In this document: positions 1-64,000 of the stretch, one piece after another
Numbering within the stretch: the stretch's first letter is position 1
How the letters are laid out: each line of letters opens with the position of its first letter
Assembly (NCBI RefSeq): GCF_000403845.2
Contig: NZ_KE159567.1
Span: 2,086,466 to 2,150,465, forward strand
Length of the DNA: 64,000 nucleotides
Origin: Eubacterium sp. 14-2
GTDB taxonomy: Bacteria; Bacillota; Clostridia; Lachnospirales; Lachnospiraceae
Direction: 5' to 3'
The notes under the pieces: generated by a model
Told to the model about the DNA's origin: nothing
Seen by the model: the letters and a program-made list of their open reading frames with translations, nothing else
The model's database searches: none
Program-made: the position numbers and the translations under genes

Positions 1-1805
1 TGATAACTGCCGTCTTCCTGAAGCGCCAGACCATAAAACGTAAATGTTACATCCCGGTAATCTTCCCGGTAGGTATCTCTGGTTTTCACCCGGTAGTAAA
101 ATGGATACGTTGCATACCAGTCCTCTATGTACTGTGATACATTGGTTTTGTATCCGTTCTGGTCCTCTATACGCAGATCCGTCATCATCCATTCACAGGG
201 ATAGGTATCTTCTGTAATGGGAATCGTCCCTGTATATTCCATGGTGTCGGGATGAAACTGCAAATCCACATATTGATATCCTGAAACATTCGATACCTGA
301 GGATAGAAATATGCATATCCATTCCTGGAAGGATGTTCTTCCTCCACTTTCACGGTCAGAGTCAGGGTATCTCCCGGCTGAACCCACTGGTTATTCTTAT
401 CAAGGGTGATGCTTTTAATCACCGGCGCCTTATTATCCTCATAATACCCATCCGGGTCTACGGTATAATACCAGGGATATACTGTCTCAAAATCTTCCTG
501 AAAATCTTTCAGACGAGTTGTATGTCCATGTATATCCCTGACTTCCAGATTTGTGATATTCCATCTGCCCGGGTAGGTTTCCTTTGTAATAGGAATTATC
601 CCCTGATAGGCTCCCAGTTCTTCTTTCCAGTACAGACTGGTATAGCCTTTCTTTCTGTAATCATCTGCTGATGTATAATACACACGCCCCAAACTCCGCG
701 GGTTTTCTTCTTTTACTTTTACGGTAACGGTAACTTTATCCCCGACTGTTACCATCTCTCCGTTTTTGTCAAGGGTGATACTCTCAATCACCGGGTCTTC
801 CGTATCAAAGTTCTCCTGAACTACTGTAAACTTCAAACTTTTATCCGGACGAACTTTACTGCCTTTCCCGGACTGCGTGGTAACCGTGATATATTCCCAG
901 CTCCATTCGGAAGGATACGTGGTATCTTTTATAGTATATATACCTGTCACAGTCTGACTTTCTTCGTTGTAAGTCATGCTCATTTCTTCTGTATGGTAAA
1001 CTTTGGCCCCAATGGTACCAATTTTCATTCGTCCATCTCTCACCTTTCCGTTTTCACAGGTCACGCGGGCAGAACAGGTTACTGTATCGCCTGGCACTAA
1101 TGCCCCGTCTTCACCGGAAGCACTGGTCTGAATCTGAAAATCAGTGACAGAAACTTTTTCTGCAGGTTTTGTATTCTGTACTATAACATAGTAAAGACAA
1201 TTGTAATTATCGTCATGCACATCTGCCTCTGTATAATTTTTCGCCCTGTCTTCCACCCGGATTTCAGTGATACTAACTGTTCCATTTTTGAAAGAACTGC
1301 AGGGACACTCTGCAGTATACAGTTTTTCTTCCTCACTTTTCTGTAAATCTATTCTGTGGCCACCTGCTTCAACATATACAGAACTGATATCACTGTCTGC
1401 GTCGTAAGCCCACAGCTTAAAATGAAGGGTATCCTTTTCTGTCAGTGTCCGGCCGTTTTCTTCCAGCTCAAACCTTTCGATTACCGGCTGGTTAATATCG
1501 TATCCGTCAGACAGAGGCATGACAGGCTCTGTCTCTTCCATAGACAGAGGCACAACAGACTCTGTCTCTTCCATCTGAATTTCTTCGGAAACTCCGCTTC
1601 CTGCCTCTTCCTGCTGTTTTGCAGGCTGCTGTACCTTCTCCGGAGTTTCCTCCATCCATTTTTCCTCTGATGATTCCTTTTTTTCCACACGTTCAGCTTC
1701 TCTGCCAGTTTCCGCTGCCATGACGCTCTGTATCGGAAATACCGCTGCCACAGTCATGGATGCCGCCAGCAAGACTCCCAGTAATTTTCTTCCTGACTTT
1801 TTCAT
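1..1805 (-). CDS. Secreted Ig-like repeat surface protein (C-terminus beyond window)
   Basis: This frame stays open from an ATG at 1805 to the left edge, giving about 601 residues with the C-terminus missing. AAGGAGG lies 8 bases before the start. Residues 1-30 form a signal peptide (MKKSGRKLLGVLLAAS..., cleavage near VMA-AE). A Glu-rich linker follows, with an 11-residue tandem repeat (MEETESVVPLS, MEETEPVMPLS). The rest consists of repeated beta-sandwich units of about 100-130 residues. Each opens with PVIESITLDKNG-like sequence followed by GDxVTVTVKVKEE, which resembles bacterial Ig-like modules. This suggests an exported cell-surface or adhesin-type protein. The anchoring or catalytic domain, if any, lies outside the window. 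The fold is inferred from repeat pattern only; no specific function is assigned. Confidence 0.8.
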   Translation of the reverse strand, partial: MKKSGRKLLGVLLAASMTVAAVFPIQSVMAAETGREAERVEKKESSEEKWMEETPEKVQQPAKQQEEAGSGVSEEIQMEETESVVPLSMEETEPVMPLSDGYDINQPVIERFELEENGRTLTEKDTLHFKLWAYDADSDISSVYVEAGGHRIDLQKSEEEKLYTAECPCSSFKNGTVSITEIRVEDRAKNYTEADVHDDNYNCLYYVIVQNTKPAEKVSVTDFQIQTSASGEDGALVPGDTVTCSARVTCENGKVRDGRMKIGTIGAKVYHTEEMSMTYNEESQTVTGIYTIKDTTYPSEWSWEYITVTTQSGKGSKVRPDKSLKFTVVQENFDTEDPVIESITLDKNGEMVTVGDKVTVTVKVKEENPRSLGRVYYTSADDYRKKGYTSLYWKEELGAYQGIIPITKETYPGRWNITNLEVRDIHGHTTRLKDFQEDFETVYPWYYTVDPDGYYEDNKAPVIKSITLDKNNQWVQPGDTLTLTVKVEEEHPSRNGYAYFYPQVSNVSGYQYVDLQFHPDTMEYTGTIPITEDTYPCEWMMTDLRIEDQNGYKTNVSQYIEDWYATYPFYYRVKTRDTYREDYRDVTFTFYGLALQEDGSY

Positions 1806-2066
1806 TTCCCATACCTCCTTAATAATAATTACTTACCTCAAAACAACACAAAATTTATGTGTCTGATAAATATCTCCCCTCCTTCCCTCACAATAATCAG
1901 GACTTCTTTCCTATTATAGTCCTAATTATACATCTTTTTTTTCAAAATGGAAGATTTTTCCTGATTTTTCTCAGGATTTTTTCTGATTTCGGCAATATAT
2001 CTGTGAATAAAAGAATCTTTTTCTGCAGGATTCTCTCTCCGGGTGAGTTGTGCATATTATTTTGTA
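1806..2066. other. Intergenic region with regulatory-looking sequence
   Basis: No gene is seen here. On the minus strand two TATAAT-like hexamers lie about 100-120 bases before the 1805 start, but neither has a convincing -35 at standard spacing. A plus-strand hairpin TCCTGA/TCAGGA followed by T6 sits near 1959-1982. An AGAATC...GATTCT hairpin near 2011-2034 looks like a decayed version of the terminator hairpins found beside the palindromes elsewhere in the window. Confidence 0.4.
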
Positions 2067-2100
2067 TTCTATAGGAAATCCAGAGGAATTTCCTATAGAA
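2067..2100. repeat. Type A palindrome, copy 1
   Basis: This 34-bp near-perfect palindrome has arms TTCTATAGGAAAT and ATTTCCTATAGAA around CCAGAGGA. It follows directly on the T-tract of the hydrogenase terminator, reading on the minus strand. Related copies occur at 6129, 42421 and 55371 in the same position relative to a terminator. Confidence 0.85.
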
Positions 2101-2101
2101 G

Positions 2102-2145
2102 AAAAAAGGTACCCTGTCTGTGGCTCATTCCACAGGCAGGGTACC
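2102..2145 (-). terminator. Intrinsic terminator of the hydrogenase gene
   Basis: A long GC-rich stem, GGTACCCTGTCTGTGG with its complement at 2108-2145, is followed on the minus strand by T6 (a2102-2107). It lies 25 bases past the hydrogenase stop. The type A palindrome begins right after the T-tract. Confidence 0.85.
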
Positions 2146-2169
2146 TTCCGGTTCCGTTTTCAGATTCTT

Positions 2170-3618
2170 TTATTCCCGATGCATGGAGAAACTGTCCATA
2201 TCGTAATTTCCCAGATTCTCATGAATTCCCCGGCTGTCGGCCTGAGAAATCAGTGTATCACGATTCTTTCTGGATGATATCTGGTCGTTGAATGCACTCG
2301 GGCCTCCCACGCATCCACCGTCGCAGATCATGCCTTCCACAAAATCTTCCGGCAGTTTTGCTGCTCTTAAGAGAAGCAGCGCTTTTTTACATTCTGCCGC
2401 TCCGTTGGCTTTGCACACTTTCGCATCAATTTCATGGCCGGATTCCTTCAGGCTCTGAAGCACTGCTCCGGTAACTCCTCCGGAGTTTGCAAACCGTTTG
2501 CCGTAAACAGAAGAAATCTGGTCGTCATTTTCACAGGGCTCCAGTTTTATGTCTTTTGCTTTCATAATGGCACGAATTTCACTGTAGGTCAGTACATAGT
2601 CTGCATTTCCAGGTATCTTCTGATCCACAACCTCTGATTTTTTCGCAAGGCAGGGCCCGATAAACACGGTTACTGCATCCGGTTCTTTTGCCTTAATCAG
2701 ACGGGAAACTGCACACATGGGGGAAACTGTGGTGGATACACAGTCTGCCAGCTGCGGATAATGAAGGCGTACCATATTTACAAAAGCCGGACAGCAGGAA
2801 GTCACTTTCTTTTTGCCCTCCTGATATGCTTCCGCCCATTCTTCTGCCTCATAAGCGGCTGTCATGTCTCCGCCAAGACCCACATCATAGAAATCTTCAA
2901 ATCCCAGTTCCTTCATGGCTTTCTTCCAGCTTGCTGTGGTGATATCCGCGCCGAACTGGCCTTCTGTGGCAGGAGCTGCCATGGCATAGACTTTTTTGCC
3001 GGACTTCAGTGCTTCCACCACATCCACAATAAAGGTCTTGGAGCCGATGGCACCAAAGGGACAGCTGTGAATGCATTTTCCGCAGCGAATACATTTTTCT
3101 TTGTCGATAATGGAAATTCCATGCTCATCATATGTAATGGCATCCACAGGACAGCTGTATTTACAGGGACGCTTCAGGTGGGCAATGGCATTGTAAGGAC
3201 AGGCCTGTGCACATTTTCCGCATTCTTTACATTTGGATGCATCAATATGGGAGCGTTCTCTGCCCATTTCAATGGCACCGAATTTGCAGGCATTGATACA
3301 TGCCTTTCCAATACAGTTCTGGCAGTTTTCCGTAACGGTATAACTGGAAATGGGACAGTCCTCACAGGCAGAGCTGATAACCTGAATTACATTTCCGTCA
3401 TCCGCAACTCCTGGCGCCTTCCCTTCTGCCAGGCGGACTCTCTGCCGGATGATTTCTCTCTCCTTGTAGATACAGCAGCGGAACTTTGGCGTGGGCCCCG
3501 GTATCAGTTCCAGTGCAATGTGATCTCTTTTTGTATCCAGTTCTCCGGCAAATGCCAGTTTTGCAACTTCATAGAGCACATCATGTTTGATTCGAATTAC
3601 ATTTTCATCAGCGAACAT
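2170..3618 (-). CDS. Monomeric [FeFe] hydrogenase, group B-like
   Basis: The 482-residue product has a ferredoxin-like N-terminal half rich in Cys (CxxC groups, CKECGKCAQAC, CIRCGKCIHSC) for several [4Fe-4S] clusters. A hydrogenase H-domain follows. Its three H-cluster motifs are TSCCPAF near residue 271, IGPCLAKK near 320 and EGMICDGGCVGG near 430, which supply the four cluster cysteines. The PAF, GPC and GGCVGG variants differ from the TSCCPxW, MPCxxK and MACxxGC motifs of classic group A enzymes and fit group B. It probably exchanges electrons between ferredoxin and H2 in the cytoplasm; direction and partner are unknown. It stands alone with its own terminator, and a TTGCAG-17-TTAAAA element upstream may be its promoter. 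Start ATG has GAGAGG upstream. Confidence 0.85.
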   Translation of the reverse strand: MFADENVIRIKHDVLYEVAKLAFAGELDTKRDHIALELIPGPTPKFRCCIYKEREIIRQRVRLAEGKAPGVADDGNVIQVISSACEDCPISSYTVTENCQNCIGKACINACKFGAIEMGRERSHIDASKCKECGKCAQACPYNAIAHLKRPCKYSCPVDAITYDEHGISIIDKEKCIRCGKCIHSCPFGAIGSKTFIVDVVEALKSGKKVYAMAAPATEGQFGADITTASWKKAMKELGFEDFYDVGLGGDMTAAYEAEEWAEAYQEGKKKVTSCCPAFVNMVRLHYPQLADCVSTTVSPMCAVSRLIKAKEPDAVTVFIGPCLAKKSEVVDQKIPGNADYVLTYSEIRAIMKAKDIKLEPCENDDQISSVYGKRFANSGGVTGAVLQSLKESGHEIDAKVCKANGAAECKKALLLLRAAKLPEDFVEGMICDGGCVGGPSAFNDQISSRKNRDTLISQADSRGIHENLGNYDMDSFSMHRE

Positions 3619-3727
3619 CCTATTTACCTCTCTCTTTTTTTGTTTGTCAATATTTTAACACTGTATGGTTCTTCCCTGCAAGAGGATTTTCCTTCATATT
3701 TCAGAAAATACGATATTTCTCCATTTT

Positions 3728-5710
3728 TCACAAAAAAGAACCCACCTGATATACAAGAACCGCCACAAGCCAGGCAACCGCAAGCTGAAACAAAAGCATT
3801 TTTAATGTAAATTTCAGAGAACCGGTTTCTTTTCTGACTGTTCCGATGGTAGCCGCACACGGCACATAGAGCAGACAGAAGATCATCATACAGTACGCAT
3901 TCAGGGGACCGAATCCTGCTTCTGCCAGCTGTTCGGTAAGGGAAGCCATACCTGCCGCCGAATTTACATTTCCAATTCCAAACAACACACAGAAACTGCT
4001 TACCACCACTTCTTTTGCAGAAATTCCGGAAATCAGCGCCACTCCAATCTGCCACATACCCAACCCCGCCGGGGCAAGCACAGGTTCCATCCAGCGTCCC
4101 AGCACCGCTCCAAAACTCTCTGAAACTTCATCTGCCATACCGTGAACCCCGAAATTCAGCAAAAACCAGATAATAATTGACGCAATAAAAATTGTGGTTC
4201 CCGCTTTCGTCAGATAGTCTTTGACTTTCTCCCACACATAAACTGCAATGGTTCTGGCATTGGGAGTTTTGTACTCCGGCAGCTCAATCAAAAGTGTGTG
4301 GTGTTCGGTGTGGGTTTCTATCCGGTGAATCACAAGAGCAGTCACAACTGCAATCACCATGCCCAGAAAATACATGGATATTGCTGCAAAAACCGCATAT
4401 TTGCCAAAAAACATTCCGGCAAACAATACATAAACAGGAAGTCTTGCAGAACAGGACATAAAAGGTGTAATCAATATGGTCCGTCTCCGGTCCGATTCTT
4501 TTTCCAGCGCTCTGGTAGCCATAATGGCAGGAACGGTACATCCAAATCCCAGCACCATGGGCAGAAATGCTTTTCCGGAAAGGCCAAGCGAACCCATCAG
4601 CCCATCCATTACATAAGCAACTCTTGCCATATATCCGCTGTCCTCCAGGAAAGCAAGGGCCAGAAACAAAATAAAAATGTTGGGAAGAAATGTCAGAATC
4701 CCTCCGACGCCCGCAATGATTCCCTCCACCACCAGAGAAATCATCCAAGGGGCCACGCCCATCTTTTCCAGGAGGTGCAGCATTCCGTCAGAACCGGATT
4801 CCAGTAATACCTCAAACCCTCCTTTCAGGGTATCTCCCACAAAAAAAGTCAGGAAAAATACCACTGCCATCACACCAAAGAAAATGGGCATCCCCCATAT
4901 GGGGTGGGTCAGTATTTCATCCACCTTATCGGTAAAAGCCGCTTTTTCAGATTTATAGAATAACGTGTCCTCCATGACTTCTTCTATGTAATCGTACTTC
5001 TGATTGATAATATCTTTCTCATAGCTTCTGTCCAGCACCTCCGGCAGTACCACCGGATAAAGAGACGTGATTTCTTCATCCTGCTCCAGCAGCTTGATGG
5101 CGTACCAGCGGATATTCTCCGGAATCTGATAGGTTTCTTTCAGCACCTGCTCCAGCAAACAGATTTTTGTTTCTATGTCCTCCCGGTAAGTAACAATCTC
5201 CGGCCGGTGCATTTCCTCATAATGGTGTACCACCGCATGGAGCAGCACATCCAGCCCGGTTCTTTTTCTGGCCGAAACAGGTACTACAGGAATGCCGCCC
5301 AGCATTTCCGGCAGGCGGTGCAAATCAATTTCCATCCCCCGTTCTTCTACAATATCCATCATATTCAGCGCCAGAATCACCGGTTTGCCCAGTTCCAGAA
5401 GCTGCATGGTCAGATAGAGATTCCGCTCCAGTGCCGAAGCATCTGCAACATTGATAATTACATCTACCTCATGTTCCATAATGCACCGCCTGGAAACCTT
5501 TTCTTCAATGGAGTAAGAAGTAAGGCTGTAAATTCCTGGTAAATCAATCAGTTTCAGTTTCTGATCTCCGTATATGGTTTCTCCTTCCACCTTTTCCACC
5601 GTCACACCGGGCCAGTTGGCCACTTTCAGGTTTGCTCCGGTATATGCATTAAACAGCGTGGTTTTCCCGCAGTTGGGATTTCCCACAAATCCAACTCTAA
5701 TTACTTCCAT
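3728..5710 (-). CDS. feoB: Ferrous iron transport protein B
   Basis: The 660-residue membrane protein imports Fe2+. The N-terminal G domain shows G1 (GNPNCGKTT, residues 10-18 from the chosen start), G3 (DLPGIYSL) and G4 (NMMD). A helical GDI-like spacer follows, then a polytopic membrane region from about residue 270 with two gate domains. The length is typical for the family. A more upstream ATG (5716) overlaps the GGGGAGG ribosome site, so the ATG at 5710, six bases after it, is the likelier start. It overlaps the end of feoA by 14 bases, consistent with translational coupling. No FeoC or C-terminal Cys cluster is seen. Confidence 0.95.
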   Translation of the reverse strand: MEVIRVGFVGNPNCGKTTLFNAYTGANLKVANWPGVTVEKVEGETIYGDQKLKLIDLPGIYSLTSYSIEEKVSRRCIMEHEVDVIINVADASALERNLYLTMQLLELGKPVILALNMMDIVEERGMEIDLHRLPEMLGGIPVVPVSARKRTGLDVLLHAVVHHYEEMHRPEIVTYREDIETKICLLEQVLKETYQIPENIRWYAIKLLEQDEEITSLYPVVLPEVLDRSYEKDIINQKYDYIEEVMEDTLFYKSEKAAFTDKVDEILTHPIWGMPIFFGVMAVVFFLTFFVGDTLKGGFEVLLESGSDGMLHLLEKMGVAPWMISLVVEGIIAGVGGILTFLPNIFILFLALAFLEDSGYMARVAYVMDGLMGSLGLSGKAFLPMVLGFGCTVPAIMATRALEKESDRRRTILITPFMSCSARLPVYVLFAGMFFGKYAVFAAISMYFLGMVIAVVTALVIHRIETHTEHHTLLIELPEYKTPNARTIAVYVWEKVKDYLTKAGTTIFIASIIIWFLLNFGVHGMADEVSESFGAVLGRWMEPVLAPAGLGMWQIGVALISGISAKEVVVSSFCVLFGIGNVNSAAGMASLTEQLAEAGFGPLNAYCMMIFCLLYVPCAATIGTVRKETGSLKFTLKMLLFQLAVAWLVAVLVYQVGSFL

Positions 5711-5945
5711 TTGCATCCTCCCCTTCTGCGGGATTTACCAGAATCCCCCCTGCAATATCTTTTCCGATTGCCCAGCGGGTACCCCGCACCTTGATAATCA
5801 CGGTTCCGTTCCGCTTCCGGTTCATCAGCCGCAGTTTGGTCCCGCTGTTGATACCCAGTGATTCCAGCCGCCTCATAATGGGGCCCTCCATGGAAATGTC
5901 TGTTACAATATAAGTGCCGTCTATCATTCCGTCTACAATTGTCAT
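5697..5945 (-). CDS. feoA: Ferrous iron transport protein A
   Basis: This 82-residue cytoplasmic SH3-like protein helps FeoB function. The family signature is visible in MRRLESLGINSGTKLRL and the glycine-containing end (IGKDIAGGILV). It is the first gene of feoAB. GAGGA precedes the ATG, and a promoter overlapped by a perfect Fur box lies 50-80 bases upstream. Small size is normal for the family. Confidence 0.93.
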   Translation of the reverse strand: MTIVDGMIDGTYIVTDISMEGPIMRRLESLGINSGTKLRLMNRKRNGTVIIKVRGTRWAIGKDIAGGILVNPAEGEDANGSN

Positions 5946-5995
5946 ATACTGTTCCTCAATTCTTTCTCTTCCAGATATCCTCTTTACTCACAGCT

Positions 5996-6024
5996 ATTAT
6001 ACTCTAAATGATAATGATTATCAA
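5996..6024 (-). promoter_or_regulatory. feoAB promoter with 7-1-7 Fur box
   Basis: On the minus strand TTGATA (6019-6024) and TATAAT (5996-6001) are separated by 17 bases. The 15-bp sequence TGATAATGATTATCA at 6009-6023 is an exact 7-1-7 inverted repeat matching the Bacillus-type Fur consensus and covers the -35 and most of the spacer. Fe-loaded Fur should repress feoAB by blocking polymerase. Confidence 0.9.
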
Positions 6025-6047
6025 TAGTGAATCTGCAGAATAAAAAA

Positions 6048-6128
6048 GAATGCGTCATGCGCATTCTCCGCCTGCGGCGGGTCGCTTTAGCGACATATTT
6101 CTTTTCCGCCGCAGAGCGATAATTATTT
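6048..6128. repeat. Cluster of small hairpins attached to type A palindrome
   Basis: Several short perfect stems occur in a row: GAATGCG/CGCATTC, CCGCC/GGCGG and GTCGC/GCGAC. A second CCGCCGC segment could pair with the first. The cluster continues into the palindrome at 6129. Similar GC-rich hairpin strings flank the copies at 42 and 55 kb. Confidence 0.55.
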
Positions 6129-6166
6129 TCTCTTATAGGAAATCCAACGGAATTTCCTATAAGAGA
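6129..6166. repeat. Type A palindrome, copy 2
   Basis: This 38-bp palindrome has arms TCTCTTATAGGAAAT and ATTTCCTATAAGAGA around CCAACGGA. Compared with copy 1, the outer arm differs (CTTATAGG versus TCTATAGG) but both sides changed together, so pairing is kept. It follows the nlpC/p60 terminator. Confidence 0.85.
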
Positions 6167-6195
6167 AAAAAGAATCCCGCAAAGCAGGATTCTTT
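6165..6195 (-). terminator. Intrinsic terminator of the NlpC/P60 gene
   Basis: The stem AGAATCC/GGATTCT (6171-6193, loop CGCAAAGCA region) is followed on the minus strand by T6. It lies about 30 bases past the stop codon. Confidence 0.8.
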
Positions 6196-6221
6196 TACTG
6201 TAACGTATATACTTTTTATTC

Positions 6222-7241
6222 TTAATCACTGATCAGTCTTGTAACACAGACCGGGGTACGGTAGAATGCATTGGAAATCTTGATTCCTGTTCTGGCAGAA
6301 CTTGCATGTACTACCTGTCCGTTTCCGATATACATTGCAACATGGTTGATGCCGCCGCCATTTCCATAGAAGAACAGGTCTCCCGGTTTTGCCTCAGAAG
6401 AATCAATTCTTGTGCCGTATCCTGACTGAGCGCTGGAGGAATGAGGCAGATAGATACCGTATTTCTCATAAATACGCATGGTAAATCCGGAACAGTCCAC
6501 ACCGTTGGTCAGGCTTGTCCCGCCCCACACATAACGGTTTCCCACAAACTGACATGCATACTGAACCATATCCACACGCACGTCGGATATTCCTTCTCCA
6601 TAGCGAATCTCTGTCATGGTCATTGCTTTGGGAAGCTGCTCTGACAGTTCCACAAATTCTCTGGCCACATAACACTCGTCACCATCCACATCCACTTTCA
6701 GCCACTCGCCCTGGTCTTCCACCATCTGCAGTTCTTCTCCCTCTGCAATCATGGTCCAGATAGAACAGTCCGTATTGGGCTCCACTCTCGCATTCAATGT
6801 CTGGGTTACGGAAGTTGCAACAATCGACTTCACCTCATCTGCTCTGTCTGCGGCCTCCTGACCGGTCAGCAGAAACTCACCTTTTACATATCCGGTTACT
6901 TTTCCGGACCGGATCTGAAACCATTCTCCCTCCTGGGATAATATCTCGCATCCGGCATCCACCGGTAATTTTCCTACAAGATCATACTCTTCTCCGGCGC
7001 CCTCCCGGATATTCAGATGATTCTCCACCTGTGCAATTCCGAGATTGGTATAGCCGCATACCGTTGCCGGAACCTGCGGTTCTTCCACCAGGCCTGCGTC
7101 CAGTCCTGTAGTAAGGCTTTCACTGAGCATGGCGGTAATTCCCGCGTCCACACTGGCTGCTTCCACCGGCATCTGAACCATCCCAAAAACCATTGCTCCT
7201 GACATACACGCTGCGATTACTCTTCTGAATCTGTTCTTCAT
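6222..7241 (-). CDS. Secreted SH3-NlpC/P60 peptidoglycan hydrolase
   Basis: The 339-residue product probably cuts gamma-D-Glu-diamino acid bonds in peptidoglycan stems. A signal peptide (residues 1-28, ending VEA) is followed by two bacterial SH3 domains, around 65-125 (LNIREGAGEEYDLVGKL) and 140-200 (LNARVEPNTDCSIW). The C-terminal NlpC/P60 domain has catalytic Cys250 (VDCSGF), His300 (INHVAMYIG) and a third polar residue, His312 (VVHAS). The ATG at 7241 is preceded by GGGAGG with seven-base spacing; an in-frame upstream ATG has no site. A strong promoter lies at 7358-7386 and a terminator at 6165-6195, so it is probably monocistronic. It may act in cell separation or wall turnover. Confidence 0.9.
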   Translation of the reverse strand: MKNRFRRVIAACMSGAMVFGMVQMPVEAASVDAGITAMLSESLTTGLDAGLVEEPQVPATVCGYTNLGIAQVENHLNIREGAGEEYDLVGKLPVDAGCEILSQEGEWFQIRSGKVTGYVKGEFLLTGQEAADRADEVKSIVATSVTQTLNARVEPNTDCSIWTMIAEGEELQMVEDQGEWLKVDVDGDECYVAREFVELSEQLPKAMTMTEIRYGEGISDVRVDMVQYACQFVGNRYVWGGTSLTNGVDCSGFTMRIYEKYGIYLPHSSSAQSGYGTRIDSSEAKPGDLFFYGNGGGINHVAMYIGNGQVVHASSARTGIKISNAFYRTPVCVTRLISD

Positions 7242-7357
7242 TTCTGACCTCCCGGACAATTTTCTATCTTCAGTTACCTGCTTATTTTCCTGTTATCACG
7301 AACTGGCCGCTGCCTGATACATCTCCCCGGCTGCCTGTCCTCTTCTTTACATCTGCA

Positions 7358-7386
7358 ATTATATCAACTGAAAATTGCATTGTCAA
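7358..7386 (-). promoter_or_regulatory. Sigma-A promoter of the NlpC/P60 gene
   Basis: TTGACA (7381-7386) and TATAAT (7358-7363) on the minus strand match both consensus hexamers with 17-bp spacing. The implied leader is about 110 bases. Confidence 0.88.
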
Positions 7387-7473
7387 GATTGTCGTAATAT
7401 TTATGTAATATTTGTAGAAAATCACAGTCATTATCCACATTACATCTTATCACAGTGTCAGTTATCCACAAAA

Positions 7474-7578
7474 ACAGAGCTGTTGCAAAATGCAGCTCAT
7501 ATACAATATATGGTTGAAATCCCTGGGATTCGAATGCCATATCCTGTATATAGCGGCTATTTTACAACAGCCCTCTGT
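7474..7578. repeat. Long imperfect inverted repeat, about 105 bp
   Basis: Arms of about 50 bp pair nearly end to end: ACAGAG/CTCTGT, CTGTTG/CAACAG, AAAAT/ATTTT, ATATACA/TGTATAT, ATATGG/CCATAT and ATCCC/GGGAT in the centre. Outer TATCACAG (7448-7455) and CTGTGATA (7575-7582) extend the pairing. It has no coding content. It resembles a small non-autonomous inverted-repeat element or a transcribed long hairpin. It lies in the gap downstream of the Na/Pi transporter gene. Confidence 0.7.
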
Positions 7579-7589
7579 GATACCTTTTT

Positions 7590-7659
7590 CTGAAATCCGG
7601 CAAAATTCTGCAATACTTTCCCCTCTGAAATCTGGAAAAGTTCTGTAATATTTTACCCT
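7590..7659. repeat. Two tandem copies of a 35-bp sequence
   Basis: CTGAAATCCGGCAAAATTC... (7590-7624) and CTGAAATCTGGAAAAGTTC... (7625-7659) are diverged tandem copies with a period of 35. The second copy covers the stop codon of the Na/Pi transporter gene, so the duplication reached the 3' end of that gene. Confidence 0.65.
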
Positions 7660-9284
7660 CTTTTTTCCTCCGGGTCTTTATCCAGAATGGAAAAAGCAAT
7701 ATTGGTAGCGTGGTCTGCCACACGCTCCAGTCCCGTAACCAGATCCGTAAAAATAATACCGGACATGGGGGAGCACTTTCCTTTTGCCATCCGCTTCACA
7801 TGATTTTGCTGCAGCTCGCGCTCCATATGGTCGATGTCGTCTTCCAGTTCCAGAATATCCGGCAGGTTCTTTTCATCCAGCGTAACAAACATTTCCATGG
7901 CTTTTTCCAGAATGACCATGGTTTTCCGATGCATTTCCTGGATTTCCCTGACCCCTTTTCTGGTAAAATCCAGATGTTCCTCCAGACACTTCACGGCGAA
8001 ATCCGCAATGTTTTCCGCATGGTCCCCGATTCGCTCGATATCGCTGACCACATGAAACAGACCGCCGATTCGCTTCGCATCCACAACGGGGAGCTGAAGC
8101 TGGTTGATTTTTACCAGATAATCTGTCAGTTCATGGCTCAGGAAATCAATCTGTTTTTCCGTCTCGTAAACCCTGGCGATTTTTTCTTCATTTCCTTCAA
8201 AAAAGGCTTCTACCGCAAGATCCAGATTCTGCCGGGCCATGGTTCCCATCCGTTCAATTTCCTGCGTAGTTTCCACCACTGCAGTGGAAGGCGAGAAAAT
8301 ATTCTGTTTCCCGATATAGAGAAGCTGGTATTCTTTGTTTTCCACATCCTCCCCCGGTATCAGCCGCCTGGTCAGCGCCACAAACTGGGAAGAAAAAGGC
8401 AGAAATACAATGGTCTGGAAAATTTTAAACAGAGTGTCCGCATTAGCCACGCATCGTCCTACATCTGCCCCTGAAATATGTAAAATAAAGGATTCAAACT
8501 GTTTCATTCCAAATGCCATCAGAATGCCGATAATTACCATACCGAATACATTAAACATCACATGAATCAGGGCAGCCCGCCTGGCGTCCTTCTTGGCATC
8601 CAGGCTGGCCAGCACCGCCGGGGTACAGGAACCGATGTTACATCCCAGAACCACATAAAAGCAGACCGGAAGGGACACCAGCCCCTGGCTCGCCATCAGA
8701 AGCAGAATGCTGACCGTTACCGAGGAACTCTGAACTATGACCGTAATCACCGTTCCCAGCAGAATTCCGAGAATCGGGTTGTCCAGACTGGCCAGAATAT
8801 TCAGCACATTCTGATACTCCCGCAGCCCCGACATGGCATCCTTCATCATACTGATTCCCAGAAACAGTGCGCCGAACCCCAGAATAACTTCTCCGACTTT
8901 TTTCACCATGGGCCGCTTTCCGAACATCATAAAAACCGCACCCACAAAAAGAATCACCGGAGCAACTCCGGTCAGGTTAAAAGCCACAAGCTGAGAAGTA
9001 ATCGTGGTACCGATATTGGCTCCAAAGATAATCCCCACTGACTGAGCCAGCGTCATAATTCCGGTATTTACAAAGCTGACCACCATAACGGTAGTAGCGC
9101 CTGAGGACTGAATAATCGCTGTAAACAGGGCCCCGAACAGCACCGCAATGATTTTATTTTTTGTCATTGCCTCCAATATGGTCCTGAGCCTTGCTCCCGC
9201 TGCTTTCTGCAGGCCCTGGCTCATAAAGCTCATACCAAATAAAAACAGTCCAAGACCTCCAAGCAATGTTACTATTAATTCCAT
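7653..9284 (-). CDS. Na+/phosphate cotransporter with PhoU domain
   Basis: The 543-residue NptA/PNaS-family membrane protein has two inverted membrane repeats, each carrying the QSS motif (TAIIQSSGATTVMV and TVIVQSSSVTVSIL). These span roughly residues 1-310. A cytoplasmic PhoU-like helical domain from about 340 to the end includes a VVSDIERIGDHAENI segment and a second LERVADHATNI copy. It probably imports phosphate using Na+, with the PhoU domain as regulator. GGGAG precedes the ATG. The gene lies 79 bases after ribF on the same strand with no obvious terminator between, so readthrough from the ribosome-factor operon is possible. The 3' end is involved in a 35-bp tandem duplication. Confidence 0.9.
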   Translation of the reverse strand: MELIVTLLGGLGLFLFGMSFMSQGLQKAAGARLRTILEAMTKNKIIAVLFGALFTAIIQSSGATTVMVVSFVNTGIMTLAQSVGIIFGANIGTTITSQLVAFNLTGVAPVILFVGAVFMMFGKRPMVKKVGEVILGFGALFLGISMMKDAMSGLREYQNVLNILASLDNPILGILLGTVITVIVQSSSVTVSILLLMASQGLVSLPVCFYVVLGCNIGSCTPAVLASLDAKKDARRAALIHVMFNVFGMVIIGILMAFGMKQFESFILHISGADVGRCVANADTLFKIFQTIVFLPFSSQFVALTRRLIPGEDVENKEYQLLYIGKQNIFSPSTAVVETTQEIERMGTMARQNLDLAVEAFFEGNEEKIARVYETEKQIDFLSHELTDYLVKINQLQLPVVDAKRIGGLFHVVSDIERIGDHAENIADFAVKCLEEHLDFTRKGVREIQEMHRKTMVILEKAMEMFVTLDEKNLPDILELEDDIDHMERELQQNHVKRMAKGKCSPMSGIIFTDLVTGLERVADHATNIAFSILDKDPEEKRG

Positions 9285-9363
9285 GGTATTCTCCCTTTTT
9301 CATTCCCGCAGCCGGCAAATCAAATCCTGCTGCCAAGTCTCTGGTTTCTCCGGTATCACCCGG

Positions 9364-10311
9364 TTAATCCCTGCGGATGATACGATGTGTATCAAAATAT
9401 TTCCTTCCGTATAAAATATCCTGTTCCATCTGAAGTTTCAGCGCATCCAGGCTATCGAACCTGTGTTCTTTCCGTACCCGGCTTAAAAACTTCACCTTTA
9501 CCTGAGCCCCGTACATATCCTCTGACACATCAAACAGATGGGTTTCTACTCCCACCGGATTCTCTCCCTGGATAGTGGGCTTACACCCCACGTTGGTAAT
9601 GCCCGGATATTCCAGTCCCTGATATTCCGTCACTGTAAGATACACTCCAAAAGGCGGCAGCAGTTTGTCTGACGGAGGCTGCAGGTTGATGGTTGGAATG
9701 CCCAGAACCGGTTTGCCCAGCTTTCGCCCGTGTAAAATCGTTCCTTCCACAAAAAACTCATATCCCAGCAGCCGGTTTGCTTTCTCCATATTTCCTGCGG
9801 AAATTTCTTCTCGCACAAATGTACTGCTGATATCTCTGCCTTCCTCCTGTATCTTGTCCACCACTTTCAGTTCATATCCATACCTGGAAGCGTATGCTTC
9901 CAGCATCCGGTAATCTCCCCGGCGTTTATGTCCGAACCGGAAATCTGTCCCCACCACCATATATTTCACATGAAGTCCGGTTACCGTCCGGTCAATAAAT
10001 TCCTCCGGCTCCATGCACATGATTTCTCTTGTAAAAGGGCATTCAATCAGATAATCAATACCGATACTCTCAAAAAGTTTTACTTTCTCCTGATTGGTGG
10101 TCAATACCTGAGCCGGCGCATTTTGAAGCTGCTCCCTGGGCGGTATGTCAAAGGTAAAAATCACTGCCTTTAATTCCTGATTCTCTCTCTTTTTTTCCGC
10201 CATATAGTTCATCAGCAGTTCATGACCCCGATGAAGTCCGTCAAACTTTCCCAGAGACAGCACCGAAGGCTCTTTGATTTCAAACGTGATGCTTTGCTTT
10301 ATGTATTCCAT
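9364..10311 (-). CDS. ribF: Bifunctional riboflavin kinase / FAD synthetase
   Basis: The 315-residue enzyme phosphorylates riboflavin to FMN and adenylates FMN to FAD. The N-terminal FAD synthetase half has the nucleotidyltransferase motif LGKFDGLHRGHELL (residues 19-32) and a later SSTFVREEI segment. The C-terminal flavokinase half starts near residue 185 (GRKLGKPVLGIPTINL, with the PT.N-type Mg2+ motif). AGGAGG precedes the ATG by seven bases. It lies 13 bases after truB, as in the conserved rimP-ribF operon of Firmicutes. Confidence 0.95.
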   Translation of the reverse strand: MEYIKQSITFEIKEPSVLSLGKFDGLHRGHELLMNYMAEKKRENQELKAVIFTFDIPPREQLQNAPAQVLTTNQEKVKLFESIGIDYLIECPFTREIMCMEPEEFIDRTVTGLHVKYMVVGTDFRFGHKRRGDYRMLEAYASRYGYELKVVDKIQEEGRDISSTFVREEISAGNMEKANRLLGYEFFVEGTILHGRKLGKPVLGIPTINLQPPSDKLLPPFGVYLTVTEYQGLEYPGITNVGCKPTIQGENPVGVETHLFDVSEDMYGAQVKVKFLSRVRKEHRFDSLDALKLQMEQDILYGRKYFDTHRIIRRD

Positions 10312-10324
10312 GTGCGTTTCCTCC

Positions 10325-11266
10325 TCAGGACAGGTCCATGAAAATCCGAACCGGCTTCAGTTCCTTTCTTTTTTCATCCCAGCGGTAAATTCCTGCAAAC
10401 AACTGATTTTCATCATAAAGGCGCAGAATCGTCTGCTGATATTCTTTGTGCCATTCTGTCAGCCACTCCGGTTTCAGTGCATTTCCATTGTATAACAGTC
10501 TGGAAAATTCTCCTTTCACTGCTGAACAGGGATACTGAAGAAAAACACAGTCCGTATTTTTTACCAGTCCCGGCAGATCCGCTCCGGTCAGCTCTTTCTG
10601 AGACTCCCGACCTCTGACCGCCTGTACCTGGGCTTCTATTTCCGCCAGCCTGACTGCATCTTTTAATTCAAATTCTGCCACTCTGGTGCGCAGCAGTGAT
10701 TTCATGCAGCCGCCGCAGCCCAGTTTCTGCCCTATGTCATGGCAGAGAGTACGAATATAAGTTCCTTTGGAACAGTGCACCTGCATCTGTACTTCGGGAA
10801 GTTCTTCTTTCAGAACCCGGATGGAAAATACCGTAATTTCTCTGGGCTTTCGCTCCACTTCGATTCCGGCCCTGGCCAGATCACAGAGTTTTTTTCCATT
10901 TACTTTCAGGGCGGAATACATGGGCGGAATCTGTTCCTGCGTACCGGTAAATCCTGCGATTGCTTCCAGCACCTCTCCGGAAGAACAGGTTACCTGCTTT
11001 TCTTCCAGAACTGTTCCTGTCATATCCTGGGTATCCGTTGTCTTTCCCAGCAGCAGCACGGCCTCATACACTTTGTCTTTTTCTGTCAGCATATCGCAGA
11101 CCCTGGTGGCTCTGCCAAGGCAGACCGGAAGAACTCCCTCTGCCTCCGGGTCAAGGGTTCCTGTGTGGCCAATCCTTTTCTGTTTCAGAATTCCCCGGAG
11201 TTTTGCCACCACATCATGGGACGTATATCCTTTTTCCTTGTATACATTGATGATTCCGTTTATCAT
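10325..11266 (-). CDS. truB: tRNA pseudouridine(55) synthase
   Basis: The 313-residue TruB makes pseudouridine 55 in the T-loop of tRNAs. The catalytic Asp lies in GHTGTLDPEAEGVLP near residue 40, and the family KGTYIRTL motif follows. The natural start MINGIINVYKEKG at 11266 overlaps the nrnA stop by four bases (ATGA) and is preceded by GGGGAAG, so it is preferred over an ATG 21 bases upstream. Confidence 0.95.
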   Translation of the reverse strand: MINGIINVYKEKGYTSHDVVAKLRGILKQKRIGHTGTLDPEAEGVLPVCLGRATRVCDMLTEKDKVYEAVLLLGKTTDTQDMTGTVLEEKQVTCSSGEVLEAIAGFTGTQEQIPPMYSALKVNGKKLCDLARAGIEVERKPREITVFSIRVLKEELPEVQMQVHCSKGTYIRTLCHDIGQKLGCGGCMKSLLRTRVAEFELKDAVRLAEIEAQVQAVRGRESQKELTGADLPGLVKNTDCVFLQYPCSAVKGEFSRLLYNGNALKPEWLTEWHKEYQQTILRLYDENQLFAGIYRWDEKRKELKPVRIFMDLS

Positions 11267-12294
11267 GCTTCCCCTGCTCCCTGCCATGATTCTTCCTGTG
11301 TATCAGAGTCCTTCTGACACAATTCTTTTCCTGCCGGCTCCTCTCTTTGAAGCTGCTTTTCTATTTCTTCACAGAGTGTTCCGATTACCTCCTGGCTGCT
11401 GCCTTCCATGGTGGCTCCGGCCGCCCGGACATGTCCGCCGCCCTGATATTTCACAGCAATCCGGGCCACATCCACTTTTTCATTGGAGCGCATGCTGATT
11501 TTCCAGGAACCGTCTTCATTTTCATAGAGAAATATGGCTGCTTCCACGCCTTTTGTCACCCGAAGCTGGCTGACAATCCCGTCCAGATGTTTCGGAAGCA
11601 CCTGATAACGCTCCATTTCCTCCTTTGTAACTGCTGCGGCAATCACCTGATTTTCCAGATAACGCCTGCTGTTTAAAAGGGCCTGTCCCAGAATCTTATT
11701 CTGCTCAAAGGTTTTGGTATAGAAGGTTTCGTCTATGATTTTCGTATAACTGATTCCCTTCTCCATCAGAATCCCGGCAATATTCATGGTTCTGGCAGAG
11801 GTGCTGGAATACTGGAATACTCCGGTGTCATGCACGATGCCCACATAGATGCATTCTGCAATTTCCTTTGTAATCTTCTCTTCTTCTATCAGCTCAAAAA
11901 TCAGTTCCGAAGTGGAACTTTTTTCAGGAAAAACATAATTTTCATCTGCAAAGCTGTCATTGCTCACATGGTGGTCGATGCAGATGGTCTTTTTTGCTGT
12001 ATTGAAATATTTCACTGCTGCTCCCAGACGGGCGGCATCTCCGCAGTCCTGCACAATGCAGAGGTCATAGGTTCTGTCACTTTCGCAGGTGTGATGTATC
12101 CGGTCCGCATGGCTCAGAAATTTAAAAATATTGGGTATAGGCTCCAGATACACGTCTGCTTCTGTCTGGGGAAACCAGGCAGTAATATAATTGTAGGTTG
12201 CCAGGCAGGAGCCGACACAGTCCCCGTCCGGTCTTATATGCCCGGCAATGGCAACTGTTTTTACCTGGGCCAGTTCTGACGCTAAATCCTTCAT
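11263..12294 (-). CDS. nrnA: DHH/DHHA1 phosphoesterase, NrnA family
   Basis: The 343-residue product is a bifunctional oligoribonuclease / PAP phosphatase type enzyme. It degrades very short RNA and 3'-phosphoadenosine 5'-phosphate using Mn2+. DHH-domain motifs are GHIRPDGDCVGS (near residue 18), VQDCGDAARLG and CIDHHVSND. The DHHA1 domain shows GGGHVRAAGAT near the C-terminus. Its place between rbfA and truB is common in Clostridia, and it shares ATGA with truB. AGGGAG precedes the ATG. Confidence 0.92.
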   Translation of the reverse strand: MKDLASELAQVKTVAIAGHIRPDGDCVGSCLATYNYITAWFPQTEADVYLEPIPNIFKFLSHADRIHHTCESDRTYDLCIVQDCGDAARLGAAVKYFNTAKKTICIDHHVSNDSFADENYVFPEKSSTSELIFELIEEEKITKEIAECIYVGIVHDTGVFQYSSTSARTMNIAGILMEKGISYTKIIDETFYTKTFEQNKILGQALLNSRRYLENQVIAAAVTKEEMERYQVLPKHLDGIVSQLRVTKGVEAAIFLYENEDGSWKISMRSNEKVDVARIAVKYQGGGHVRAAGATMEGSSQEVIGTLCEEIEKQLQREEPAGKELCQKDSDTQEESWQGAGEA

Positions 12295-12346
12295 GCTGTT
12301 TTCTCCCTGTCAGCCCAAAGCTGATCCTTCCTGTCTGTTTCTGCTT

Positions 12347-12709
12347 CTACGGTTCCTGCTGACTGTTTACATCGTCAATGAGTTTTGACATATTGACACC
12401 GTATTCAATGGACTGGTCCAGTACAAACCGGATTTCCGGCGTATTGCGCAGATTGATATTCCGGGCCAGTCTGCTGCGGATATAACCTTCCGCACTTTTT
12501 AAGCCGGCCAGCGTACTGTCCTGTGAATCCTGGTCTCCCAGTACGCTGATATACGCTTTGCAGCTTTTCAGATCCGGTGCCACTTCCACTGCCACCACGG
12601 AGGTCATGGGATTGATTCTGGGATCCTTGATTTCTCCCCGGATAATATTGCTCAGTTCTCGCAGGACCTCCTCATTGACTCTTGTATTTTTAATGCTGTT
12701 CTTTCTCAT
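12347..12709 (-). CDS. rbfA: 30S ribosome-binding factor A
   Basis: The 120-residue KH-like protein matures the 30S subunit and the 16S rRNA 5' end. Family features are RVNEEVLRELSNIIRGEIKDPRI at the N-terminus, the SVVAVEVAPDLKSCKAYISVLG strand region and the TPEIRFVLDQS helix. It begins 11 bases after the infB stop with AAAGG upstream. Standard length. Confidence 0.95.
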   Translation of the reverse strand: MRKNSIKNTRVNEEVLRELSNIIRGEIKDPRINPMTSVVAVEVAPDLKSCKAYISVLGDQDSQDSTLAGLKSAEGYIRSRLARNINLRNTPEIRFVLDQSIEYGVNMSKLIDDVNSQQEP

Positions 12710-12720
12710 ATTCTGCCTTT

Positions 12721-15594
12721 CTAACGGGGCACTTCCACCATGGTATACGCCTCTACCACATCCAGTTCCTGAATATCATTGAAGCCTTCAAATACCAGGC
12801 CGCATTCATAGCCCGCTTTTACTTCCTTCACGTCATCTTTAAACCGCTTCAGGGACGCCAGATTTCCTTCGAAAATCTGTTCTTCCCCTCTGGAAATGCG
12901 TATCTTGCACCCTCTCTGGAACACACCGTCCAGCACATAGGAGCCTGCAATATTTCCAACACCGGATGCTTTGAAAATCTGACGCACTTCTGCATGGCCC
13001 AGTACCTTCTCCTCAAATACAGGATCCAGCATACCTTTCATTGCTGCCTGTACGTCCTCAATGGCATTGTAAATTACTTTATACAGACGCATATCCACGC
13101 CTTCCCGCTCTGCAGTTGCTTTTGCAGTGGCGTCAGGACGTACGTTGAAGCCAATGATAATAGCGTTGGAAGCGGAAGCAAGGCTTACATCGGATTCGTT
13201 GATGGCACCAACGCCTCCATGGATGACTTTTACCACAACTTCTTCGTTGGAAAGTTTTACAAGACTCTGCTTTACAGCTTCCACGGAGCCCTGTACGTCC
13301 GCTTTCACAATAATGGGAAGCTCCTTGATATTTCCGGACTGAATCTGGGAGAACAGATCATCCAGAGACATTCTGGATTTGGTCTCTTCCAGCATTTTCT
13401 CACGTCCTTCGGAAATAAAGGTGTCCGCAAAACTCTTGGCTTCTTTTTCAGAATCTGTACATACAAAGATTTCCCCGGCATTGGGCACATTATTCAATCC
13501 TAATATTTCCACCGGTGTGGAAGGTCCTGCTTCCTTTACTCTTCTGCCTTTGTCGTCAATCATGGCTCTTACTTTTCCGTAACAGCTTCCGCAGGCCACC
13601 GGCTGTCCTACCTTCAGCGTACCTTTCTGTACCAGAATGGTGGCTACGGAACCCCGTCCTTTGTCAAGCTGTGCCTCAATCACAAGACCTCTTGCATTCC
13701 GTCCGGGATTTGCCTTTAATTCACAGATTTCCGCTGTCAGCAGAATCATTTCCAGCAATGTGTCAATTCCCTCGTGGGAATGTGCGGATACCGGCACAAA
13801 AATAGTGCTTCCACCCCAGTCTTCGGGAATCAGCTCATATTCCGCCAGTTCCTGTTTCACCCGTTCCACATTGGCGCTGGGCTTATCAATCTTATTAATT
13901 GCCACGATAATTTCCACTCCTGCCGCTTTTGCATGGCTGATAGCCTCCACGGTCTGAGGCATAACACCGTCGTCTGCAGCCACCACGAGAATGGCAATAT
14001 CCGTTGCATTGGCTCCGCGCATACGCATTGCAGTAAATGCTTCATGGCCCGGTGTATCCAGAAATGTAATCTTTTCTCCGTTACACTCTACCATATAAGC
14101 GCCGATGTGCTGAGTGATGCCTCCTGCTTCCCGGTCGATGACATGAGTATCCCGGATCGCATCCAGCAGAGAAGTTTTTCCATGATCCACATGTCCCATT
14201 ACACACACAACCGGAGGACGTTTTTCCTGAACGGCCACATCTTCTTCCTCTTCTTTCAGCAGTTCTGCTATCACATCTATTTTTTCTTCCTGCTCACAGA
14301 TACAGTTGAATTCCAGCGCAATTTCCTCTGCCGCTGCAAAATCAATTTCACTGTTGACCATTACAATATTTCCCTGTAAAAACAGCTTTTTGATAATAAC
14401 GGAAGGCTGAATTTTCATGCGGTCAGCCAGTTCACGAATCGTCAGCTTTTCCGGAATGGTAATGGTCTTAATGGTTTCTTCTTCTTTTTTCGGAGACTGT
14501 TGAGGCTGCTGAGGTTTTTTGCCTCTTGTTTTCTTCTCCAGATTGTCAAAACGTTCTTTTTTTCTTCCCATCAGCTCTTTTTCATGACGCTGATTGCCTC
14601 CTTTGCGGTTCTCACGCTCCCGGCTTTCTTTTCCTCTGGTTTCTTCCATGGAGGATGACGGTGCGTTCTGATTCATCTTATGAATTTCCTGTTCAAAACG
14701 ATTCTTCTGACCAGGGCGCCCATTCTGGAAGGAGCGGTTATTCCGGTCTCCCTGAGGTCGGTTATTCCGGTCTCCCTGGGGACGGTTGTTACGATCTCCC
14801 TGAGGTCTCGCTCCTCTTTCTCCCTGAGGTCGGTTGTTCCGGTCTCCCTGAGGTCGGTTATTCCGGTCTCCCTGAGGTCGGTTGTTCCGGTCTCCCTGAG
14901 AACGGTTTCCGCGGTCTCCCTGAGGTCGGTTGTTCCGGTCTCCCTGAGGTCTGGTTCCCCGTTCTTCCTGAGCCCGGATATTTTTTTCTCCGTTCTGGGG
15001 TCGGTTGTTCCGGTCTCCCTGAGGCCTTGCTCCTCTCTCTCCCTGAGGTCTGGCCGGTCTTTCCCCCTGGGGCCTTGCTCCTCTCTCTCCCTGAGGTCTG
15101 GCCGGTCTTTCTCCCTGGGGCCTTGCTCCCCTCTCCCCCTGGGGTCTGGCCGGTCTTTCCCCCTGGGGCCTTGCTCCTCTCTCTCCCTGAGGTCTGGCCG
15201 GACGTCTGGGCGCTGTCTTACTGTTCTGAGGATTAAATACAGCTGTAATGCTGGATTTTTTTCTGGGACGTTCCGCTTCCTCTTTTCCTGCTTCCGTTTT
15301 TTCGGTTTCTGTTTTCACTGCTTTGACTGCATCTCCTTTTACCGTTTCATTTTCAGATATTTCGCCCTTCGGTGGAACATTTTCAGGTGATTCCTCTTTT
15401 TTCTTTCCCGCTACCGGGTTCGAACTGTCTGTCTTTCCTCCGTTAAATCTCTTTTTCACCATATCAATTACGTCATCTTCTATGGCGCTGCTTGCTGTCT
15501 TTTTTATAATATTTTTCTCTTTCAGAAACTCAATTACATCTTTGGATTGTATTTTCAATTCATTTGCAATTTCATATATTCTGACTTTTGCCAT
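12721..15594 (-). CDS. infB: Translation initiation factor IF-2 with repeat-rich N-terminal region
   Basis: The 957-residue GTPase brings fMet-tRNA to the 30S subunit. An IF2-N module occupies residues 1-50 and a second one lies near 385-435. Between them a disordered basic region of about 165 residues (about 125-290) repeats 5-to-6-residue units such as ARPQGER, NRPQGDR and NN. The G domain starts near residue 465 with [12 protein letters not shown], then DTPGHEAF and NKID; EF-Tu-like and C2 domains follow. The DNA behind the repeats is itself repetitive (14727-15220). CGGAGG precedes the ATG. The gene sits in the rimP-nusA-infB operon. Confidence 0.96.
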
Positions 15595-15609
15595 ATGTTG
15601 CTACCTCCG

Positions 15610-15930
15610 TTATTCCGTTTCATCTGCTATTTTCAACTTTTCTATCAGGTTTGCGGCAAATCCTTCATCCAATACTGCAAGGCTGGCACGGTACTCTTTG
15701 CCGATGGCATGGCCCAATGTCTCTTTCGGAGCATAGAGATACATTGGAACATGATAAAAAGAACACATATTTCGAAACATTTTTTTCGTATTTTCCGACG
15801 CTTCTGCGGAAACGATCACAAGAAATGCCTGATGGGATTTCACTGCCTTTTCCGTGGAAAACTCCCCGCTTGCTATTTTCCCCGCTTTCGCCGCCAGCCC
15901 AAGCATGGATAAAATTCTATCTTGCTGCAA
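15610..15930 (-). CDS. ylxQ: L7Ae-family RNA-binding protein YlxQ
   Basis: This 106-residue member of the ribosomal L7Ae/L30e/S12e fold family probably binds kink-turn-like RNA. Recognisable are LGLAAKAGKIASGEF at the N-terminus and the VIVSAEASENTKK strand-helix. It lies between ylxR and infB as in Bacillus and overlaps ylxR by 14 bases, so it is translationally coupled. The exact cellular target is not shown by the sequence. Confidence 0.9.
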   Translation of the reverse strand: MQQDRILSMLGLAAKAGKIASGEFSTEKAVKSHQAFLVIVSAEASENTKKMFRNMCSFYHVPMYLYAPKETLGHAIGKEYRASLAVLDEGFAANLIEKLKIADETE

Positions 15931-16189
15931 TGGCTTCCATCTCCTTTGTCAGATTTTCAATTATTTCCTTTGGTATGGATATTTTCAGAGAACGTTCCAG
16001 CCCTCTTCCCTTCAGAGCCTTTCCCAGACATTCTCCGTTGGGACACAGATAGGCGCCTCTCCCGTTTTTCTTTCCGGTTGCATCCAGAAGAATTTCATCT
16101 TCCCCGGTCCGGATGACACGCAGAAGTTCTTTTTTACTTCTCATTTCACCACAGCCCACACACTGGCGCATGGGAATCTTTTTAGTCAT
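15917..16189 (-). CDS. ylxR: YlxR/RnpM family protein
   Basis: This 90-residue DUF448 protein has the family signature PMRQCVGCGEMRSKKELLRV at residues 6-25 and GRGAYLCPN near 44-52. Homologues bind RNA, and in Bacillus YlxR (RnpM) has been connected with RNase P. The start at 16189 (MTKKIPMRQ) is chosen because the conserved domain begins there. The longer open frame upstream reads through the NusA repeat DNA in another frame. It overlaps nusA by eight bases. Confidence 0.92.
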   Translation of the reverse strand: MTKKIPMRQCVGCGEMRSKKELLRVIRTGEDEILLDATGKKNGRGAYLCPNGECLGKALKGRGLERSLKISIPKEIIENLTKEMEAIAAR

Positions 16190-17447
16190 TTCCATTCCCC
16201 TCTTCTTCATATTCCGAATCATCTCTGTATCCGGCTTCCTCTTCGTATTCCGGCTCTTCCTCATACTCTGATTCTTCCGGCTCTCCCTCATACTCCGGTT
16301 CTCCTTCATACTCTGATTCTTCCGGCTCTCCCTCATACTCCGGTTCTTCCTCGTAATACTCCTCTTCCTCGTATTCCTCATATTCATTTTCATAATCCAT
16401 GAAGTCACCGGCTTCTCTTGCCTGAGTCTCACTTTTAATGTCAATCTTAAACCCGGTCAGCCTTGCGGCAAGTCTTGCATTCTGTCCTTCTTTTCCGATT
16501 GCCAGTGACAGCTGGTAATCCGGCACCACCACTCTGGCCGTCTTTTCTTCCGCGTCTGCAATAACAGAAATAACCTTTGCAGGACTTAAAGCATTTTCAA
16601 TCAGCATTGCCGCATTATCGCTCCAGTTGATAATATCTATTTTTTCTCCCCGCAGCTCGCTGACAATGGCATTCACCCTGGCTCCGTTCAGTCCCACGCA
16701 GGCTCCCACCGGATCCACATCCGGGTCATTGCTCCAGACTGCGATTTTGGTTCTGCTTCCGGCCTCTCTGGAAATGCTTTTGATTTCCACTATTCCTTCT
16801 TTTACCTCTGTCACTTCTGACTCAAACAGACGCTTCACCAGTTCCGGATGGGTTCTGGAAACCAGAATTTTCGGACCCTTTGAGGTGGATTTCACTTCCA
16901 GAATATAGAGCTTAATCCGTTCCGTGGGCTGGAATACCTCGCCTTTCACCTGTTCATTTTCACTTAAAATGGCGTCTACTTTACCCAGATTGATACTGAT
17001 GTTTTTTCCCACATACCGCTGCACAATCCCGGTCACCACATCTTTTTCTTTTCCGTAATATTGATCAAAGAGCACTTTCCGCTCTTCCTCCCGGATTTTC
17101 TGAAGAATCACATTCTTGGCATTCTGGGTGGCGATACGTCCGAATTCCCTGGATTTCACCTCAATATTGACGATATCTCCCACATCATATCTGGAATTGA
17201 TCATTTTGGCATTGGCCACGCTGATTTCCAGCACACTGTCTTCCACTTCCTCCACCACTGTCTTTTCCGCATACACATGGAATTCACAGGTTTCCGGATT
17301 GATGTTGACCCTGATATTGTCTGATTTGCCAAAATGATTTTTACATGCGGTAATCAGCGAATTTTCTATTGCTTCCAACAAAGTATCTTTACTGATATCT
17401 TTTTCCTTTTCCAGTATATTCAACGCTTCCAATAATTCATTGTTCAT
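16182..17447 (-). CDS. nusA: Transcription factor NusA with acidic repeat tail
   Basis: The 421-residue NusA controls pausing, termination and antitermination. The N-terminal RNA-polymerase-binding domain ([16 protein letters not shown]...) is followed by S1 (residues ~135-200) and two KH domains containing [11 protein letters not shown] and the [16 protein letters not shown] motif. After about residue 350 comes a 70-residue acidic Tyr/Glu/Pro tail with a roughly 15-residue period ([15 protein letters not shown] twice). This tail replaces the usual short end and resembles neither AR1 nor AR2 of E. coli. AGGAGG precedes the ATG. Confidence 0.95.
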
Positions 17448-17473
17448 TTCTTTACCCTCCTGAAACGTTTGTA

Positions 17474-17941
17474 TTAAAAATCGAAAGCCAGACGGATTAA
17501 TGCAATGTCTGTCTTTGCAAATACCTTCTCTTCCTGATTCTCCACCTCTATGGTTACCGTAGTTTCATCATATGATTTTAAGACACCGTAAAATTCTTTT
17601 TCTTTATCTATGGCCCGATAAGTCCTGATCTCCACTTCCTTTCCCAGACTTCTCTTAAAATCCTTCTCTTTCTTCAGCGGTCTTCCCAGTCCGGGAGAAC
17701 TCACCTCAAAAATATAGGATTCTTCGATAAAATCCTGTTCATCCAGCAGAGCGCTCATCCTTCTGCTGACAACCTCACAGTCATCTACGGTAATTCCGCC
17801 TTCTTTATCAATGTAGGCTCTCAGATACCAGTTCCCGCCTTCTTTTACATACTCCACATCCACCAGTTCAAACTGATACTCTTCTATAATCGGAAGCAGC
17901 AGTTCCTCGGTACGCTGCTCATAAATCTCTCTTCTTGACAT
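17474..17941 (-). CDS. rimP: Ribosome maturation factor RimP
   Basis: The 155-residue factor assists 30S assembly. The two-domain family is recognised by ELVDVEYVKEGGNWYLRAYID (positions ~25-45, read across), DCEVVSRRMSALLDEQD and the LEVSSPGLGRPL-type motif (FEVSSPGLGRPLK). The start at 17941 (MSRREIYEQ) follows GAAGGTG; upstream in-frame ATGs have no ribosome site and lie in the leader hairpin. It is the first gene of the operon running to ribF. Confidence 0.95.
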   Translation of the reverse strand: MSRREIYEQRTEELLLPIIEEYQFELVDVEYVKEGGNWYLRAYIDKEGGITVDDCEVVSRRMSALLDEQDFIEESYIFEVSSPGLGRPLKKEKDFKRSLGKEVEIRTYRAIDKEKEFYGVLKSYDETTVTIEVENQEEKVFAKTDIALIRLAFDF

Positions 17942-18015
17942 TTTCACACCTTCTTTCCACTCAGCTTCCGGACACACATGTTCAGATGATATCCTGCGGT
18001 CCCCTGCACATAAAA

Positions 18016-18043
18016 TTGAGAGTGGACAAAAGCCCACTCTCAA
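18016..18043 (-). promoter_or_regulatory. Leader hairpin of the rimP operon
   Basis: A perfect 10-bp stem TTGAGAGTGG/CCACTCTCAA with a short loop is followed on the minus strand by TTTTATG. It lies in the transcribed leader about 75 bases before rimP. It resembles a weak terminator and could serve as an attenuator where NusA feeds back on its own operon; that role is inference. Confidence 0.55.
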
Positions 18044-18071
18044 GTCTGAGTTTATCATGTTATCGTATTTA

Positions 18072-18100
18072 TGATAGCACTTCACGGAATGAATTGCAAG
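18072..18100 (-). promoter_or_regulatory. Sigma-A promoter of the rimP-nusA-infB operon
   Basis: TTGCAA (18095-18100) and TATCAT (18072-18077) are separated by 17 bases on the minus strand. The implied leader of about 120 bases carries the 10-bp hairpin at 18016-18043. Confidence 0.7.
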
Positions 18101-18225
18101 AGAAATTAACGGTTATTTCCAGTTTTTTTGCAAAGATTCGGAAGGAACTGCTGCATGTTCCAGTTACAGTTTATGGCTGGGCCTTAGTTCTCTGTGTTCC
18201 ATATTTCCATACACCAATATAATTT

Positions 18226-18840
18226 TCACAAAATCCGCTCTTTCTCAAAGATCCACAGCAGCATCTTCCCATGGACCACAGCCAGCAGTGAACCGCCGGC
18301 CAGCAAAACCACATAAAACACAGGCGTCCATAAAAGTCCGGCCGTAAGAAACAGGACGGTAAAAAACAGAAGATACAGAGACTGGGGGAGATATTTGAAC
18401 ATCAGAAGGATTCCATTGCGCCAGGCCACTCCTGCCTTTGTGTCCATTCTTGCAGCAAGGGGAAACATATACATTGCCAGCACAAGCCACAGACCGGACA
18501 AAACACAGACAAATCCTCTCATAGCTCCGGCAAAATCCCCTTCTGTATTCCTCCAGAACAGATAATCCAGACACAGGATTATTCCGCCGGTAAAAAATGG
18601 TATCCACAACTTCATGGACAATTTCATCTTTTTCCGATATACCTCCCAAAACCCACGAACCACATAGCCTTCCTCCTCTTTCAGAATCTTTACAGCCATA
18701 ACGTGCAGAGCGCAGAGAGCAGCTCCTCCCGTTATCAGAGGAAGTGAACATACCACCCACAAAAAATTCAGTTTTATCAGTGCAACTGCCTTTTCCAAAA
18801 TCTGAAATCCCCTGCCCTCCAACTTAAACGCTCCTTTCAT
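18226..18840 (-). CDS. YesL-family (DUF624) membrane protein
   Basis: The 204-residue protein has about five hydrophobic segments and the N-terminal pattern GRGFQILEKAVALIKLNFLWVVCSLPLITGGAA, typical of YesL proteins that accompany sugar ABC importers. Its biochemical role is not established. It is last in the GH32/ABC operon, 58 bases after the second permease. The ATG at 18840 has only a weak site (GAAGAAATA); a TTG at 18822 is preceded by AAAGGAG with eight-base spacing and may be the true start, giving 198 residues. Confidence 0.8.
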   Translation of the reverse strand: MKGAFKLEGRGFQILEKAVALIKLNFLWVVCSLPLITGGAALCALHVMAVKILKEEEGYVVRGFWEVYRKKMKLSMKLWIPFFTGGIILCLDYLFWRNTEGDFAGAMRGFVCVLSGLWLVLAMYMFPLAARMDTKAGVAWRNGILLMFKYLPQSLYLLFFTVLFLTAGLLWTPVFYVVLLAGGSLLAVVHGKMLLWIFEKERIL

Positions 18841-18898
18841 TATTTCTTCTGTTGCAATTTGAAAACCCTGCAGATTCAGGAGTCAAAGCAGGATTTTT

Positions 18899-19735
18899 TT
18901 ATCCCTTAATTCCGGTAGACGCAATGCCTTCCACATAATATTTCTGCAGAAAAATAAACATAATCAGCATCGGAATGGCAGAAATGGTAAGGGACGCCAT
19001 AATCGGCCCGTAATTGATGGGTTTGGAGCCGAAAAAAGTCTGGATTGCCAGCTGAATAGTACGTTTATCTTCTCCTGTCACCACCAGCAGAGGCCACATA
19101 AAGTCATTCCAGTGAGCTACAAAGTCCAGAATAAAAACAGTGGCATACACGGTTCCGGATATGGGCATAACCACCCTGAAAAATGTCCGCACAGGCCCGC
19201 ACCCGTCAATGGATGCAGCCTCCAGCAATTCATTGGGTACGCCCAGAAAAAACTGACGGAACATATAAATGCTGAAACATTTTGCCACAAAAGGAAAAAT
19301 CAGAGAAGCCCATGAATTAATCCAGCCCAGATCTGCCATTTCCCGGTACATGGGAAGCATAATTGCCTCTGCCGGAAATACCATCAGGCTGATTACAAGG
19401 GTCAGCAGGAGATTTTTTCCCCGGAATTCAAATTTTGCCAGTGCATACCCGCAAATGGAATTCACCAGAAGATCCAGCACAATAATAATCAGCACATAAA
19501 ACAGGCTGTTTCCAATAAATTTCCACATATTAATTCTCTGGAACACTTCGATATAGTTGTTAAAGGAAGCCCCTTTTGGAAAAAAAGTGGACAGTGAATT
19601 CAGCCCCTTGAAAATCCCCGATTCCGGCTTCAGGGAAGACGAAATCATCCAGATCAGCGGTGATACAAAAATCAGTGCAACCAGTGTATTGCCAAGATAA
19701 AACGCAATATTTTCAAATGTTTTTCTCTTCGTCAT
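18899..19735 (-). CDS. Sugar ABC transporter permease (MalG/CUT1 type)
   Basis: The 278-residue inner-membrane permease has six predicted membrane spans. The EAA loop is ELLEAASIDGCGPVRTFFRVVMPIS (about residues 165-190, given in parts), where the transport ATPase would dock. It pairs with the permease at 19755-20639 and the binding protein at 20659-21957 to import the substrate of the neighbouring GH32 enzyme. GAAAGGAGG precedes the ATG. Confidence 0.9.
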   Translation of the reverse strand: MTKRKTFENIAFYLGNTLVALIFVSPLIWMISSSLKPESGIFKGLNSLSTFFPKGASFNNYIEVFQRINMWKFIGNSLFYVLIIIVLDLLVNSICGYALAKFEFRGKNLLLTLVISLMVFPAEAIMLPMYREMADLGWINSWASLIFPFVAKCFSIYMFRQFFLGVPNELLEAASIDGCGPVRTFFRVVMPISGTVYATVFILDFVAHWNDFMWPLLVVTGEDKRTIQLAIQTFFGSKPINYGPIMASLTISAIPMLIMFIFLQKYYVEGIASTGIKG

Positions 19736-19754
19736 AAGAATCCTCCTTTCAGCT

Positions 19755-20639
19755 CTATTCCGCTTTGATAATTTTCTTCATCCCCAGTGAAAGGCTGATA
19801 ACAATCACAAAGAAAACAGCCGCCACAGCACAGGCATATCCAAAGTTTCTCTTCTGGAAGCCCTGTTCATAAATATAATATACCAGCGTACGGGTGGAAT
19901 TCCGGGGACCGCCTTTTGTCATAACATAAGGTTGGGTAAACAGTTTCATTGCCTGAATTACAGTAATCATCACCACATACTGGATAACACTTTTCAGGCC
20001 CGGAAGCGTTACATAAAAAAAGCTCTGTATCTTCCCTGCTCCGTCAATGGAAGCCGCCTCATACTGCTCTCTGGAAATTCCCTGCAGGCCGGCCAGAAAA
20101 ATCATCATCTGGTATCCCGCTCCCTGCCATGCAGACATGAAAATAATGGAATTCATCGCTGTCTTCGGATCGTTCAGAAATCCACAGGGCTCCAGTCCCA
20201 GTTTCACCAGCAGAGCATTTAACAGGCCGCTGTCCGGGCTGGTATTGTACATTACGGTCCAGAGGATTGCCACAACTACCATGGAGGTTACCTGAGGGCT
20301 GAAATATGCTGCCCGAAAAACAGACACGCCTCTTCTTCTGGAAGAGATCAAAAGAGCCAGAGACAATGCCAGAACTGTCTGAAAGGGCACCACCAGCACT
20401 GTAAAATATATGGTATTTTTTACTGCAATCCAAAAATCTTCATCCTGAAACAGCTCTGCAAAGTTGTTAAAACCGCAGAACACAATCCGGTCCGGACGCA
20501 TAATATTATAGTCGGTAAAAGCATATCGAACGGTCTGCAGAGACGGATAGATTAAAAATGCTGCCAGCAGAGCAACTGCCGGAATCACAAAAAAATAAGC
20601 CGCCTTTCTTTCACTTGCTTTATTGACTGATTTCTTCAT
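19755..20639 (-). CDS. Sugar ABC transporter permease (MalF/CUT1 type)
   Basis: The 294-residue permease has six spans and the EAA loop EQYEAASIDGAGKIQSFF. It is the first of two heterologous permeases of a carbohydrate-uptake type 1 importer. GAAGGGGGA lies seven bases before the ATG at 20639; two further in-frame ATGs upstream (20645, 20684) are too close to or before this site. No ATPase gene lies in the locus, so a shared ATPase is implied. Confidence 0.88.
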   Translation of the reverse strand: MKKSVNKASERKAAYFFVIPAVALLAAFLIYPSLQTVRYAFTDYNIMRPDRIVFCGFNNFAELFQDEDFWIAVKNTIYFTVLVVPFQTVLALSLALLISSRRRGVSVFRAAYFSPQVTSMVVVAILWTVMYNTSPDSGLLNALLVKLGLEPCGFLNDPKTAMNSIIFMSAWQGAGYQMMIFLAGLQGISREQYEAASIDGAGKIQSFFYVTLPGLKSVIQYVVMITVIQAMKLFTQPYVMTKGGPRNSTRTLVYYIYEQGFQKRNFGYACAVAAVFFVIVISLSLGMKKIIKAE

Positions 20640-20658
20640 AGCCATTCCCCCTTCTCTG

Positions 20659-21957
20659 TTAATCCTGTGCATAATATTTTTCATAATCTTTATTCATGGC
20701 CGCTGCCGCTGCATCCAGAGCCTCCTGCGGATCTGCGCCGGTAAAAATATTCAGCATTGCTTCTGCAAATTCTGCCGTCAGTACACTGTAAGAAGGCGTT
20801 CTGGGTCTCGGATGTCCGGTTTCCATCAGCTGTTCCCTGAAAACAGAACGAGGATATTCGTTGTATTCCGGCAGTACGTCATAACTGGAATTTCTGGTGG
20901 GAGGCTTTGAAATTGCCTGTGCATAGGAAGTCACATTTTCTTTTGAAAAAAGAAAGCCCATAACCTCCCTGACTGCATCCATGTCCTGAACATTCGTTGT
21001 AACGGCCGCTGCCCAGTCGCCGGTTGGAGAAGTCGGCACCCCGTCTTCGTCAGCCACCGGAAACCAGGTAACACCCCAGTTCAGATCCGGATAATCCTTT
21101 TCCAGTGTCGCCACTTCCCAGGAACCGCCCAGCATGGTTGCCGCTTTCCCGTTATGGAATTCTTTCTGAATAGGGTCAATATTGGCATACCCTTCCTGAA
21201 TCAGACTGTTTAAAAATTCTGCTGCTTCCACACCTTCCGGACTGTTCAGACAGCCTTCGGCCGAGCTTCCGTCCTCGTTGACAAAATCCGTTCCATTGGA
21301 AATCCAGAACTGTTCCAGCACATAGGAAAGCCCCTCTCCCTTATCCATGATAATATTTGTTCCCACCACTCCGTCTTTTGTAAGTTTTTTCGCTGCATCA
21401 TAATATTCACTCCAGGTCCACGCCTCTTCCATGCGCTCCGGCACGGAAATCCCCGCCGCCTCCAGCATATCCTTATTGTAATACAACGCCACGGAACTTT
21501 CCGTTGCACTTACCGCATAAATATTTCCATCGTATGTATTCTGCTGCCTGGAGGAATCAAGAAAGTCACTCCATTCCTCCTGGGAAAAGAAGTCATCCAC
21601 CGGCAGAATTACTTCATTTGCCGCATAAATAGATACATTCGGCCCATCTACATACAGGATATCCGGCAGGTCATTGGAGGTAATGGCCGCATTGACCTTA
21701 TCTTCATATGCGTAAGAATCCGCACGCACAATGGCTTCTCTGCGCAGTTCAATTTCCCCCTCATGGGCCTGATTGAATTCCTCAATTTTCTCCACCCACC
21801 ATTCTTCAATGGCCGGTTCGTCACTGGGGCTCCATACGGTAATGACCGATTCCCCGTCTTCGTTCACCCGCTCCTGTGTTCTGCCGCAGCCGGCAGCGGT
21901 GAACATCCCCGATCCCACAGCAGCCGCAAGTAATGCTGCAATTACTCTTTTTCGCAT
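20659..21957 (-). CDS. Extracellular sugar-binding lipoprotein
   Basis: The 432-residue ABC binding protein starts at 21957 (MRKRVIAALLAAA) after AGGAAAGGAG. The lipobox FTAAGC gives lipid-modified Cys24. The family 1 solute-binding fold is recognised by VITVWSPSDEPAIEEWW near the N-terminus, the AATMLGGSWEV segment and the GDWAAAV stretch. It delivers the oligosaccharide to the two downstream permeases. It is separated from the GH32 gene by 93 bases that contain a hairpin. Confidence 0.9.
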   Translation of the reverse strand: MRKRVIAALLAAAVGSGMFTAAGCGRTQERVNEDGESVITVWSPSDEPAIEEWWVEKIEEFNQAHEGEIELRREAIVRADSYAYEDKVNAAITSNDLPDILYVDGPNVSIYAANEVILPVDDFFSQEEWSDFLDSSRQQNTYDGNIYAVSATESSVALYYNKDMLEAAGISVPERMEEAWTWSEYYDAAKKLTKDGVVGTNIIMDKGEGLSYVLEQFWISNGTDFVNEDGSSAEGCLNSPEGVEAAEFLNSLIQEGYANIDPIQKEFHNGKAATMLGGSWEVATLEKDYPDLNWGVTWFPVADEDGVPTSPTGDWAAAVTTNVQDMDAVREVMGFLFSKENVTSYAQAISKPPTRNSSYDVLPEYNEYPRSVFREQLMETGHPRPRTPSYSVLTAEFAEAMLNIFTGADPQEALDAAAAAMNKDYEKYYAQD

Positions 21958-22000
21958 TTTTCCGCTCCTTTCCTGTTCCCTTACAGATGGATTCCATACG

Positions 22001-22036
22001 AAAAATTCCGTCCCGCCCATCTGAATTTCAGGACGG
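22001..22036 (-). terminator. Hairpin between the GH32 and binding-protein genes
   Basis: The stem CCGTCC/GGGACGG with a 17-base loop is followed by AATTTTTC on the minus strand. It may be a partial terminator or an mRNA-stabilising end that sets the ratio of enzyme to binding protein, as is common in sugar operons. Role inferred. Confidence 0.5.
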
Positions 22037-22050
22037 ATACCTCGCTCCTG

Positions 22051-23769
22051 TTACTCCCATATGGATTTCATACGGAATATTTCCACATTTTTAACACATG
22101 CCGGCGTCTCTGCATGCAATATAAAACACCCGCTGTCCTTAATATCATAAAATAATTTCGTCCCCACTGCTTCGCCGTCATTTACATAAACCTCCACCGT
22201 CCTGCGGTCTGTGAAAATCTCCAGCTTTTCCACTTTATCAACCTCTGCCGGAAATAAAACAGGTTCGCTTTTTACCCCTTTCGTTTGCAGGCGCAGCCCC
22301 AGTTCATCATGAATAAGCAAAATCTTTCGCTTCGCATCTCCTCCCAGCTGGAGAGAAAACGGAACATTATCCTCAAATTCCAGTTCCGCTTTGTACGCAT
22401 TCGGATGAATTTCCTTCAGGCAGACATTTTCTCCATGCCCTTTATACAGACCCTCTGCTTTCAGAGATTCTGTTTCCTTTATCGGCGTCAGATACAGCCG
22501 GTTGCCTTGAATATGCATTTCTCTGGGAATTGTCATACTTCCGCAGGCTCCCTGTTCCAGTTCCAGATGTTCCTCATAAAAATCAGAAATCCATCCAATA
22601 CTGATTCTGCGGCCCTGGTGCTCAAAACTTTGCATTGCATAACAATTGCTGCCGAAATCAAACCATCCTCTGTTCTCTTCTGTAAATACGCCGTTTTGAA
22701 ATTCTCCTGTATAATATCTGCACATCTGATATCTGCCCTGGAAATCATGATGGTGCATCAGCGCTCCAATCACCAGAGCTTTCCCGTCCAGTTCCATAAA
22801 ATCAGGACATTCTATACAGCGAATACCATCTTCCTGTTCCACAAGCAGCGGCCCGGTATAGTTCCAGTGTTCCAGATCCTCTGATTCATACAGTAAAACA
22901 GCCGCTTTTCCTTCCAGAGCACTTCCCAGAACCATATACCATTTTCCTTCTGCTTTTACTACTTTGGGATCCCTGAAATCAAAGGACGCCCCCTGAGGCG
23001 GCCGGTCAATCACCAGTTTTTCTTCTGCAAACTCCAGCATATCGCCGCTCTTTGTCATCCACTGCTGCTGCAGTGTCTCCTGGCTGTCAATGTGAGGGCC
23101 GATACTTCGGGTCAGAAAAAATACCGCCTCGTCTCCCTGCACCACTGCAGAGCCGGAAAAGGCTCCTCCCTTTAATTTTTCCGGGTTTTTTAAAATCTCT
23201 TCCTGCGGTTCCAGTACAACCGGAAGATGAACCCAGTGAATCAGGTCTTTACTTGCCGCATGCCCCCAGTACATCTGGGACCACTGCTGGCTGTGGGGAT
23301 TGCACTGATAAAACAAATGGTAATATCCCTGAAACCAGCACAGCCCGTTGGGGTCATTGAGCCAGTTTTTCCAGGGTGAAAAATGATATGCTTCCCGAAC
23401 AGGGGAATCGTACTGTTCCTTCTGTCTGCCTTTTACAAATCTGCCGCTTTCCTTTTCCTGTTCCAGATAACAGACCCCGGTTTCCAGAATATTCTCACAT
23501 CCGCTGAGATAACAGAGGGAAATCCTGCATGCTTCACAAAGGATTTCATATTCCGTATCTTTCTCCACAGGTACCCTGAGCCATCTGTAATACCCAGGCT
23601 CTACCGGTATCTCCTGACAGTTTCCCGAACCCTGTTTTGACGTCAGCAGATTCTCGTCTGCGGCGGAAGTCTCCTGCTGCCTGCTTCCTTTGGAAATCAC
23701 CTGAACCTTTCCGCCCGTCTGCAATGCCTTTGCGAATATCTCCAGCATTGTATAAGCTCCCGTATTCAT
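22051..23769 (-). CDS. GH32 beta-fructosidase (sucrose / fructooligosaccharide hydrolase)
   Basis: The 572-residue enzyme hydrolyses beta-fructosyl bonds. Catalytic residues are visible: nucleophile Asp139 in NWLNDPNG, transition-state Asp in FRDPKV and acid/base Glu320 in IECPDF. A five-bladed propeller (about 125-420) is followed by a C-terminal beta-sandwich. About 120 residues precede the catalytic domain and form an extra N-terminal region with no recognised motif. There is no signal peptide, so hydrolysis is cytoplasmic. The start at 23769 (MNTGAYTM) follows AGGAGG. It is first in the operon, behind a promoter with LacI-type operators. Substrate preference (sucrose, sucrose-6-P or short fructans) cannot be read from sequence; the ABC importer argues for unphosphorylated substrate. 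Confidence 0.92.
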   Translation of the reverse strand: MNTGAYTMLEIFAKALQTGGKVQVISKGSRQQETSAADENLLTSKQGSGNCQEIPVEPGYYRWLRVPVEKDTEYEILCEACRISLCYLSGCENILETGVCYLEQEKESGRFVKGRQKEQYDSPVREAYHFSPWKNWLNDPNGLCWFQGYYHLFYQCNPHSQQWSQMYWGHAASKDLIHWVHLPVVLEPQEEILKNPEKLKGGAFSGSAVVQGDEAVFFLTRSIGPHIDSQETLQQQWMTKSGDMLEFAEEKLVIDRPPQGASFDFRDPKVVKAEGKWYMVLGSALEGKAAVLLYESEDLEHWNYTGPLLVEQEDGIRCIECPDFMELDGKALVIGALMHHHDFQGRYQMCRYYTGEFQNGVFTEENRGWFDFGSNCYAMQSFEHQGRRISIGWISDFYEEHLELEQGACGSMTIPREMHIQGNRLYLTPIKETESLKAEGLYKGHGENVCLKEIHPNAYKAELEFEDNVPFSLQLGGDAKRKILLIHDELGLRLQTKGVKSEPVLFPAEVDKVEKLEIFTDRRTVEVYVNDGEAVGTKLFYDIKDSGCFILHAETPACVKNVEIFRMKSIWE

Positions 23770-23829
23770 CTGTTTCCTCCTTTCTCTCAGCAAATGCTCC
23801 ATACATTTGCTGTCAAATTTTTCACTGTG

Positions 23830-23957
23830 TAAAACCGGTTCCATATAATATATTTCTTATATATCAATAATATATTTTTATTTATATGAAACTATTTCAT
23901 TTATTTATGGAACCCGTTCCATGTATAGATTGTAGTATACAACGAAACATTTGTCAA
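23830..23957 (-). promoter_or_regulatory. GH32 operon promoter with LacI-type operators
   Basis: TTGACA (23952-23957) and TACAAT (23929-23934) lie 17 bases apart on the minus strand. A perfect inverted repeat TGGAAC-CC-GTTCCA at 23908-23921 covers the predicted transcription start. A diverged copy TAAAACCGGTTCCA is at 23830-23843, and another palindrome TGAAACTATTTCA lies between them at 23887-23899. Two similar sites about 78 bp apart would suit looping by the LacI-family protein encoded just upstream. Confidence 0.82.
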
Positions 23958-23987
23958 TTATCTTTCAGCCTTTTTTCCTCTGGCAAC

Positions 23988-24034
23988 AAAAAAAGAAGAT
24001 TTTGTATTGTGCACTTTGTACAAAATCTTCTTTC
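23988..24034 (-). terminator. Terminator of the upstream lacI-family gene
   Basis: The stem AGAAGATTTTGTA/TACAAAATCTTCT is followed on the minus strand by T7. It separates the regulator gene from the GH32 promoter, so the two are transcribed independently. Confidence 0.88.
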
Positions 24035-24094
24035 TTATCTATTTTCACTAAATTTTGTTTTTGATTTTTTCACAATTTCACTAAAAAATTCCCA

Positions 24095-25069
24095 TTATGT
24101 CGTTCCTCCGGACTGAATTTCCACGTCCAGAATCAGCCGATGGGGCACATTTTTTCGCTGTTCCACGATATCCAGCAGGGTATTTACGGAAACCTCTGCC
24201 AATAATTCTACGTTTTGCCGAATTGCAGTCAGCCGTGGATATACCATATTAGAAGGCTCAGTGGCGTCAAAACCGATTATGGAAATATCCTGGGGTATCC
24301 GCAGGCCTCTTTTCTGCGCCATGTTCAGGCAGGCGATGGCAGCCAGATCCCCTCCGAATATTCCGTCAATATCCGGATAATTATGGAATATTTCCTCCGC
24401 CATTTTATAGTGTGCATCCCAGTGAAATATATTCCATTCCATGACTTCCCTGAGAACAGTGACTCCCGTTCCCTCCATCCTCTGGATAAAAGCAAGGTAC
24501 CTGTCATTTGCCATAACGTTAGGGGAAACTCCGGAAACCAGGTATATTTTCTTCCTGCCCGCCTTAAGCATCAGTTCCGCCGCCAGTTTTCCGCCCTTTG
24601 CATGATCGCAGCCTATGAGGGGAATCCGGGGGCCCAGATCCCGGTCAATGGAAACAATGGGTTTAACCTGTTTGCGGTACTCTTCCACTTCCAGTCCATG
24701 GGAGGCTGTGATAATCCCGTCCACGATGTTCCGCCCTAACATATCCAGGTATTCCTGTTCCCGTCTGCTGATTCCTACTGTATTGCAGATCATGGTTTTG
24801 TAGCCCTGCTCATATAATTCCATTTCAATATATTTCACCAGGGAAGCAAAAAAAGGGTGATTCAGATCCGGTACAATCACTCCTACAATTCCCGTTTTGT
24901 TATGGTAAAGATTTCTTGCCAGTTCATTTGGTGTATAATTCAGCTTTCTGGCTGCTTTTTCAATTTTTTTCCTTGTCTCGGATGAAACATAACCGGAACC
25001 GTTCAGGGCACGGGATACGGTTCCCACTCCTACTCCTGCTTCCTGTGCTACTTCTCTGATACTCGCCAT
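24095..25069 (-). CDS. LacI-family regulator of the GH32 locus
   Basis: The 324-residue repressor has an N-terminal HTH (SIREVAQEAGVGVGTVSRALNGSGYVS, residues 3-29) with hinge helix NELARNLYHNKT. A periplasmic-binding-like effector domain follows (VGVIVPDLNHPFFASLVKYI onward). It lies directly upstream of the GH32 operon, whose promoter carries TGGAACC-type palindromes, so it most likely represses that operon until sugar binds. GAGGAAATAAA precedes the ATG. Confidence 0.9.
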   Translation of the reverse strand: MASIREVAQEAGVGVGTVSRALNGSGYVSSETRKKIEKAARKLNYTPNELARNLYHNKTGIVGVIVPDLNHPFFASLVKYIEMELYEQGYKTMICNTVGISRREQEYLDMLGRNIVDGIITASHGLEVEEYRKQVKPIVSIDRDLGPRIPLIGCDHAKGGKLAAELMLKAGRKKIYLVSGVSPNVMANDRYLAFIQRMEGTGVTVLREVMEWNIFHWDAHYKMAEEIFHNYPDIDGIFGGDLAAIACLNMAQKRGLRIPQDISIIGFDATEPSNMVYPRLTAIRQNVELLAEVSVNTLLDIVEQRKNVPHRLILDVEIQSGGTT

Positions 25070-25227
25070 TTTATTTCCTCATTATGCAGTGTTTTTGGCA
25101 AATTCTATCTATGCCGTTTTATTATTGTTTTAATACATTTTCATAAAAAAGTCAACGTGCTTCCCGGAAATGTCTGCAATTTTAACGGAGAGAGCAAAAA
25201 TTTATTTCCATTTTTATTCATTTATGC

Positions 25228-25350
25228 TATAATAGGTAACATTATTGTTTCATTCCTGCAGACAATATGCAGGATGATTATAAGTGAAATTCAGGCGACG
25301 TAACAGCTTTTGTACCGCGTACCTTTTTGAAACCTGAATTTTTCTGAAAA
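25228..25350 (+). promoter_or_regulatory. Promoter element and structured leader of the SNF transporter gene
   Basis: A TATAAT at 25228-25233 has only a poor -35 (TTTCCA). Downstream, the leader can form CCTGCA/TGCAGG (about 25256-25276). A wider stem, ATTCAGG/CCTGAAT, closes around 25287-25340 and is followed by TTTTT, like a terminator. This arrangement suggests attenuation, but no known riboswitch class is matched. Confidence 0.4.
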
Positions 25351-25367
25351 TATTATGGAAGGAGAAA

Positions 25368-25406
25368 ATGGCTGCAGACACTGTTTCTGCAGTCGATACA
25401 GAATAA
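25368..25406 (+). CDS. 12-residue leader peptide upstream of the SNF transporter
   Basis: GAAGGAG sits four to five bases before ATG GCT GCA GAC, which opens a 12-codon frame (MAADTVSAVDTE). Its TAA at 25404-25406 shares bases with the ATG of the transporter (TAATG). The transporter start has no ribosome site of its own other than the leader frame, so translational coupling is likely. The peptide itself may have no function. Confidence 0.55.
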   Translation: MAADTVSAVDTE

Positions 25407-26767
25407 TGGAAAGAGAAAAATTAGGTTCCCGTCTTGGATTTATTTTACTGTCCGCAGGATGTGCAATCGGAATCGGCAACGTATGGAGGTTTCCTTATGT
25501 GGCCGGCATGTACGGAGGAGGTATCTTCGTCCTTTTCTATCTGTTTTTCCTGATTGTCATGGGCGTTCCGGTTATGACCATGGAATTTGCCGTAGGCCGG
25601 GCCAGCAGGAAAAGCATTGTCAGAAGTTTTCAGGAACTGGAAAAACCAGGGCACAAATGGCATCTGAACGGTTATCTTGGCATGGCCGGCAACTATCTTC
25701 TGATGATGTTTTACACCACGGTAACAGGATGGATGCTTTATTACTTCTATCAGATGCTCACCGGTAAATTTCATGGTAAGGATGCCGGACAGGTGGAACA
25801 GATGTTTCAGGATATGCTCTCCAGTCCCCGGATTCTGGCATCTGCCATGATTATCATTGTGGCCGCCGGCATTTTCATCTGTTCCAGAGGTTTGCAGAAA
25901 GGTGTGGAGAAAATCACCAAAGTTATGATGAGTATGCTGCTTGCCATTATCATTCTTCTGGCAGTACATAGCTGTACACTGGAAAACAGTCTGGAAGGGC
26001 TGAAATTCTATCTGCTGCCGGATTTACAGCGAATGAGGGAAGTGGGCGTATGGGAAACCATTACCGCAGCCATGAATCAGGCATTTTTCACCCTTAGCCT
26101 TGGAATCGGCGCCATGGGAATTTTCGGCAGCTATATTGACAAAAGCCACCGGCTCCTGAGCGAATCTGTCAATATTGCCATCCTGGACACTTTCGTGGCT
26201 CTTGTTTCCGGCCTGATTATTTTTCCCGCCTGTTTTGCTTTCGGTATCAGTCCGGATATGGGACCAAAACTGATTTTTGTCACCCTGCCCAATGTATTTA
26301 ACGGAATGGCCGGCGGACGTGTCTGGGGCACGCTGTTTTTCGTCTTCATGACCTTTGCTGCTTTCTCCACCATACTGGCCGTGTTTGAAAATATCATTTC
26401 CTGTGGTATGGATCTGTTTCACTGGAGCAGAAAAAAGTCCTGTCTGATCAACCTTGGGGCTATTATCCTTTTATCTCTGCCCTGTGTATTCGGCTATAAC
26501 CTGTGGTCTGCTTTGCAGCCTCTTGGAGAAGGCAGTACCGTTCTGGATCTGGAGGACTTTCTGGTAAGCAACCTGATACTGCCCATCGGTTCTCTCTGCT
26601 ACCTTCTGTTCTGTGTGGCACGGTTCGGCTGGGGCTTTGAAAATTACAGAGCGGAGGCCAATACAGGCAACGGCATGAAGCTGCCTGCATGGATCCGTCC
26701 TTATCTGACCTTTATCCTGCCTGTATTAATACTGTTTCTGATTGTGAAAGGGCTCCTGGGAAATTAA
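25406..26767 (+). CDS. Sodium-dependent SNF-family transporter
   Basis: The 453-residue neurotransmitter:sodium symporter family protein has 11-12 membrane spans. The family N-terminus LGSRLGFILLSAGCAIGIGNVWRFPY lies at residues ~5-30 and includes the unwound TM1 region that binds Na+ and substrate. MYGGGIFVLFYLFF and the AVGRASRKS loop follow. Bacterial members import amino acids; the substrate here is not determined. The ATG at 25406 is chosen because the family begins with REKxGSRLGF and because it overlaps the leader peptide stop. An in-frame ATG at 25355 would add 17 residues unlike the family. Confidence 0.88.
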   Translation: MEREKLGSRLGFILLSAGCAIGIGNVWRFPYVAGMYGGGIFVLFYLFFLIVMGVPVMTMEFAVGRASRKSIVRSFQELEKPGHKWHLNGYLGMAGNYLLMMFYTTVTGWMLYYFYQMLTGKFHGKDAGQVEQMFQDMLSSPRILASAMIIIVAAGIFICSRGLQKGVEKITKVMMSMLLAIIILLAVHSCTLENSLEGLKFYLLPDLQRMREVGVWETITAAMNQAFFTLSLGIGAMGIFGSYIDKSHRLLSESVNIAILDTFVALVSGLIIFPACFAFGISPDMGPKLIFVTLPNVFNGMAGGRVWGTLFFVFMTFAAFSTILAVFENIISCGMDLFHWSRKKSCLINLGAIILLSLPCVFGYNLWSALQPLGEGSTVLDLEDFLVSNLILPIGSLCYLLFCVARFGWGFENYRAEANTGNGMKLPAWIRPYLTFILPVLILFLIVKGLLGN

Positions 26768-26838
26768 CAGGGCCATCCGTCCGGCAGGTCCGGGAGGAAA
26801 CTTCACCTGTTATGACGCGGCTGTCATTTATCTGTACG

Positions 26839-26881
26839 AAATGCCGAAAGTGCCTGTTTTCAGGCATTTCCGGCATTTTGT
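26839..26881 (+). terminator. Hairpin downstream of the SNF transporter gene
   Basis: AAATGCCG/CGGCATTT encloses a second stem TGCCTG/CAGGCA with a TTTT loop and is followed by TTTGTC. It is strong in pairing but has a short T-tract. A second, better terminator follows at 26896-26944. Confidence 0.55.
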
Positions 26882-26895
26882 CTATTCTGAAAAGA

Positions 26896-26944
26896 CAAAA
26901 AAATACTGCAAACCACATAAAATTAAGGTTTCCAGTATTTTTTC
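26896..26944. terminator. Bidirectional terminator between SNF gene and tRNA-Glu
   Basis: The stem AATACTG/CAGTATT with inner AACC/GGTT is flanked by A7 on one side and T6 on the other, so it can end transcripts in both directions. On the minus strand it lies 28 bases past the tRNA. Confidence 0.8.
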
Positions 26945-26971
26945 GGGTTGGGCTATTCAATTATAGCTTAA

Positions 26972-27043
26972 CAGCTCGTAGGGGAATCGAACCCCTGTTT
27001 CCGCCGTGAGAGGGCGGCGTCTTGACCGCTTGACCAACGAGCC
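26972..27043 (-). tRNA. tRNA-Glu (CUC)
   Basis: A 72-base cloverleaf reads on the minus strand: acceptor GGCTCGT pairs with ACGAGCT, D arm GTC/GAC, anticodon stem CCGCC/GGCGG with loop CTCTCAC (anticodon CUC) and T arm GGGG/CCCC with TTCGATT. The discriminator base is G, and CCA is not encoded. CUC reads GAG codons. The first acceptor pair is G-U. A consensus promoter lies just upstream. Confidence 0.93.
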
Positions 27044-27079
27044 ATACTTTGACTTTGTTCTCCAAAACTCAACAAATTC

Positions 27080-27108
27080 ATTATACATACAATGCACCAG
27101 AAAGTCAA
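27080..27108 (-). promoter_or_regulatory. Sigma-A promoter of tRNA-Glu
   Basis: TTGACT (27103-27108) and TATAAT (27080-27085) lie 17 bases apart on the minus strand, 37 bases before the tRNA 5' end. Confidence 0.88.
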
Positions 27109-27190
27109 GCACTTTTTTCAATTTTTTTAAATTTCTCCACAGGCTGTATGATGTACCCATTCATGCGGGAAACATCTCAACTGCTAAAAC

Positions 27191-28588
27191 TTACTCTCCT
27201 TCCGTAAGTTCTGCCAGCAGCACATCCTCCGTCAGCACTGACACAGCTCTGGCCTTCACCAGTTTATTTTCCAGATTCCACTCTGCTTCGTCCGGCAGCT
27301 GAACCGCAGCTTTCACATATTCCTCTGTGTGTCCCAGAAAATATCTTTTCCCCTCCACAGATATTTCTTCTTCCATGAGAATTTCCAGCTCCCGTCCCTG
27401 ATACCAGTCCAGAAACTCCCGGTTCATCCGGGACAGATCTGTAAAAAGCACATCGCTTCGCCCGGCTTTCACCTGCTCCGGGATCTGATGTTCCATTCTG
27501 GCCGCAGGAGTTCCCTCTCTGCGGGAATATCGGAAAATATGAATCTCAAAAAATCCGATTTTCTGTAAAAATTTTCGCGTGATTTCAAATTCTTCGTCTG
27601 TTTCTCCTGGAAACCCAACAATTACATCTGTGGTAACAGCAGGATGTGTAAAATACTTCCGCAGCAGTCTGCACCCTTCTTCGTACTCTGCACAGGTATA
27701 TTTCCGGTTCATTCGCTTTAAAGTGGCATCACAGCCGCTCTGCAGCGACAGATGGAAATGGGGGCAGAGCTTCGGCAGTTCTGACAGCTTCCGGACAAAT
27801 TCTTCTGTCACAATTTTCGGCTCCAGAGATCCCAGACGAATTCGGTCAATTCCATGTATCTCATGGACTTTCTGAATCAAGGTCAGCAGACTGACTTCTT
27901 CCTTTGCCGAAGAGTCCGGCTGCCTCTGGTCTGTTCCATAGGAACTCAGATGGATGCCTGTCAGCACCACCTCCCGGTATCCGTTGGCGGCGAGAGATTC
28001 CACTTCCCGGAGGACATTTTCCAGGTTCCTGCTTCTCACTCTTCCTCTCGCATAGGGGATAATGCAGTAACTGCAGAACTGATTACAGCCATCCTGTACT
28101 TTTACAAAGGCTCTTGTGTGCTCTCCGGCCCAGTTTACGCCAGACTCCTCGTAAATCCTTTCTTCTGCAATGTTTTCCACCAGAACGCAGGAGGATTCTT
28201 TTTCCTCCTGTGCGGGCTGTGTCTCTTTTTTCTGTTTTTCCCTTTCTGAAAAAAAACGCTCCAGCAAACCTGCCAGTTCATGTTTTCTGTTATTTCCTAT
28301 CAGAATATCAATGGCTTCATCCTCCTGGGCATGTTCTTTTGAGGTCTGTACATAACAGCCTGCCGCCACCACCACGCTGTCCGGGTTCCTTTTTCTGGCA
28401 CGGTGAAGCATCTGCCTGGATTTCCGGTCTGCCATATTTGTAACGGAACAGGTATTGATTACATAAACGTCTGCCGGCTCCTCGAAAGGAACAATCTCAT
28501 ATCCGGCTTCTGTAAGAATCCGGCGCATGCTTTCCGTTTCATACGCATTTACTTTACATCCCAGATTGTGCAACGCTGCTTTTCTCAT
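27191..28588 (-). CDS. mtaB: tRNA N6-threonylcarbamoyladenosine(37) methylthiotransferase
   Basis: The 465-residue radical SAM enzyme converts t6A37 to ms2t6A37 in tRNAs reading ANN codons. The N-terminal UPF0004 domain has Cys in HNLGCKVNAYE, INTCSVTN and AAGCYVQ, which hold the auxiliary cluster. The radical SAM motif is CNQFCSYC. A TRAM domain ends the protein. LGCKVNAYE rather than MiaB-type sequence supports MtaB. The start at 28588 (MRKAALHNLGCKV) is at the family position; the open frame extends 38 codons further without conserved sequence. Confidence 0.92.
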   Translation of the reverse strand: MRKAALHNLGCKVNAYETESMRRILTEAGYEIVPFEEPADVYVINTCSVTNMADRKSRQMLHRARKRNPDSVVVAAGCYVQTSKEHAQEDEAIDILIGNNRKHELAGLLERFFSEREKQKKETQPAQEEKESSCVLVENIAEERIYEESGVNWAGEHTRAFVKVQDGCNQFCSYCIIPYARGRVRSRNLENVLREVESLAANGYREVVLTGIHLSSYGTDQRQPDSSAKEEVSLLTLIQKVHEIHGIDRIRLGSLEPKIVTEEFVRKLSELPKLCPHFHLSLQSGCDATLKRMNRKYTCAEYEEGCRLLRKYFTHPAVTTDVIVGFPGETDEEFEITRKFLQKIGFFEIHIFRYSRREGTPAARMEHQIPEQVKAGRSDVLFTDLSRMNREFLDWYQGRELEILMEEEISVEGKRYFLGHTEEYVKAAVQLPDEAEWNLENKLVKARAVSVLTEDVLLAELTEGE

Positions 28589-28688
28589 ATTACAAACCCT
28601 TTCTTTTTCTCTCTGCTGACAGGCCTCTCTCAAGGGCAAATTGCCGAAAAACCTGTTGCATTTATTTGTGAAATTGGTTATGGTACCA

Positions 28689-28720
28689 TTGACTTTTTTC
28701 ATGAAAGACGGTAGTATAAT
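28689..28720 (+). promoter_or_regulatory. Promoter of the HPr-like gene
   Basis: TTGACT (28689-28694) is followed after 17 bases by TAGTAT, overlapping a TATAAT at 28715-28720. It lies about 75 bases before the HPr-like start and is divergent from mtaB. Confidence 0.7.
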
Positions 28721-28795
28721 AGAAAATATTTCAAATAATTACCTGTATTTACCGGATATGATCCCTGGGGCAGGTATTATAAAGGAGGTTCTTAC

Positions 28796-29026
28796 ATGAA
28801 AACAGTACAGATTTCTTTAAATTCCATTGATAAGGTGAAATCTTTCGTAAATGCCATTTCTCAGTTTGAGTTCGATTTCGATCTGATTTCCGGAAGATAT
28901 GTGATTGATGCAAAATCTATTATGGGTATTTTCAGCCTTGACCTTTCCAAGCCCATTGACCTGGCAATCCATGCAGAGTCAGAAGTAGATGAGATTATGG
29001 AAGCCTTAAAGCCATATCTGGTTTAA
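28796..29026 (+). CDS. HPr-like protein lacking the phosphorylatable histidine
   Basis: The 76-residue protein follows the HPr fold pattern and keeps the regulatory segment RYVIDAKSIMGIFSLDL (equivalent of the Ser46 region) and the C-terminal helix EVDEIMEALKPYL. The usual GLHARPA with His15 is replaced by NSIDKVKSF, so it cannot accept phosphate from enzyme I in the normal way. It stands alone with its own promoter, AAAGGAGG site and terminator. It may be a regulatory HPr (Crh-like) or a repurposed fold; Crh also lacks His15 but is otherwise closer to HPr. Function not established. Confidence 0.75.
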   Translation: MKTVQISLNSIDKVKSFVNAISQFEFDFDLISGRYVIDAKSIMGIFSLDLSKPIDLAIHAESEVDEIMEALKPYLV

Positions 29027-29044
29027 TCTGAGATACACCGGTGT

Positions 29045-29070
29045 CCCCCATGAATCCATGGGGGTTTTTA
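29045..29070 (+). terminator. Terminator of the HPr-like gene
   Basis: The stem CCCCCATG/CATGGGGG is followed by TTTTTAT, 18 bases past the stop. There is no T-tract on the minus strand, so it does not serve thiI. Confidence 0.9.
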
Positions 29071-29151
29071 TGTGGGAATTTCCCCTTTTCCAGAAGAAGT
29101 GCCCCATCCGGTGTGTCAGAATAACCTGTCCCGTTCTCTTCACAGCAACAA

Positions 29152-30330
29152 TCATTCTGCTATAATCGTCTCCGCTGTCTCAATGGCAGTCTGTACCATT
29201 TCATCAATCTTTTCTTTCAGATGAGTTTCCGAACGCCTGATTACTTTCAGACTGGGTTTTGTAACCGGATGTTTTGCCACAAAAATCGTACAGCAGTCTT
29301 CATAAGGCAGAACCGACGTCTCATAAGTGCCGATTTTCTCTGAAACGGCAATAATCTCCTGTTTGTCAAATCCAATCAACGGGCGGTACACCGGAAATCT
29401 GCAAACTTCGTCTGTGGCCGCCAGAGACTGCATGGTCTGACTTGCCACCTGCCCGATACTCTCTCCAGTAATCAACCCCAGGGAACCTGTTTCTTCCGCA
29501 AAATGCTCTGCAATCCGCATCATATAGCGGCGCATGATAATCGTCAGCTCCTCATGGGGACACTGCTCATAAATATACATCTGGATATCTGTAAAATTCA
29601 CCACTTTCAGATAAATGGGCCCCGCATATTTCGCCACAATTCTGGCCAGATCCACCACTTTCTGTTTTGCACGTTCACTGGTATAAGGCGGTGCATGAAA
29701 ATAAACAGCGTCAATTTTTACTCCGCGTTTTGCAATCATGTACCCTGCCACAGGACTGTCGATTCCTCCGGACAGCAGCAGCATACCCTTGCCGTTGGTA
29801 CCCACGGGCATTCCTCCCGGCCCCGGCAGCACTTCTGAATAGAGATTGATTTTTTTTCGGATTTCAATATTCACCAGAATATCCGGATGGTGTACATCCA
29901 CCTTCATTTCCGGAAAGGCCTCAAGGATCCGTTCGCCCAGCAATGCATTTGCCTCCATGGAACACAGCGGATAATTTTTTCTTGCCCGGCGGGTGTGTAC
30001 CTTAAACGTCATATGTTTATCGGGATAACGGTGATCCAGATAAGAAATCACATCCTCTGCCAGCTTTTCAAATCCCTCATCTTCCACAATCACCACAGGG
30101 CAGATCCCCACAATCCCAAACACACACTTAAGATGCTCCAGTGTTTCCTGGTAATCATACTCCCCCAGTGCTTCCACATAAATCCGTCCCTGTTCTCTGG
30201 TTATGGAAAATTCTCCTTCCACCGGTTTCAGCGCATATTTTATCTGCTGTACCAGGGCGGCCTCGAACAGATGGCGGTTTTTTCCCTTAATGCCGATTTC
30301 TCCGTATTTTATTAAAAATGCTTTAAACAT
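29152..30330 (-). CDS. thiI: tRNA 4-thiouridine synthetase
   Basis: The 392-residue enzyme adenylates and thiolates U8 of tRNA. An N-terminal ferredoxin-like and THUMP region (to about 165) precedes the PP-loop ATPase motif LLSGGIDSPVAGYMIAKRG near residue 180. It ends without the C-terminal rhodanese domain found in E. coli ThiI, as in most Firmicutes, so sulfur must come directly from a desulfurase. The cysteine desulfurase gene 22 bases upstream is the obvious donor. GGGAGG precedes the ATG. Confidence 0.94.
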   Translation of the reverse strand: MFKAFLIKYGEIGIKGKNRHLFEAALVQQIKYALKPVEGEFSITREQGRIYVEALGEYDYQETLEHLKCVFGIVGICPVVIVEDEGFEKLAEDVISYLDHRYPDKHMTFKVHTRRARKNYPLCSMEANALLGERILEAFPEMKVDVHHPDILVNIEIRKKINLYSEVLPGPGGMPVGTNGKGMLLLSGGIDSPVAGYMIAKRGVKIDAVYFHAPPYTSERAKQKVVDLARIVAKYAGPIYLKVVNFTDIQMYIYEQCPHEELTIIMRRYMMRIAEHFAEETGSLGLITGESIGQVASQTMQSLAATDEVCRFPVYRPLIGFDKQEIIAVSEKIGTYETSVLPYEDCCTIFVAKHPVTKPSLKVIRRSETHLKEKIDEMVQTAIETAETIIAE

Positions 30331-30352
30331 GTATTCCTCCCATCCCGGTTTT

Positions 30353-31507
30353 CTAATGTCTGGTGTATTTCCGGAGCATGGGAACCAGACTCTTTAAAAC
30401 ATCCAGGCATTCGTCCACCTCGTTTATTGTATTCTCTCCGCTGAAACTGATTCGTATGGTAGAATCCAGGTATTCCCGTTTTACGTGAATGGCCTGCAGG
30501 GTACCGCTGGGGGCTGGTTTGTTGGATGCGCAGGCACTTCCGGCAGATACATAAATCCCTTTTTCTTCCAGTCCATGAAGAAGCACCTCGCTGCGCACAC
30601 CGTCCACGCTGAGACTGATAATATGAGGGGCGCTGTCCCGTCCGGTTCTTCCGTTCACATGGGCCCACTCCAGTCCCTCCAGTCCTGCCAGAAATCTCTC
30701 TTTCAGCTGATACATATACTCCTGTTTTTCTGACAGCATTTCACAGGCTTCCTGGGCAGCCTGCCCAAGTCCCGCGATTCCAGGTACGTTTTCTGTCCCG
30801 GAGCGCATATTCTTCTGCTGTCCTCCACCGTAAATCACCGGCTTTATTCTGGTTTTTTCCCGGACATACAAAAAACCCACGCCTTTTGGCCCGTGAATTT
30901 TATGGCCGCTGACTGACATCAGATCAATGCCCTGTCTGCCTGGATAAATCAGATATTTTCCATAAGCCTGAATGGCGTCCACATGAAACAGCGTTTCCGG
31001 ATTCTTTCTGTGAATCACCCTGGCTGCCTCCTCTACAGGCTCCACAGCTCCAATCTCATTGTTGACATACATCACAGACACCAGAATGGTTTCCGGCCGG
31101 ATGGCCTGCTCCAGTTCTTCCGGAGATATCAGCCCGTCCCGGTCCACTTTCAGTCTGGTAACGGTAAACCCCTGTTCTTCCAGGAATTTCATGGGAGCAG
31201 ATACTGCCGGATGTTCCACCTCCGTGGTAATCAGATGCATCCCTCTGCGTCTGTTTGCCATGGCCGCACCCAAAATAGCCAGATTATTGGATTCTGTTCC
31301 GCCGGAAGTAAAAATCAGTTCTGATTCCTTACATTTCAGCGTCCTGCAGATCTGTTCCCTGGCTTTCCGAATCTGATTTTCCCCCTCCATTCCTTTTGTA
31401 TGAAGAGAGGAAGGGTTGCCGTAATCCTCCGACAATGCCTGAATAATCCGTGCTTTTGCCCCGTCAGAACAGCGGGTGGTGGCCGCATTATCAAAATATG
31501 CTCCCAT
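30353..31507 (-). CDS. Cysteine desulfurase (NifS/IscS family)
   Basis: The 384-residue PLP enzyme releases sulfur from cysteine. PLP-Lys lies in SVSGHKIHGPKGVGFLYV (near residue 198) and the persulfide-forming Cys in AGSACASNKPAPSG (near 322). The N-terminus YFDNAATTRCSDGA is typical. The start at 31507 follows GGAGGATTAAG and lies one base past the rsmE stop. Its position directly before thiI argues that it supplies sulfur for tRNA thiolation. Confidence 0.92.
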   Translation of the reverse strand: MGAYFDNAATTRCSDGAKARIIQALSEDYGNPSSLHTKGMEGENQIRKAREQICRTLKCKESELIFTSGGTESNNLAILGAAMANRRRGMHLITTEVEHPAVSAPMKFLEEQGFTVTRLKVDRDGLISPEELEQAIRPETILVSVMYVNNEIGAVEPVEEAARVIHRKNPETLFHVDAIQAYGKYLIYPGRQGIDLMSVSGHKIHGPKGVGFLYVREKTRIKPVIYGGGQQKNMRSGTENVPGIAGLGQAAQEACEMLSEKQEYMYQLKERFLAGLEGLEWAHVNGRTGRDSAPHIISLSVDGVRSEVLLHGLEEKGIYVSAGSACASNKPAPSGTLQAIHVKREYLDSTIRISFSGENTINEVDECLDVLKSLVPMLRKYTRH

Positions 31508-31508
31508 C

Positions 31509-32240
31509 TTAATCCTCCATTTCATAAACCAGCATGGCAAGAACTGCCATTCCGGCTGTCTCCGTACGCAGTATGCGGTTTCCCAGAGAAATAATCTCCA
31601 TATCATCCTTTACCATCTCAATCTCTCCGGAAGCAAACCCGCCCTCCGGCCCGATAAAGATTCCGATGGACGCCCCCTTTTCGAGATTTCCAAGCACCTT
31701 CCTGGTATGGGCCATCCCCCGCTCCTGTTCATAGGGAAGAAGACGGACATTCATGGTGCGGACATATTCTGCCGCCTCTTCAAAGGTGTGTACCGGTCCC
31801 ACCCTGGGAATGATACTTCGTTTTGACTGCTTTGCCGCACTTTCTGCAATGGCCTGCCAGCGGATACATTTATTTTCCGCCCGCTTTTTATCCAGCTTCA
31901 CCACACAGTTACGCATGGCCACCGGAATGATTTCACTGACCCCCAGCTCCACAGCCTTCTGAATCACCAGCTCCATCTTATCTCCCTTGGGCAGCGCCTG
32001 AAACAGGGTGATTTTCACCGGAGGCTCCGTGCCCTCACAGGACTTTAAAATTTTAAGGGTAATCTTTTCCCCGTCTGCCTGAGAAATCTCGCAGAGAACA
32101 TCTCTGCCCTGCTGGTCACTGATCCGCATCTGTTCCCCCGGTTTCATGCGAAGTACATTCCGAATATGGTTCACATCGCTTCCTGTTACAAAGGCTTCTT
32201 TTTCTCCGATCTGCTCCGGTGCTACAAAAAACTGAAACAT
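31509..32240 (-). CDS. rsmE: 16S rRNA (uracil1498-N3)-methyltransferase
   Basis: The 243-residue SPOUT-class enzyme methylates U1498 of 16S rRNA. The knot signature GIFIGPEGGFASGEIEM and LGNRILRTETAGMAVLAMLVYEME lies at the C-terminus, after an N-terminal PUA-like domain. It is placed between prmA and the desulfurase gene, 13 bases after prmA; the rsmE-prmA pair is widespread in Firmicutes. GACAGGAG precedes the ATG. Confidence 0.94.
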   Translation of the reverse strand: MFQFFVAPEQIGEKEAFVTGSDVNHIRNVLRMKPGEQMRISDQQGRDVLCEISQADGEKITLKILKSCEGTEPPVKITLFQALPKGDKMELVIQKAVELGVSEIIPVAMRNCVVKLDKKRAENKCIRWQAIAESAAKQSKRSIIPRVGPVHTFEEAAEYVRTMNVRLLPYEQERGMAHTRKVLGNLEKGASIGIFIGPEGGFASGEIEMVKDDMEIISLGNRILRTETAGMAVLAMLVYEMED

Positions 32241-32253
32241 AGTTCTCTCCTGT

Positions 32254-33204
32254 CTACCTGTTTTCAGCAGTAATGCTGACCCACTCTCCCTGACGGGTCA
32301 CTTCCAGAATGGTCAGTCCTGCATTTTGAATGGCGTCTTTTACTGCTTCTTCCTTAAAGTCAATAATACCGCTGGTAATATAAATCCCGCCCTTTTTCAG
32401 ATGATGGGGGATTACCGGCGTCAGGGGAATAATCACATCTGCCAGAATATTGGCAGCCACAATATCATACTCCTGTCCAACCTGTTCCTGCAATGTGCTG
32501 TCCTCTATGAGATTTCCCTGCAAAAACCGGCTGTTTTCTTCCGGCAGGCGATTGAGATACCGATTATCCAGGGAAGCCTGTATGCATATGGGGTCAATAT
32601 CCGTCCCGGTCACATGGGACGCTCCCAGTTTCAGACAGACCAAGGAGAGAATACCGCTTCCGCAGCCCACATCCAGCACCCGGTCCCCCTCTTTCAGATG
32701 ACGGCACAGCTGTCTGATACAGAGCTGAGTAGTCTCATGTTTTCCTGTTCCAAAAGAGGTGCCCGGATCTATCTCAATCAGAATGTGGCCGTCTGCATAT
32801 TCCGGCAAGGGCTCCCAGGTGGGTTTAATCAGAATATTTTCAATGGTAAAGGCCTTAAAATACTGTTTCCAGTTATTAATCCAGTCTTTGTCTTCTGTCT
32901 CTCCCTGGGCAATGGTTCCCTCCCCAATTTCCACAAACAGACGCAGGGATTCCAGTTCTTCCTTTATCTGCTCTAACAGAGGCCCATGTTCCTGTCCGGT
33001 CTCCAGAAAAAAACTTACCTGTGCCTTTCCGTCATCCGGCGGCAGTTCCGGAAGAATGTCAATATACATTTTTTCCTTATCTTCCGCTGACAAAGGGATA
33101 TTGTCTTCAATCTGCACCCCTTCCACTCCCAGGTCAGCCAGCATACTGCTGACAAAATCCTCTGCCTGGGTGGTGGTCTGAATGGTGTATTTTTCCCATT
33201 TCAT
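32254..33204 (-). CDS. prmA: Ribosomal protein L11 methyltransferase
   Basis: The 316-residue enzyme trimethylates L11. The SAM-binding motif is VLDVGCGSGILSLVCLKLGA near residue 180, with DIDPICIQ and the NPPY-like VAANILADVI further on. The N-terminal substrate-binding domain opens with MKWEKYTIQTTTQAEDF. The start at 33204 is set by GGAGGAG; upstream ATGs lack a site. Confidence 0.93.
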   Translation of the reverse strand: MKWEKYTIQTTTQAEDFVSSMLADLGVEGVQIEDNIPLSAEDKEKMYIDILPELPPDDGKAQVSFFLETGQEHGPLLEQIKEELESLRLFVEIGEGTIAQGETEDKDWINNWKQYFKAFTIENILIKPTWEPLPEYADGHILIEIDPGTSFGTGKHETTQLCIRQLCRHLKEGDRVLDVGCGSGILSLVCLKLGASHVTGTDIDPICIQASLDNRYLNRLPEENSRFLQGNLIEDSTLQEQVGQEYDIVAANILADVIIPLTPVIPHHLKKGGIYITSGIIDFKEEAVKDAIQNAGLTILEVTRQGEWVSITAENR

Positions 33205-33248
33205 ATAAACTCCTCCATGTCTGACTTTCCATAATCTCCGTGTCTTTC

Positions 33249-35552
33249 TCACATAATTCCCGTGTCTTCCAGATGTTCTTCAAAAAAGTTATTCAGCTTA
33301 ATCAGCGGTGTGCGGAATACCGTACCGAACAGGAAGAAAATGGGGAAATATACAAACAGTTTCAGCAGGCTGACGATATAAGTATTCCCATAAAATCCCG
33401 CAATGGCTTCCCGCATGGCGTTCATCCCATGGGTAAACGGCAGAAACGGATTGATTTTATTGAAAAAACCAGGTGTGACTTCAATGGGAAAGGTTCCGCC
33501 TGCTCCCGCCACCTGCAGCACCAGCAGGACTACTGCGACAGCTTTTCCCACATCCCCGAAAGTAATGGTCAGGGTATAAATCACATTGGAAAATACAATA
33601 CCTGCCACAACTCCCACAAAAATATACAGTCCGGGATGGAGACACTGAATTTTCAGCCAGTACAGGTCTCCCAGACAGATAATCACACTCTGCAAAATCG
33701 CAAATATCATGAAAATAAGATAACGTCCCATGTACAGTTCAAAAGGCCTGTATTTGCTGACTGCCAGAGTTTCATCATCCTTTGCCTTGCATTTCAGAAT
33801 GGAAACCAGCACCAGTCCGCCTACCCACATGGCAAGTATGGAATAAAAAGGCGACAGTGCAGAGCCGTAATTGGCAATAGGATAAACCTTCTCCGTGTTC
33901 AGCTCTACCGGAGAGGACAGAAAACTGCCGATAGCTTCCGGCGTATTGTCGTATTCGTCCAGATCCACTCCAAATTTTTCCAGAAGGAATTCTTTCAGAC
34001 TGTCTACCAGGCTCTTTTCAGATCCTTCCTGGACTTTCTTAAGTACCTCTTTCACATTTTCCAGACTGGTGATTCCGGAGGAAACCAGTTCTTTGGAGCT
34101 TTTCAGCACTTCTGCCACAGAATCCATGGAGCTGCCCAGAGAATCCATGGCAGTACCCGCACTTTTTATGGTGTTATCCGCTATGGGCGCCAGAGATTTT
34201 ACAGAAGCCAGTTCTGAGCGGATAGCCGCCAGCTTTCCATTCATATCTGACACAATGCCTTCCATTTCTCCGCGCACCAGATTCCGATACCCCTCCAGGG
34301 CAGTATGCATGGCATTTGCAGCCTCATTCAGCTCATCCCGAAGCTGCCTTACAGACTCGGATGCGTCCTTGTCCTCATTCAGGAGCTGAATGGCCCGGTC
34401 AATGGAAGATTCCGCTTTTGTCAGAGAGGTATTGGCCTCTTCCAGTTTTCCCACCAGCTCCTTTACCCCCTGCAGGCTGTATAACAGGGAATTCCCCTTC
34501 AAAATATCAATCAGTCCGCTGTTAATATTTTTGATTCCTGCAATCTGATTTTTCATGGCTGACAAAGCTGCCAGCGCTGACTGAGAATCCTCGTCCAGAT
34601 TTTTTTCCAGAACTTCCAGCCGGCTGATGAGATTATCCAGATTGTTGTTTACCCCATCCAAAACCGTGTCATACACGCCGGGAGTTGCGCCGGAAATATG
34701 TTCCAGCGACTCACTTTTCCGGAAATCCTCCTGACTGTCCCTGAGCTCCGACAAACTTTCATCCGTAATCTGAATGGTGGTTCTTAAGGACTCCACCAGG
34801 CTGTCCAGGGCTTCTGAAGTCTCGCCGAAAGCATCAATGGTCCCCACCAGGCTGTCAATGGATACATTCAGGTTCTTCATGGTCTCTATGGCATGTTCCA
34901 CCGACAGAATATTATCGGACAAAGACACATTTTCAAAGAGCTTTTCGTCTATTTTCCCTTCAGCCTCAGAAACGCCTTCCGCAATCTTCATCATTGTTTC
35001 ACCCATCACGGTCACAACCTGGGAAATAAAAGTCTCGTTCACCTGCTGCTGAATAGCACCGGCTCCTTTGTCCGTAATTTTCGGCGCAATGGCATTCTTT
35101 TTTTCATTGACATAATACTCAATCTGAGGCCTTGTGATATCTTTCCTGAGCACACTGGTCATATCCTGACTGAAATCCTCCGGTATCACCACCGCAGCGT
35201 AGTATTTGCCGCTCTTTACCCCGGCCACAGCCTCATCCTGATCTGTAAACTTCCACCCGATCTGATCATTTCCCGTCAGACTTTCAATAATGCTGTCGCC
35301 AATATTCAGCTCCATACCCTGAACAGTGGTTCCTTCGTCCACACTTGCCACCGCCACTGCCAGGTTATTGGTACTTCCATAAGGGTCCCAGCTTGCCCTG
35401 ATATTAAACCAGGCGTACAGTGAAGGCAGAATCAATACGCCCACTGCCACAATGGCTGCTATGGGATTGGTAAATATTTTTTTTAAATCATGTACCATAA
35501 TCCCCAGAATTTTTCTGATACTTTCCTTTATTACATCTGCTGCTTTTTTCAT
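33249..35552 (-). CDS. YhgE/Pip-type membrane protein
   Basis: The 767-residue protein has one N-terminal span (PIAAIVAVGVLILPSLYAWFNI), a long extracytoplasmic region of about 490 residues rich in heptad-like helices, and about five C-terminal spans of the ABC-2 permease type. This is the architecture of YhgE/Pip proteins (phage infection protein of Lactococcus, YhgE of Bacillus), whose function is unclear but probably concerns export or the envelope. It shares ATGA with the upstream SGNH gene, so it belongs to the MBOAT operon. GGTGGAGG precedes the ATG. Confidence 0.85.
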   Translation of the reverse strand: MKKAADVIKESIRKILGIMVHDLKKIFTNPIAAIVAVGVLILPSLYAWFNIRASWDPYGSTNNLAVAVASVDEGTTVQGMELNIGDSIIESLTGNDQIGWKFTDQDEAVAGVKSGKYYAAVVIPEDFSQDMTSVLRKDITRPQIEYYVNEKKNAIAPKITDKGAGAIQQQVNETFISQVVTVMGETMMKIAEGVSEAEGKIDEKLFENVSLSDNILSVEHAIETMKNLNVSIDSLVGTIDAFGETSEALDSLVESLRTTIQITDESLSELRDSQEDFRKSESLEHISGATPGVYDTVLDGVNNNLDNLISRLEVLEKNLDEDSQSALAALSAMKNQIAGIKNINSGLIDILKGNSLLYSLQGVKELVGKLEEANTSLTKAESSIDRAIQLLNEDKDASESVRQLRDELNEAANAMHTALEGYRNLVRGEMEGIVSDMNGKLAAIRSELASVKSLAPIADNTIKSAGTAMDSLGSSMDSVAEVLKSSKELVSSGITSLENVKEVLKKVQEGSEKSLVDSLKEFLLEKFGVDLDEYDNTPEAIGSFLSSPVELNTEKVYPIANYGSALSPFYSILAMWVGGLVLVSILKCKAKDDETLAVSKYRPFELYMGRYLIFMIFAILQSVIICLGDLYWLKIQCLHPGLYIFVGVVAGIVFSNVIYTLTITFGDVGKAVAVVLLVLQVAGAGGTFPIEVTPGFFNKINPFLPFTHGMNAMREAIAGFYGNTYIVSLLKLFVYFPIFFLFGTVFRTPLIKLNNFFEEHLEDTGIM

Positions 35553-36514
35553 AAAATATCCTCCACCAACTGTACACTGAATGCCTCGGCCTGCCCCGCA
35601 CTCATGTGTCCTTCATAATCCGTAAAAGCATCCAGACTGTCATCAAAATTCTCAATTCTGGTTCCAGGGCGGTTGTAATTCCAGTAATCAATCCCCATCT
35701 GTTCCAGATATTCCGTAAAAAAGGTATCTGCCTCCTGAAAATTTTCCCCATATTTATCCAGGGCTGCTCCAGGAACCGGAGTAGTCAGAACCACCAGACG
35801 GATTCCCTTTTTCTTACAGAAATCTGCCATTTTTTCAAAATACCGAAAAGAATCTTCGTTTCGCTCCTCTTCATTCCAGAGTACCAGATTATCTTCCGGC
35901 TTCTCTCCCGGTATGGGACGGTTGCGCATAAATCCGTCCATATAACCATATCCGTCCAGCTGAAAAACTGCCTCTTCATGATCTCGGTATTCCCTGCTTT
36001 GTTTAAGGGACACAATTTTCTTCACATCCCGAAACTGCCCCCGATAATAGAACCAGGGGAACAGAACTGCCCGGAAATCCAGCTTCCACTCCTTGGCCAG
36101 CAGGTACTCTGCCTTTACCAAAGACCAGGGCATTTCATAATAAATACGGTTAAAATCCCCTCTCTGTCCTTCCGGCGTACACCAGTAGCCAAAATCCAGT
36201 TCATACACTACGGTTTTCGGCACACTTTTTTCACAGACCATTTTCAGCAGATAATATGCATCTCTTGGGTACTCCCCTCCCATACACAGATTAATGGCTT
36301 TCTCTCCGCTCTGCTCCTCCACAATTTTGGGACTGATTCCGTTCAGCCCATGGGAAGTTCCTAAAAACACCGTGTCATGGGCCTGGCTGACCCCTTTATG
36401 AATCATGAAATTCACATAGCTGGCCGGTATCAGGATATAATTCAGTCCCAGATTTACCGCCAGCAGAAGCAGAACCACTGCTGCCGGTATTCTGATTTTC
36501 CTAAAACTGTGCAT
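35549..36514 (-). CDS. DltD/SGNH-like membrane-anchored protein
   Basis: The 321-residue protein has one N-terminal membrane span (VVLLLLAVNLGLNYILI) and an extracytoplasmic SGNH-like domain. FLGTSHGLNGISP near residue 50 carries the nucleophile-type Ser, and GHMSAGQAEAF near 300 carries the His block. Such proteins work with MBOAT acyltransferases, as DltD does with DltB or AlgX/PatB in O-acetylation. It overlaps the MBOAT gene by 14 bases and yhgE by four. Confidence 0.82.
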   Translation of the reverse strand: MHSFRKIRIPAAVVLLLLAVNLGLNYILIPASYVNFMIHKGVSQAHDTVFLGTSHGLNGISPKIVEEQSGEKAINLCMGGEYPRDAYYLLKMVCEKSVPKTVVYELDFGYWCTPEGQRGDFNRIYYEMPWSLVKAEYLLAKEWKLDFRAVLFPWFYYRGQFRDVKKIVSLKQSREYRDHEEAVFQLDGYGYMDGFMRNRPIPGEKPEDNLVLWNEEERNEDSFRYFEKMADFCKKKGIRLVVLTTPVPGAALDKYGENFQEADTFFTEYLEQMGIDYWNYNRPGTRIENFDDSLDAFTDYEGHMSAGQAEAFSVQLVEDIL

Positions 36515-38039
36515 AGATAAATCCTCCTGCCTCTCCGGAAGGCTGTCCCAGCGCCGGCAACGCCAGAATCAGACACAGATAAACTGCAGACTTTACCAGC
36601 CAGTGCTGTTTCTCAAAAATTTCCGGCAGCTTCCTTCCCTGTTCCTCCAGCAGACTTACAGCAAACACCAGAAGGCATCCGCCCAGAATCACCACAAGGG
36701 TTATTATGGTATAAGTAGTCCCGCTGGCCTCCCCAATCTCAATGCCTGGATCCAGAATCTGGCGCAGATCAAAACGAGTCAGTGTATTTTTCATCATGAG
36801 CAGAGCGGAGGGCACATCTGTCGCCCGGTCAAAAAACCAGCTGATATTTACCAGAATAAATGTCCTTGCTATCTGAAACAGATGAAATCCCCTGCTGTCT
36901 CCGGATATATGAAGGGCCTGCTTCCATTTCCGGTAAGAAGGGGCCATCAGGCCGCTGAAAGCAATAATCAGTCCGTTGTAAAGTCCATATATGATGAATT
37001 TCCAGGCTGCGCCATGCCAGATTCCCACTACCAGAAACACGATGATATTGGCAAGACAGATGGGAAGGGTACGCCCGGTCTGTTTTCCGAATGTTTTCCT
37101 GGCAAATCCGGAAAACCCTTTCATCCAGCCGGACAGAGACACAGGGTAAAATACATAGTCTTTCATCCAGGTTCCAAGGGTAATGTGCCAGCGGTGCCAG
37201 AAATCCGTAATGGAAACTGCAAAATAGGGACGACAGAAATTTTCATCCAGTTTTATGCCGAACAGTTCCCCGATTCCGATTACCACATCCATACCGCCGG
37301 AAAAATCACAGTAAAGCTGTATGCTGTATGCCAGCACGCCCACCACGCCAAGCCCGTCAAAAATATCCGGGTGGTCAAAAATGGCATCGACAAAAATCAC
37401 CGCATTGTCCGCAATCACCATTTTCTTAAAATATCCCCATAAAATCCGCAGCGCCGCCTGCTCCGTACGCTTCCGGTCAAAAGAATGGCTCTCATACAGC
37501 TGAGTGCTCAGACTGCTGAATCTGCCGATAGGCCCCTGCAGAATCTGGGGAAAAAATGATACAAACAAAGCAAAACGGAACAGATTATGTTCCGCTTTCG
37601 TCCTGCCCCAATATATGTCCAGAATATACCCCATGGACTGAAAGGTATAAAAGGATATTCCAAGAGGCAGCAAAAGCTGCATCATGTCAAGTTCCGCACC
37701 GGCCAGATGATTGACGGTGTCAATGGCAAAATTTGTATATTTCAATACTCCCAGGATTCCAAAATTCAGAATCAGGGCACATGCCACAATCTGCCTCATT
37801 TTCTGTTTTGCTTTTTTCCGGTCCTTTTCCTGCCCGGAAACCTTTTCCATTCCGATGCCGGCCAGCCAGGAAGTCACTGTGGTAAACAGCAGAAAACAGG
37901 CAGCCCGGATTCCTCCGCTGATATAATAAACGTAACTGAATCCCAGCAGCCACATCCACTGGTATTTACGGGGTATCAGATAATACCCCGCCGCGGAAAA
38001 AAGCACAAACACCGTAAATTCCATAGAAATCAATGACAT
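36501..38039 (-). CDS. MBOAT O-acyltransferase, DltB-like
   Basis: The 512-residue polytopic protein belongs to the membrane-bound O-acyltransferase family. The catalytic His342 lies in VGIWHGAAWKFIIYGLYNG, and the QSMGYILDIYWGR and DFWHRWHITLGTWMKDYVFYP motifs are conserved. It would move an acyl or aminoacyl group across the membrane from the carrier protein encoded next door to an extracellular acceptor. AGGAGCGGAGG precedes the ATG. Donor and acceptor are unknown: D-alanine transfer would need a DltA, which is absent here. Confidence 0.9.
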   Translation of the reverse strand: MSLISMEFTVFVLFSAAGYYLIPRKYQWMWLLGFSYVYYISGGIRAACFLLFTTVTSWLAGIGMEKVSGQEKDRKKAKQKMRQIVACALILNFGILGVLKYTNFAIDTVNHLAGAELDMMQLLLPLGISFYTFQSMGYILDIYWGRTKAEHNLFRFALFVSFFPQILQGPIGRFSSLSTQLYESHSFDRKRTEQAALRILWGYFKKMVIADNAVIFVDAIFDHPDIFDGLGVVGVLAYSIQLYCDFSGGMDVVIGIGELFGIKLDENFCRPYFAVSITDFWHRWHITLGTWMKDYVFYPVSLSGWMKGFSGFARKTFGKQTGRTLPICLANIIVFLVVGIWHGAAWKFIIYGLYNGLIIAFSGLMAPSYRKWKQALHISGDSRGFHLFQIARTFILVNISWFFDRATDVPSALLMMKNTLTRFDLRQILDPGIEIGEASGTTYTIITLVVILGGCLLVFAVSLLEEQGRKLPEIFEKQHWLVKSAVYLCLILALPALGQPSGEAGGFIYAQF

Positions 38040-38055
38040 AGAACTGCCTCCGCTC

Positions 38056-38283
38056 CTATTCGTCCTGCAGTCTCTCTACCATGGCCCACAGTGCTCTGGC
38101 AGAATTAAAATTTTCCGGTATAATGTCTGCGGGAGTAATGGAAATTCCAAACTCCTCCTGCAGCTCACTTACAATTGATAAAATTGCAAAGGAGTCCAGA
38201 ACTCCGTCATCAATGAGTGTTTCACAGGTGTCAAAATCTGCATCCGGCTGAATGTCTTCTAAAATTTCCAGTAATTTTTCCAT
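38056..38283 (-). CDS. Acyl/aminoacyl carrier protein, DltC-like
   Basis: This 75-residue carrier protein has the phosphopantetheine attachment site Ser31 in GVLDSFAILSIV. DltC-like features are the short length, DDGVLDS and the acidic helices. It lies 16 bases before the MBOAT gene, so it is the likely donor of the transferred group. The ATG at 38283 (MEKLLEIL) follows AGGAAG; an in-frame ATG eight codons upstream is less well placed. Confidence 0.88.
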   Translation of the reverse strand: MEKLLEILEDIQPDADFDTCETLIDDGVLDSFAILSIVSELQEEFGISITPADIIPENFNSARALWAMVERLQDE

Positions 38284-38358
38284 ATTTTCTTCCTTTCCTG
38301 TTGTCATACATTAAGATAATGCCTGTAACCTGACGGTTGCAATTATCCTTACCATGTG

Positions 38359-39546
38359 TTAAAAGTTACCGCTGTTGATTCTGTCTGTTTCCTGCGTATC
38401 CCGTATCAGCTGTATTCCCTGTTCATCAGAATAAAACAGCACCTTCGGCAGATCTCTGCTCAGAAACAGGTTGATTCCCTCTGTTACCGAATAGGCGCCC
38501 ACCCGTTCAAATACCAGCACATCTCCCACCTTTCCGCCGATCAGCGGAAACTGTTTCACAATCACATCTGCTGATGTACAAAGAGAACCGCACAGGTTCC
38601 ATTTTTCCTCTGCCTGGTTTTCTGCGGCATCTCTGCTGATATGCTGCACATGGGGAAGTTTCATGGCCATGGTCTGTCCATAGTAATTCAGATGATGGAT
38701 TCCTCCGTCTACAATACCATAAATCTGTCCCTGGGTGTCTTTCCGGTCCACAATGGTGGTCAGGAAGCTGCCGCAGTCCGCCACCGGAAACCTTCCCATT
38801 TCCAGTGTGATCTTCCCGCCAAATTCCATATTCCGGACCAGTTTCCGAAATTCTTCCAGCAGTTCATCCAGGCATTCTTCCGAATCCGACTGAAAATAAG
38901 GCACACAAAATCCCGGCCCGTATTCCAGTTCCTTCACCGTATGCCCTTTTTCCTCCGCTTCCTGACAAAATTCATCCAGGCTCTTAAGCTCCTGTTCTGT
39001 CAGAGAAAGGCTCTTTTTCTGGGTACCGGAATAATACTGGATCCCCTGGAAAGAAAGCTCCGGATACTTTTCCTGCTCAGTAAGTATATGCATGGCCAGT
39101 TCCCTGTCCACACCAAACTGGTTGCCGCTGCTGATGCGTACCAGTACCTTTATATGATATCCCGTTTTCCGGGCACAGTCTGACAGCAGTTTCAGCTGCT
39201 GCTGGGACTCAATGGTAAAAATCCCTCTGCCCTGATACTCTGTTACAATCCGCAGAATATCTTCCGGTTCTTTATTGACGCCGGAAATCACCAGACGTTC
39301 CACGGGAATCTTCTCCCGCTCACAGATCCGGAATTCTCCCGGAGAACATACCTCAAACCGCTCCACAAAAGGTTCCATGGCCCCTGTTAAAAAGGGGTTT
39401 GCCTTCATGGCATAGCACAAATCCATCTTATCCTGTTTCAGAGCAGATGAAATTTTTTTCAGACGTCTGGCCAGTGCGTCCAGATCAAACACATATGCAG
39501 GGGTATGGTACTCCTGCAAAACTTTCATGATTTCCTGCTGCTTCAT
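38359..39546 (-). CDS. Type III PLP-dependent decarboxylase (ornithine/DAP decarboxylase fold)
   Basis: The 395-residue alanine-racemase-fold protein has PLP-Lys in LCYAMKANPF near residue 45, a glycine phosphate loop in EYGPGFCVPYF, and GSLCTSADVI near 325 containing the catalytic-type Cys and Asp of decarboxylases. GGGAGG precedes the ATG. It is the first gene of the carrier/MBOAT operon, so its substrate may be an amino acid, perhaps carrier-bound. Related decarboxylases accompany a carrier protein and an AMP ligase in exosortase-associated clusters; the ligase is missing here. LysA itself is a poor fit given the context. Substrate unknown. Confidence 0.82.
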   Translation of the reverse strand: MKQQEIMKVLQEYHTPAYVFDLDALARRLKKISSALKQDKMDLCYAMKANPFLTGAMEPFVERFEVCSPGEFRICEREKIPVERLVISGVNKEPEDILRIVTEYQGRGIFTIESQQQLKLLSDCARKTGYHIKVLVRISSGNQFGVDRELAMHILTEQEKYPELSFQGIQYYSGTQKKSLSLTEQELKSLDEFCQEAEEKGHTVKELEYGPGFCVPYFQSDSEECLDELLEEFRKLVRNMEFGGKITLEMGRFPVADCGSFLTTIVDRKDTQGQIYGIVDGGIHHLNYYGQTMAMKLPHVQHISRDAAENQAEEKWNLCGSLCTSADVIVKQFPLIGGKVGDVLVFERVGAYSVTEGINLFLSRDLPKVLFYSDEQGIQLIRDTQETDRINSGNF

Positions 39547-39596
39547 ATCTGTTCCTCCCGATGTACCTCTGCTGAACAAAAGCAGTTCTCTGTCTT

Positions 39597-40085
39597 CTAT
39601 GCGGAAAACTGTTTCTTCAATATATCATAGGTCTTGTTGATAATCTGAAGGGTACCGGTATCCCCTGCAAGATTATCGGGATGGTAAATCTTAATCAGTT
39701 CCTTATAGCGTTTCTTTAAGGCAAGCTCATTGTTCACACCGGAAAAAAACATTCCCGCTTCCGAACTGCCAGACACCGCCTGGGAATAAAATCCTCCGGT
39801 TCTTCTGCCGAACTGTTCTTTCTCTCTGTCCATCTCCTGTTTTTCCATGGTAACTTTCTTCAATTCACTCTCCAGTATCTTCCATTTCATCTGAAACAGC
39901 CGGGCCTCCTCTGCAAGACGTTTTTCTTCCATCCTTTTCCTGAGATAAAACTCTTTCTTCTCACGTTCAAACTCCCGTTTGTCCTGTTCCAGCTTCCTCT
40001 GCTGATTCTGTAATATACTCTCCTGCTGTTCTTCTGTAATCTGCTCATGAATCAGCTCACTTACCGCCTCATCAGGCTGACGCAT
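39597..40085 (-). CDS. Coiled-coil protein with C-terminal J domain
   Basis: This 162-residue protein has a charged coiled coil of about 70 residues (residues ~20-95, Glu/Lys/Gln/Arg-rich) and a Gly/Ser linker. The C-terminal J-domain-like segment LKKRYKELIKIYHPDNLAGD carries the HPD motif that stimulates DnaK. The J domain at the C-terminus and the absence of zinc fingers distinguish it from DnaJ. AAAGGAGG precedes the ATG at 40085. It lies 50 bases upstream of the decarboxylase gene on the same strand. Client unknown. Confidence 0.75.
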   Translation of the reverse strand: MRQPDEAVSELIHEQITEEQQESILQNQQRKLEQDKREFEREKKEFYLRKRMEEKRLAEEARLFQMKWKILESELKKVTMEKQEMDREKEQFGRRTGGFYSQAVSGSSEAGMFFSGVNNELALKKRYKELIKIYHPDNLAGDTGTLQIINKTYDILKKQFSA

Positions 40086-40224
40086 AACACTGCCTCCTTT
40101 TGGCCGAGCTTCGTTCTTTCGGCACATGATACATGATTAATTTCGGTACCTGCCATTCCGTTTCATAGTACATGGCACCCATTTAAACAGTAACCATTAT
40201 ACAATATATAGTTTTAAATAGCAA

Positions 40225-40267
40225 TAAAAAAGAATACCGGAACATAATTTCTGCTGTTCCGGCATTC
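40225..40267 (-). terminator. Terminator of the CotF-like gene
   Basis: The stem GAATGCCGGAACA/TGTTCCGGTATTC (minus strand) is followed by T6ATT just after the stop codon. It separates the coat-protein genes from the J-domain gene. Confidence 0.88.
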
Positions 40268-40272
40268 TCTGT

Positions 40273-40545
40273 CTAAAAGTTCTGCATACACTGTCCAAAT
40301 TTCTGTTTTGCTTCGTCTACTTTCTGTGTCTCGGCAGAGGGCGTTGGATAATAGCCTCTCTCATGCATCATGCCAAACACTTCGTTCTGGATGTTGTGCT
40401 CTTTCTCCAGACAGTCCAGAATGGCGTTTCTCACATTGTCATGAACACATTCATTGGAAAAGGTATTGTACAAGGTTGTGGCTGTTTTTTCTGCGGTCAG
40501 CGCATCCGCAAACATTTCTTTTTCTGAATAAAATGACTGCTGCAT
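40273..40545 (-). CDS. Spore coat protein, CotF family
   Basis: The 90-residue helical protein resembles the CotF/ferritin-like coat family: SEKEMFADALTAEKTATTLYNTFSNEC, then LDCLEKEHNIQNEVFGMMHERGYYP and a short tail. It probably forms part of the spore coat or is a small stress-related ferritin-fold protein. AAAAGGAG precedes the ATG. The next gene upstream encodes a second helical protein of similar kind. Confidence 0.75.
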   Translation of the reverse strand: MQQSFYSEKEMFADALTAEKTATTLYNTFSNECVHDNVRNAILDCLEKEHNIQNEVFGMMHERGYYPTPSAETQKVDEAKQKFGQCMQNF

Positions 40546-40612
40546 GATTTTTCTCCTTTTCTCATGATTTCCTTCATCCTGTGACTTTAAACACAGGCAT
40601 TCTCCGGGGTGC

Positions 40613-40798
40613 TTAACTTAACTGGGAATACAGGGAACGGAAATGCTCCTTGTGTTCATTGGAAATTTCAGTAAATTTTGCCTTTATTTCCGAATCGCTG
40701 CAGTTGTCTGCCAGCACCTGAAACTTTTTAATCAGAAGCTCCTCACCGGTAAGCAAATCATTTAAAGCGGATAATTCTTTTTCTGATATCTGGTTCAT
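40613..40798 (-). CDS. Small helical protein next to CotF-like gene
   Basis: A 61-residue acidic, all-helical protein (ISEKELSALNDLLTGEELLIKKF..., ending NEHKEHFRSLYSQLS) begins at 40798 after AAAGGAG. It resembles small ferritin-like coat-associated proteins of Clostridia in its EEL..K and E..H..H spacing, but it is too short for sure assignment. It lies 67 bases upstream of the CotF-like gene and is probably co-expressed. Confidence 0.65.
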   Translation of the reverse strand: MNQISEKELSALNDLLTGEELLIKKFQVLADNCSDSEIKAKFTEISNEHKEHFRSLYSQLS

Positions 40799-40949
40799 GG
40801 AAATCTCCTTTCGCTTGTCTGTATCAGGCAATATTAACTCTGTCATGTGCAACATTGCCTGTCAAAATTATTTTCCGCTTTTTTTCACCAAATATGCATG
40901 TCATTTTACAGGAAAAACATTCATCCTGAAATTTTTATTATGAAAAATC

Positions 40950-41963
40950 CTACCTGAAAAACATCAGAACCGTCACTGCCCCGGCTGAAACTGTGCCAAG
41001 CCAGAATACCGTTCCTGGCCGGTAACTTCCGGTTTCCGTAATTTTCTTTTTTACCCGGTGCTGTTCGTACAGCAGTTCTGCTACGACAATCACCAGAAAC
41101 AGAAGGGTCCATCCTATATATCCCACAGATTCCGGGGAATTATTCTGCATATTGCGCAGCTCTGTTTTTGCAAAAGTAACAGCCACAAAGCCCAGCACCT
41201 GTACGAGAAAACAGACAACAGAAAAGTATCCCGCCTTTGTAATACGTCTGTCCAGCTCTCTTACCAGTATTCTGTCTATACTGCGGTAATTGTAAAATAC
41301 CGGTACCACGCACAAATCCACACAATAGGCAAAAATCAGAATGATCTCTGTCAGTTCCCATCTGCTTTCTTCCAGAAATGCGGAGATTCCAAACAACAAT
41401 ATGGTTCCGAAAGAAATACAGCTGATATGGACATCCATCTGAATCAGCACTTTTTTCACTTCTTCCAGATTATATTCCACTTTGCCGTCGTACCCTGCCA
41501 GCATGGAAAAATTCCCTGTTTTTACGCTGCCTGAAAAAAACAAATGCAGAAATAACTGGATAAAGACGCCGATGATTACCATAATTACCACACAATCCAC
41601 ATACAGATGTCCCGTCATTCCGCCGGCAACCAGATATCCGAATATTACCGCTCCGGTGGCAGCCAGAAGACGTCCCGGTGTTTTCGGCATGGTCACTTCT
41701 GCTTCTTTTGTTCCCTCCATAAATTCATCCAGCGTCATACCATACAAAGCTGCAATCTGCTGCAGCATATACACATCCGGCAGCGTCCTGTCTCTCTCCC
41801 AGCTGGACACCGTCTGCCTGGTCACTGCCAGCCTCTCTGCCAGTTCCGACTGGGTATAAGGTTTCTGTTCCCGAAAATATTTTATTTTTTTCCCCAGGCT
41901 CTGAACCATTTCCTGTTCTTTTGGCAGTTCCTGCCCTGAAGCATTTTCCTCTCTCCAACTCAT
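40950..41963 (-). CDS. XRE-type regulator with membrane domain
   Basis: The 337-residue protein has an HTH domain (residues ~17-75: IKYFREQKPYTQSELAERL, then VTRQTVSSWERDRTLPD) and a cytoplasmic linker. About six membrane spans follow from residue 95, with a longer cytoplasmic loop near 150-180. This one-component membrane-bound regulator layout is common in Clostridia. Target and signal are not evident. The start at 41963 (MSWREENASGQ) is chosen because the longer frame upstream runs through sequence without domain similarity. Confidence 0.78.
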   Translation of the reverse strand: MSWREENASGQELPKEQEMVQSLGKKIKYFREQKPYTQSELAERLAVTRQTVSSWERDRTLPDVYMLQQIAALYGMTLDEFMEGTKEAEVTMPKTPGRLLAATGAVIFGYLVAGGMTGHLYVDCVVIMVIIGVFIQLFLHLFFSGSVKTGNFSMLAGYDGKVEYNLEEVKKVLIQMDVHISCISFGTILLFGISAFLEESRWELTEIILIFAYCVDLCVVPVFYNYRSIDRILVRELDRRITKAGYFSVVCFLVQVLGFVAVTFAKTELRNMQNNSPESVGYIGWTLLFLVIVVAELLYEQHRVKKKITETGSYRPGTVFWLGTVSAGAVTVLMFFR

Positions 41964-42075
41964 TATCCGGCCCTTCTTTCTTAAATTTGCTGTTTTCATC
42001 CTATCACGTTTCTGCCGGATACGCCAGCAACAATCTGTTGCATGGCCTTTCCCGCCTGAATATTTCCGGTAAGAT

Positions 42076-42185
42076 AACAAAGCGGACAGGTCCGCAGGGG
42101 CTCCCTGAATCCCTCACTCATGAGGGACCTGGACGGTTTGCTGCGCCGAGTGCGGTCACGCAGTGACATTTTCTATTCGCACGAG
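42076..42185 (+). repeat. 110-bp structured repeat, copy 1
   Basis: This copy differs by one base from the copy at 42259-42368 and is related to 63151-63263. Stems seen in order are GCGGAC/GTCCGC, CCCTCA/TGAGGG, GTCAC/GTGAC and CGCAC/GTGCG, the last extending just past the end. No protein-coding logic is seen. Confidence 0.85.
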
Positions 42186-42200
42186 TGCGCATATTATTTT

Positions 42201-42259
42201 TCTCTTATAGGAAAGATACTTTCACGCGTTAGCGTGACAAATTTTTTTCCTATAAGAGA
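42201..42259. repeat. Type B palindrome, copy 1
   Basis: Outer arms TCTCTTATAGGAAA and TTTCCTATAAGAGA enclose a second stem CACGC/GCGTG with loop GTTA. The outer arms match the type A family, so type B looks like type A with a hairpin insert. It links the two 110-bp repeats, giving a 183-bp period. Confidence 0.85.
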
Positions 42260-42368
42260 ACAAAGCGGACAGGTCCGCAGGGGCTCCCTGAATCCCTCAC
42301 TCATGAGGGACCTGGACGGTTTGCTGCGCCGAGTGCGGTCACGCAGTAACATTTTCTATTCGCACGAG
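42259..42368 (+). repeat. 110-bp structured repeat, copy 2
   Basis: This copy is identical to copy 1 except for one G-to-A change in the third stem (GTGAC to GTAAC). Together with the type B palindrome it forms a recent 183-bp tandem duplication. Confidence 0.85.
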
Positions 42369-42420
42369 CGGATTGCGCAGCAATAAACATCGCCCCCGCG
42401 AGCTGCGCATCATCGTTTTT
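42369..42420. repeat. TGCGCAGC-armed segment beside type A palindrome
   Basis: TTGCGCAGCAATA and GAGCTGCGCATCAT form a stem TGCGCAGC/GCTGCGCA. The same 60-base arrangement precedes the palindrome at 55.3 kb (55323-55363). This shows that the type A unit at these two sites is larger than its 36-bp core. Confidence 0.7.
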
Positions 42421-42458
42421 TATTCTACAGGAAATCCGGAGGAATTTCCTGTAGAATA
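42421..42458. repeat. Type A palindrome, copy 3
   Basis: A 38-bp palindrome with arms TATTCTACAGGAAAT and ATTTCCTGTAGAATA around CCGGAGGA. The arm change TATAGG to TACAGG is matched on the other side. It follows the alpha-galactosidase terminator on the minus strand. Confidence 0.85.
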
Positions 42459-42459
42459 A

Positions 42460-42499
42460 AAACAGGGATACCGCACTCCCTTTTGCAGTATCCCTGTTT
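42460..42499 (-). terminator. Terminator of the raffinose operon
   Basis: The stem ACAGGGATAC/GTATCCCTGT (outer bases 42462-42498) is followed on the minus strand by TTTTATT. It lies about 20 bases past the alpha-galactosidase stop. Confidence 0.85.
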
Positions 42500-42515
42500 C
42501 ATATGCATTTCAAAC

Positions 42516-44729
42516 TTATTCCGTTTCTGCTCCTTCCAGACAAATATAAATCTGGCAGGAATCATAATTTTCCACCGGAACGGGCAGAAGAACTCCGCCG
42601 TTCATCAGTGCAGCCCCGGTAAAAGTCCCTGCAGGTTCATTGTTTTTCCACATGGAATAAACCCCTTTCGGGCGCAGTCCCCGGAATTTCACAGACTGGG
42701 CAGCCGGATTTCCGTGCAAATCGGTATAAACCACACCAAGATATGCTTCTTTTCCATCCTTATCCGCATATTCCCAGGCAGTGAAATCACGGTTTTCCAG
42801 GGGAGAGGTAATTCTGTGATAATCCCCAAACTGGAATAAGCGGTAACGCTTCTTAAATGTGCGTATCTGTTCTCTTGCCTCCGTCTTCTCATCCTCTGTC
42901 ATTTTACTTAAATCCAGCTCATATCCAAAGGTTCCCTGCATGGCGCAGATTCCCCTTGTCTGAAAAGGCGTTACCCTTCCATTCTGATGGTTCGGGCATA
43001 CAGACACATGAGCAGATACGGAAGACATGGGATAACCAAAAGACGTTCCGTACTGAATACTCAGACGTTCAATTGCGTCTGTATTGTCACTGCACCAGAT
43101 CTGAGGCGCATAATAGAGCATTCCGGCATCAAACCTGCCTCCGCCTCCGCTGCAGCCTTCCAGCAGCAAATCCGGATAGCGCTCCAGCATGGCCTCCATT
43201 ACTTCATAAAGGCCCAGTACATACCGATGACGCAGTTCTCCCTGCCGCTCTCTGGGCAGAAGTGCGCTGTAGGCCGCTGCCACAGAGCGGTTCATATCCC
43301 ATTTCACATACTGGATATTGGCAGAATCCAGTATGTCAAACAACCGTTCTTTAATATAATTTTTCACATCCTCACGACTCATATCCAAAACAAGCTGAGA
43401 TCTTCCCCGAACAGGCTTCCTGCCGGGAACCACCATGGCCCATTCCGGATGACTCCGGTACAGATCACTGTCTTCTGAAATCATTTCCGGTTCAAACCAT
43501 AAGCCGAACATCAGTCCCAGTTCATTGACTTTGTCCGCCAGTTCTTTCATGGAACAGCCCAGCTTGTCCTCATTCACATACCAGTCCCCAAGGCCTGAAT
43601 AATCGTCGTCCCGTTTTCCAAACCAGCCATCGTCCAGCACCAGCATATCCAGTTCCAGCTCTGCCGCCTCTTCAGCAATTTTCAGAATCTTTTCCGCGTT
43701 AAAATCAAAGTAAGTAGCTTCCCAGTTATTAACCAGAACGGGACGTCTTTTATCCTTCCAGTTACTCCGGATTAAATTTTTCTGAAAACCGTTATGGTAG
43801 CAATGGGACAGTTGAGACAGTCCCTTATTGCTGTAAGCCATGGCAATTTCCGGCGCTGTAAAACAGTCTCCTGGCTGCAGGCTCCAGGTAAATACGGAAT
43901 CATCAATGCCCATTACCAGTCTGGTCTGATGAAACTGATCCACTTCGGCATGCATATGGAATCCGCCGCTGTACAGCAGGGAAAATCCATAGCAGTCCCC
44001 CAGTTCTTCCGTGGTATTTTTTTCCGCAAGAATCACAAAGGGGTTATGCTGATGGCTGGAAGTCCCGCGGGTACTTCTCAGTTCCGTAACACCGTGAAAC
44101 AGAGGAACCCGCTCCATTTCCCGCTCTCCCGCATGACGTCCGTAAAAATGAATCAGATCCATGCCGCTGTGATCCATGTCCAGACAGGCAGACAGAACTT
44201 TTGACAATCGTATTTCCCGGTCTGTTCTGTTCTCCACCATTGCTGCTCTTGTAATAATATCGTGTTCTTCAAACACTCCATAATACAGATGCAGATAAAA
44301 TTCTTCCTGGCTGTCCTTTAAAATTATTTCCAGTGTGTCAACCGGCTCTTCCTCAGAAGCAAACATTGCCGGAAGGCCTTCCAGTCCATACTTCCCATGA
44401 AACGTCCGGTAACTGTCAAAAAACAGAAGGCAGTCCCTGACACCGGTTCCCAGATCCGCATACATACAGCTTATCCGGTAATCTCCGCTTCCCCGCACCG
44501 GAAATTCCTGAGGCAGAAAATCAAGAGAATAGGTTCTGTCCTCTCTGGCTTCATAAATGTTCCCGGAAAATCCACGGTCTGCCATGGATATCATATAGGA
44601 ATAATCTGTCTCGTCCGTCCTGCTCCCATAATAGGTGTGCAGAAGGACGCCCTTGCTGTCTGCCTTCATCTGATACGTGCTGTTTCTGGTCTGAAGGGTA
44701 AATACATTGTCTTTGATAATAATTGCCAT
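42516..44729 (-). CDS. GH36 alpha-galactosidase
   Basis: The 737-residue enzyme removes terminal alpha-galactose from raffinose, stachyose and melibiose. The nucleophile Asp478 is in VKWDMNRS and the acid/base Asp534 in CSGGGGRFDAG. A large N-terminal beta-supersandwich (1-330), the TIM barrel with WFGKRDDDYSGLGDW, and a C-terminal beta domain give the standard length. There is no signal peptide, so it acts in the cytoplasm after import. It is last in the raffinose operon. The ribosome site GAAAGG is unusually far (about 11 bases) from the ATG. Confidence 0.95.
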   Translation of the reverse strand: MAIIIKDNVFTLQTRNSTYQMKADSKGVLLHTYYGSRTDETDYSYMISMADRGFSGNIYEAREDRTYSLDFLPQEFPVRGSGDYRISCMYADLGTGVRDCLLFFDSYRTFHGKYGLEGLPAMFASEEEPVDTLEIILKDSQEEFYLHLYYGVFEEHDIITRAAMVENRTDREIRLSKVLSACLDMDHSGMDLIHFYGRHAGEREMERVPLFHGVTELRSTRGTSSHQHNPFVILAEKNTTEELGDCYGFSLLYSGGFHMHAEVDQFHQTRLVMGIDDSVFTWSLQPGDCFTAPEIAMAYSNKGLSQLSHCYHNGFQKNLIRSNWKDKRRPVLVNNWEATYFDFNAEKILKIAEEAAELELDMLVLDDGWFGKRDDDYSGLGDWYVNEDKLGCSMKELADKVNELGLMFGLWFEPEMISEDSDLYRSHPEWAMVVPGRKPVRGRSQLVLDMSREDVKNYIKERLFDILDSANIQYVKWDMNRSVAAAYSALLPRERQGELRHRYVLGLYEVMEAMLERYPDLLLEGCSGGGGRFDAGMLYYAPQIWCSDNTDAIERLSIQYGTSFGYPMSSVSAHVSVCPNHQNGRVTPFQTRGICAMQGTFGYELDLSKMTEDEKTEAREQIRTFKKRYRLFQFGDYHRITSPLENRDFTAWEYADKDGKEAYLGVVYTDLHGNPAAQSVKFRGLRPKGVYSMWKNNEPAGTFTGAALMNGGVLLPVPVENYDSCQIYICLEGAETE

Positions 44730-44817
44730 AAATTAACTTGCCTTTCTAATCGTAATAATGATAACGAATACACCGCAACCGGAAAATGGGATATGGATTG
44801 TCTGGGATACCGGAAAT

Positions 44818-46617
44818 TCACACAAGCCAGAGATATTCATAGGGACCTAACTGTACCCGGTTGTTATAAGATCTGACATATCTTCCGGTAATAAGGTCCT
44901 GCATTTCTCCGGGCAGACCAAACCAGTCAAATGCACTGGAATCCACCCACTGCTCCTGCTCTGAAAAGTTTGCAAGCACCAGCATTTTATCTGCCTTATG
45001 AAAACAGAATACTGCCGGATTTCCGGTTTTCACCGGAACTGCCCGATATTCGGAGCTGAATAATTCACTGGATTTGCGAATCTCTATCATATTTCGTATT
45101 TTCGTAAAAATCTGTCCCTGAACTGTGGCAAAATCCGTGCGTTTCTCTGCTGCTTCCCAGTCCATCACACCCCGGTGAAGCCAACGGGAATCTGCCGCAT
45201 GTTCCGGCACCTGCTTATAGCCCCAGTCGTTGAGCTGCCCGATTTCATCCCCGCTGTAAAGCAACGGAATTCCCGTATAGGAAATTACCATGGCATGGAG
45301 CAGGAGAATCCTTTTTACTGCAAGCTCTGTTTTGTACATGTGTTTCTCCCGCAGAGCCTGCTCTAACCCGCACATGGAAGCCAGTGTTCCGCTGTTTCTG
45401 GCATCCTGTGTCACCGGGTTATATTCATACAGTTCCCCTGTGGCAAAGCTGCCCGGATATCTCCCTTCCATAAACTGTATGATATACTGTTTATGGAGCT
45501 CCGGATCCAGCCCCAGATTCTTCAGAATCTCCTTTTCAAATCCCCATCCGATGTCATCATGACAGCGTACATAATTAATCCATGTACCGCTGTCCGGAAT
45601 CCCATAATCAATGGAAAGGGAACGTTCCATCAGCTGTACATCTCTGGTGGCCAGGGAATTCCAGAGCAATACCATGAAGGAGGCATTATACATTACGTTG
45701 CATTCCTTCATTTCCTGGTTTCCAAAATACTTCACAATCTCATAAGGCTCCACAATAGCCTCTCCCAGAAATACCACGCCGGGACATACCTGCTGTACAA
45801 TCTCATACATCATGCCCAGCAGTTTATGTACATTGGGGTGATTCATACATGGGGTTCCCGGTTCTTTCCACATATATGGTATCGCATCCAGACGGAAAAT
45901 GTCAACGCCTTTATTGGCAAGGGTAAGCATTACTTCCACAATTTTGTTAAACACCTGCGGATTTCTGTAATTCAAATCCCACTGGAATTCATAAAACCTG
46001 GTCATTACATACTTCTGAATATCAGGATACCAGGTGAAATTTCCAGGAGCCACTCCGGGAAAAATTTCCGTCATATATTTTTCATACTCTTTGGGAATGG
46101 TATCATCATCAAACATAAAATACATATCGTCATAATCATGATCTCCCTCCCTGTATTTCTGTACCCAGAGATGTTCTTTTGCCGTATGGTTCAGCACAAA
46201 ATCAATACAGGTGCGGATTCCTTTTGCCTTCAGGAGCTTCATTACCCGTTCCAGCTGCTTCATGGTTCCGAATTTATCGTCCACCATCAGGTAATCTGAT
46301 ACCGCATAACCTCCGTCATTGTTGCCTTCCCTGGATTTTAAAAGTGGCATGAAATGCACATAAGTAATCCCAAGTTCTGCAATATAGTCAATCCGTTTCT
46401 CGAATTCCTCCAGATTGTTGCTGAACCGGTCCACATAAAGCATCATGCCAACCATTTTTTCCGACTGATACCAGTCATTCCCGTTCCCGTCTGCCTTTTT
46501 CAGGGCAGACGGACGGGTTTTTGCGGCATGTTCCAGGATGGACATTAACTGTCCCCAGCGGTATTCGGTAATTTCATTTCTTCCATAAAGTTCGTAATAG
46601 CTGTTTTTTAAGTCCAT
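44818..46617 (-). CDS. GH13 amylosucrase-like enzyme
   Basis: The 599-residue GH13 protein matches the amylosucrase subfamily (GH13_4). MLYVDRFSNNLEEFEKRIDYI and LGITYVHFMPLLKSREGNNDG lie near residues 60-110, nucleophile Asp244 in DIFRLDAIP, acid/base Glu286 in FLGEAIVEP and Asp354 in RCHDDIGW. Amylosucrases cleave sucrose and transfer glucose to alpha-glucan; close relatives only hydrolyse sucrose. There is no signal peptide. It lies between the ABC permeases and alpha-galactosidase, so it probably handles the sucrose released from raffinose and provides fructose for the kinase. Polymerase versus hydrolase activity cannot be decided from sequence. Confidence 0.85.
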   Translation of the reverse strand: MDLKNSYYELYGRNEITEYRWGQLMSILEHAAKTRPSALKKADGNGNDWYQSEKMVGMMLYVDRFSNNLEEFEKRIDYIAELGITYVHFMPLLKSREGNNDGGYAVSDYLMVDDKFGTMKQLERVMKLLKAKGIRTCIDFVLNHTAKEHLWVQKYREGDHDYDDMYFMFDDDTIPKEYEKYMTEIFPGVAPGNFTWYPDIQKYVMTRFYEFQWDLNYRNPQVFNKIVEVMLTLANKGVDIFRLDAIPYMWKEPGTPCMNHPNVHKLLGMMYEIVQQVCPGVVFLGEAIVEPYEIVKYFGNQEMKECNVMYNASFMVLLWNSLATRDVQLMERSLSIDYGIPDSGTWINYVRCHDDIGWGFEKEILKNLGLDPELHKQYIIQFMEGRYPGSFATGELYEYNPVTQDARNSGTLASMCGLEQALREKHMYKTELAVKRILLLHAMVISYTGIPLLYSGDEIGQLNDWGYKQVPEHAADSRWLHRGVMDWEAAEKRTDFATVQGQIFTKIRNMIEIRKSSELFSSEYRAVPVKTGNPAVFCFHKADKMLVLANFSEQEQWVDSSAFDWFGLPGEMQDLITGRYVRSYNNRVQLGPYEYLWLV

Positions 46618-46641
46618 ACCGTATATTCCTTTATTCTGTTT

Positions 46642-47508
46642 TTATTTTACTGCACCGTTTACAACACCGTTGATAATCTGTTTCTGGCAAATGATATAGA
46701 AAACCAGAATCGGCAGCAATGCCAGCAGATAAGATGCAAATGCCAGGTTGTAGTTGGTTCCGAACTGTGACTGGAAATTCAGCTGTGCCAGCGGAAGGGT
46801 ATTGACATCGCTTCCTGACATGATAACCAGCGGAGTCATAACATCATTCCATGTGCTCATTGCAGTAAGCACTGCTACTGTTGCATGCATGGGCTTCATG
46901 TTCGGGAAAATAATTTTCCAGTAAGTCTGCCATATGCTCGCACCATCCACGCAGGCTGCTTCCTCCAGCGCCATGGGGATATTTTTCAGGTATCCGGAAT
47001 ACAGCATAATGTTCATGGGCATGAAGAATACCACATACAACACGATAACACCAAAACGGTTTGCAATCCCAAACTGAGAAGTCTGTTTTACCAGAGGCAT
47101 CATCAGCACTGCAAAAGGTACGAACATACCGCTTACAATGTAGAAGTAGGATACCTTAAACACTTTCAGTTTCGCCATTTTTCTTCCGATTACATAACCT
47201 GCCAGAGAATGCAGCAGGATACAGATAATAACTGTTACGCCGGTAAGCAGCAAACTGTTGCCCAGAGAACGCCAGAAATCTGTTACGCGCATTGCCTCTG
47301 TAAAATTGCTGAAACTCCAGCTTGAGGGGAATCCCAGGGCTCCTGCCACGTCATTGGTCATTTCCGAAGGTTTCTTAAAAGCAATGATAACTGTCATATA
47401 AAGAGGAAATAATATGGTAAGACAGCCAATTGCCAAAAGTATATTGATTATATTATTCACGGCCTTGCCGCCGACTGCTCCTTCGCTTCCTTTATCTTTT
47501 TTTCCCAT
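46642..47508 (-). CDS. Raffinose-type ABC permease (MsmG-like)
   Basis: The 288-residue CUT1 permease has six spans and EAA loop ALEEAACVDGASIWQTYWKI. The start codon overlaps the previous permease stop by one base (TAATG). It is the second of two permeases of the importer that probably brings in raffinose-family sugars or sucrose, judged by the attached enzymes. Confidence 0.9.
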   Translation of the reverse strand: MGKKDKGSEGAVGGKAVNNIINILLAIGCLTILFPLYMTVIIAFKKPSEMTNDVAGALGFPSSWSFSNFTEAMRVTDFWRSLGNSLLLTGVTVIICILLHSLAGYVIGRKMAKLKVFKVSYFYIVSGMFVPFAVLMMPLVKQTSQFGIANRFGVIVLYVVFFMPMNIMLYSGYLKNIPMALEEAACVDGASIWQTYWKIIFPNMKPMHATVAVLTAMSTWNDVMTPLVIMSGSDVNTLPLAQLNFQSQFGTNYNLAFASYLLALLPILVFYIICQKQIINGVVNGAVK

Positions 47509-48401
47509 TATAACTGCTCCTCCTTACCTCCTAAGAATCTCATCTGCAGGAACGAAATTACTACGATTACTATAAAGAATACAAATGCGTTCGCACTCTG
47601 GAAACCGAACTGTCCGCCGCTCATACCGTTGTTGTAAATCAGGTAGGAAATGGATTCTGTACTCTGAGACGGACCGCCCTTTGTCAAAGACATGATCTGG
47701 TCGAATACCATCAGTGCATTTTTCATACAGAGCACCAGGTTGATGCTGAAGAACGGAAGAATCAACGGGAAGGTAAGGCTCCAGAATTTTTTCCATCCGC
47801 TGACACCGTCAATCATTCCCGCTTCATACACTTCTGCCGGAACGGTCTGCAGTCCTGATATGTAAATAATCGTATTCATTGCTATTCCCTGCCATGCACC
47901 TACAATCACAATGGCAATCCATGCGGTTTTGGTACTTGCAAGCATACTGTTCTGAAGAAAACCGATTCCGGTTGCTTCTCCCACTGCCGGAAGGATGTAT
48001 GTAAATACAAAGCTGAAAATATAACCTACAACCAGTCCTCCCAATATATTCGGTACAAAATAAATTCCTCGTAACGTACTTTTTCCCCGTATTTCACGAT
48101 TTAATCCCAGAGCAAGGATTAAACTGATAATATTAACTGCAATGGTCATAACTACTGCATACTTAAACGTAAACAGATAGGATTTGCCCACACGCAGGTC
48201 TGTAAATAAATCTTTGAAGTTCCGAAGGCCTACCATGTCATAATCGCCATAGCCTTTGTAATTGGTAAGACCGTAATAAAAACCCTTTAATAATGGAAGG
48301 GTGTTGAACAGAAAGAACAGAATCAACACAGGAATCAGCATTCCAAGAAAAATCTTATCGTTTTTCGTCCACAATTTATCTCTCTTTCCTTCGTTTCCCA
48401 T
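47508..48401 (-). CDS. Raffinose-type ABC permease (MsmF-like)
   Basis: The 297-residue permease has six spans and an EAA loop in VYEAGMIDGVSGWKKFWSL. It lies three bases after the binding-protein gene. No ATPase is encoded in the locus; MsmX/MsmK-like shared ATPases are the usual solution in Firmicutes. Confidence 0.9.
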   Translation of the reverse strand: MGNEGKRDKLWTKNDKIFLGMLIPVLILFFLFNTLPLLKGFYYGLTNYKGYGDYDMVGLRNFKDLFTDLRVGKSYLFTFKYAVVMTIAVNIISLILALGLNREIRGKSTLRGIYFVPNILGGLVVGYIFSFVFTYILPAVGEATGIGFLQNSMLASTKTAWIAIVIVGAWQGIAMNTIIYISGLQTVPAEVYEAGMIDGVSGWKKFWSLTFPLILPFFSINLVLCMKNALMVFDQIMSLTKGGPSQSTESISYLIYNNGMSGGQFGFQSANAFVFFIVIVVISFLQMRFLGGKEEQL

Positions 48402-48404
48402 GGT

Positions 48405-49700
48405 CTATTCCCCCTTTTCCTGATATTTTTGCACTTTACTGATAATATCTTTATTATATCTTACCCATTCTTTGTCAAATCTGGTAAGGAAGGTGTCCAG
48501 TGCATTGCTGCTGTTATCGAACAGATAAGTCTGAATCATGGCGTCTACCGCCATCTCACTGGGATAATGGTGGTCCTGATAGTCCGCAACGATTCCATTT
48601 TCTATGTACTCTTTCATGCCGTCCAGTTCCGGAGCAATCTCAAAATCACCTTTCTTACACGGTACTGCACTCTGGTCGTTCAGGTAATCCTGAATATTTT
48701 CGTCTTCCAACAGAAATCTTAATACTTCATAGGCTTCTTCTTTATGTTCACAGTCCTCCATCACGCAGAACATCAGGTCGTTACCGGAATTCAGGATGTT
48801 TTCTTCTGCGTTGCTGCTTGCCGGGAATACAAAAGAGTCAATGTTCATATCCGGATTTACGGATTTAATCTGGGGGATTGCATAATTACCAATTACATAC
48901 ATGGCTGACTGTCCTCTTGCAAAAGCGGTACATGCATCGTTGTAACTGTATGCCACCGGATCGGACTGTCCGTATTTCAGAAGTTCTTTATCTTTCACTG
49001 CAATTTCTTCATATGCTTCTGAAAATGTGGCGTTACCGCTGTTTACCTGATATGCAATGTCTGTGCTGCACAGGTTTACTGCAATGGCATTCCATGGTGC
49101 AAGACAGGTCCAGGTGTCCTTATATCCGAAATAAAGCGGCTGGATTCCTTCTGCCTGAATCGTTTCACAGAGCTGGTTGAACTCTTCCCAGGTGGTTGGA
49201 ATCTGCCATCCGTGTTCTTCAAACATATCTCTGTTATAGAGAACACCTGCCGCGTTCGCCATGTAAGGCACTGCATAAACGCCTTCCTGAGGAACATATT
49301 CCAGATCTTTATTTGTAGTAAGATAATTCTCCTTGATGTCTGAAAGACCGTCAAAATCAGAAATGTCCATCAGCATTTTTGCATCCAGGAAGTTGGAGTA
49401 GTTGATATCTCCGCCAATTCCGATAATATCAGGATTGTTTTCCCGGATAAATCTTGTCTTCAGAATAACCATGGCATCGTTCGGCGAATCAATCACCAGT
49501 TTAATGTTGTCGTGAGTCGCATTAAATTTCTCTTCCAGTGCTTCAAATACGTCCACTGCTTCCGGTTTGTAGTGGACCAGCTCGATCACAACCTTTCCGT
49601 CTGCATCATCCTTTTTGCCGCCACATCCGCCAAGCAAAAGCCCTGAGACAATTGTCACAGCAAGGAATAATGCCATTACTTTTTTCTTTTTCTTTGCCAT
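48405..49700 (-). CDS. Raffinose/sucrose-binding lipoprotein (MsmE-like)
   Basis: The 431-residue solute-binding protein has a poly-Lys start (MAKKKKKVMALFL) and lipobox LLGGC with Cys26. A family 1 binding fold follows (VIELVHYKPEAVDVFEALEEKF; GQSAMYVIGNYAIPQIK). It is first in the transport operon and feeds the two following permeases. GAGGAGG precedes the ATG. Ligand inferred from alpha-galactosidase and amylosucrase downstream. Confidence 0.88.
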   Translation of the reverse strand: MAKKKKKVMALFLAVTIVSGLLLGGCGGKKDDADGKVVIELVHYKPEAVDVFEALEEKFNATHDNIKLVIDSPNDAMVILKTRFIRENNPDIIGIGGDINYSNFLDAKMLMDISDFDGLSDIKENYLTTNKDLEYVPQEGVYAVPYMANAAGVLYNRDMFEEHGWQIPTTWEEFNQLCETIQAEGIQPLYFGYKDTWTCLAPWNAIAVNLCSTDIAYQVNSGNATFSEAYEEIAVKDKELLKYGQSDPVAYSYNDACTAFARGQSAMYVIGNYAIPQIKSVNPDMNIDSFVFPASSNAEENILNSGNDLMFCVMEDCEHKEEAYEVLRFLLEDENIQDYLNDQSAVPCKKGDFEIAPELDGMKEYIENGIVADYQDHHYPSEMAVDAMIQTYLFDNSSNALDTFLTRFDKEWVRYNKDIISKVQKYQEKGE

Positions 49701-49793
49701 TTTTTACCTCCTCGTCTTTTTAAACAAATTTTCTGTTGGAACCTTGCTCTTTGCATTGCTAATTTTATTTAGTTATGTTTTGTTTTGCAACAT

Positions 49794-49822
49794 ATTATGT
49801 GCATAACCAATTTTTTATACAA
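49794..49822 (-). promoter_or_regulatory. Candidate promoter of the raffinose operon
   Basis: TTGTAT (49817-49822) and CATAAT (49794-49799) lie 17 bases apart on the minus strand, about 95 bases before the binding-protein start. An A/T-rich interrupted palindrome ATGTT...AACAT follows (about 49776-49794) and might be an operator. Confidence 0.45.
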
Positions 49823-49853
49823 ATTTAATAAAGTCTTTATGTATATTTTATAC

Positions 49854-49888
49854 AAAAAAGGAATCCTTTATAAAAGGATTCCTTTTTC
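49854..49888 (-). terminator. Terminator of the second lacI-family gene
   Basis: The stem AAGGAATCCTTT/AAAGGATTCCTT is followed by T6 on the minus strand, 22 bases after the regulator stop. The plus strand also has a T-tract, so it may work both ways. Confidence 0.85.
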
Positions 49889-49910
49889 ATACAGGCCCTT
49901 CGGCCCTGAT

Positions 49911-50918
49911 TTAATTAATATTCCGTATGCTTTCCCTTACAATCAGCTCCACCGGGAGCTTAAATGACCTGGCAATAATCTCCTCTCCCCGGATTCTCTG
50001 TACCAGAAGTTTCACTGCCTCTTCTCCTTTTTCCTTCACCGACTGACGGACTGTAGTAAGCATGGGCCTGCTCAGCCGGGCATAAATATTATCATCAAAC
50101 CCCGCCACAGAAATATCCTCCGGTACTTTCAGCCCCTCTCCGAAAAAAATACTGATGGCTTCGTTGGCCAGTAAATCTGATACCACAAACACGGCTGTGT
50201 ATCCTTCTTTTCTGGACCTGAGGGCAAAATTGCGCAGCGCTTCCCGCCTGAGATTTCTGCCTGCAGGCAGATAATAGTAGTCTTTGTTGCTGTAGGTAAT
50301 GCCGTAACTTTCCAGAGCGTCGCAATATCCCCGGAACCGCTCAAAGGTGCTGGATACCGGATTTTTCCTGTCACAGAAAAAGGCTATTTTACGGTGTCCC
50401 TGCTTCAGCATGAATTCCGTAATCCGTTTTCCGCCTTCATAATCTGCAATTCCAACATTGTCATATTCTCCCTCTCCGCAGTCAATATACACCAGAGGCT
50501 TTCCTACTCTTCCTGCAAATTCCTGACATTCCCAGGGGTCAAATCCAATCACAATCCCCCCTTCTATATTGCGGGCCTGCAGTTTATGAAAAATATCCTG
50601 CTCATCTTTGGGAATTCCGCAGACCGGATACCTGCCGTATTCCTGCAGCTTCATGCATATAGCGTTTAACAGTTCCGCACAGAACGGATCCGTAAAAACA
50701 CTTTCCTTGTATCGAAGACAGAAATCCACCGATATCAGCTTCAACGCCTTTCCGTACTCTTCCCGATGAACAGTTTTCTGAAACCCATACTGTATCAGTG
50801 CCTCCTCAATTCTCTGCCTTGTGGCAGGAGACATTTTCTCTGTATGCCCGTTTACAACATTTGACACGGTTGTAGGGCTGATTCCCAATATCGATGCAAT
50901 TTCTTTAATCGTAATCAT
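49911..50918 (-). CDS. LacI-family regulator of the raffinose locus
   Basis: The 335-residue regulator has an HTH (ITIKEIASILGISPTTVSNVVNG, residues 2-24) and a periplasmic-binding-like ligand domain. GFDPWECQEFAG and ISVAGFDDNIYARL are typical. The start at 50918 is set by GGGAG five bases upstream. It is encoded immediately upstream of the raffinose operon and has its own terminator, so local control is likely. Confidence 0.9.
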   Translation of the reverse strand: MITIKEIASILGISPTTVSNVVNGHTEKMSPATRQRIEEALIQYGFQKTVHREEYGKALKLISVDFCLRYKESVFTDPFCAELLNAICMKLQEYGRYPVCGIPKDEQDIFHKLQARNIEGGIVIGFDPWECQEFAGRVGKPLVYIDCGEGEYDNVGIADYEGGKRITEFMLKQGHRKIAFFCDRKNPVSSTFERFRGYCDALESYGITYSNKDYYYLPAGRNLRREALRNFALRSRKEGYTAVFVVSDLLANEAISIFFGEGLKVPEDISVAGFDDNIYARLSRPMLTTVRQSVKEKGEEAVKLLVQRIRGEEIIARSFKLPVELIVRESIRNIN

Positions 50919-51008
50919 AAGCACTCCCTGACTGCACTGCTTTTGCTGGAATTCATTTATTTCCGGTTCTTACAGGCCTGATAATTTTCAACGCTGCTCC
51001 TCTGCTGC

Positions 51009-51974
51009 TTATGTATTTTCGTTTATAATTTTATGTACTTCATCCGTCTCCGGCATGGAACGAATGGCTCCTTTTCTGGTGGTAACCAGATAAGCCGCCG
51101 CATTTGCAAAAGTCAGCATCTGCTCCAGGTCTTCTTTCGTCAGGCTGTCAATCTCCCGGTACAACAGTCCATGGAGGATACTTCCGCAAAAGGTATCTCC
51201 CGCTCCGGTAGTCTCAATGGTCCCCCCTAACTTAAAGCTGGGTTTATACACCACCAGATCTTTATAAAATGCATAACTTCCCTCTGCACCTGCTGTTACC
51301 TGAAACAGTTTTACCGGAAATTTTTCCCGGAGAATCCCTGCTCCCTTTTCAATGTCCTTCTCTCCTGTCAGGAATTCCACTTCCTCTTCAGAAATCTTAC
51401 ATACATCACATTTACTCAGACCGTATTCCATTTTTTCTTTTGCAAGACTCAGATCTTTCCAGAGGGGAATCCGAAGATTCGGGTCAAAAGAAATCAGAAC
51501 TCCGTTGTCCTTTGCGGCATTCACCGCCTTTTCTGTGGCTCTGCACACCCCTTCATGGGTCATGGACAACGTTCCAAAATGGAAAATCCGGCTGTCTTTA
51601 ATCTGCTCCTCATCCACTTCTGCTTCCGTCAGCATCATATCTGCCCCCGGATTCCGGTAAAATGCAAAATCCCGGTCTCCGTTTTCAAAAGTTTTTACAA
51701 AAGCAAGGGTGGTTTTCACTTCTTCATCAAAACAAAGGCCTGCTGTACCGATTTTCAAATCCTCCAGCGTATCCCGCAGCAGATAACCAAACTGGTCTTT
51801 TCCAACCTTGCCAATAAAATTCGTGGTTCTTCCACATTTGTTCAGCAATGCCAGTACATTACAGGGCGCTCCGCCCGGATTGGCCTCCAGCAGGGAATTC
51901 CCCTGTTCAGATTCTCCGGTATAAGTAAAATCAATCAATAATTCTCCCAGTGCTGTTACGTCATATTTCTTCAT
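51009..51974 (-). CDS. Fructokinase (PfkB family)
   Basis: The 321-residue ribokinase-family sugar kinase has the N-terminal motif LEANPGGAPCNVLALLNKCG and the C-terminal ATP/catalytic motif TTGAGDTFCGSILHG with its base Asp. It probably phosphorylates the fructose freed by the GH32 and amylosucrase-type enzymes. It starts at 51974 after GGAAAGGATG, only four bases past argS, and is thus co-transcribed with it. Other PfkB sugars are possible, but the context favours fructose. Confidence 0.86.
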   Translation of the reverse strand: MKKYDVTALGELLIDFTYTGESEQGNSLLEANPGGAPCNVLALLNKCGRTTNFIGKVGKDQFGYLLRDTLEDLKIGTAGLCFDEEVKTTLAFVKTFENGDRDFAFYRNPGADMMLTEAEVDEEQIKDSRIFHFGTLSMTHEGVCRATEKAVNAAKDNGVLISFDPNLRIPLWKDLSLAKEKMEYGLSKCDVCKISEEEVEFLTGEKDIEKGAGILREKFPVKLFQVTAGAEGSYAFYKDLVVYKPSFKLGGTIETTGAGDTFCGSILHGLLYREIDSLTKEDLEQMLTFANAAAYLVTTRKGAIRSMPETDEVHKIINENT

Positions 51975-51978
51975 AATT

Positions 51979-53748
51979 CTACATCCTTTCCGGCGCTTCA
52001 AAGCCAAGTACATCAATACAGATTTCCAGCGCTTTTTTTGTCAGCTCCAGTAATTTTATATAGCCTGCCTGTATCATTTCGTCAGGTTCCGCCATAATTT
52101 TCGTTTCGTGATAAAAATGATTAAAAGCATTTGCCAGGTCGTAAATGTATGCGCACACCTTATGAGGCGCTTTTTCCTCAAATGCATTTTCCATCATACC
52201 GTTAAATTTGCCAAGCTCCAGCATCAGTGATTTCTCACTGTCAGAATGAGGTGGAAGGATTGCGGCATGTTCCGGCAGTTCCCGTAACTCCTGGTATTTT
52301 TTCAGGATGGATTTCATCCGTACAATGGTATAAAGTATATAAGGTCCCGTATTTCCTTCAAAGGAAGTAAACCTTTCAATATCAAATATATAGTCTTTGG
52401 AAGCCTGATTGGACAAATCTCCGTACTTGATGGCAGAAAGCGCCACTGTTTTTGCCGTTTCCCGGCCTTCCGCTTCCTCTACCGTGTGATTGTCCGCAAT
52501 CTTTTTGTACATTTCCTCGTTGATACCGGACACCAGATACTCCAGACGCATTACGCCTCCTTCTCTGGTTTTGAAGGGCTTTCCGTCTTTCCCGTTCATG
52601 GTGCCGAAGCCAAGAAAAGTCAGTTCCGTTTCCGGCCCCACCAGTCCTGTCTTCCTTGCGCAGCGGAATACCTGGGTAAAATACAGTTCCTGCCGCTTGT
52701 CCACCACATAAATAATCTCATCCGGACGGTAATCCTGCATACGCCATACTATGGTGGCAAGGTCAGTGGTATTATACAAAGAAGCTCCGTCTGACTTTAA
52801 AATCATACAGGGAGGAATCTCTTTGGTATCTGTATCTTCCTTCACATCCACCACCAGCGCCCCTTCACTGATATAGGCGTATCCGTCTTTTTTCATTTTC
52901 TCCACCATATCCGGAATGTAAGGCTGGGCGTCAGATTCTCCCTTCCACAATTCAAAGGATACATTCAGATTTTCATAATTGCGCTTCAGATCGCTGACGG
53001 ACACATTTAAAATATGGTTCAGCAACGCGCCATAACCTGCTCTGCCATGCTGCAGCTCATAAGTCGCCTCCATGGCCGCTTCCTTATAGGCTTCGTCTTC
53101 TTTGGATTTCCCACTGGCAGCAGGATAGATTTCCTCCAGTTCAGAAATGGTAAAGGGCGGTTCTTCGGGATATTCCCCCGTATAGTTCTCATCAAAGTAC
53201 ACAAGTTCCGGTTTACGCGCCTTCAATTCTGTAATAATCAGCCCCATCTGCAGGCCCCAGTCCCCCAGATGTACATCGCCAATCATATTATGGCCCATAA
53301 ACCGTCCAATCCGTTTCACACTCTCCCCGATAATGGCTGAACGCAGATGTCCCACATGGAGGGGTTTTGCCACATTCGGTCCGCCATAATCTATCAGAAT
53401 GGTTTTGGGATGTTCACATTTACTGCAGCCCAGCCGCTGTTCGTCCGCTTCCATCTGACGCAGATATTCTGCCAGATACTCCGGGCTTACTTTCAGATTT
53501 AAAAATCCCGGTTTTACCGATTCTGCTGATTCGAACATCTCATTGCCCTGTAACTGCTCTGCCACTCTGTCTGCAATCTGAAAGGGAGCACATTTGTACT
53601 CCTTTGCGGCAGCCATGGCGCCGTTGCACTGGTATTCACAGAGGTCCGGCCGGTTAGACAACGTCACCTTACCATATTTTTCGTCGTAACCGCAGGCCTT
53701 TAAGGCCTCCATCACCTGTTTGCTGATCACATCCAATATCTTTTCCAT
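51979..53748 (-). CDS. argS: Arginyl-tRNA synthetase
   Basis: The 589-residue class I synthetase charges tRNA-Arg. An N-terminal Add-1 domain (to about 110) is followed by the HIGH signature PNVAKPLHVGHLRSAIIG. The KMSKS loop is degenerate (FGTMNGKDGKPFKTREGG), as in many ArgS proteins. The C-terminal DALR anticodon-binding domain has YELANAFNHFYHE-type sequence (YDLANAFNHFYHE). ACAGGAGAG precedes the ATG. It has a promoter at 53840-53868. Confidence 0.95.
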   Translation of the reverse strand: MEKILDVISKQVMEALKACGYDEKYGKVTLSNRPDLCEYQCNGAMAAAKEYKCAPFQIADRVAEQLQGNEMFESAESVKPGFLNLKVSPEYLAEYLRQMEADEQRLGCSKCEHPKTILIDYGGPNVAKPLHVGHLRSAIIGESVKRIGRFMGHNMIGDVHLGDWGLQMGLIITELKARKPELVYFDENYTGEYPEEPPFTISELEEIYPAASGKSKEDEAYKEAAMEATYELQHGRAGYGALLNHILNVSVSDLKRNYENLNVSFELWKGESDAQPYIPDMVEKMKKDGYAYISEGALVVDVKEDTDTKEIPPCMILKSDGASLYNTTDLATIVWRMQDYRPDEIIYVVDKRQELYFTQVFRCARKTGLVGPETELTFLGFGTMNGKDGKPFKTREGGVMRLEYLVSGINEEMYKKIADNHTVEEAEGRETAKTVALSAIKYGDLSNQASKDYIFDIERFTSFEGNTGPYILYTIVRMKSILKKYQELRELPEHAAILPPHSDSEKSLMLELGKFNGMMENAFEEKAPHKVCAYIYDLANAFNHFYHETKIMAEPDEMIQAGYIKLLELTKKALEICIDVLGFEAPERM

Positions 53749-53839
53749 AAAATCTCTCCTGTAACTCTTATTGCTTATGAAAACGCCCCTTTTTCTCTTC
53801 CGGAGGGCTGCATTCCATAAAATGTAACTAATTTCCTAT

Positions 53840-53868
53840 ATCATAACAAAAAGCAGGGAAAATGTCAC
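53840..53868 (-). promoter_or_regulatory. Promoter of argS-fructokinase
   Basis: GTGACA (53863-53868) and TATGAT (53840-53845) lie 17 bases apart on the minus strand, about 90 bases before argS. Confidence 0.65.
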
Positions 53869-54104
53869 CCACTTTTTTACTGTTTCTTCTTATTTTATTG
53901 TACTTCTCCCGTTACAGTGCACCATCCCCATTCACTCCTGCCCATAGTTTCTCATTATTCCCCTGCTGACAGTCTCCACAGAACCAGATTTCCCTGTAAA
54001 TACATCACTCTCCTTTCAAAAATCAAATCAGCATACGCTATTGAAAATATACCACAGAACAGTCAGGATGAAAAGAGCATCAAAAACTTTCTCAGTAAAT
54101 TTAT
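53869..54104. other. Intergenic region without recognised gene
   Basis: This stretch between the argS promoter and the ChrA genes holds only short A/T-rich sequence. There is no T-box-like core near argS, no convincing terminator for the ChrA pair and no repeat copy. Confidence 0.5.
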
Positions 54105-54662
54105 TTAAAACAGGACACATCCCATTACTGCGGAAACTGCAATCAGCAATATGGGAGAAACTGTCTGTTTCTTTTTCAGGAAAAAGGCTGCTGAAAAAAC
54201 CACCAGTATAATTAGCACAAACAGGGCCCTGTAATCCATCATTTCCTCTCCTTCAGATATGAGAACCACTGAACCTGACATATATAAGCCTGTCCCTGTA
54301 ATAACACCCATAAGACACAATTTTATACCCTTTAAAGCCATCTGTACTCTGTGGTGTTTTATCAGCTTCTGAAACAGAGCAACAAGCAGCAGTACGATTA
54401 CAAATGACGGCAGTACCACGCCTGTCGTTGCAACGAATGCTCCGAAAAATCCTGCCTGGCTGTTTCCGATGTATGTTGCGGCATTTACCATAATGGAGCC
54501 TGGCGTTGACTCGCTGACCGCAATCATATCGGCAAATGCTGCTTCATCCATCCAGCCATTTTTTAAGACCATCTCCTGTATAACAGGAATGGCCCCATAT
54601 GCTCCGCCGAAAGAAAACAGACCTGTTTTTAAAAATTCTGTAAAAAGAAGTAAATATATCAT
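54105..54662 (-). CDS. ChrA-type transporter subunit, second half
   Basis: The 185-residue CHR-domain membrane protein has about six spans. FLKTGLFSFGGAYGAIPVIQE and the ESTPGSIMVNAATYIG motif are visible. Two short CHR proteins like this pair form a chromate-type anion transporter (short-chain ChrA). The start at 54662 overlaps the partner stop by ATGA and follows GAGGGCGG. Physiological substrate is uncertain. Confidence 0.85.
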   Translation of the reverse strand: MIYLLLFTEFLKTGLFSFGGAYGAIPVIQEMVLKNGWMDEAAFADMIAVSESTPGSIMVNAATYIGNSQAGFFGAFVATTGVVLPSFVIVLLLVALFQKLIKHHRVQMALKGIKLCLMGVITGTGLYMSGSVVLISEGEEMMDYRALFVLIILVVFSAAFFLKKKQTVSPILLIAVSAVMGCVLF

Positions 54663-55234
54663 GTTTCCGCCCTCTTTTCTGCCAGACTGCATATACAAAA
54701 CCCGGAAAAACCTGCAAATATAATGAAATATATGGTTGAAAATTTTATCTGTAACATATTCAATACCATTACCAGCATACAAAATCCGGTGATAATCCCC
54801 AGGCTTATATATTTATGAGATGTTCTTTTCATTGTCTTTCTTATCATTGTCAGACCAGCCTGGGCTATCAGGACTCCCACTGCCACACGGATACCTTTAA
54901 AGGCTTTTACCACCGGTTCATACTTCAGCAGATGGTCCATATATGTGGAAATCAGAAGAATAATGACAAATGAAGGAAGTACAATTCCAATGGTTGCACT
55001 GACTGCCCCTTTGATTCCTGCTCTTTTATATCCCGTATAGGTTGCGCAATTAATTGCCACAGGTCCGGGCGTGGATTCAGCAATAACCGTAATATCCATC
55101 ATTTCATCAGAAGTAATCCATAACCTTTTTTCAACACATTCGTGCTCAATAAGGGGAATCATGGCATATCCTCCGCCGAAAGTAAAAATGCCGATTTTAA
55201 AAAATGTGAAAAAAAGCTCCCAAAGCAGGCCCAT
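54659..55234 (-). CDS. ChrA-type transporter subunit, first half
   Basis: The 191-residue CHR-domain protein shows FFKIGIFTFGGGYAMIPLIEHECV and the AESTPGPVAINCATYTGYK motif. Its start at 55234 follows GACAGGAGGGG. It is encoded just before its paralogue; each corresponds to one half of long ChrA proteins. Role in chromate efflux is inferred from family only. Confidence 0.85.
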   Translation of the reverse strand: MGLLWELFFTFFKIGIFTFGGGYAMIPLIEHECVEKRLWITSDEMMDITVIAESTPGPVAINCATYTGYKRAGIKGAVSATIGIVLPSFVIILLISTYMDHLLKYEPVVKAFKGIRVAVGVLIAQAGLTMIRKTMKRTSHKYISLGIITGFCMLVMVLNMLQIKFSTIYFIIFAGFSGFCICSLAEKRAET

Positions 55235-55322
55235 ATTCACCCCTCCTGTCTCGTCCCGCATATATACTGCCGGATATCTGCCTTATTATCTTAACACATA
55301 TTTTTCTCTATTACTATCTGTT

Positions 55323-55406
55323 TTGCGCAGCAATACTTCATTTCCGCAAGCTGCGCATCATTGTTTTTTTCTTCTATAGGAAATCCAGAGGAATTTCCTA
55401 TAGAAG
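55323..55406. repeat. Type A palindrome, copy 4, with TGCGCAGC arms
   Basis: The core palindrome at 55371-55406 has arms CTTCTATAGGAAAT and ATTTCCTATAGAAG around CCAGAGGA. It is preceded by TGCGCAGC...GCTGCGCA as at 42 kb. Next to it, on the dapF-like gene side, is a terminator hairpin. Confidence 0.85.
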
Positions 55407-55434
55407 AAAAAAGAATCCTGCTCTGCAGGATTCT
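55407..55434 (-). terminator. Terminator after the dapF-like gene
   Basis: The stem AGAATCCTGC/GCAGGATTCT at 55412-55434 is followed on the minus strand by T6. It lies about 130 bases past the dapF-like stop. Confidence 0.78.
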
Positions 55435-55567
55435 CCGCCTGGGCCGGGCCTCTTTGCAACAAATTCACCCGCCGCATAACCACATTTTTCAATAAAAAAC
55501 AGACTTTTACTATCCTCTCATTTCTGATGAAAAGGAAATCTTCATCTCAGCAGATTTCAGCTGTCCC

Positions 55568-56413
55568 TCAGGCAAAAAAGTTTTCTGCCAGAATGACAGT
55601 TCCCACTGTTCCCACGCTCCCTGTCATGTAAATGGTTTCATCTTCCTCCATTTCTATCAGAAGATCTCCTCCCTGCATGTGCACCGTCACTTTATCGTCT
55701 GTCAGTCCCATCCGCTTTGCCGCTGCCGCCGCCGCACAGGCTCCGGTTCCGGAAGCCAGCGTGTAGCCTGCACCTCGTTCATATATTTCAATGGCAATAT
55801 TTTTCCGGTCAATTACTTTGCATATCTGCATGTTGGTACGATTGGGAAAATACTCTGCTTCTTCCACATAAGGTCCCAGGGATTTCGCTTTCTGAGGCGT
55901 CACTTCTTCCATCATAATCACACAGTTGGGATTTCCCACAGACAGGCAGGTGGTGTTGTAATCATTGTCATGAAATCTCAGATGAGCATTTACAATTTCA
56001 CCCTGCAGACCAGTCAGAGGCATTTCCTGTCCAGCATACACCGGTTTTCCCATATTCACCCGCATCAGGCTTCCGTCTTCTTTCACAAATTCAATTTCCA
56101 CGTCTCCTGCCAGAGTATTCAGGCTGAACTTTCTTTCCTTTACATATCCTGCATCCAGCAGATATTTTGCAAAAATCCGTACGCCATTTCCGCTCTTTTC
56201 CGCCTCAGAACCATCCGGATTAAAAATGCGTACTTTTATCTTTCCATTTTCCATAATCGGCCCATACAGTAACCCATCCGCACCCACACCGAAATTCCTC
56301 CGGCAGATCATCTCAATATTTCTTGTCTGCAGCACCAGATCATTTTTGTTAGGATCCAGTACCAGATAGTCATTTCCCAGACCATGGTATTTTTTCAATG
56401 TAATACTGTCCAT
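55568..56413 (-). CDS. DapF-family epimerase homologue with Ser/Ser active site
   Basis: The 281-residue protein has the two-lobed DapF fold (KKYHGLGNDYLVLD at the N-terminus, SVGNPNCVIM near 155, ERGAGYTLASGTGAC near 212-226). In diaminopimelate epimerase the bases are two cysteines, in CGNG and CGTG. Here codons AGC and TCC give Ser74 (KSGNGVRI) and Ser221 (LASGTGAC). Other features and length are normal. Thiolate catalysis as in DapF would not be possible, so the reaction may differ or the activity may be low. The start at 56413 follows AAAGGGTGG. It is monocistronic. Database tools will probably label it dapF. Confidence 0.8.
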   Translation of the reverse strand: MDSITLKKYHGLGNDYLVLDPNKNDLVLQTRNIEMICRRNFGVGADGLLYGPIMENGKIKVRIFNPDGSEAEKSGNGVRIFAKYLLDAGYVKERKFSLNTLAGDVEIEFVKEDGSLMRVNMGKPVYAGQEMPLTGLQGEIVNAHLRFHDNDYNTTCLSVGNPNCVIMMEEVTPQKAKSLGPYVEEAEYFPNRTNMQICKVIDRKNIAIEIYERGAGYTLASGTGACAAAAAAKRMGLTDDKVTVHMQGGDLLIEMEEDETIYMTGSVGTVGTVILAENFFA

Positions 56414-56529
56414 ACATTCCACCCTTTCTTTCCTGTTCAGCATATGCCGGAACGTGAGAATTCATACCCTTCCTTTTTTATAAACTTATTTTATCTCTTT
56501 CTTTTCGCATATAACAGTAAATATATTGC

Positions 56530-56558
56530 TTGAAATACTGCAAAAAGTGCTGTATAAT
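56530..56558 (+). promoter_or_regulatory. Promoter of the AraC-family gene
   Basis: TTGAAA (56530-56535) and TATAAT (56553-56558) lie 17 bases apart. Transcription would begin near 56565, directly before the tandem repeats. Confidence 0.85.
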
Positions 56559-56570
56559 CTGTCATGAGGA

Positions 56571-56791
56571 GGGGCCCGCTTGCGGGAGGAGCCCTGATGA
56601 CACTGGCTTGAGGTGGGGCCCGCTTGCGGGAGGAGCCCTGATGACACTGGCTTGAGGTGGGGCCCGCTTGCGGGAAGAGCCCTGATGACCCTGGCTTGAG
56701 GTGGGGCCCGCTTGCGGGAGGAGCCCTGATGACACTGGCTTGAGGTGGGGCCCGCTATGCGGGAGGAGCACGGATGACACTGGCTTGAGGA
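56571..56791 (+). repeat. Five tandem 44-bp repeats in the AraC-gene leader
   Basis: Units start at 56571, 56615, 56659, 56703 and 56747. Each contains GGGGCCCGC..GCGGG (hairpin CCCG/CGGG) and a ribosome-site-like GGGAGGAG. ATG ACA CTG GCT TGA follows seven bases later (ACC in unit 3). The stop of the fifth frame overlaps the GAGGAG ribosome site of the AraC gene. The repeats are contiguous, so this is not a CRISPR. Confidence 0.9.
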
Positions 56792-56800
56792 GAACGCAAT

Positions 56801-57718
56801 ATGAATGCTGTATCACAGAAAAAAAAAGAAAAACAGACCGGATATCTTCATCAGAATTTCCGTCTGTTTCATTTAAAAGAAAAAAAGAATCAGGAATTTG
56901 AATTCCATTACCATGATTTTAACAAAATTATCATATTTTTATCCGGGAATGTTACCTACTTTGTAGAGGGAAAGGCTTATGACCTTAAGCCCTGGGATAT
57001 TCTTCTAATTAACAACCACGACATTCACAAGCCGGTTATTGACCCCGGCACCGCATACGAACGTGTTGTGATCTGGCTGCAGCCGGACTTTATCCGGGAG
57101 CAGAAAGACCGTTCCTGTGACCTGTCCCGCTGCTTTACTACAGCAACTGAAAAAAGATTTAATCTGATTCGGCTGAATCATCGTCTGCAGGCAGACATGC
57201 AGACGATCCTGCAGCAGCTTGAATCCTCTCTCACCAGTACGGAATTTGGTCATGAAGCTCTGAGTCAGGCATATTTTTTGCAGTTTATGGTATATCTGAA
57301 CCGTATCTTTCTGCCGGAAATCTCCCAGCCAGACTTTTCCGCTTCCAGGTATGACAGGCAGATTGCTGACATTCTGACTTACATCAGTCTGCATCTGGGC
57401 GAAGATCTGTCCAACGAAACACTGTCACGTCAATTTTATGTGAGCAAATATTATCTGATGCACAAATTTAAAGAACATACCGGATATACCCTTCACGCCT
57501 ATGTTCAGCAGAAACGTCTGTTACATGCCAAAGACCTGATTCAGGAGGGCACACCCGTTTTAAAGGCTTCTTCCCTGTGCGGATTTTCCGATTACTCCAC
57601 ATTTTTACGGGCATTCCGCAAATTTTACGGGTTTTCTCCAAAAGCATTCCTGACCGCCCGGAAGAAAGACTCAGGATTCAGCGGCACACAGACAGCCACA
57701 ACGCACATGCCTTACTGA
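56801..57718 (+). CDS. AraC-family transcriptional regulator with cupin domain
   Basis: The 305-residue regulator has an N-terminal cupin sensor (FHYHDFNKIIIFLSGNVTYFV, then LKPWDILLINNHDIHKP) and a C-terminal double HTH. ADILTYISLHLGEDLS begins the HTH region near residue 190, and the second HTH includes SLCGFSDYSTFLRAFRKFYG. These proteins usually bind a sugar or metabolite and activate a nearby operon; no target is evident beside it. GAGGAG lies eight bases before the ATG, just after five tandem repeats in the leader. Confidence 0.92.
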   Translation: MNAVSQKKKEKQTGYLHQNFRLFHLKEKKNQEFEFHYHDFNKIIIFLSGNVTYFVEGKAYDLKPWDILLINNHDIHKPVIDPGTAYERVVIWLQPDFIREQKDRSCDLSRCFTTATEKRFNLIRLNHRLQADMQTILQQLESSLTSTEFGHEALSQAYFLQFMVYLNRIFLPEISQPDFSASRYDRQIADILTYISLHLGEDLSNETLSRQFYVSKYYLMHKFKEHTGYTLHAYVQQKRLLHAKDLIQEGTPVLKASSLCGFSDYSTFLRAFRKFYGFSPKAFLTARKKDSGFSGTQTATTHMPY

Positions 57719-57858
57719 CGGATATAAATACCCTGCTGCTCAATGAACTCTTCCAGCTCATTCTGAGCGTCCTGGGGCCAGGTTTCGCTCAGGGAAACGT
57801 TTTTACAGTCTTTCTCATTATCGCGGGCAGTTTCCGTTCCATCCTTTAACTGCTTCAT
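57712..57858 (-). CDS. Small protein of 48 residues coupled to the Glu-rich protein
   Basis: An ATG at 57858 shares ATGA with the stop of the preceding Glu-rich protein gene and opens 48 codons (MKQLKDGTETARD...EEFIEQQGIYIRQ). It is acidic, with one Cys, and shows no recognised motif. The overlap implies translation coupled to the upstream gene. Its last seven bases overlap the convergent AraC gene end. It is easily missed because of its length. Confidence 0.6.
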   Translation of the reverse strand: MKQLKDGTETARDNEKDCKNVSLSETWPQDAQNELEEFIEQQGIYIRQ

Positions 57859-58559
57859 AATTCTGCCTCTCCCTTCTCTGCCGGCTCCGGTTCTTCACCA
57901 AAGCCTCCCCCTGCCGGCTCCTTTAGTTCCTCCGGCTCCAAAACCGGAGCACTCATATTTTCCTGTTCCTCTACCGGAAGTTCTTCCTGATACATCTCAG
58001 CCGGCAGTTCCTGCGGTTCCCCTTCTACCGGAATATGCTCCGCCTGCCCCATTTCTCCAGCTGATAAAGTTTCTCCCATATCTGCTTCCAGAGCTGAAAT
58101 ATCAGGTTCCTCAATGTCTGTTTCTGTTCCGGGGACATCCCCCTGATCTGTTTCCGGTACAGATACCTCCACCGGCTCACTTTTTTGTGCCAGCGTAATA
58201 CTGCTGGCAGAAATAATATCCTGCAGCTGCCTGCTTTTTTCACTTAAAATCGCCTCTACTCTTTCCTGTGTTATATCATCCATGGGATGTTTTCCGGTGG
58301 CATCCATTCCTGTTGCCAGCTGCTCCTCCAGCATTTTCTGTTCTGCCAGAAGCCGCTCTATTTCACCGGCATTTTTCTTATCCTCATCTTCTCTCAGTCG
58401 TTTTGCAAGCTGTTCTGCCGCTTCCCTGTCCTGCTGTCTGGCTTCTTCCTGCTTCCTGCGTTCCAGTTCCTCTTTGGAAATATACACGATATTCCTGCGT
58501 TTTACAATACTTCTGGCAATTCTCTCCCGTTCATTTCTTTTATCAATGGCATCTTTCAT
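57855..58559 (-). CDS. Glu/Pro-rich coiled-coil protein of unknown function
   Basis: The 234-residue protein has a basic-acidic coiled coil at residues ~1-85 (RNERERIARSIVKRR, then Glu/Arg-rich helix). A short conserved-looking stretch HPMDDITQERVEAIL and a disordered C-terminal half dominated by Glu, Pro and Met (from about 125) follow. It has no signal peptide or membrane span. AGGAGACAGATAACG precedes the ATG. It follows a structured leader and is coupled to a 48-residue gene. I do not recognise the family. Confidence 0.7.
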   Translation of the reverse strand: MKDAIDKRNERERIARSIVKRRNIVYISKEELERRKQEEARQQDREAAEQLAKRLREDEDKKNAGEIERLLAEQKMLEEQLATGMDATGKHPMDDITQERVEAILSEKSRQLQDIISASSITLAQKSEPVEVSVPETDQGDVPGTETDIEEPDISALEADMGETLSAGEMGQAEHIPVEGEPQELPAEMYQEELPVEEQENMSAPVLEPEELKEPAGGGFGEEPEPAEKGEAEL

Positions 58560-58564
58560 CGTTA

Positions 58565-58748
58565 TCTGTCTCCTAACAACAAATTCTTCGGTTATCTTTC
58601 AACCTCGCTGTGCCAAGCTCGTGAGCCTCTGAGCTTCTCTCGCTCACGGGCTTTCACCCTGTCCGAACCTGTAAAAAGACAACTGTACTCATGCCGGCAT
58701 GACACATCTGCTTTTGCAGGTTCAGACACTGCTCATTGCTCTCCTGTA
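58565..58748 (-). ncRNA. Candidate structured leader RNA
   Basis: On the minus strand an 11-bp stem GTCTGAACCTG/CAGGTTCGGAC (plus-strand 58717-58727 with 58661-58671) encloses the 14-bp palindrome TCATGCCGGCATGA (58689-58702). A second stem CGTGAGC/GCTCACG (58620-58648) and a small GGTT/AACC hairpin follow. A sigma-A-like promoter lies just upstream and the Glu-rich protein gene just downstream. It matches no riboswitch class that I can name. Confidence 0.5.
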
Positions 58749-58749
58749 C

Positions 58750-58777
58750 ATTATACCATGAAAATTTCATGAATAAA
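58750..58777 (-). promoter_or_regulatory. Promoter of the structured leader and Glu-rich protein gene
   Basis: TTTATT (58772-58777) and TATAAT (58750-58755) lie 16 bases apart on the minus strand. The -35 overlaps the -35 of the divergent sporulation promoter of sigG. Confidence 0.6.
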
Positions 58778-58800
58778 AGTAGCAAATTAAGTACATTCTT
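58771..58800 (+). promoter_or_regulatory. Sigma-G/F-type promoter of sigG
   Basis: GAATA (58771-58775), an 18-base spacer and CATTCTT (58794-58800) match the Bacillus sigma-G form (GHATR-18-CATNMTA) except for the last base. It lies 32 bases before sigG, consistent with autoregulation. Confidence 0.7.
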
Positions 58801-58832
58801 TTAATACATCAAAACTTTCCGGAGGTAACATC

Positions 58833-59636
58833 ATGGCTGCATATAAAGTAGAAATCTGTGGAGTCAACACTGCAAAACTCCCCGTATTAAAAGAGGAAGA
58901 AAAGAGCGATTTATTTTCCCGCATCAAGGCGGGGGATATGGAAGCCCGCGAGGCTTATATCAAGGGTAATCTCCGTCTGGTTTTAAGTGTAATCAAGCGT
59001 TTTTCCAACAGTAATGAAAACGTGGACGACCTGTTCCAGATCGGATGCATCGGGCTGATCAAATCCATTGACAATTTCAATCCGGATATCGGTGTAAAAT
59101 TTTCCACCTATGCAGTTCCCATGATTATCGGTGAAATCAGGCGTTACCTGCGGGATAACAATTCCATCCGGGTAAGCCGCTCCCTGCGGGATACCGCGTA
59201 CAAAGCAATCCATGCCAGAGAGCTGCTGTCCAAAGAGCTTTCCCGGGAACCTACCATTGAAGACATTGCAAAAGAAATTGACATTCCAAAAGAGGATATC
59301 GTATTTGCCCTTGACGCCATTCAGTGTCCTGTCAGCCTCTATGACCCGGTTTATACCGACGGAGGAGACACCCTGTATGTGATGGATCAGATCAGTGACA
59401 AAAAAAATAAAGAAGAAACCTGGGTGGAAGAACTTTCCTTAAGTGACGCCATGAAACGGTTGAATGAGCGGGAAAATTATATCATCAGGCTGCGATTCTT
59501 TGAAGGCAAAACACAAATGGAAGTGGCAGAAGAAATCCACATCTCCCAGGCCCAGGTCAGCAGACTGGAAAAATCTGCATTAAAAAATATGAAAAACTAT
59601 CTCTCTGTCACTCCCACTTATCACAGAGAGAATTAA
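58833..59636 (+). CDS. sigG: Forespore sigma factor SigG
   Basis: The 267-residue sporulation sigma factor drives late forespore transcription. The N-terminal VEICGVNTAKLPVLKEEEK is characteristic of SigG. Region 2 contains ENVDDLFQIGCIGLIKSIDNF and FSTYAVPMIIGEIRRYLRD; region 4 ends with ISQAQVSRLEKSALKNM. Its -35/-10 pair fits self-recognition. CCGGAGG precedes the ATG. It is on the strand opposite to sigE and spoIIGA and converges on the metallohydrolase gene, overlapping it by 29 bases; in Bacillus and many Clostridia it is collinear with sigE. Confidence 0.95.
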   Translation: MAAYKVEICGVNTAKLPVLKEEEKSDLFSRIKAGDMEAREAYIKGNLRLVLSVIKRFSNSNENVDDLFQIGCIGLIKSIDNFNPDIGVKFSTYAVPMIIGEIRRYLRDNNSIRVSRSLRDTAYKAIHARELLSKELSREPTIEDIAKEIDIPKEDIVFALDAIQCPVSLYDPVYTDGGDTLYVMDQISDKKNKEETWVEELSLSDAMKRLNERENYIIRLRFFEGKTQMEVAEEIHISQAQVSRLEKSALKNMKNYLSVTPTYHREN

Positions 59637-61206
59637 TCTGGTCTGCAAACTTTCCAAGCTCTTTGTTTGGCCGTCCTTCTGATTTGCGGATAACTGCCAG
59701 CAGACGTTCTCCGGCCGCCAGAAGCCTTGCAAAAACATTGGAAACTCCATGGGCCTCTTTTGCTTGCCGTACTTTCTTTTCCCGGCTTCCTTCTGCCAGA
59801 CAGACATTTTTTTCCAGATCATAAATGTCTCCGCTGTAGGGAGCTGTGGCCGTAAGCCCTGTTTCCTTTGTAATCAGAGAAGCAAAGGTGTCGCACACAC
59901 TGTCTTCCCCATGTACCACAAACACCCGTCTGGGCGTTTCCCCAAAGGCCTTCACCCATTCCAGCAGATGCTGCTGGTCTGCGTGTCCGCTGATTCCGGC
60001 CAGATTCTGGATTTTTGCATGAACCTCAATCGTTTCACCAAACAGCTTTACCTCTTTTGTTCCGTTCAGCAGCATATTTCCAAGGGTGCCCGGTACCTGA
60101 TAACCTACGAAAAGAATCGTGGAATCTTTTCTCCAGAGATTATGTTTCAGATGATGGCGAATCCGTCCTGCCTCGCACATACCGGAAGCAGAAATAATTA
60201 CAATGGGCTTTTCAATAAAATTAATCATTTTGGATTCATCACTGGTAACAGCCACCTTAAGTCCCGGAAAACTAATGGGGTTCTTCCCTTTGCGCACCAG
60301 TTCCAGGGCCTCCTCATCAAAACATTCTTTCACATTTTTATGAAAAATGCTGGTGGCCTCCACTGCCAGAGGGCTGTCTATGTACACCTCAAAATCCTCA
60401 AATTCCGGCAGAAGGCTCTCCGTTTTGATTTTCCGCAGAAAATACAGCATTTCCTGTGTTCTGCCCACGGAAAAAGCCGGAATCACCACATTCCCTCCTC
60501 TGGTAAATGCATCTTTGCACACCTGTGCAAGTTCTTTTGCATAATCCGGCGGATCCTGATGGAGACGGTCTCCATAGGTGGATTCCACAACCACATAATC
60601 GGCCTCCCGAATATATTGGGGATTGCGGATTAAGGGCTTGTTGCCGTGTCCCACATCACCGGAAAATACAAGTTTTACCTGTTTTCCCTCTTCTGTTCCC
60701 CAGATTTCAATGCTGGATGAACCGAGAAGATGGCCCGCGTCCACAAATCGAATGGTAATTTCCGGACAAAGGGTAATTATTTCCCCATATTCACATGGAA
60801 TAAAATGCTCCAGTACCCCCACTGCGTCATCCATGGTATACATGGGCTCCACCAGAGGCCGTCCTGCACGCTTTGCCTTCCGGTTTTTCCATTCCGCCTC
60901 AAACATCTGAATGTGAGCCGAGTCTTTCAGCATAATATTGCACAGTTCCACGGTTGCTCTGGTGCCATAGACTTTCCCCCGAAATCCATGGCTGTACAGA
61001 AGCGGCAGCAGACCGGAATGATCAATATGGGCATGGGTAATCAGCACATAGTCAATCTCGGCCGTATTTACCGGTATCTCCTGATTTTCATATAAATCTG
61101 CTCCCTGCTCCATTCCGCAGTCCACCAGCAGGTTGACATCTCCCATCTGCACATAATGGCAGCTTCCTGTCACCTCATGGGCAGCCCCCAAAAATTCAAG
61201 TTTCAC
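59608..61206 (-). CDS. MBL-fold beta-CASP metallohydrolase (RNase-like)
   Basis: The 532-residue protein has metallo-beta-lactamase metal motifs THAHIDHSG near residue 57 and ESTYGDR (near 180), the beta-CASP domain and the RMMBL end SGHADQ (near 375). A C-terminal extension of about 110 residues carries no clear domain. Relatives are CPSF-like exo/endoribonucleases. A GTG start at 61206 follows AAAGGAG with nine-base spacing and places the conserved KLEFLGAAHEVTGS at the N-terminus. It lies 50 bases after sigE and converges with sigG. Confidence 0.85.
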   Translation of the reverse strand: MKLEFLGAAHEVTGSCHYVQMGDVNLLVDCGMEQGADLYENQEIPVNTAEIDYVLITHAHIDHSGLLPLLYSHGFRGKVYGTRATVELCNIMLKDSAHIQMFEAEWKNRKAKRAGRPLVEPMYTMDDAVGVLEHFIPCEYGEIITLCPEITIRFVDAGHLLGSSSIEIWGTEEGKQVKLVFSGDVGHGNKPLIRNPQYIREADYVVVESTYGDRLHQDPPDYAKELAQVCKDAFTRGGNVVIPAFSVGRTQEMLYFLRKIKTESLLPEFEDFEVYIDSPLAVEATSIFHKNVKECFDEEALELVRKGKNPISFPGLKVAVTSDESKMINFIEKPIVIISASGMCEAGRIRHHLKHNLWRKDSTILFVGYQVPGTLGNMLLNGTKEVKLFGETIEVHAKIQNLAGISGHADQQHLLEWVKAFGETPRRVFVVHGEDSVCDTFASLITKETGLTATAPYSGDIYDLEKNVCLAEGSREKKVRQAKEAHGVSNVFARLLAAGERLLAVIRKSEGRPNKELGKFADQINSLCDKWE

Positions 61207-61256
61207 TTTACCATCTCCTTTGTATAAATTTGTATTCATGATAAATTTTACCACAT

Positions 61257-61997
61257 TTATTCAAATTTTACGATTTCTTTTTTCAGACGTTTCATAATCT
61301 TTTTTTCCAGACGTGAAATATAGGACTGGGAAATACCAAGAAGGTCTGCAACCTCTTTCTGGGTCATTTCCTCTCCCTGGGCGTGGTTCAGCCCAAACCG
61401 CAGTTCCACAATAGCCCGTTCCCGTTCAGAAAGTTTTGCCACTGCCTTTTTCAGCAGATTTTTCTCCACCTCTGTCTCAATATCACGATAAATGATATCC
61501 TCGTCTGTTCCCAGAATATCCGACAAAAGAAGTTCGTTTCCGTCCCAGTCCACATTCAGAGGCTCGTCAATGGATACCTCCATTCTGGTCTTGTTATTCC
61601 GCCGCAGATACATCAGAATTTCGTTTTCGATACAACGGGAAGCATAGGTGGCCAGTTTGATATTTTTGGTGGGATTAAAGGTGTTGATAGCTTTAATCAG
61701 GCCGATTGTTCCGATGGAAATCAAATCCTCCACTCCGATGCCTGTATTGTCAAATTTCTTTGCTATGTACACCACCAGCCGCAGATTATGCTCAATGAGA
61801 ATGCTTCTAGCCCGTTCCGATTCCTCTCCGTCCAGCATCTGAATACAGCGGTTTTCCTCCCGCGCTTCCAGCGGCGGCGGCAGAATTTCCGCTCCTCCGA
61901 TATAGTGGACATCCCCTTTTTTCATCATCAGCAGACTGCGCAGGCTGGGTATCAGCTTTAGATGAAAATGCCGCGGTATTGCAATTTTTATGTACAT
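61257..61997 (-). CDS. sigE: Mother-cell sigma factor SigE (pro-form)
   Basis: The 246-residue early mother-cell sigma factor carries an N-terminal pro-sequence before [13 protein letters not shown], where SpoIIGA cuts. Region 2 shows [19 protein letters not shown] and [18 protein letters not shown]; region 4 ends in [17 protein letters not shown]. It follows spoIIGA by 12 bases with AAAGGAGG. Standard length for the family. Confidence 0.96.
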
Positions 61998-62009
61998 AAT
62001 TTTCCTCCT

Positions 62010-62792
62010 TTAATTTTCCATGGATTTTCCATTTAATATCACATCACATCTGTCATCCTGAAACAGCTTTTCATCTGCAAGACCGAATACGGGCTTTTTC
62101 AGGTACAGAGGACATCCTTCTCTGACAATGTACATTCCCTCCAGAGTCACCGCTTCCAGAAGTCCGGATTCCTGTCCCAGTGAATGATAGGGAATCAGTC
62201 TCGTGAGAAGCTGTTCTTTCTGTATCTGACTCTGCAGGATTTCCCGTTTTATAATATGTACCGGCCGATTCCCCAGAGGATCTGTCAGCAGATTTCCCGT
62301 ATCGTAAAAACCCTTTACAGAAAGTTTTCCTTCTCCGGTTACCAGAAGAAGGTCATAAAGAGTCTCTTTTTCTCCTTTTACATGTCTCAGCGCCCTCCCG
62401 GCTGCCTCAAGAAACAGCAGAGCCCCCGCCAGGCAGACCAGAAAATATCCGCTTCCTTTTCTGCCGACCATACTAAAGGACAATACGCCTCCCAGCAGAA
62501 CATATGCCACATAAGTAATGGCCCACTGACATAAAAATTCCTTTTTCCTGCTTCGGTAACACAGATACACCATCAGGGGATTTACCAGAAAATGGACGCA
62601 AATCCGGTACAGGGTATAGTTTTCCAGCCCCAGAAAAAAAAGCATGGATCCGGCTGTCCCTGTAAAACTCCCCAGCAGCAGTCTTCCCGGACGAACCGGC
62701 TGACGCATCAGTTTACCTGCCAGAACCAGGGCCAGGCTGTCCATAAGAAAATTTGTCAGAAACCAGACGTCTGCATACAGTTCATATTCCAC
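62010..62792 (-). CDS. spoIIGA: Sigma-E processing protease SpoIIGA
   Basis: The 260-residue membrane-embedded aspartic-type protease cleaves pro-sigma-E. Five hydrophobic segments fill residues 1-130 (starting VWFLTNFLMDSLALVL). The protease domain has the catalytic Asp in FYDTGNLLTDPLG near residue 165. GAGGGAGCGG precedes the ATG. It forms an operon with sigE behind a spoIIG-like promoter. Confidence 0.93.
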   Translation of the reverse strand: MEYELYADVWFLTNFLMDSLALVLAGKLMRQPVRPGRLLLGSFTGTAGSMLFFLGLENYTLYRICVHFLVNPLMVYLCYRSRKKEFLCQWAITYVAYVLLGGVLSFSMVGRKGSGYFLVCLAGALLFLEAAGRALRHVKGEKETLYDLLLVTGEGKLSVKGFYDTGNLLTDPLGNRPVHIIKREILQSQIQKEQLLTRLIPYHSLGQESGLLEAVTLEGMYIVREGCPLYLKKPVFGLADEKLFQDDRCDVILNGKSMEN

Positions 62793-62841
62793 CCGCTCCC
62801 TCCTTGTCTGATATTTCCCCAGGCTGAGCCTGATACCCTAC

Positions 62842-62874
62842 AGTATAAGATGAAACCGGAGATTTTTTTGTCAA
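62842..62874 (-). promoter_or_regulatory. spoIIG-type promoter
   Basis: On the minus strand TTGACA (62869-62874) is separated by 21 bases from TATACT (62842-62847). Spo0A-activated spoIIG of Bacillus has a similarly long spacer (22). TGTCAAA on the plus strand at 62869-62875 resembles a 0A box (TGNCGAA) with one mismatch. Confidence 0.5.
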
Positions 62875-62978
62875 ACCGTTGTCCTCTTCCGGAAAAATTC
62901 TTTTACAGAATCTGACAGAAAAATCAGAATTTATGATATAAAACTGTACTTACTGCAAAACAGCAGAAACGTTCCATG

Positions 62979-63006
62979 CAAAAACCCCCGCAGCAAAATG
63001 CGGGGG
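62979..63006 (-). terminator. Terminator of the acetyl-CoA-synthetase-like gene
   Basis: The stem CCCCCGCA/TGCGGGGG is followed on the minus strand by TTTTTGC. It lies beyond the repeat elements and is the last signal after the stop at 63264. Confidence 0.85.
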
Positions 63007-63021
63007 TTTGTTTATCCTATT

Positions 63022-63060
63022 GGAAAGACTCTGTTACGCTAACGCGTGAAGCGGGGAATC
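63022..63060. repeat. Degenerate type B half-element
   Basis: TATTGGAAAGACTCTGTTACGCTAACGCGTG-like sequence (split here for length) parallels the start of the intact element at 63081, about 65 bp away. Only one outer arm is left, but the inner hairpin CACGCGTTAGCGT is present. Confidence 0.6.
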
Positions 63061-63080
63061 CTGCAAAGCAGAATTTTTTT

Positions 63081-63136
63081 ATCTTATAGGAAAGACCTTG
63101 TCACGCTAAAGTGTGAAAGTATCTTTTCTATAAGAT
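63081..63136. repeat. Type B palindrome, copy 2
   Basis: Arms ATCTTATAGGAAAG and CTTTTCTATAAGAT enclose an inner stem CACGCTAAAGTGTG. It is related to the 42201-42259 element in both arms and insert. Confidence 0.82.
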
Positions 63137-63150
63137 AAAAATAATATGCG

Positions 63151-63263
63151 CACTCGCACAAGAGGTAACATATTGCTTCGCAATTGTGCTCGGCGCACAA
63201 AGTGTCCAGGCCCCTCATGAGTGAGGCGTCAGGGGAGCTGAAGTGGGCCTGCCCACTTTGTTT
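63151..63263 (-). repeat. Diverged structured repeat abutting the acs-like stop
   Basis: Read on the minus strand it aligns with the 42-kb 110-bp repeat: AACAAAG, a GTGGGC/GCCCAC stem, CTCCCC, CCTCACTCATGAGG, CCTGGAC and GCGCCGAG, then an ATTGC/GCAAT stem. Two stems differ from the 42-kb copies by compensatory changes. It begins at the base next to the TAG of the gene at 63264. Confidence 0.82.
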
Positions 63264-64000
63264 CTATACAATACGTTCCTTATCAATTATTTTCACAATA
63301 CCTGGCTCTGCCAGAATGTTCAGCATGGAAGCGTCAATTTCATTTCCCACTCCTGAAGCAATCTTACGAAGGATACGCCGCACAATCTTACCGGAGCGGT
63401 TTTTCGGCATTTCCTGGACAAACTGGATTTTACCCGGAATGGCTATGGGCCCGATTTCCTGCCTTACCAGATTTTTCAGTTCATCGCGCAGTGCGTCATT
63501 TCCTTCCCATTCTGCAGAGGTAACCACATAAACGTACAGATCTTCTCCTTTTACCGGATGGGGATATCCCACCACTGCGGCTTCCACCACACCGGGATGG
63601 GAGCAAAGTACCTTTTCCACCTCTGCGGTACCCAGGCGGTGTCCGGAAATATTTACAATATCATCAATTCTTCCGGTAATCCAGAAATATCCGTCTTCAT
63701 CTTTGTATGCACCGTCACCGCTGAAGAAATATCCCGGCTGCTGCGTATAATATCCGCTGATATGCCGTTCCGGTTCTCCGTAGAGAGTCCGCATGATTCC
63801 AGGCCAGTTGGACGCCAGACACAGCTCTCCTTTTTCATTTACCTCTGCCTCTTCTGCCGGCTCATCGCCGGAATTTCTCGCCCGCAGAATCACCGGTTTT
63901 ACTCCAAAAAACGGCAGTGCCGCACTTCCCGGTTTCAGTCCCATGGCTCCCGGAATTGCGGAAATCAGAATGCCTCCCGCCTCTGTCTGCCACCAGGTAT
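63264..64000 (-). CDS. Acetyl-CoA-synthetase-like enzyme, C-terminal part
   Basis: The frame is open to the right edge, so only the last 244 residues are seen. It belongs to the ANL superfamily of acyl-CoA synthetases: TWWQTEAGGI near the edge (substrate/ATP motif), DGYFWITGRIDDIVNISGHRL hinge segment (given in parts), TAEVEKVLCSHPGVVEAAVVG, and the final PKNRSGKIVRRILRK with the catalytic Lys. WWQTE and the ending fit acetyl-CoA synthetase, which makes acetyl-CoA from acetate, ATP and CoA. The Ala in TEAGG departs from the usual TETGG. The stop is immediately followed by a repeat element. Confidence 0.85.
   Translation of the reverse strand, partial: TWWQTEAGGILISAIPGAMGLKPGSAALPFFGVKPVILRARNSGDEPAEEAEVNEKGELCLASNWPGIMRTLYGEPERHISGYYTQQPGYFFSGDGAYKDEDGYFWITGRIDDIVNISGHRLGTAEVEKVLCSHPGVVEAAVVGYPHPVKGEDLYVYVVTSAEWEGNDALRDELKNLVRQEIGPIAIPGKIQFVQEMPKNRSGKIVRRILRKIASGVGNEIDASMLNILAEPGIVKIIDKERIV

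Follow-up and report, generated by a model that had tools for sequence, protein, structure and literature searches.

A family of mosaic hairpin repeats, mostly just past gene terminators, in Eubacterium sp. 14-2 and other Lachnospiraceae

The BOX elements of Streptococcus pneumoniae, in what PMC3049150 relates of them, are chains of boxA, boxB, and boxC modules with a variable middle. The repeats described here are modular in the same way (the likeness goes by description), and they share with BOX, within that account, an extensive secondary structure, a slow turnover between strains, and the nesting of repeats in repeats. BOX has terminal inverted repeats that resemble those of an insertion sequence, whereas neither such ends nor such a partner was found here, and the site used here, the T-tract of a terminator, is unlike that of BOX as far as the same account extends. 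SPRITE, another repeat of S. pneumoniae treated in part of PMC3049150, resembles an intrinsic terminator and is found preferentially at the 3' ends of genes, as here, but it consists of a duplex of 18 bp and a T-rich tract, whereas the units here have at least three modules. REPIN and BIME elements, as partly portrayed in PMC8049555, are like these units in being non-autonomous extragenic palindromes, present in tens to hundreds of copies and able to form hairpins in single-stranded DNA. They go with RAYT, however, while the genome considered here has no Y1/RAYT gene and its units combine modules of different kinds. Group IIC introns, in the portion of PMC3240598 that concerns their targets, insert just behind intrinsic terminators, recognized as single-stranded DNA hairpins. 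These introns have a ribozyme and a reverse transcriptase; Rfam scans gave no intron domain here, and the own genome has no reverse transcriptase. A literature search that covered few subscription journals found no earlier description of the family.

The repeat family and its two arrays

An earlier note on the window (the whole stretch of 64,000 nucleotides of Eubacterium sp. 14-2 that was analyzed) reported three copies of a structured repeat. Their positions are borne out (42076–42192 and 42259 onward on the + strand, 63146–63262 on the − strand), and the three are members of a large and genuine repeat family. The note had proposed counting copies in the genome and its relatives. A model search gave at least 59 matches in the own genome, and blastn gave at least 58 rows, 12 of which are opposite-strand echoes of the palindrome; a sister unit, D2, matched at least 41 places there, two of them covering palindrome C only. 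The family is found in 25 of 29 genomes of the genus (G001, G007, G011, and G020 have no matches), in 5 of 8 further genomes of the same family, Lachnospiraceae, and in none of 24 from other families, which overall is 30 of 61 genomes and 6 of 33 genera.

A unit, about 130–200 bp long, is a mosaic chain of an end hairpin A (or D1 or D2, which are interchangeable with it), an asymmetric hairpin B, and a palindrome C. Units can stack in tandem, as in an array of four in the relative G028. Judged by eye, B keeps a constant layout in A-, D1-, and D2-type units (an outer stem, a one-sided loop of 10–11 nt, and an inner stem), even though the letters of its stems are unrelated among the three types. 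In 51 of 60 copies of C the two arms are of matching type, in a test restricted to arms of the listed types. Copies L039, L040, and L045 lack some parts, by eye through internal hairpin deletions and not through end truncations. Called open reading frames (ORFs) are avoided by 32 of 38 loci, and in 6 of 38 a mechanical ORF overlaps the element. One copy, L044, appears by eye to have a start codon and a ribosome site within the B loop, which is not general. Among the fetched loci, no ORF flanked by modules on both sides, as in an autonomous long version, was noticed.

The array at 42 kb (42061–42457, + strand) consists of a remnant of a C arm and then two units. In the first, module A (42076–42141, +) contains a long helix, P1, and stem 2, and the local stem 1 (42082–42095), terminator-like on the − strand, competes with P1. 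Module B (42144–42192, +) is a hairpin of GCGC/GCGC, GTGCG/CGCAC, and GTCAC/GTGAC with a one-sided loop of 10 nt, and C follows in its long form (42197–42263, inverted repeat I1). The second unit has its module A at 42259–42324 (+), then module B and an extra B hairpin of D2 type (GAGCGGATTGCGCAGCAAT..CCCGCGAGCTGCGCATC) within 42327–42410 (+), the latter with a D2 match at G000:C1:2128826-2128927, and finally C in a short form (42417–42462, inverted repeat I2). The tandem duplication of 183 bp that had been read here is in fact a 123-bp repeat recurring at a distance of 183 bp; over the repeat, the second unit is 97% identical to the first. Nor does the pair speak for recent mobility, as had been supposed: the two units differ, the second having another C palindrome and the extra B-type hairpin.

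At 63 kb, module A (63197–63262, −), of GTGGGC/GCCCAC type, starts next to the stop codon that ends the − strand ORF 63264–63944. It is joined by a module B of CACAA/TTGTG and ATTGC/GCAAT type (63146–63194, −) and a long-form C (63068–63149), the last seen both as an inverted repeat (I1) and in the fold. A degenerate further unit (63011–63067, −), half a C and a D1-like hairpin, resembles D1/C units by eye. The array adjoins a terminator-like hairpin of the host (62982–63009), with an A-run on one side and a T-run on the other.

Terminator-like hairpins and turnover between species

The elements lie mostly just past gene terminators and differ between species. The 42-kb site illustrates both. 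It is empty in relatives G018 and G028, where it reads ..GCCTG AAAAAACAGGG.. and retains the host hairpin and an A6 run. In the window, this terminator-like hairpin (42460–42499, −, inverted repeat I3), also a terminator-like hit on the − strand, stands behind the − strand ORF 42516–44729, and its T-tract is the insertion point. The junction is inside the A6 run, and any duplicated target letters could amount to at most two A's; a clear target duplication was not found.

Taken together, most units occupy the T-tract of a terminator-like hairpin, and their orientation there is fixed. With an adjoining hairpin as the structural proxy for an intrinsic terminator, 28 of 36 sites have one next to the right end, compared with 100 of 305 among control A-runs (Fisher p 2.5e-7); 8 of the 36 have no strong neighboring hairpin, and a third of the control A-runs have one too. 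The test took in 34 of 38 own loci (L027, L030, L037, and L046 have no clear right end) plus the two sites in the window. At D2 sites, the hairpin is beside the T-tract in 14 of 19, L218 (1 of 20) having no parsable end and L223, misread at a later place, counting as a failure. Some neighboring hairpins are themselves part of another unit (L011 and the 63-kb site). As to orientation, 48 of the 49 chromosomal matches in G028 group into two blocks by strand, and 19 of 21 matches on contig C2 of the own genome point toward dnaA. The gene on the right faces the element at 35 of 38 and 16 of 20 sites, but the one on the left runs the same way at 29 of 36 and 14 of 20; the orientation of the elements may be a mere consequence of that of the genes. 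Distances to left-hand genes are very different among sites.

Looking for empty sites, another suggestion of the note, revealed slots without a unit or with a different one well beyond the 42-kb site. Flanks of 31 of the 38 own loci were searched in G028, giving 26 rows, 24 of them strong, and 25 site pairs were compared, with 6, in which a single flank aligned, left out. Among 19 readable slots in G028, 8 are without a full unit (remnants persist at 2), 10 hold another unit or fewer units, and 1 holds the same unit, so that 18 of the 19 differ from the own genome. Slots thus turn over between species, gain and loss being unseparated at single sites.

Paired changes and two exclusive folds

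Between the 42-kb and 63-kb copies, compensated changes turn stem 1 from GCGGAC/GTCCGC into GTGGGC/GCCCAC and stem 3 from GTCAC/GTGAC into ATTGC/GCAAT, as the note had described. Its companion claim, that loops and linkers are more conserved than the stems, does not hold for the family, where paired columns are 91.2% and 86.3% identical and unpaired columns 84.4% and 81.6%. In the own genome (alignment A1, 24 copies, 23 of them distinct, out of 26 that were cut), cells changed on both sides number 44, compared with 12.8 in shuffles (0/500), and pairs with a change on both sides 12, compared with 6.8 (0/500); further pair types are not raised (21 against 21.5). A second set came from other genomes: 54 given loci, none from the own genome, yielded 60 model matches, of which 12 (duplicates, near-repeats, and length variants) were dropped and 48 aligned without use of the structure. 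Here too cells changed on both sides are in excess (149 against 47.2 in shuffles, 0/500), while pairs with a change are only slightly raised (12 against 10.0, 39/500) and pair types are fewer than in shuffles (26 against 32.0, 500/500). The co-change is strong, yet because cells are raised but pair types are not, it rests on few alternative states. Selection for structure, which the note had proposed, is upheld insofar as paired changes keep the structure, but not on every measure. Since copies are many and the stems do not decay without compensation, that part of its interpretation stands.

The note missed the long helix P1 (CAAAGCGgacAGGTCC / GGACCTggaCGGTTTG), the competitor of stem 1. The two folds are mutually exclusive, and covariation is seen in both: of 72 rows, 63 suit both folds by Watson-Crick pairing at column triple 11-16-53, and 58 do so at triple 8-19-61; pair 14-55, which belongs to P1 alone, is G-C in 50 of 72 and A-T in 19 of 72. 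Because G-T cells (36) and A-C cells (42) are equally rare, there is no bias of the RNA type; pairing is symmetric with respect to strand. Together with the matching arm types of C, this is as expected for DNA palindromes. Palindrome C itself was rejected as an ordinary bidirectional terminator because its T-run comes before and its A-run after, on the wrong sides.

How the units may spread

A search for three types of enzyme turned up none that would account for the movement. No Y1 transposase (Y1_Tnp, PF01797) was found in the own genome, nor in G009, G012, G002, G018, or G022, each with 32–60 copies among the matches listed. The own genome likewise has no reverse transcriptase (RVT_1), and G002 (at least 38 copies, 92% complete) has neither. 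Copying by a resident RAYT in the manner of REPINs was rejected on the first of these absences and SINE-like copying by a resident reverse transcriptase on the second. REP sequences have a core with a GTAG or GTGG tetranucleotide. Target-primed copying with 5' truncation is further opposed by the internal deletions of L039, L040, and L045. The IS110 transposase (PF02371) occurs five times in the own genome but is absent from the copy-rich G002 and G006 (at least 18 copies) as well as from G010 (at least 22, 63% complete) and G017 (at least 20, 82% complete); it was rejected as the mover, its presence or absence not tracking the copies. One own IS110-type ORF is about 280 bp from a D2 unit. Letters of the element were not found in the flanks of 10 Y1, 10 reverse transcriptase, and 10 IS110 loci, and the ends of a unit, AACAAAG.. 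and ..GATAAAAAA, are by eye not inverted repeats of each other. REPIN-type copying by RAYT, or derivation from terminator-homing group IIC introns by way of a reverse transcriptase, is accordingly very improbable, even though the units are interspersed extragenic palindromes of high copy number and lie behind hairpins, by the structural proxy, where the introns partly described in PMC3240598 also lie. No group II intron family matched in the Rfam scans. For a resident enzyme this explanation is largely refuted; one present in the past or borne on a plasmid is possible.

Might the units instead act as RNA? The two exclusive folds kept in A would also fit RNA regulation. A mobile RNA element, transcribed from the same strand as the gene before it, would have in A a switch between a terminator (stem 1 with its T-rich tail) and an antiterminator (P1), with B sensing something or binding a protein. 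Stem 1 is indeed terminator-like on that strand and excludes P1, the column triples suit both folds and pair 14-55 varies with P1, and both the 42-kb and the 63-kb unit have a promoter-like TTGTCA-16-TATCTT upstream, within C. The two regions have 1 and 3 such sites where 0.7 and 0.8 are expected, one of each being in C, and by eye the short form of C lacks this site. Above gathering score, Rfam 15 gave nothing but a tRNA in the window and, among 8 other loci, a tRNA at one, and at E up to 5 just 17 weak hits, all below gathering (lowest E 0.1), on which a known RNA family type was rejected. A preference for G-U is missing on either strand, left-hand genes are at very different distances, and the existence of two A subtypes turns many "changes" into one shared event. 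An RNA role is rather unlikely. Template switching inside quasi-palindromes perfects imperfect inverted repeats in one step, so the compensated stems could be a by-product of replication, with no selection for structure. The equal rarity of G-T and A-C intermediates, the few alternative pair types, the switching of C arms as whole blocks in register, and stems no less conserved than loops would all follow. Yet the B layout is constant (by eye) despite unrelated stem letters, and correction alone cannot multiply whole units or change slots; as a full account this is quite doubtful.

On balance, the units are probably non-autonomous mosaic DNA elements, akin to BOX and REPIN, that use DNA hairpins to insert at the T-tracts of terminators. 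Their anatomy and copy number, the paired changes, the adjacency to hairpins, and the turnover of slots between species are all shown. Of the mechanisms offered by the earlier note (RNA, or DNA hairpins recognized by a transposase-like protein), DNA hairpins fit better and RNA is not favored, though the mover was not found. We infer a route through single-stranded DNA: units would spread as hairpins that a replication fork uncovers as it moves past a terminator, and an enzyme acting in trans would join the unit beside the terminator hairpin. Units of the A, D1, and D2 types, when read on the strand of the gene whose terminator is used, have a terminator-like hairpin of their own as their last part; because of this a unit may both back up the existing terminator and offer another place to land.

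A bolder reading, rather improbable as a whole, makes the cassettes a novel class of mobile element for which every intrinsic terminator is a landing signal. They would hop from one to the next as lagging-strand DNA hairpins, without Y1 or reverse transcriptase, and the terminator that each brings along would be the next landing site. The A-type would also carry a bistable terminator/antiterminator pair of hairpins, kept by three-way covariation, which would make it a mobile RNA switch. Few conserved noncoding signals between bacterial genes are as common as terminators. Their use as safe harbors by dozens of copies, with neither RAYT nor reverse transcriptase, would indicate an unfamiliar mobilizing system in a major gut family, for which many pairs of occupied and empty sites would be natural test material. 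If A is a true terminator switch, ready-made regulation would spread between genes.

Units of the family and where they occur

The units consist of an end hairpin (A, or alternatively D1 or D2), an asymmetric hairpin B, and a palindrome C. The three copies in the earlier note are all present in the window: two on the plus strand, beginning at 42076 and 42259, and one on the minus strand, ending at 63262. The block at 42 kb comprises a palindrome-arm fragment, unit 1, built as A-B-C, and unit 2, in which A and B are followed by an extra B and a short C. Units 1 and 2 have 123 nt in common (97% identity) at a spacing of 183, so a repeat does exist where a 183-bp tandem duplication had been proposed, but it is not a plain duplication, because the C palindromes of the two units are unlike. 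Rfam 15 gave no element match at or above the gathering score in the window (17 weak matches at E up to 5 scored far below it), its sole match being a tRNA gene (26972-27043, minus strand; RF00005, 64 bits).

The whole-genome search that had been advised, using a covariance model (R1) trained on 24 copies from the strain's own genome, carried the family beyond the three copies: with an E limit of 0.001 it gave at least 59 matches. By blastn, the same genome (3.99 Mb, four contigs) yielded at least 58 matches, 12 of them opposite-strand echoes of the palindrome. Sister units of type D2, which have the B and C layout of R1 units and a different end hairpin, gave at least 60 matches, representing 41 places (two with C only) and 19 reverse-strand echoes. 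Under strict filters, R1 matched 30 of 61 genomes: 25 of 29 within the genus (the strain itself counted), 5 of 8 elsewhere in the family, each from a different genus, and none of 24 from other families of the order. A 22-letter pattern sought in named species genomes was found in 17 stretches; of the four assemblies they came from, three carry the title Lachnospiraceae bacterium and the fourth uncultured Eubacterium sp.

Individual copies vary. Module A has a short form at two loci (L026 and L038, about 2998-3084), a single long, near-perfect, unbranched hairpin that is possibly ancestral or collapsed. On the opposite strand of module B at G000:C3:18249-18366, the one-sided loop is AGGAGGAAGATG, which by eye resembles a ribosome site and start codon; in other copies the loop appears to the eye purine-rich only.

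Paired changes and competing folds

The minimum-energy fold of the unit is a long helix, P1 (CAAAGCG..AGGTCC with GGACCT..CGGTTTG), around stem 2, followed by B. Stem 1, the short hairpin that had been proposed, is not part of that fold; its paired changes behave like those of the P1 fold. The two are mutually exclusive, since columns 8 and 16 have alternative partners, local ones (19 and 11) or distant ones (61 and 53). Triple 11-16-53 is Watson-Crick in both folds in 63 of 72 rows and triple 8-19-61 in 58. Among the exceptions, 12 have only the local pair perfect and 8 only the distant pair; the rest have both pairs broken, both wobble, or a gap (one each). Column pair 14-55, found only in P1, is G-C in 50 of 72 rows and A-T in 19.

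The claim of compensated stem changes held by some measures and not by others. In the 24 own copies, 94.2% of cells were paired, with 44 cells changed on both sides against 12.8 in shuffles (reached in 0 of 500) and such changes in 12 pairs against 6.8 (0 of 500), but the number of pair types did not exceed that of shuffles (21 vs 21.5). In a structure-free MAFFT alignment of the 48 copies from other genomes, 94.4% of cells were paired (29.0-44.5% in slid controls), with 149 both-side-changed cells against 47.2 (0 of 500) and 12 such pairs against 10.0 (39 of 500); pair types, 26 against 32.0, were fewer than expected (500 of 500). By the two measures that the test tool rates most reliable, the own copies stood out in one and the other-genome copies in neither. 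A low pair-type count is expected if wobble pairs are avoided or subtypes are few. Also, the A subtypes GCGGAC and GTGGGC are shared through common ancestry, which means that individual cells do not count as independent changes.

The earlier note had left open whether the structure serves as RNA or DNA. If it is RNA, the strand concerned should tolerate G-U and not A-C, but over all helices of 70 distinct copies (column pair 7-62 excluded), there were 36 G-T and 42 A-C, showing no strand preference. The outer B stem (8 vs 1) and stem 2 (5 vs 17) lie on opposite sides. The C palindromes give a like picture, arm register and scored base agreeing across the loop in 51 of 60 from own loci.

Position, turnover and the search for a mover

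The right end was clear at 36 sites (34 of 38 own loci and two in the window). At 28 of these 36, a hairpin with an energy of -8 kcal/mol or lower starts within 8 nt of that end, compared to 100 of 305 other A-runs at the same loci (Fisher p 2.5e-7); among D2 sites, 14 of 19 have one. On the opposite strand, the order is gene, hairpin, T-tract, element. Sometimes the adjoining hairpin comes from another unit (L011 and the 63-kb copy). The right-hand gene is directed at the element at 35 of 38 own loci and 16 of 20 D2 loci; the left-hand gene runs the same way at 29 of 36 and at 14 of 20, which makes the orientation bias largely that of the genes. The 63-kb copy is an exception in orientation, lying between the stop codon and the two-sided terminator-like hairpin of one gene. 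Mechanical ORFs overlap the element at 6 of 38 loci. Orientation is also ordered on the scale of the chromosome. In the relative G028 (one 4.21-Mb chromosome, dnaA at 3.51 Mb), two strand blocks, switching at 0.78-0.94 and 3.63-3.65 Mb, take in 48 of 49 matches, the one exception overlapping an opposite-strand match. On own contig C2, 19 of 21 matches are directed toward dnaA (1.42 Mb). In both cases, gene orientation could explain the pattern as well as replication strand.

Empty sites, which it had been advised to look for, exist at 42 kb: G018 and G028 read GCCTG AAAAAA CAGGG where, in the strain, about 400 bp separate GCCTG from AAAAACAGGG. The G028 flank search covered 31 of 38 own loci (26 matches); of 25 pairs compared, 19 were judged, the other six having one aligned flank each. 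At eight of the 19 slots, G028 lacks a full unit (L011, L021, L024, L033, L039, L043, and, with remnants, L019 and L029), and at ten it carries a different unit or a smaller number of units (L009, L010, L020, L022, L023, L026, L028, L031, L036, and L015, where part of A is common to both genomes). Only L013 has a common unit, and there the strain carries an extra D1 unit. Single-slot differences between the two genomes are read as gain or loss alike. Four A-B units stand in tandem in G028 (C1:186762-187466), about 196 bp apart and two with identical scores, an array that could be a natural case for expansion and contraction.

What moves the units is probably not among the families surveyed, or has since been lost. 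Y1 (PF01797) is absent from the strain and from G009, G012, G002, G018, and G022, all copy-rich; reverse transcriptase (PF00078) from the strain, G002, G005, G010, and G017. IS110 (PF02371) has five matches in the strain and none in G002, G006, G010, or G017. Ten loci of each family contained no element letters. In the strain, one D2 unit (L216, G000:C2:1366095) has an IS110-type ORF about 280 bp away. That unit and another of D2 type 18 kb away (L214, G000:C2:1383965) have the same rare C arm (TACTTGTATAGG / CCTATACAAG).

Relation to known repeats and possible function

BOX and SPRITE repeats (PMC3049150) and REPINs (PMC8049555) are the closest in behavior, and group IIC introns (PMC3240598) have an insertion target in common with the units. 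The mobilizers that define those families were not found here among the enzyme families sought. A screen of human microbiomes for palindromic structured RNAs (PMC8040213) does not use the word Lachnospiraceae in its main text. We file the family among interspersed mosaic palindromic elements.

When the units are read along the strand of the gene they target, their last feature is a terminator-like hairpin. In both 42-kb units and the 63-kb unit, stem 1 and its T-rich tail were flagged as terminator-like, and terminator-like sites of all kinds numbered 7 and 5 in the two regions against 0.8 and 0.5 expected. Ends of types D1 and D2 have GAATCC- and GAATGC-hairpins beside T-runs. A promoter-like site lies within C in both the 42-kb and 63-kb units; the two regions have 1 and 3 such sites in all, where 0.7 and 0.8 would be expected. 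Plausibly, the units may act as back-up terminators. A bolder reading would make module A a candidate terminator/antiterminator switch. In the sense-strand fold of the full module A, the branched long-range structure is favored over stem 1.
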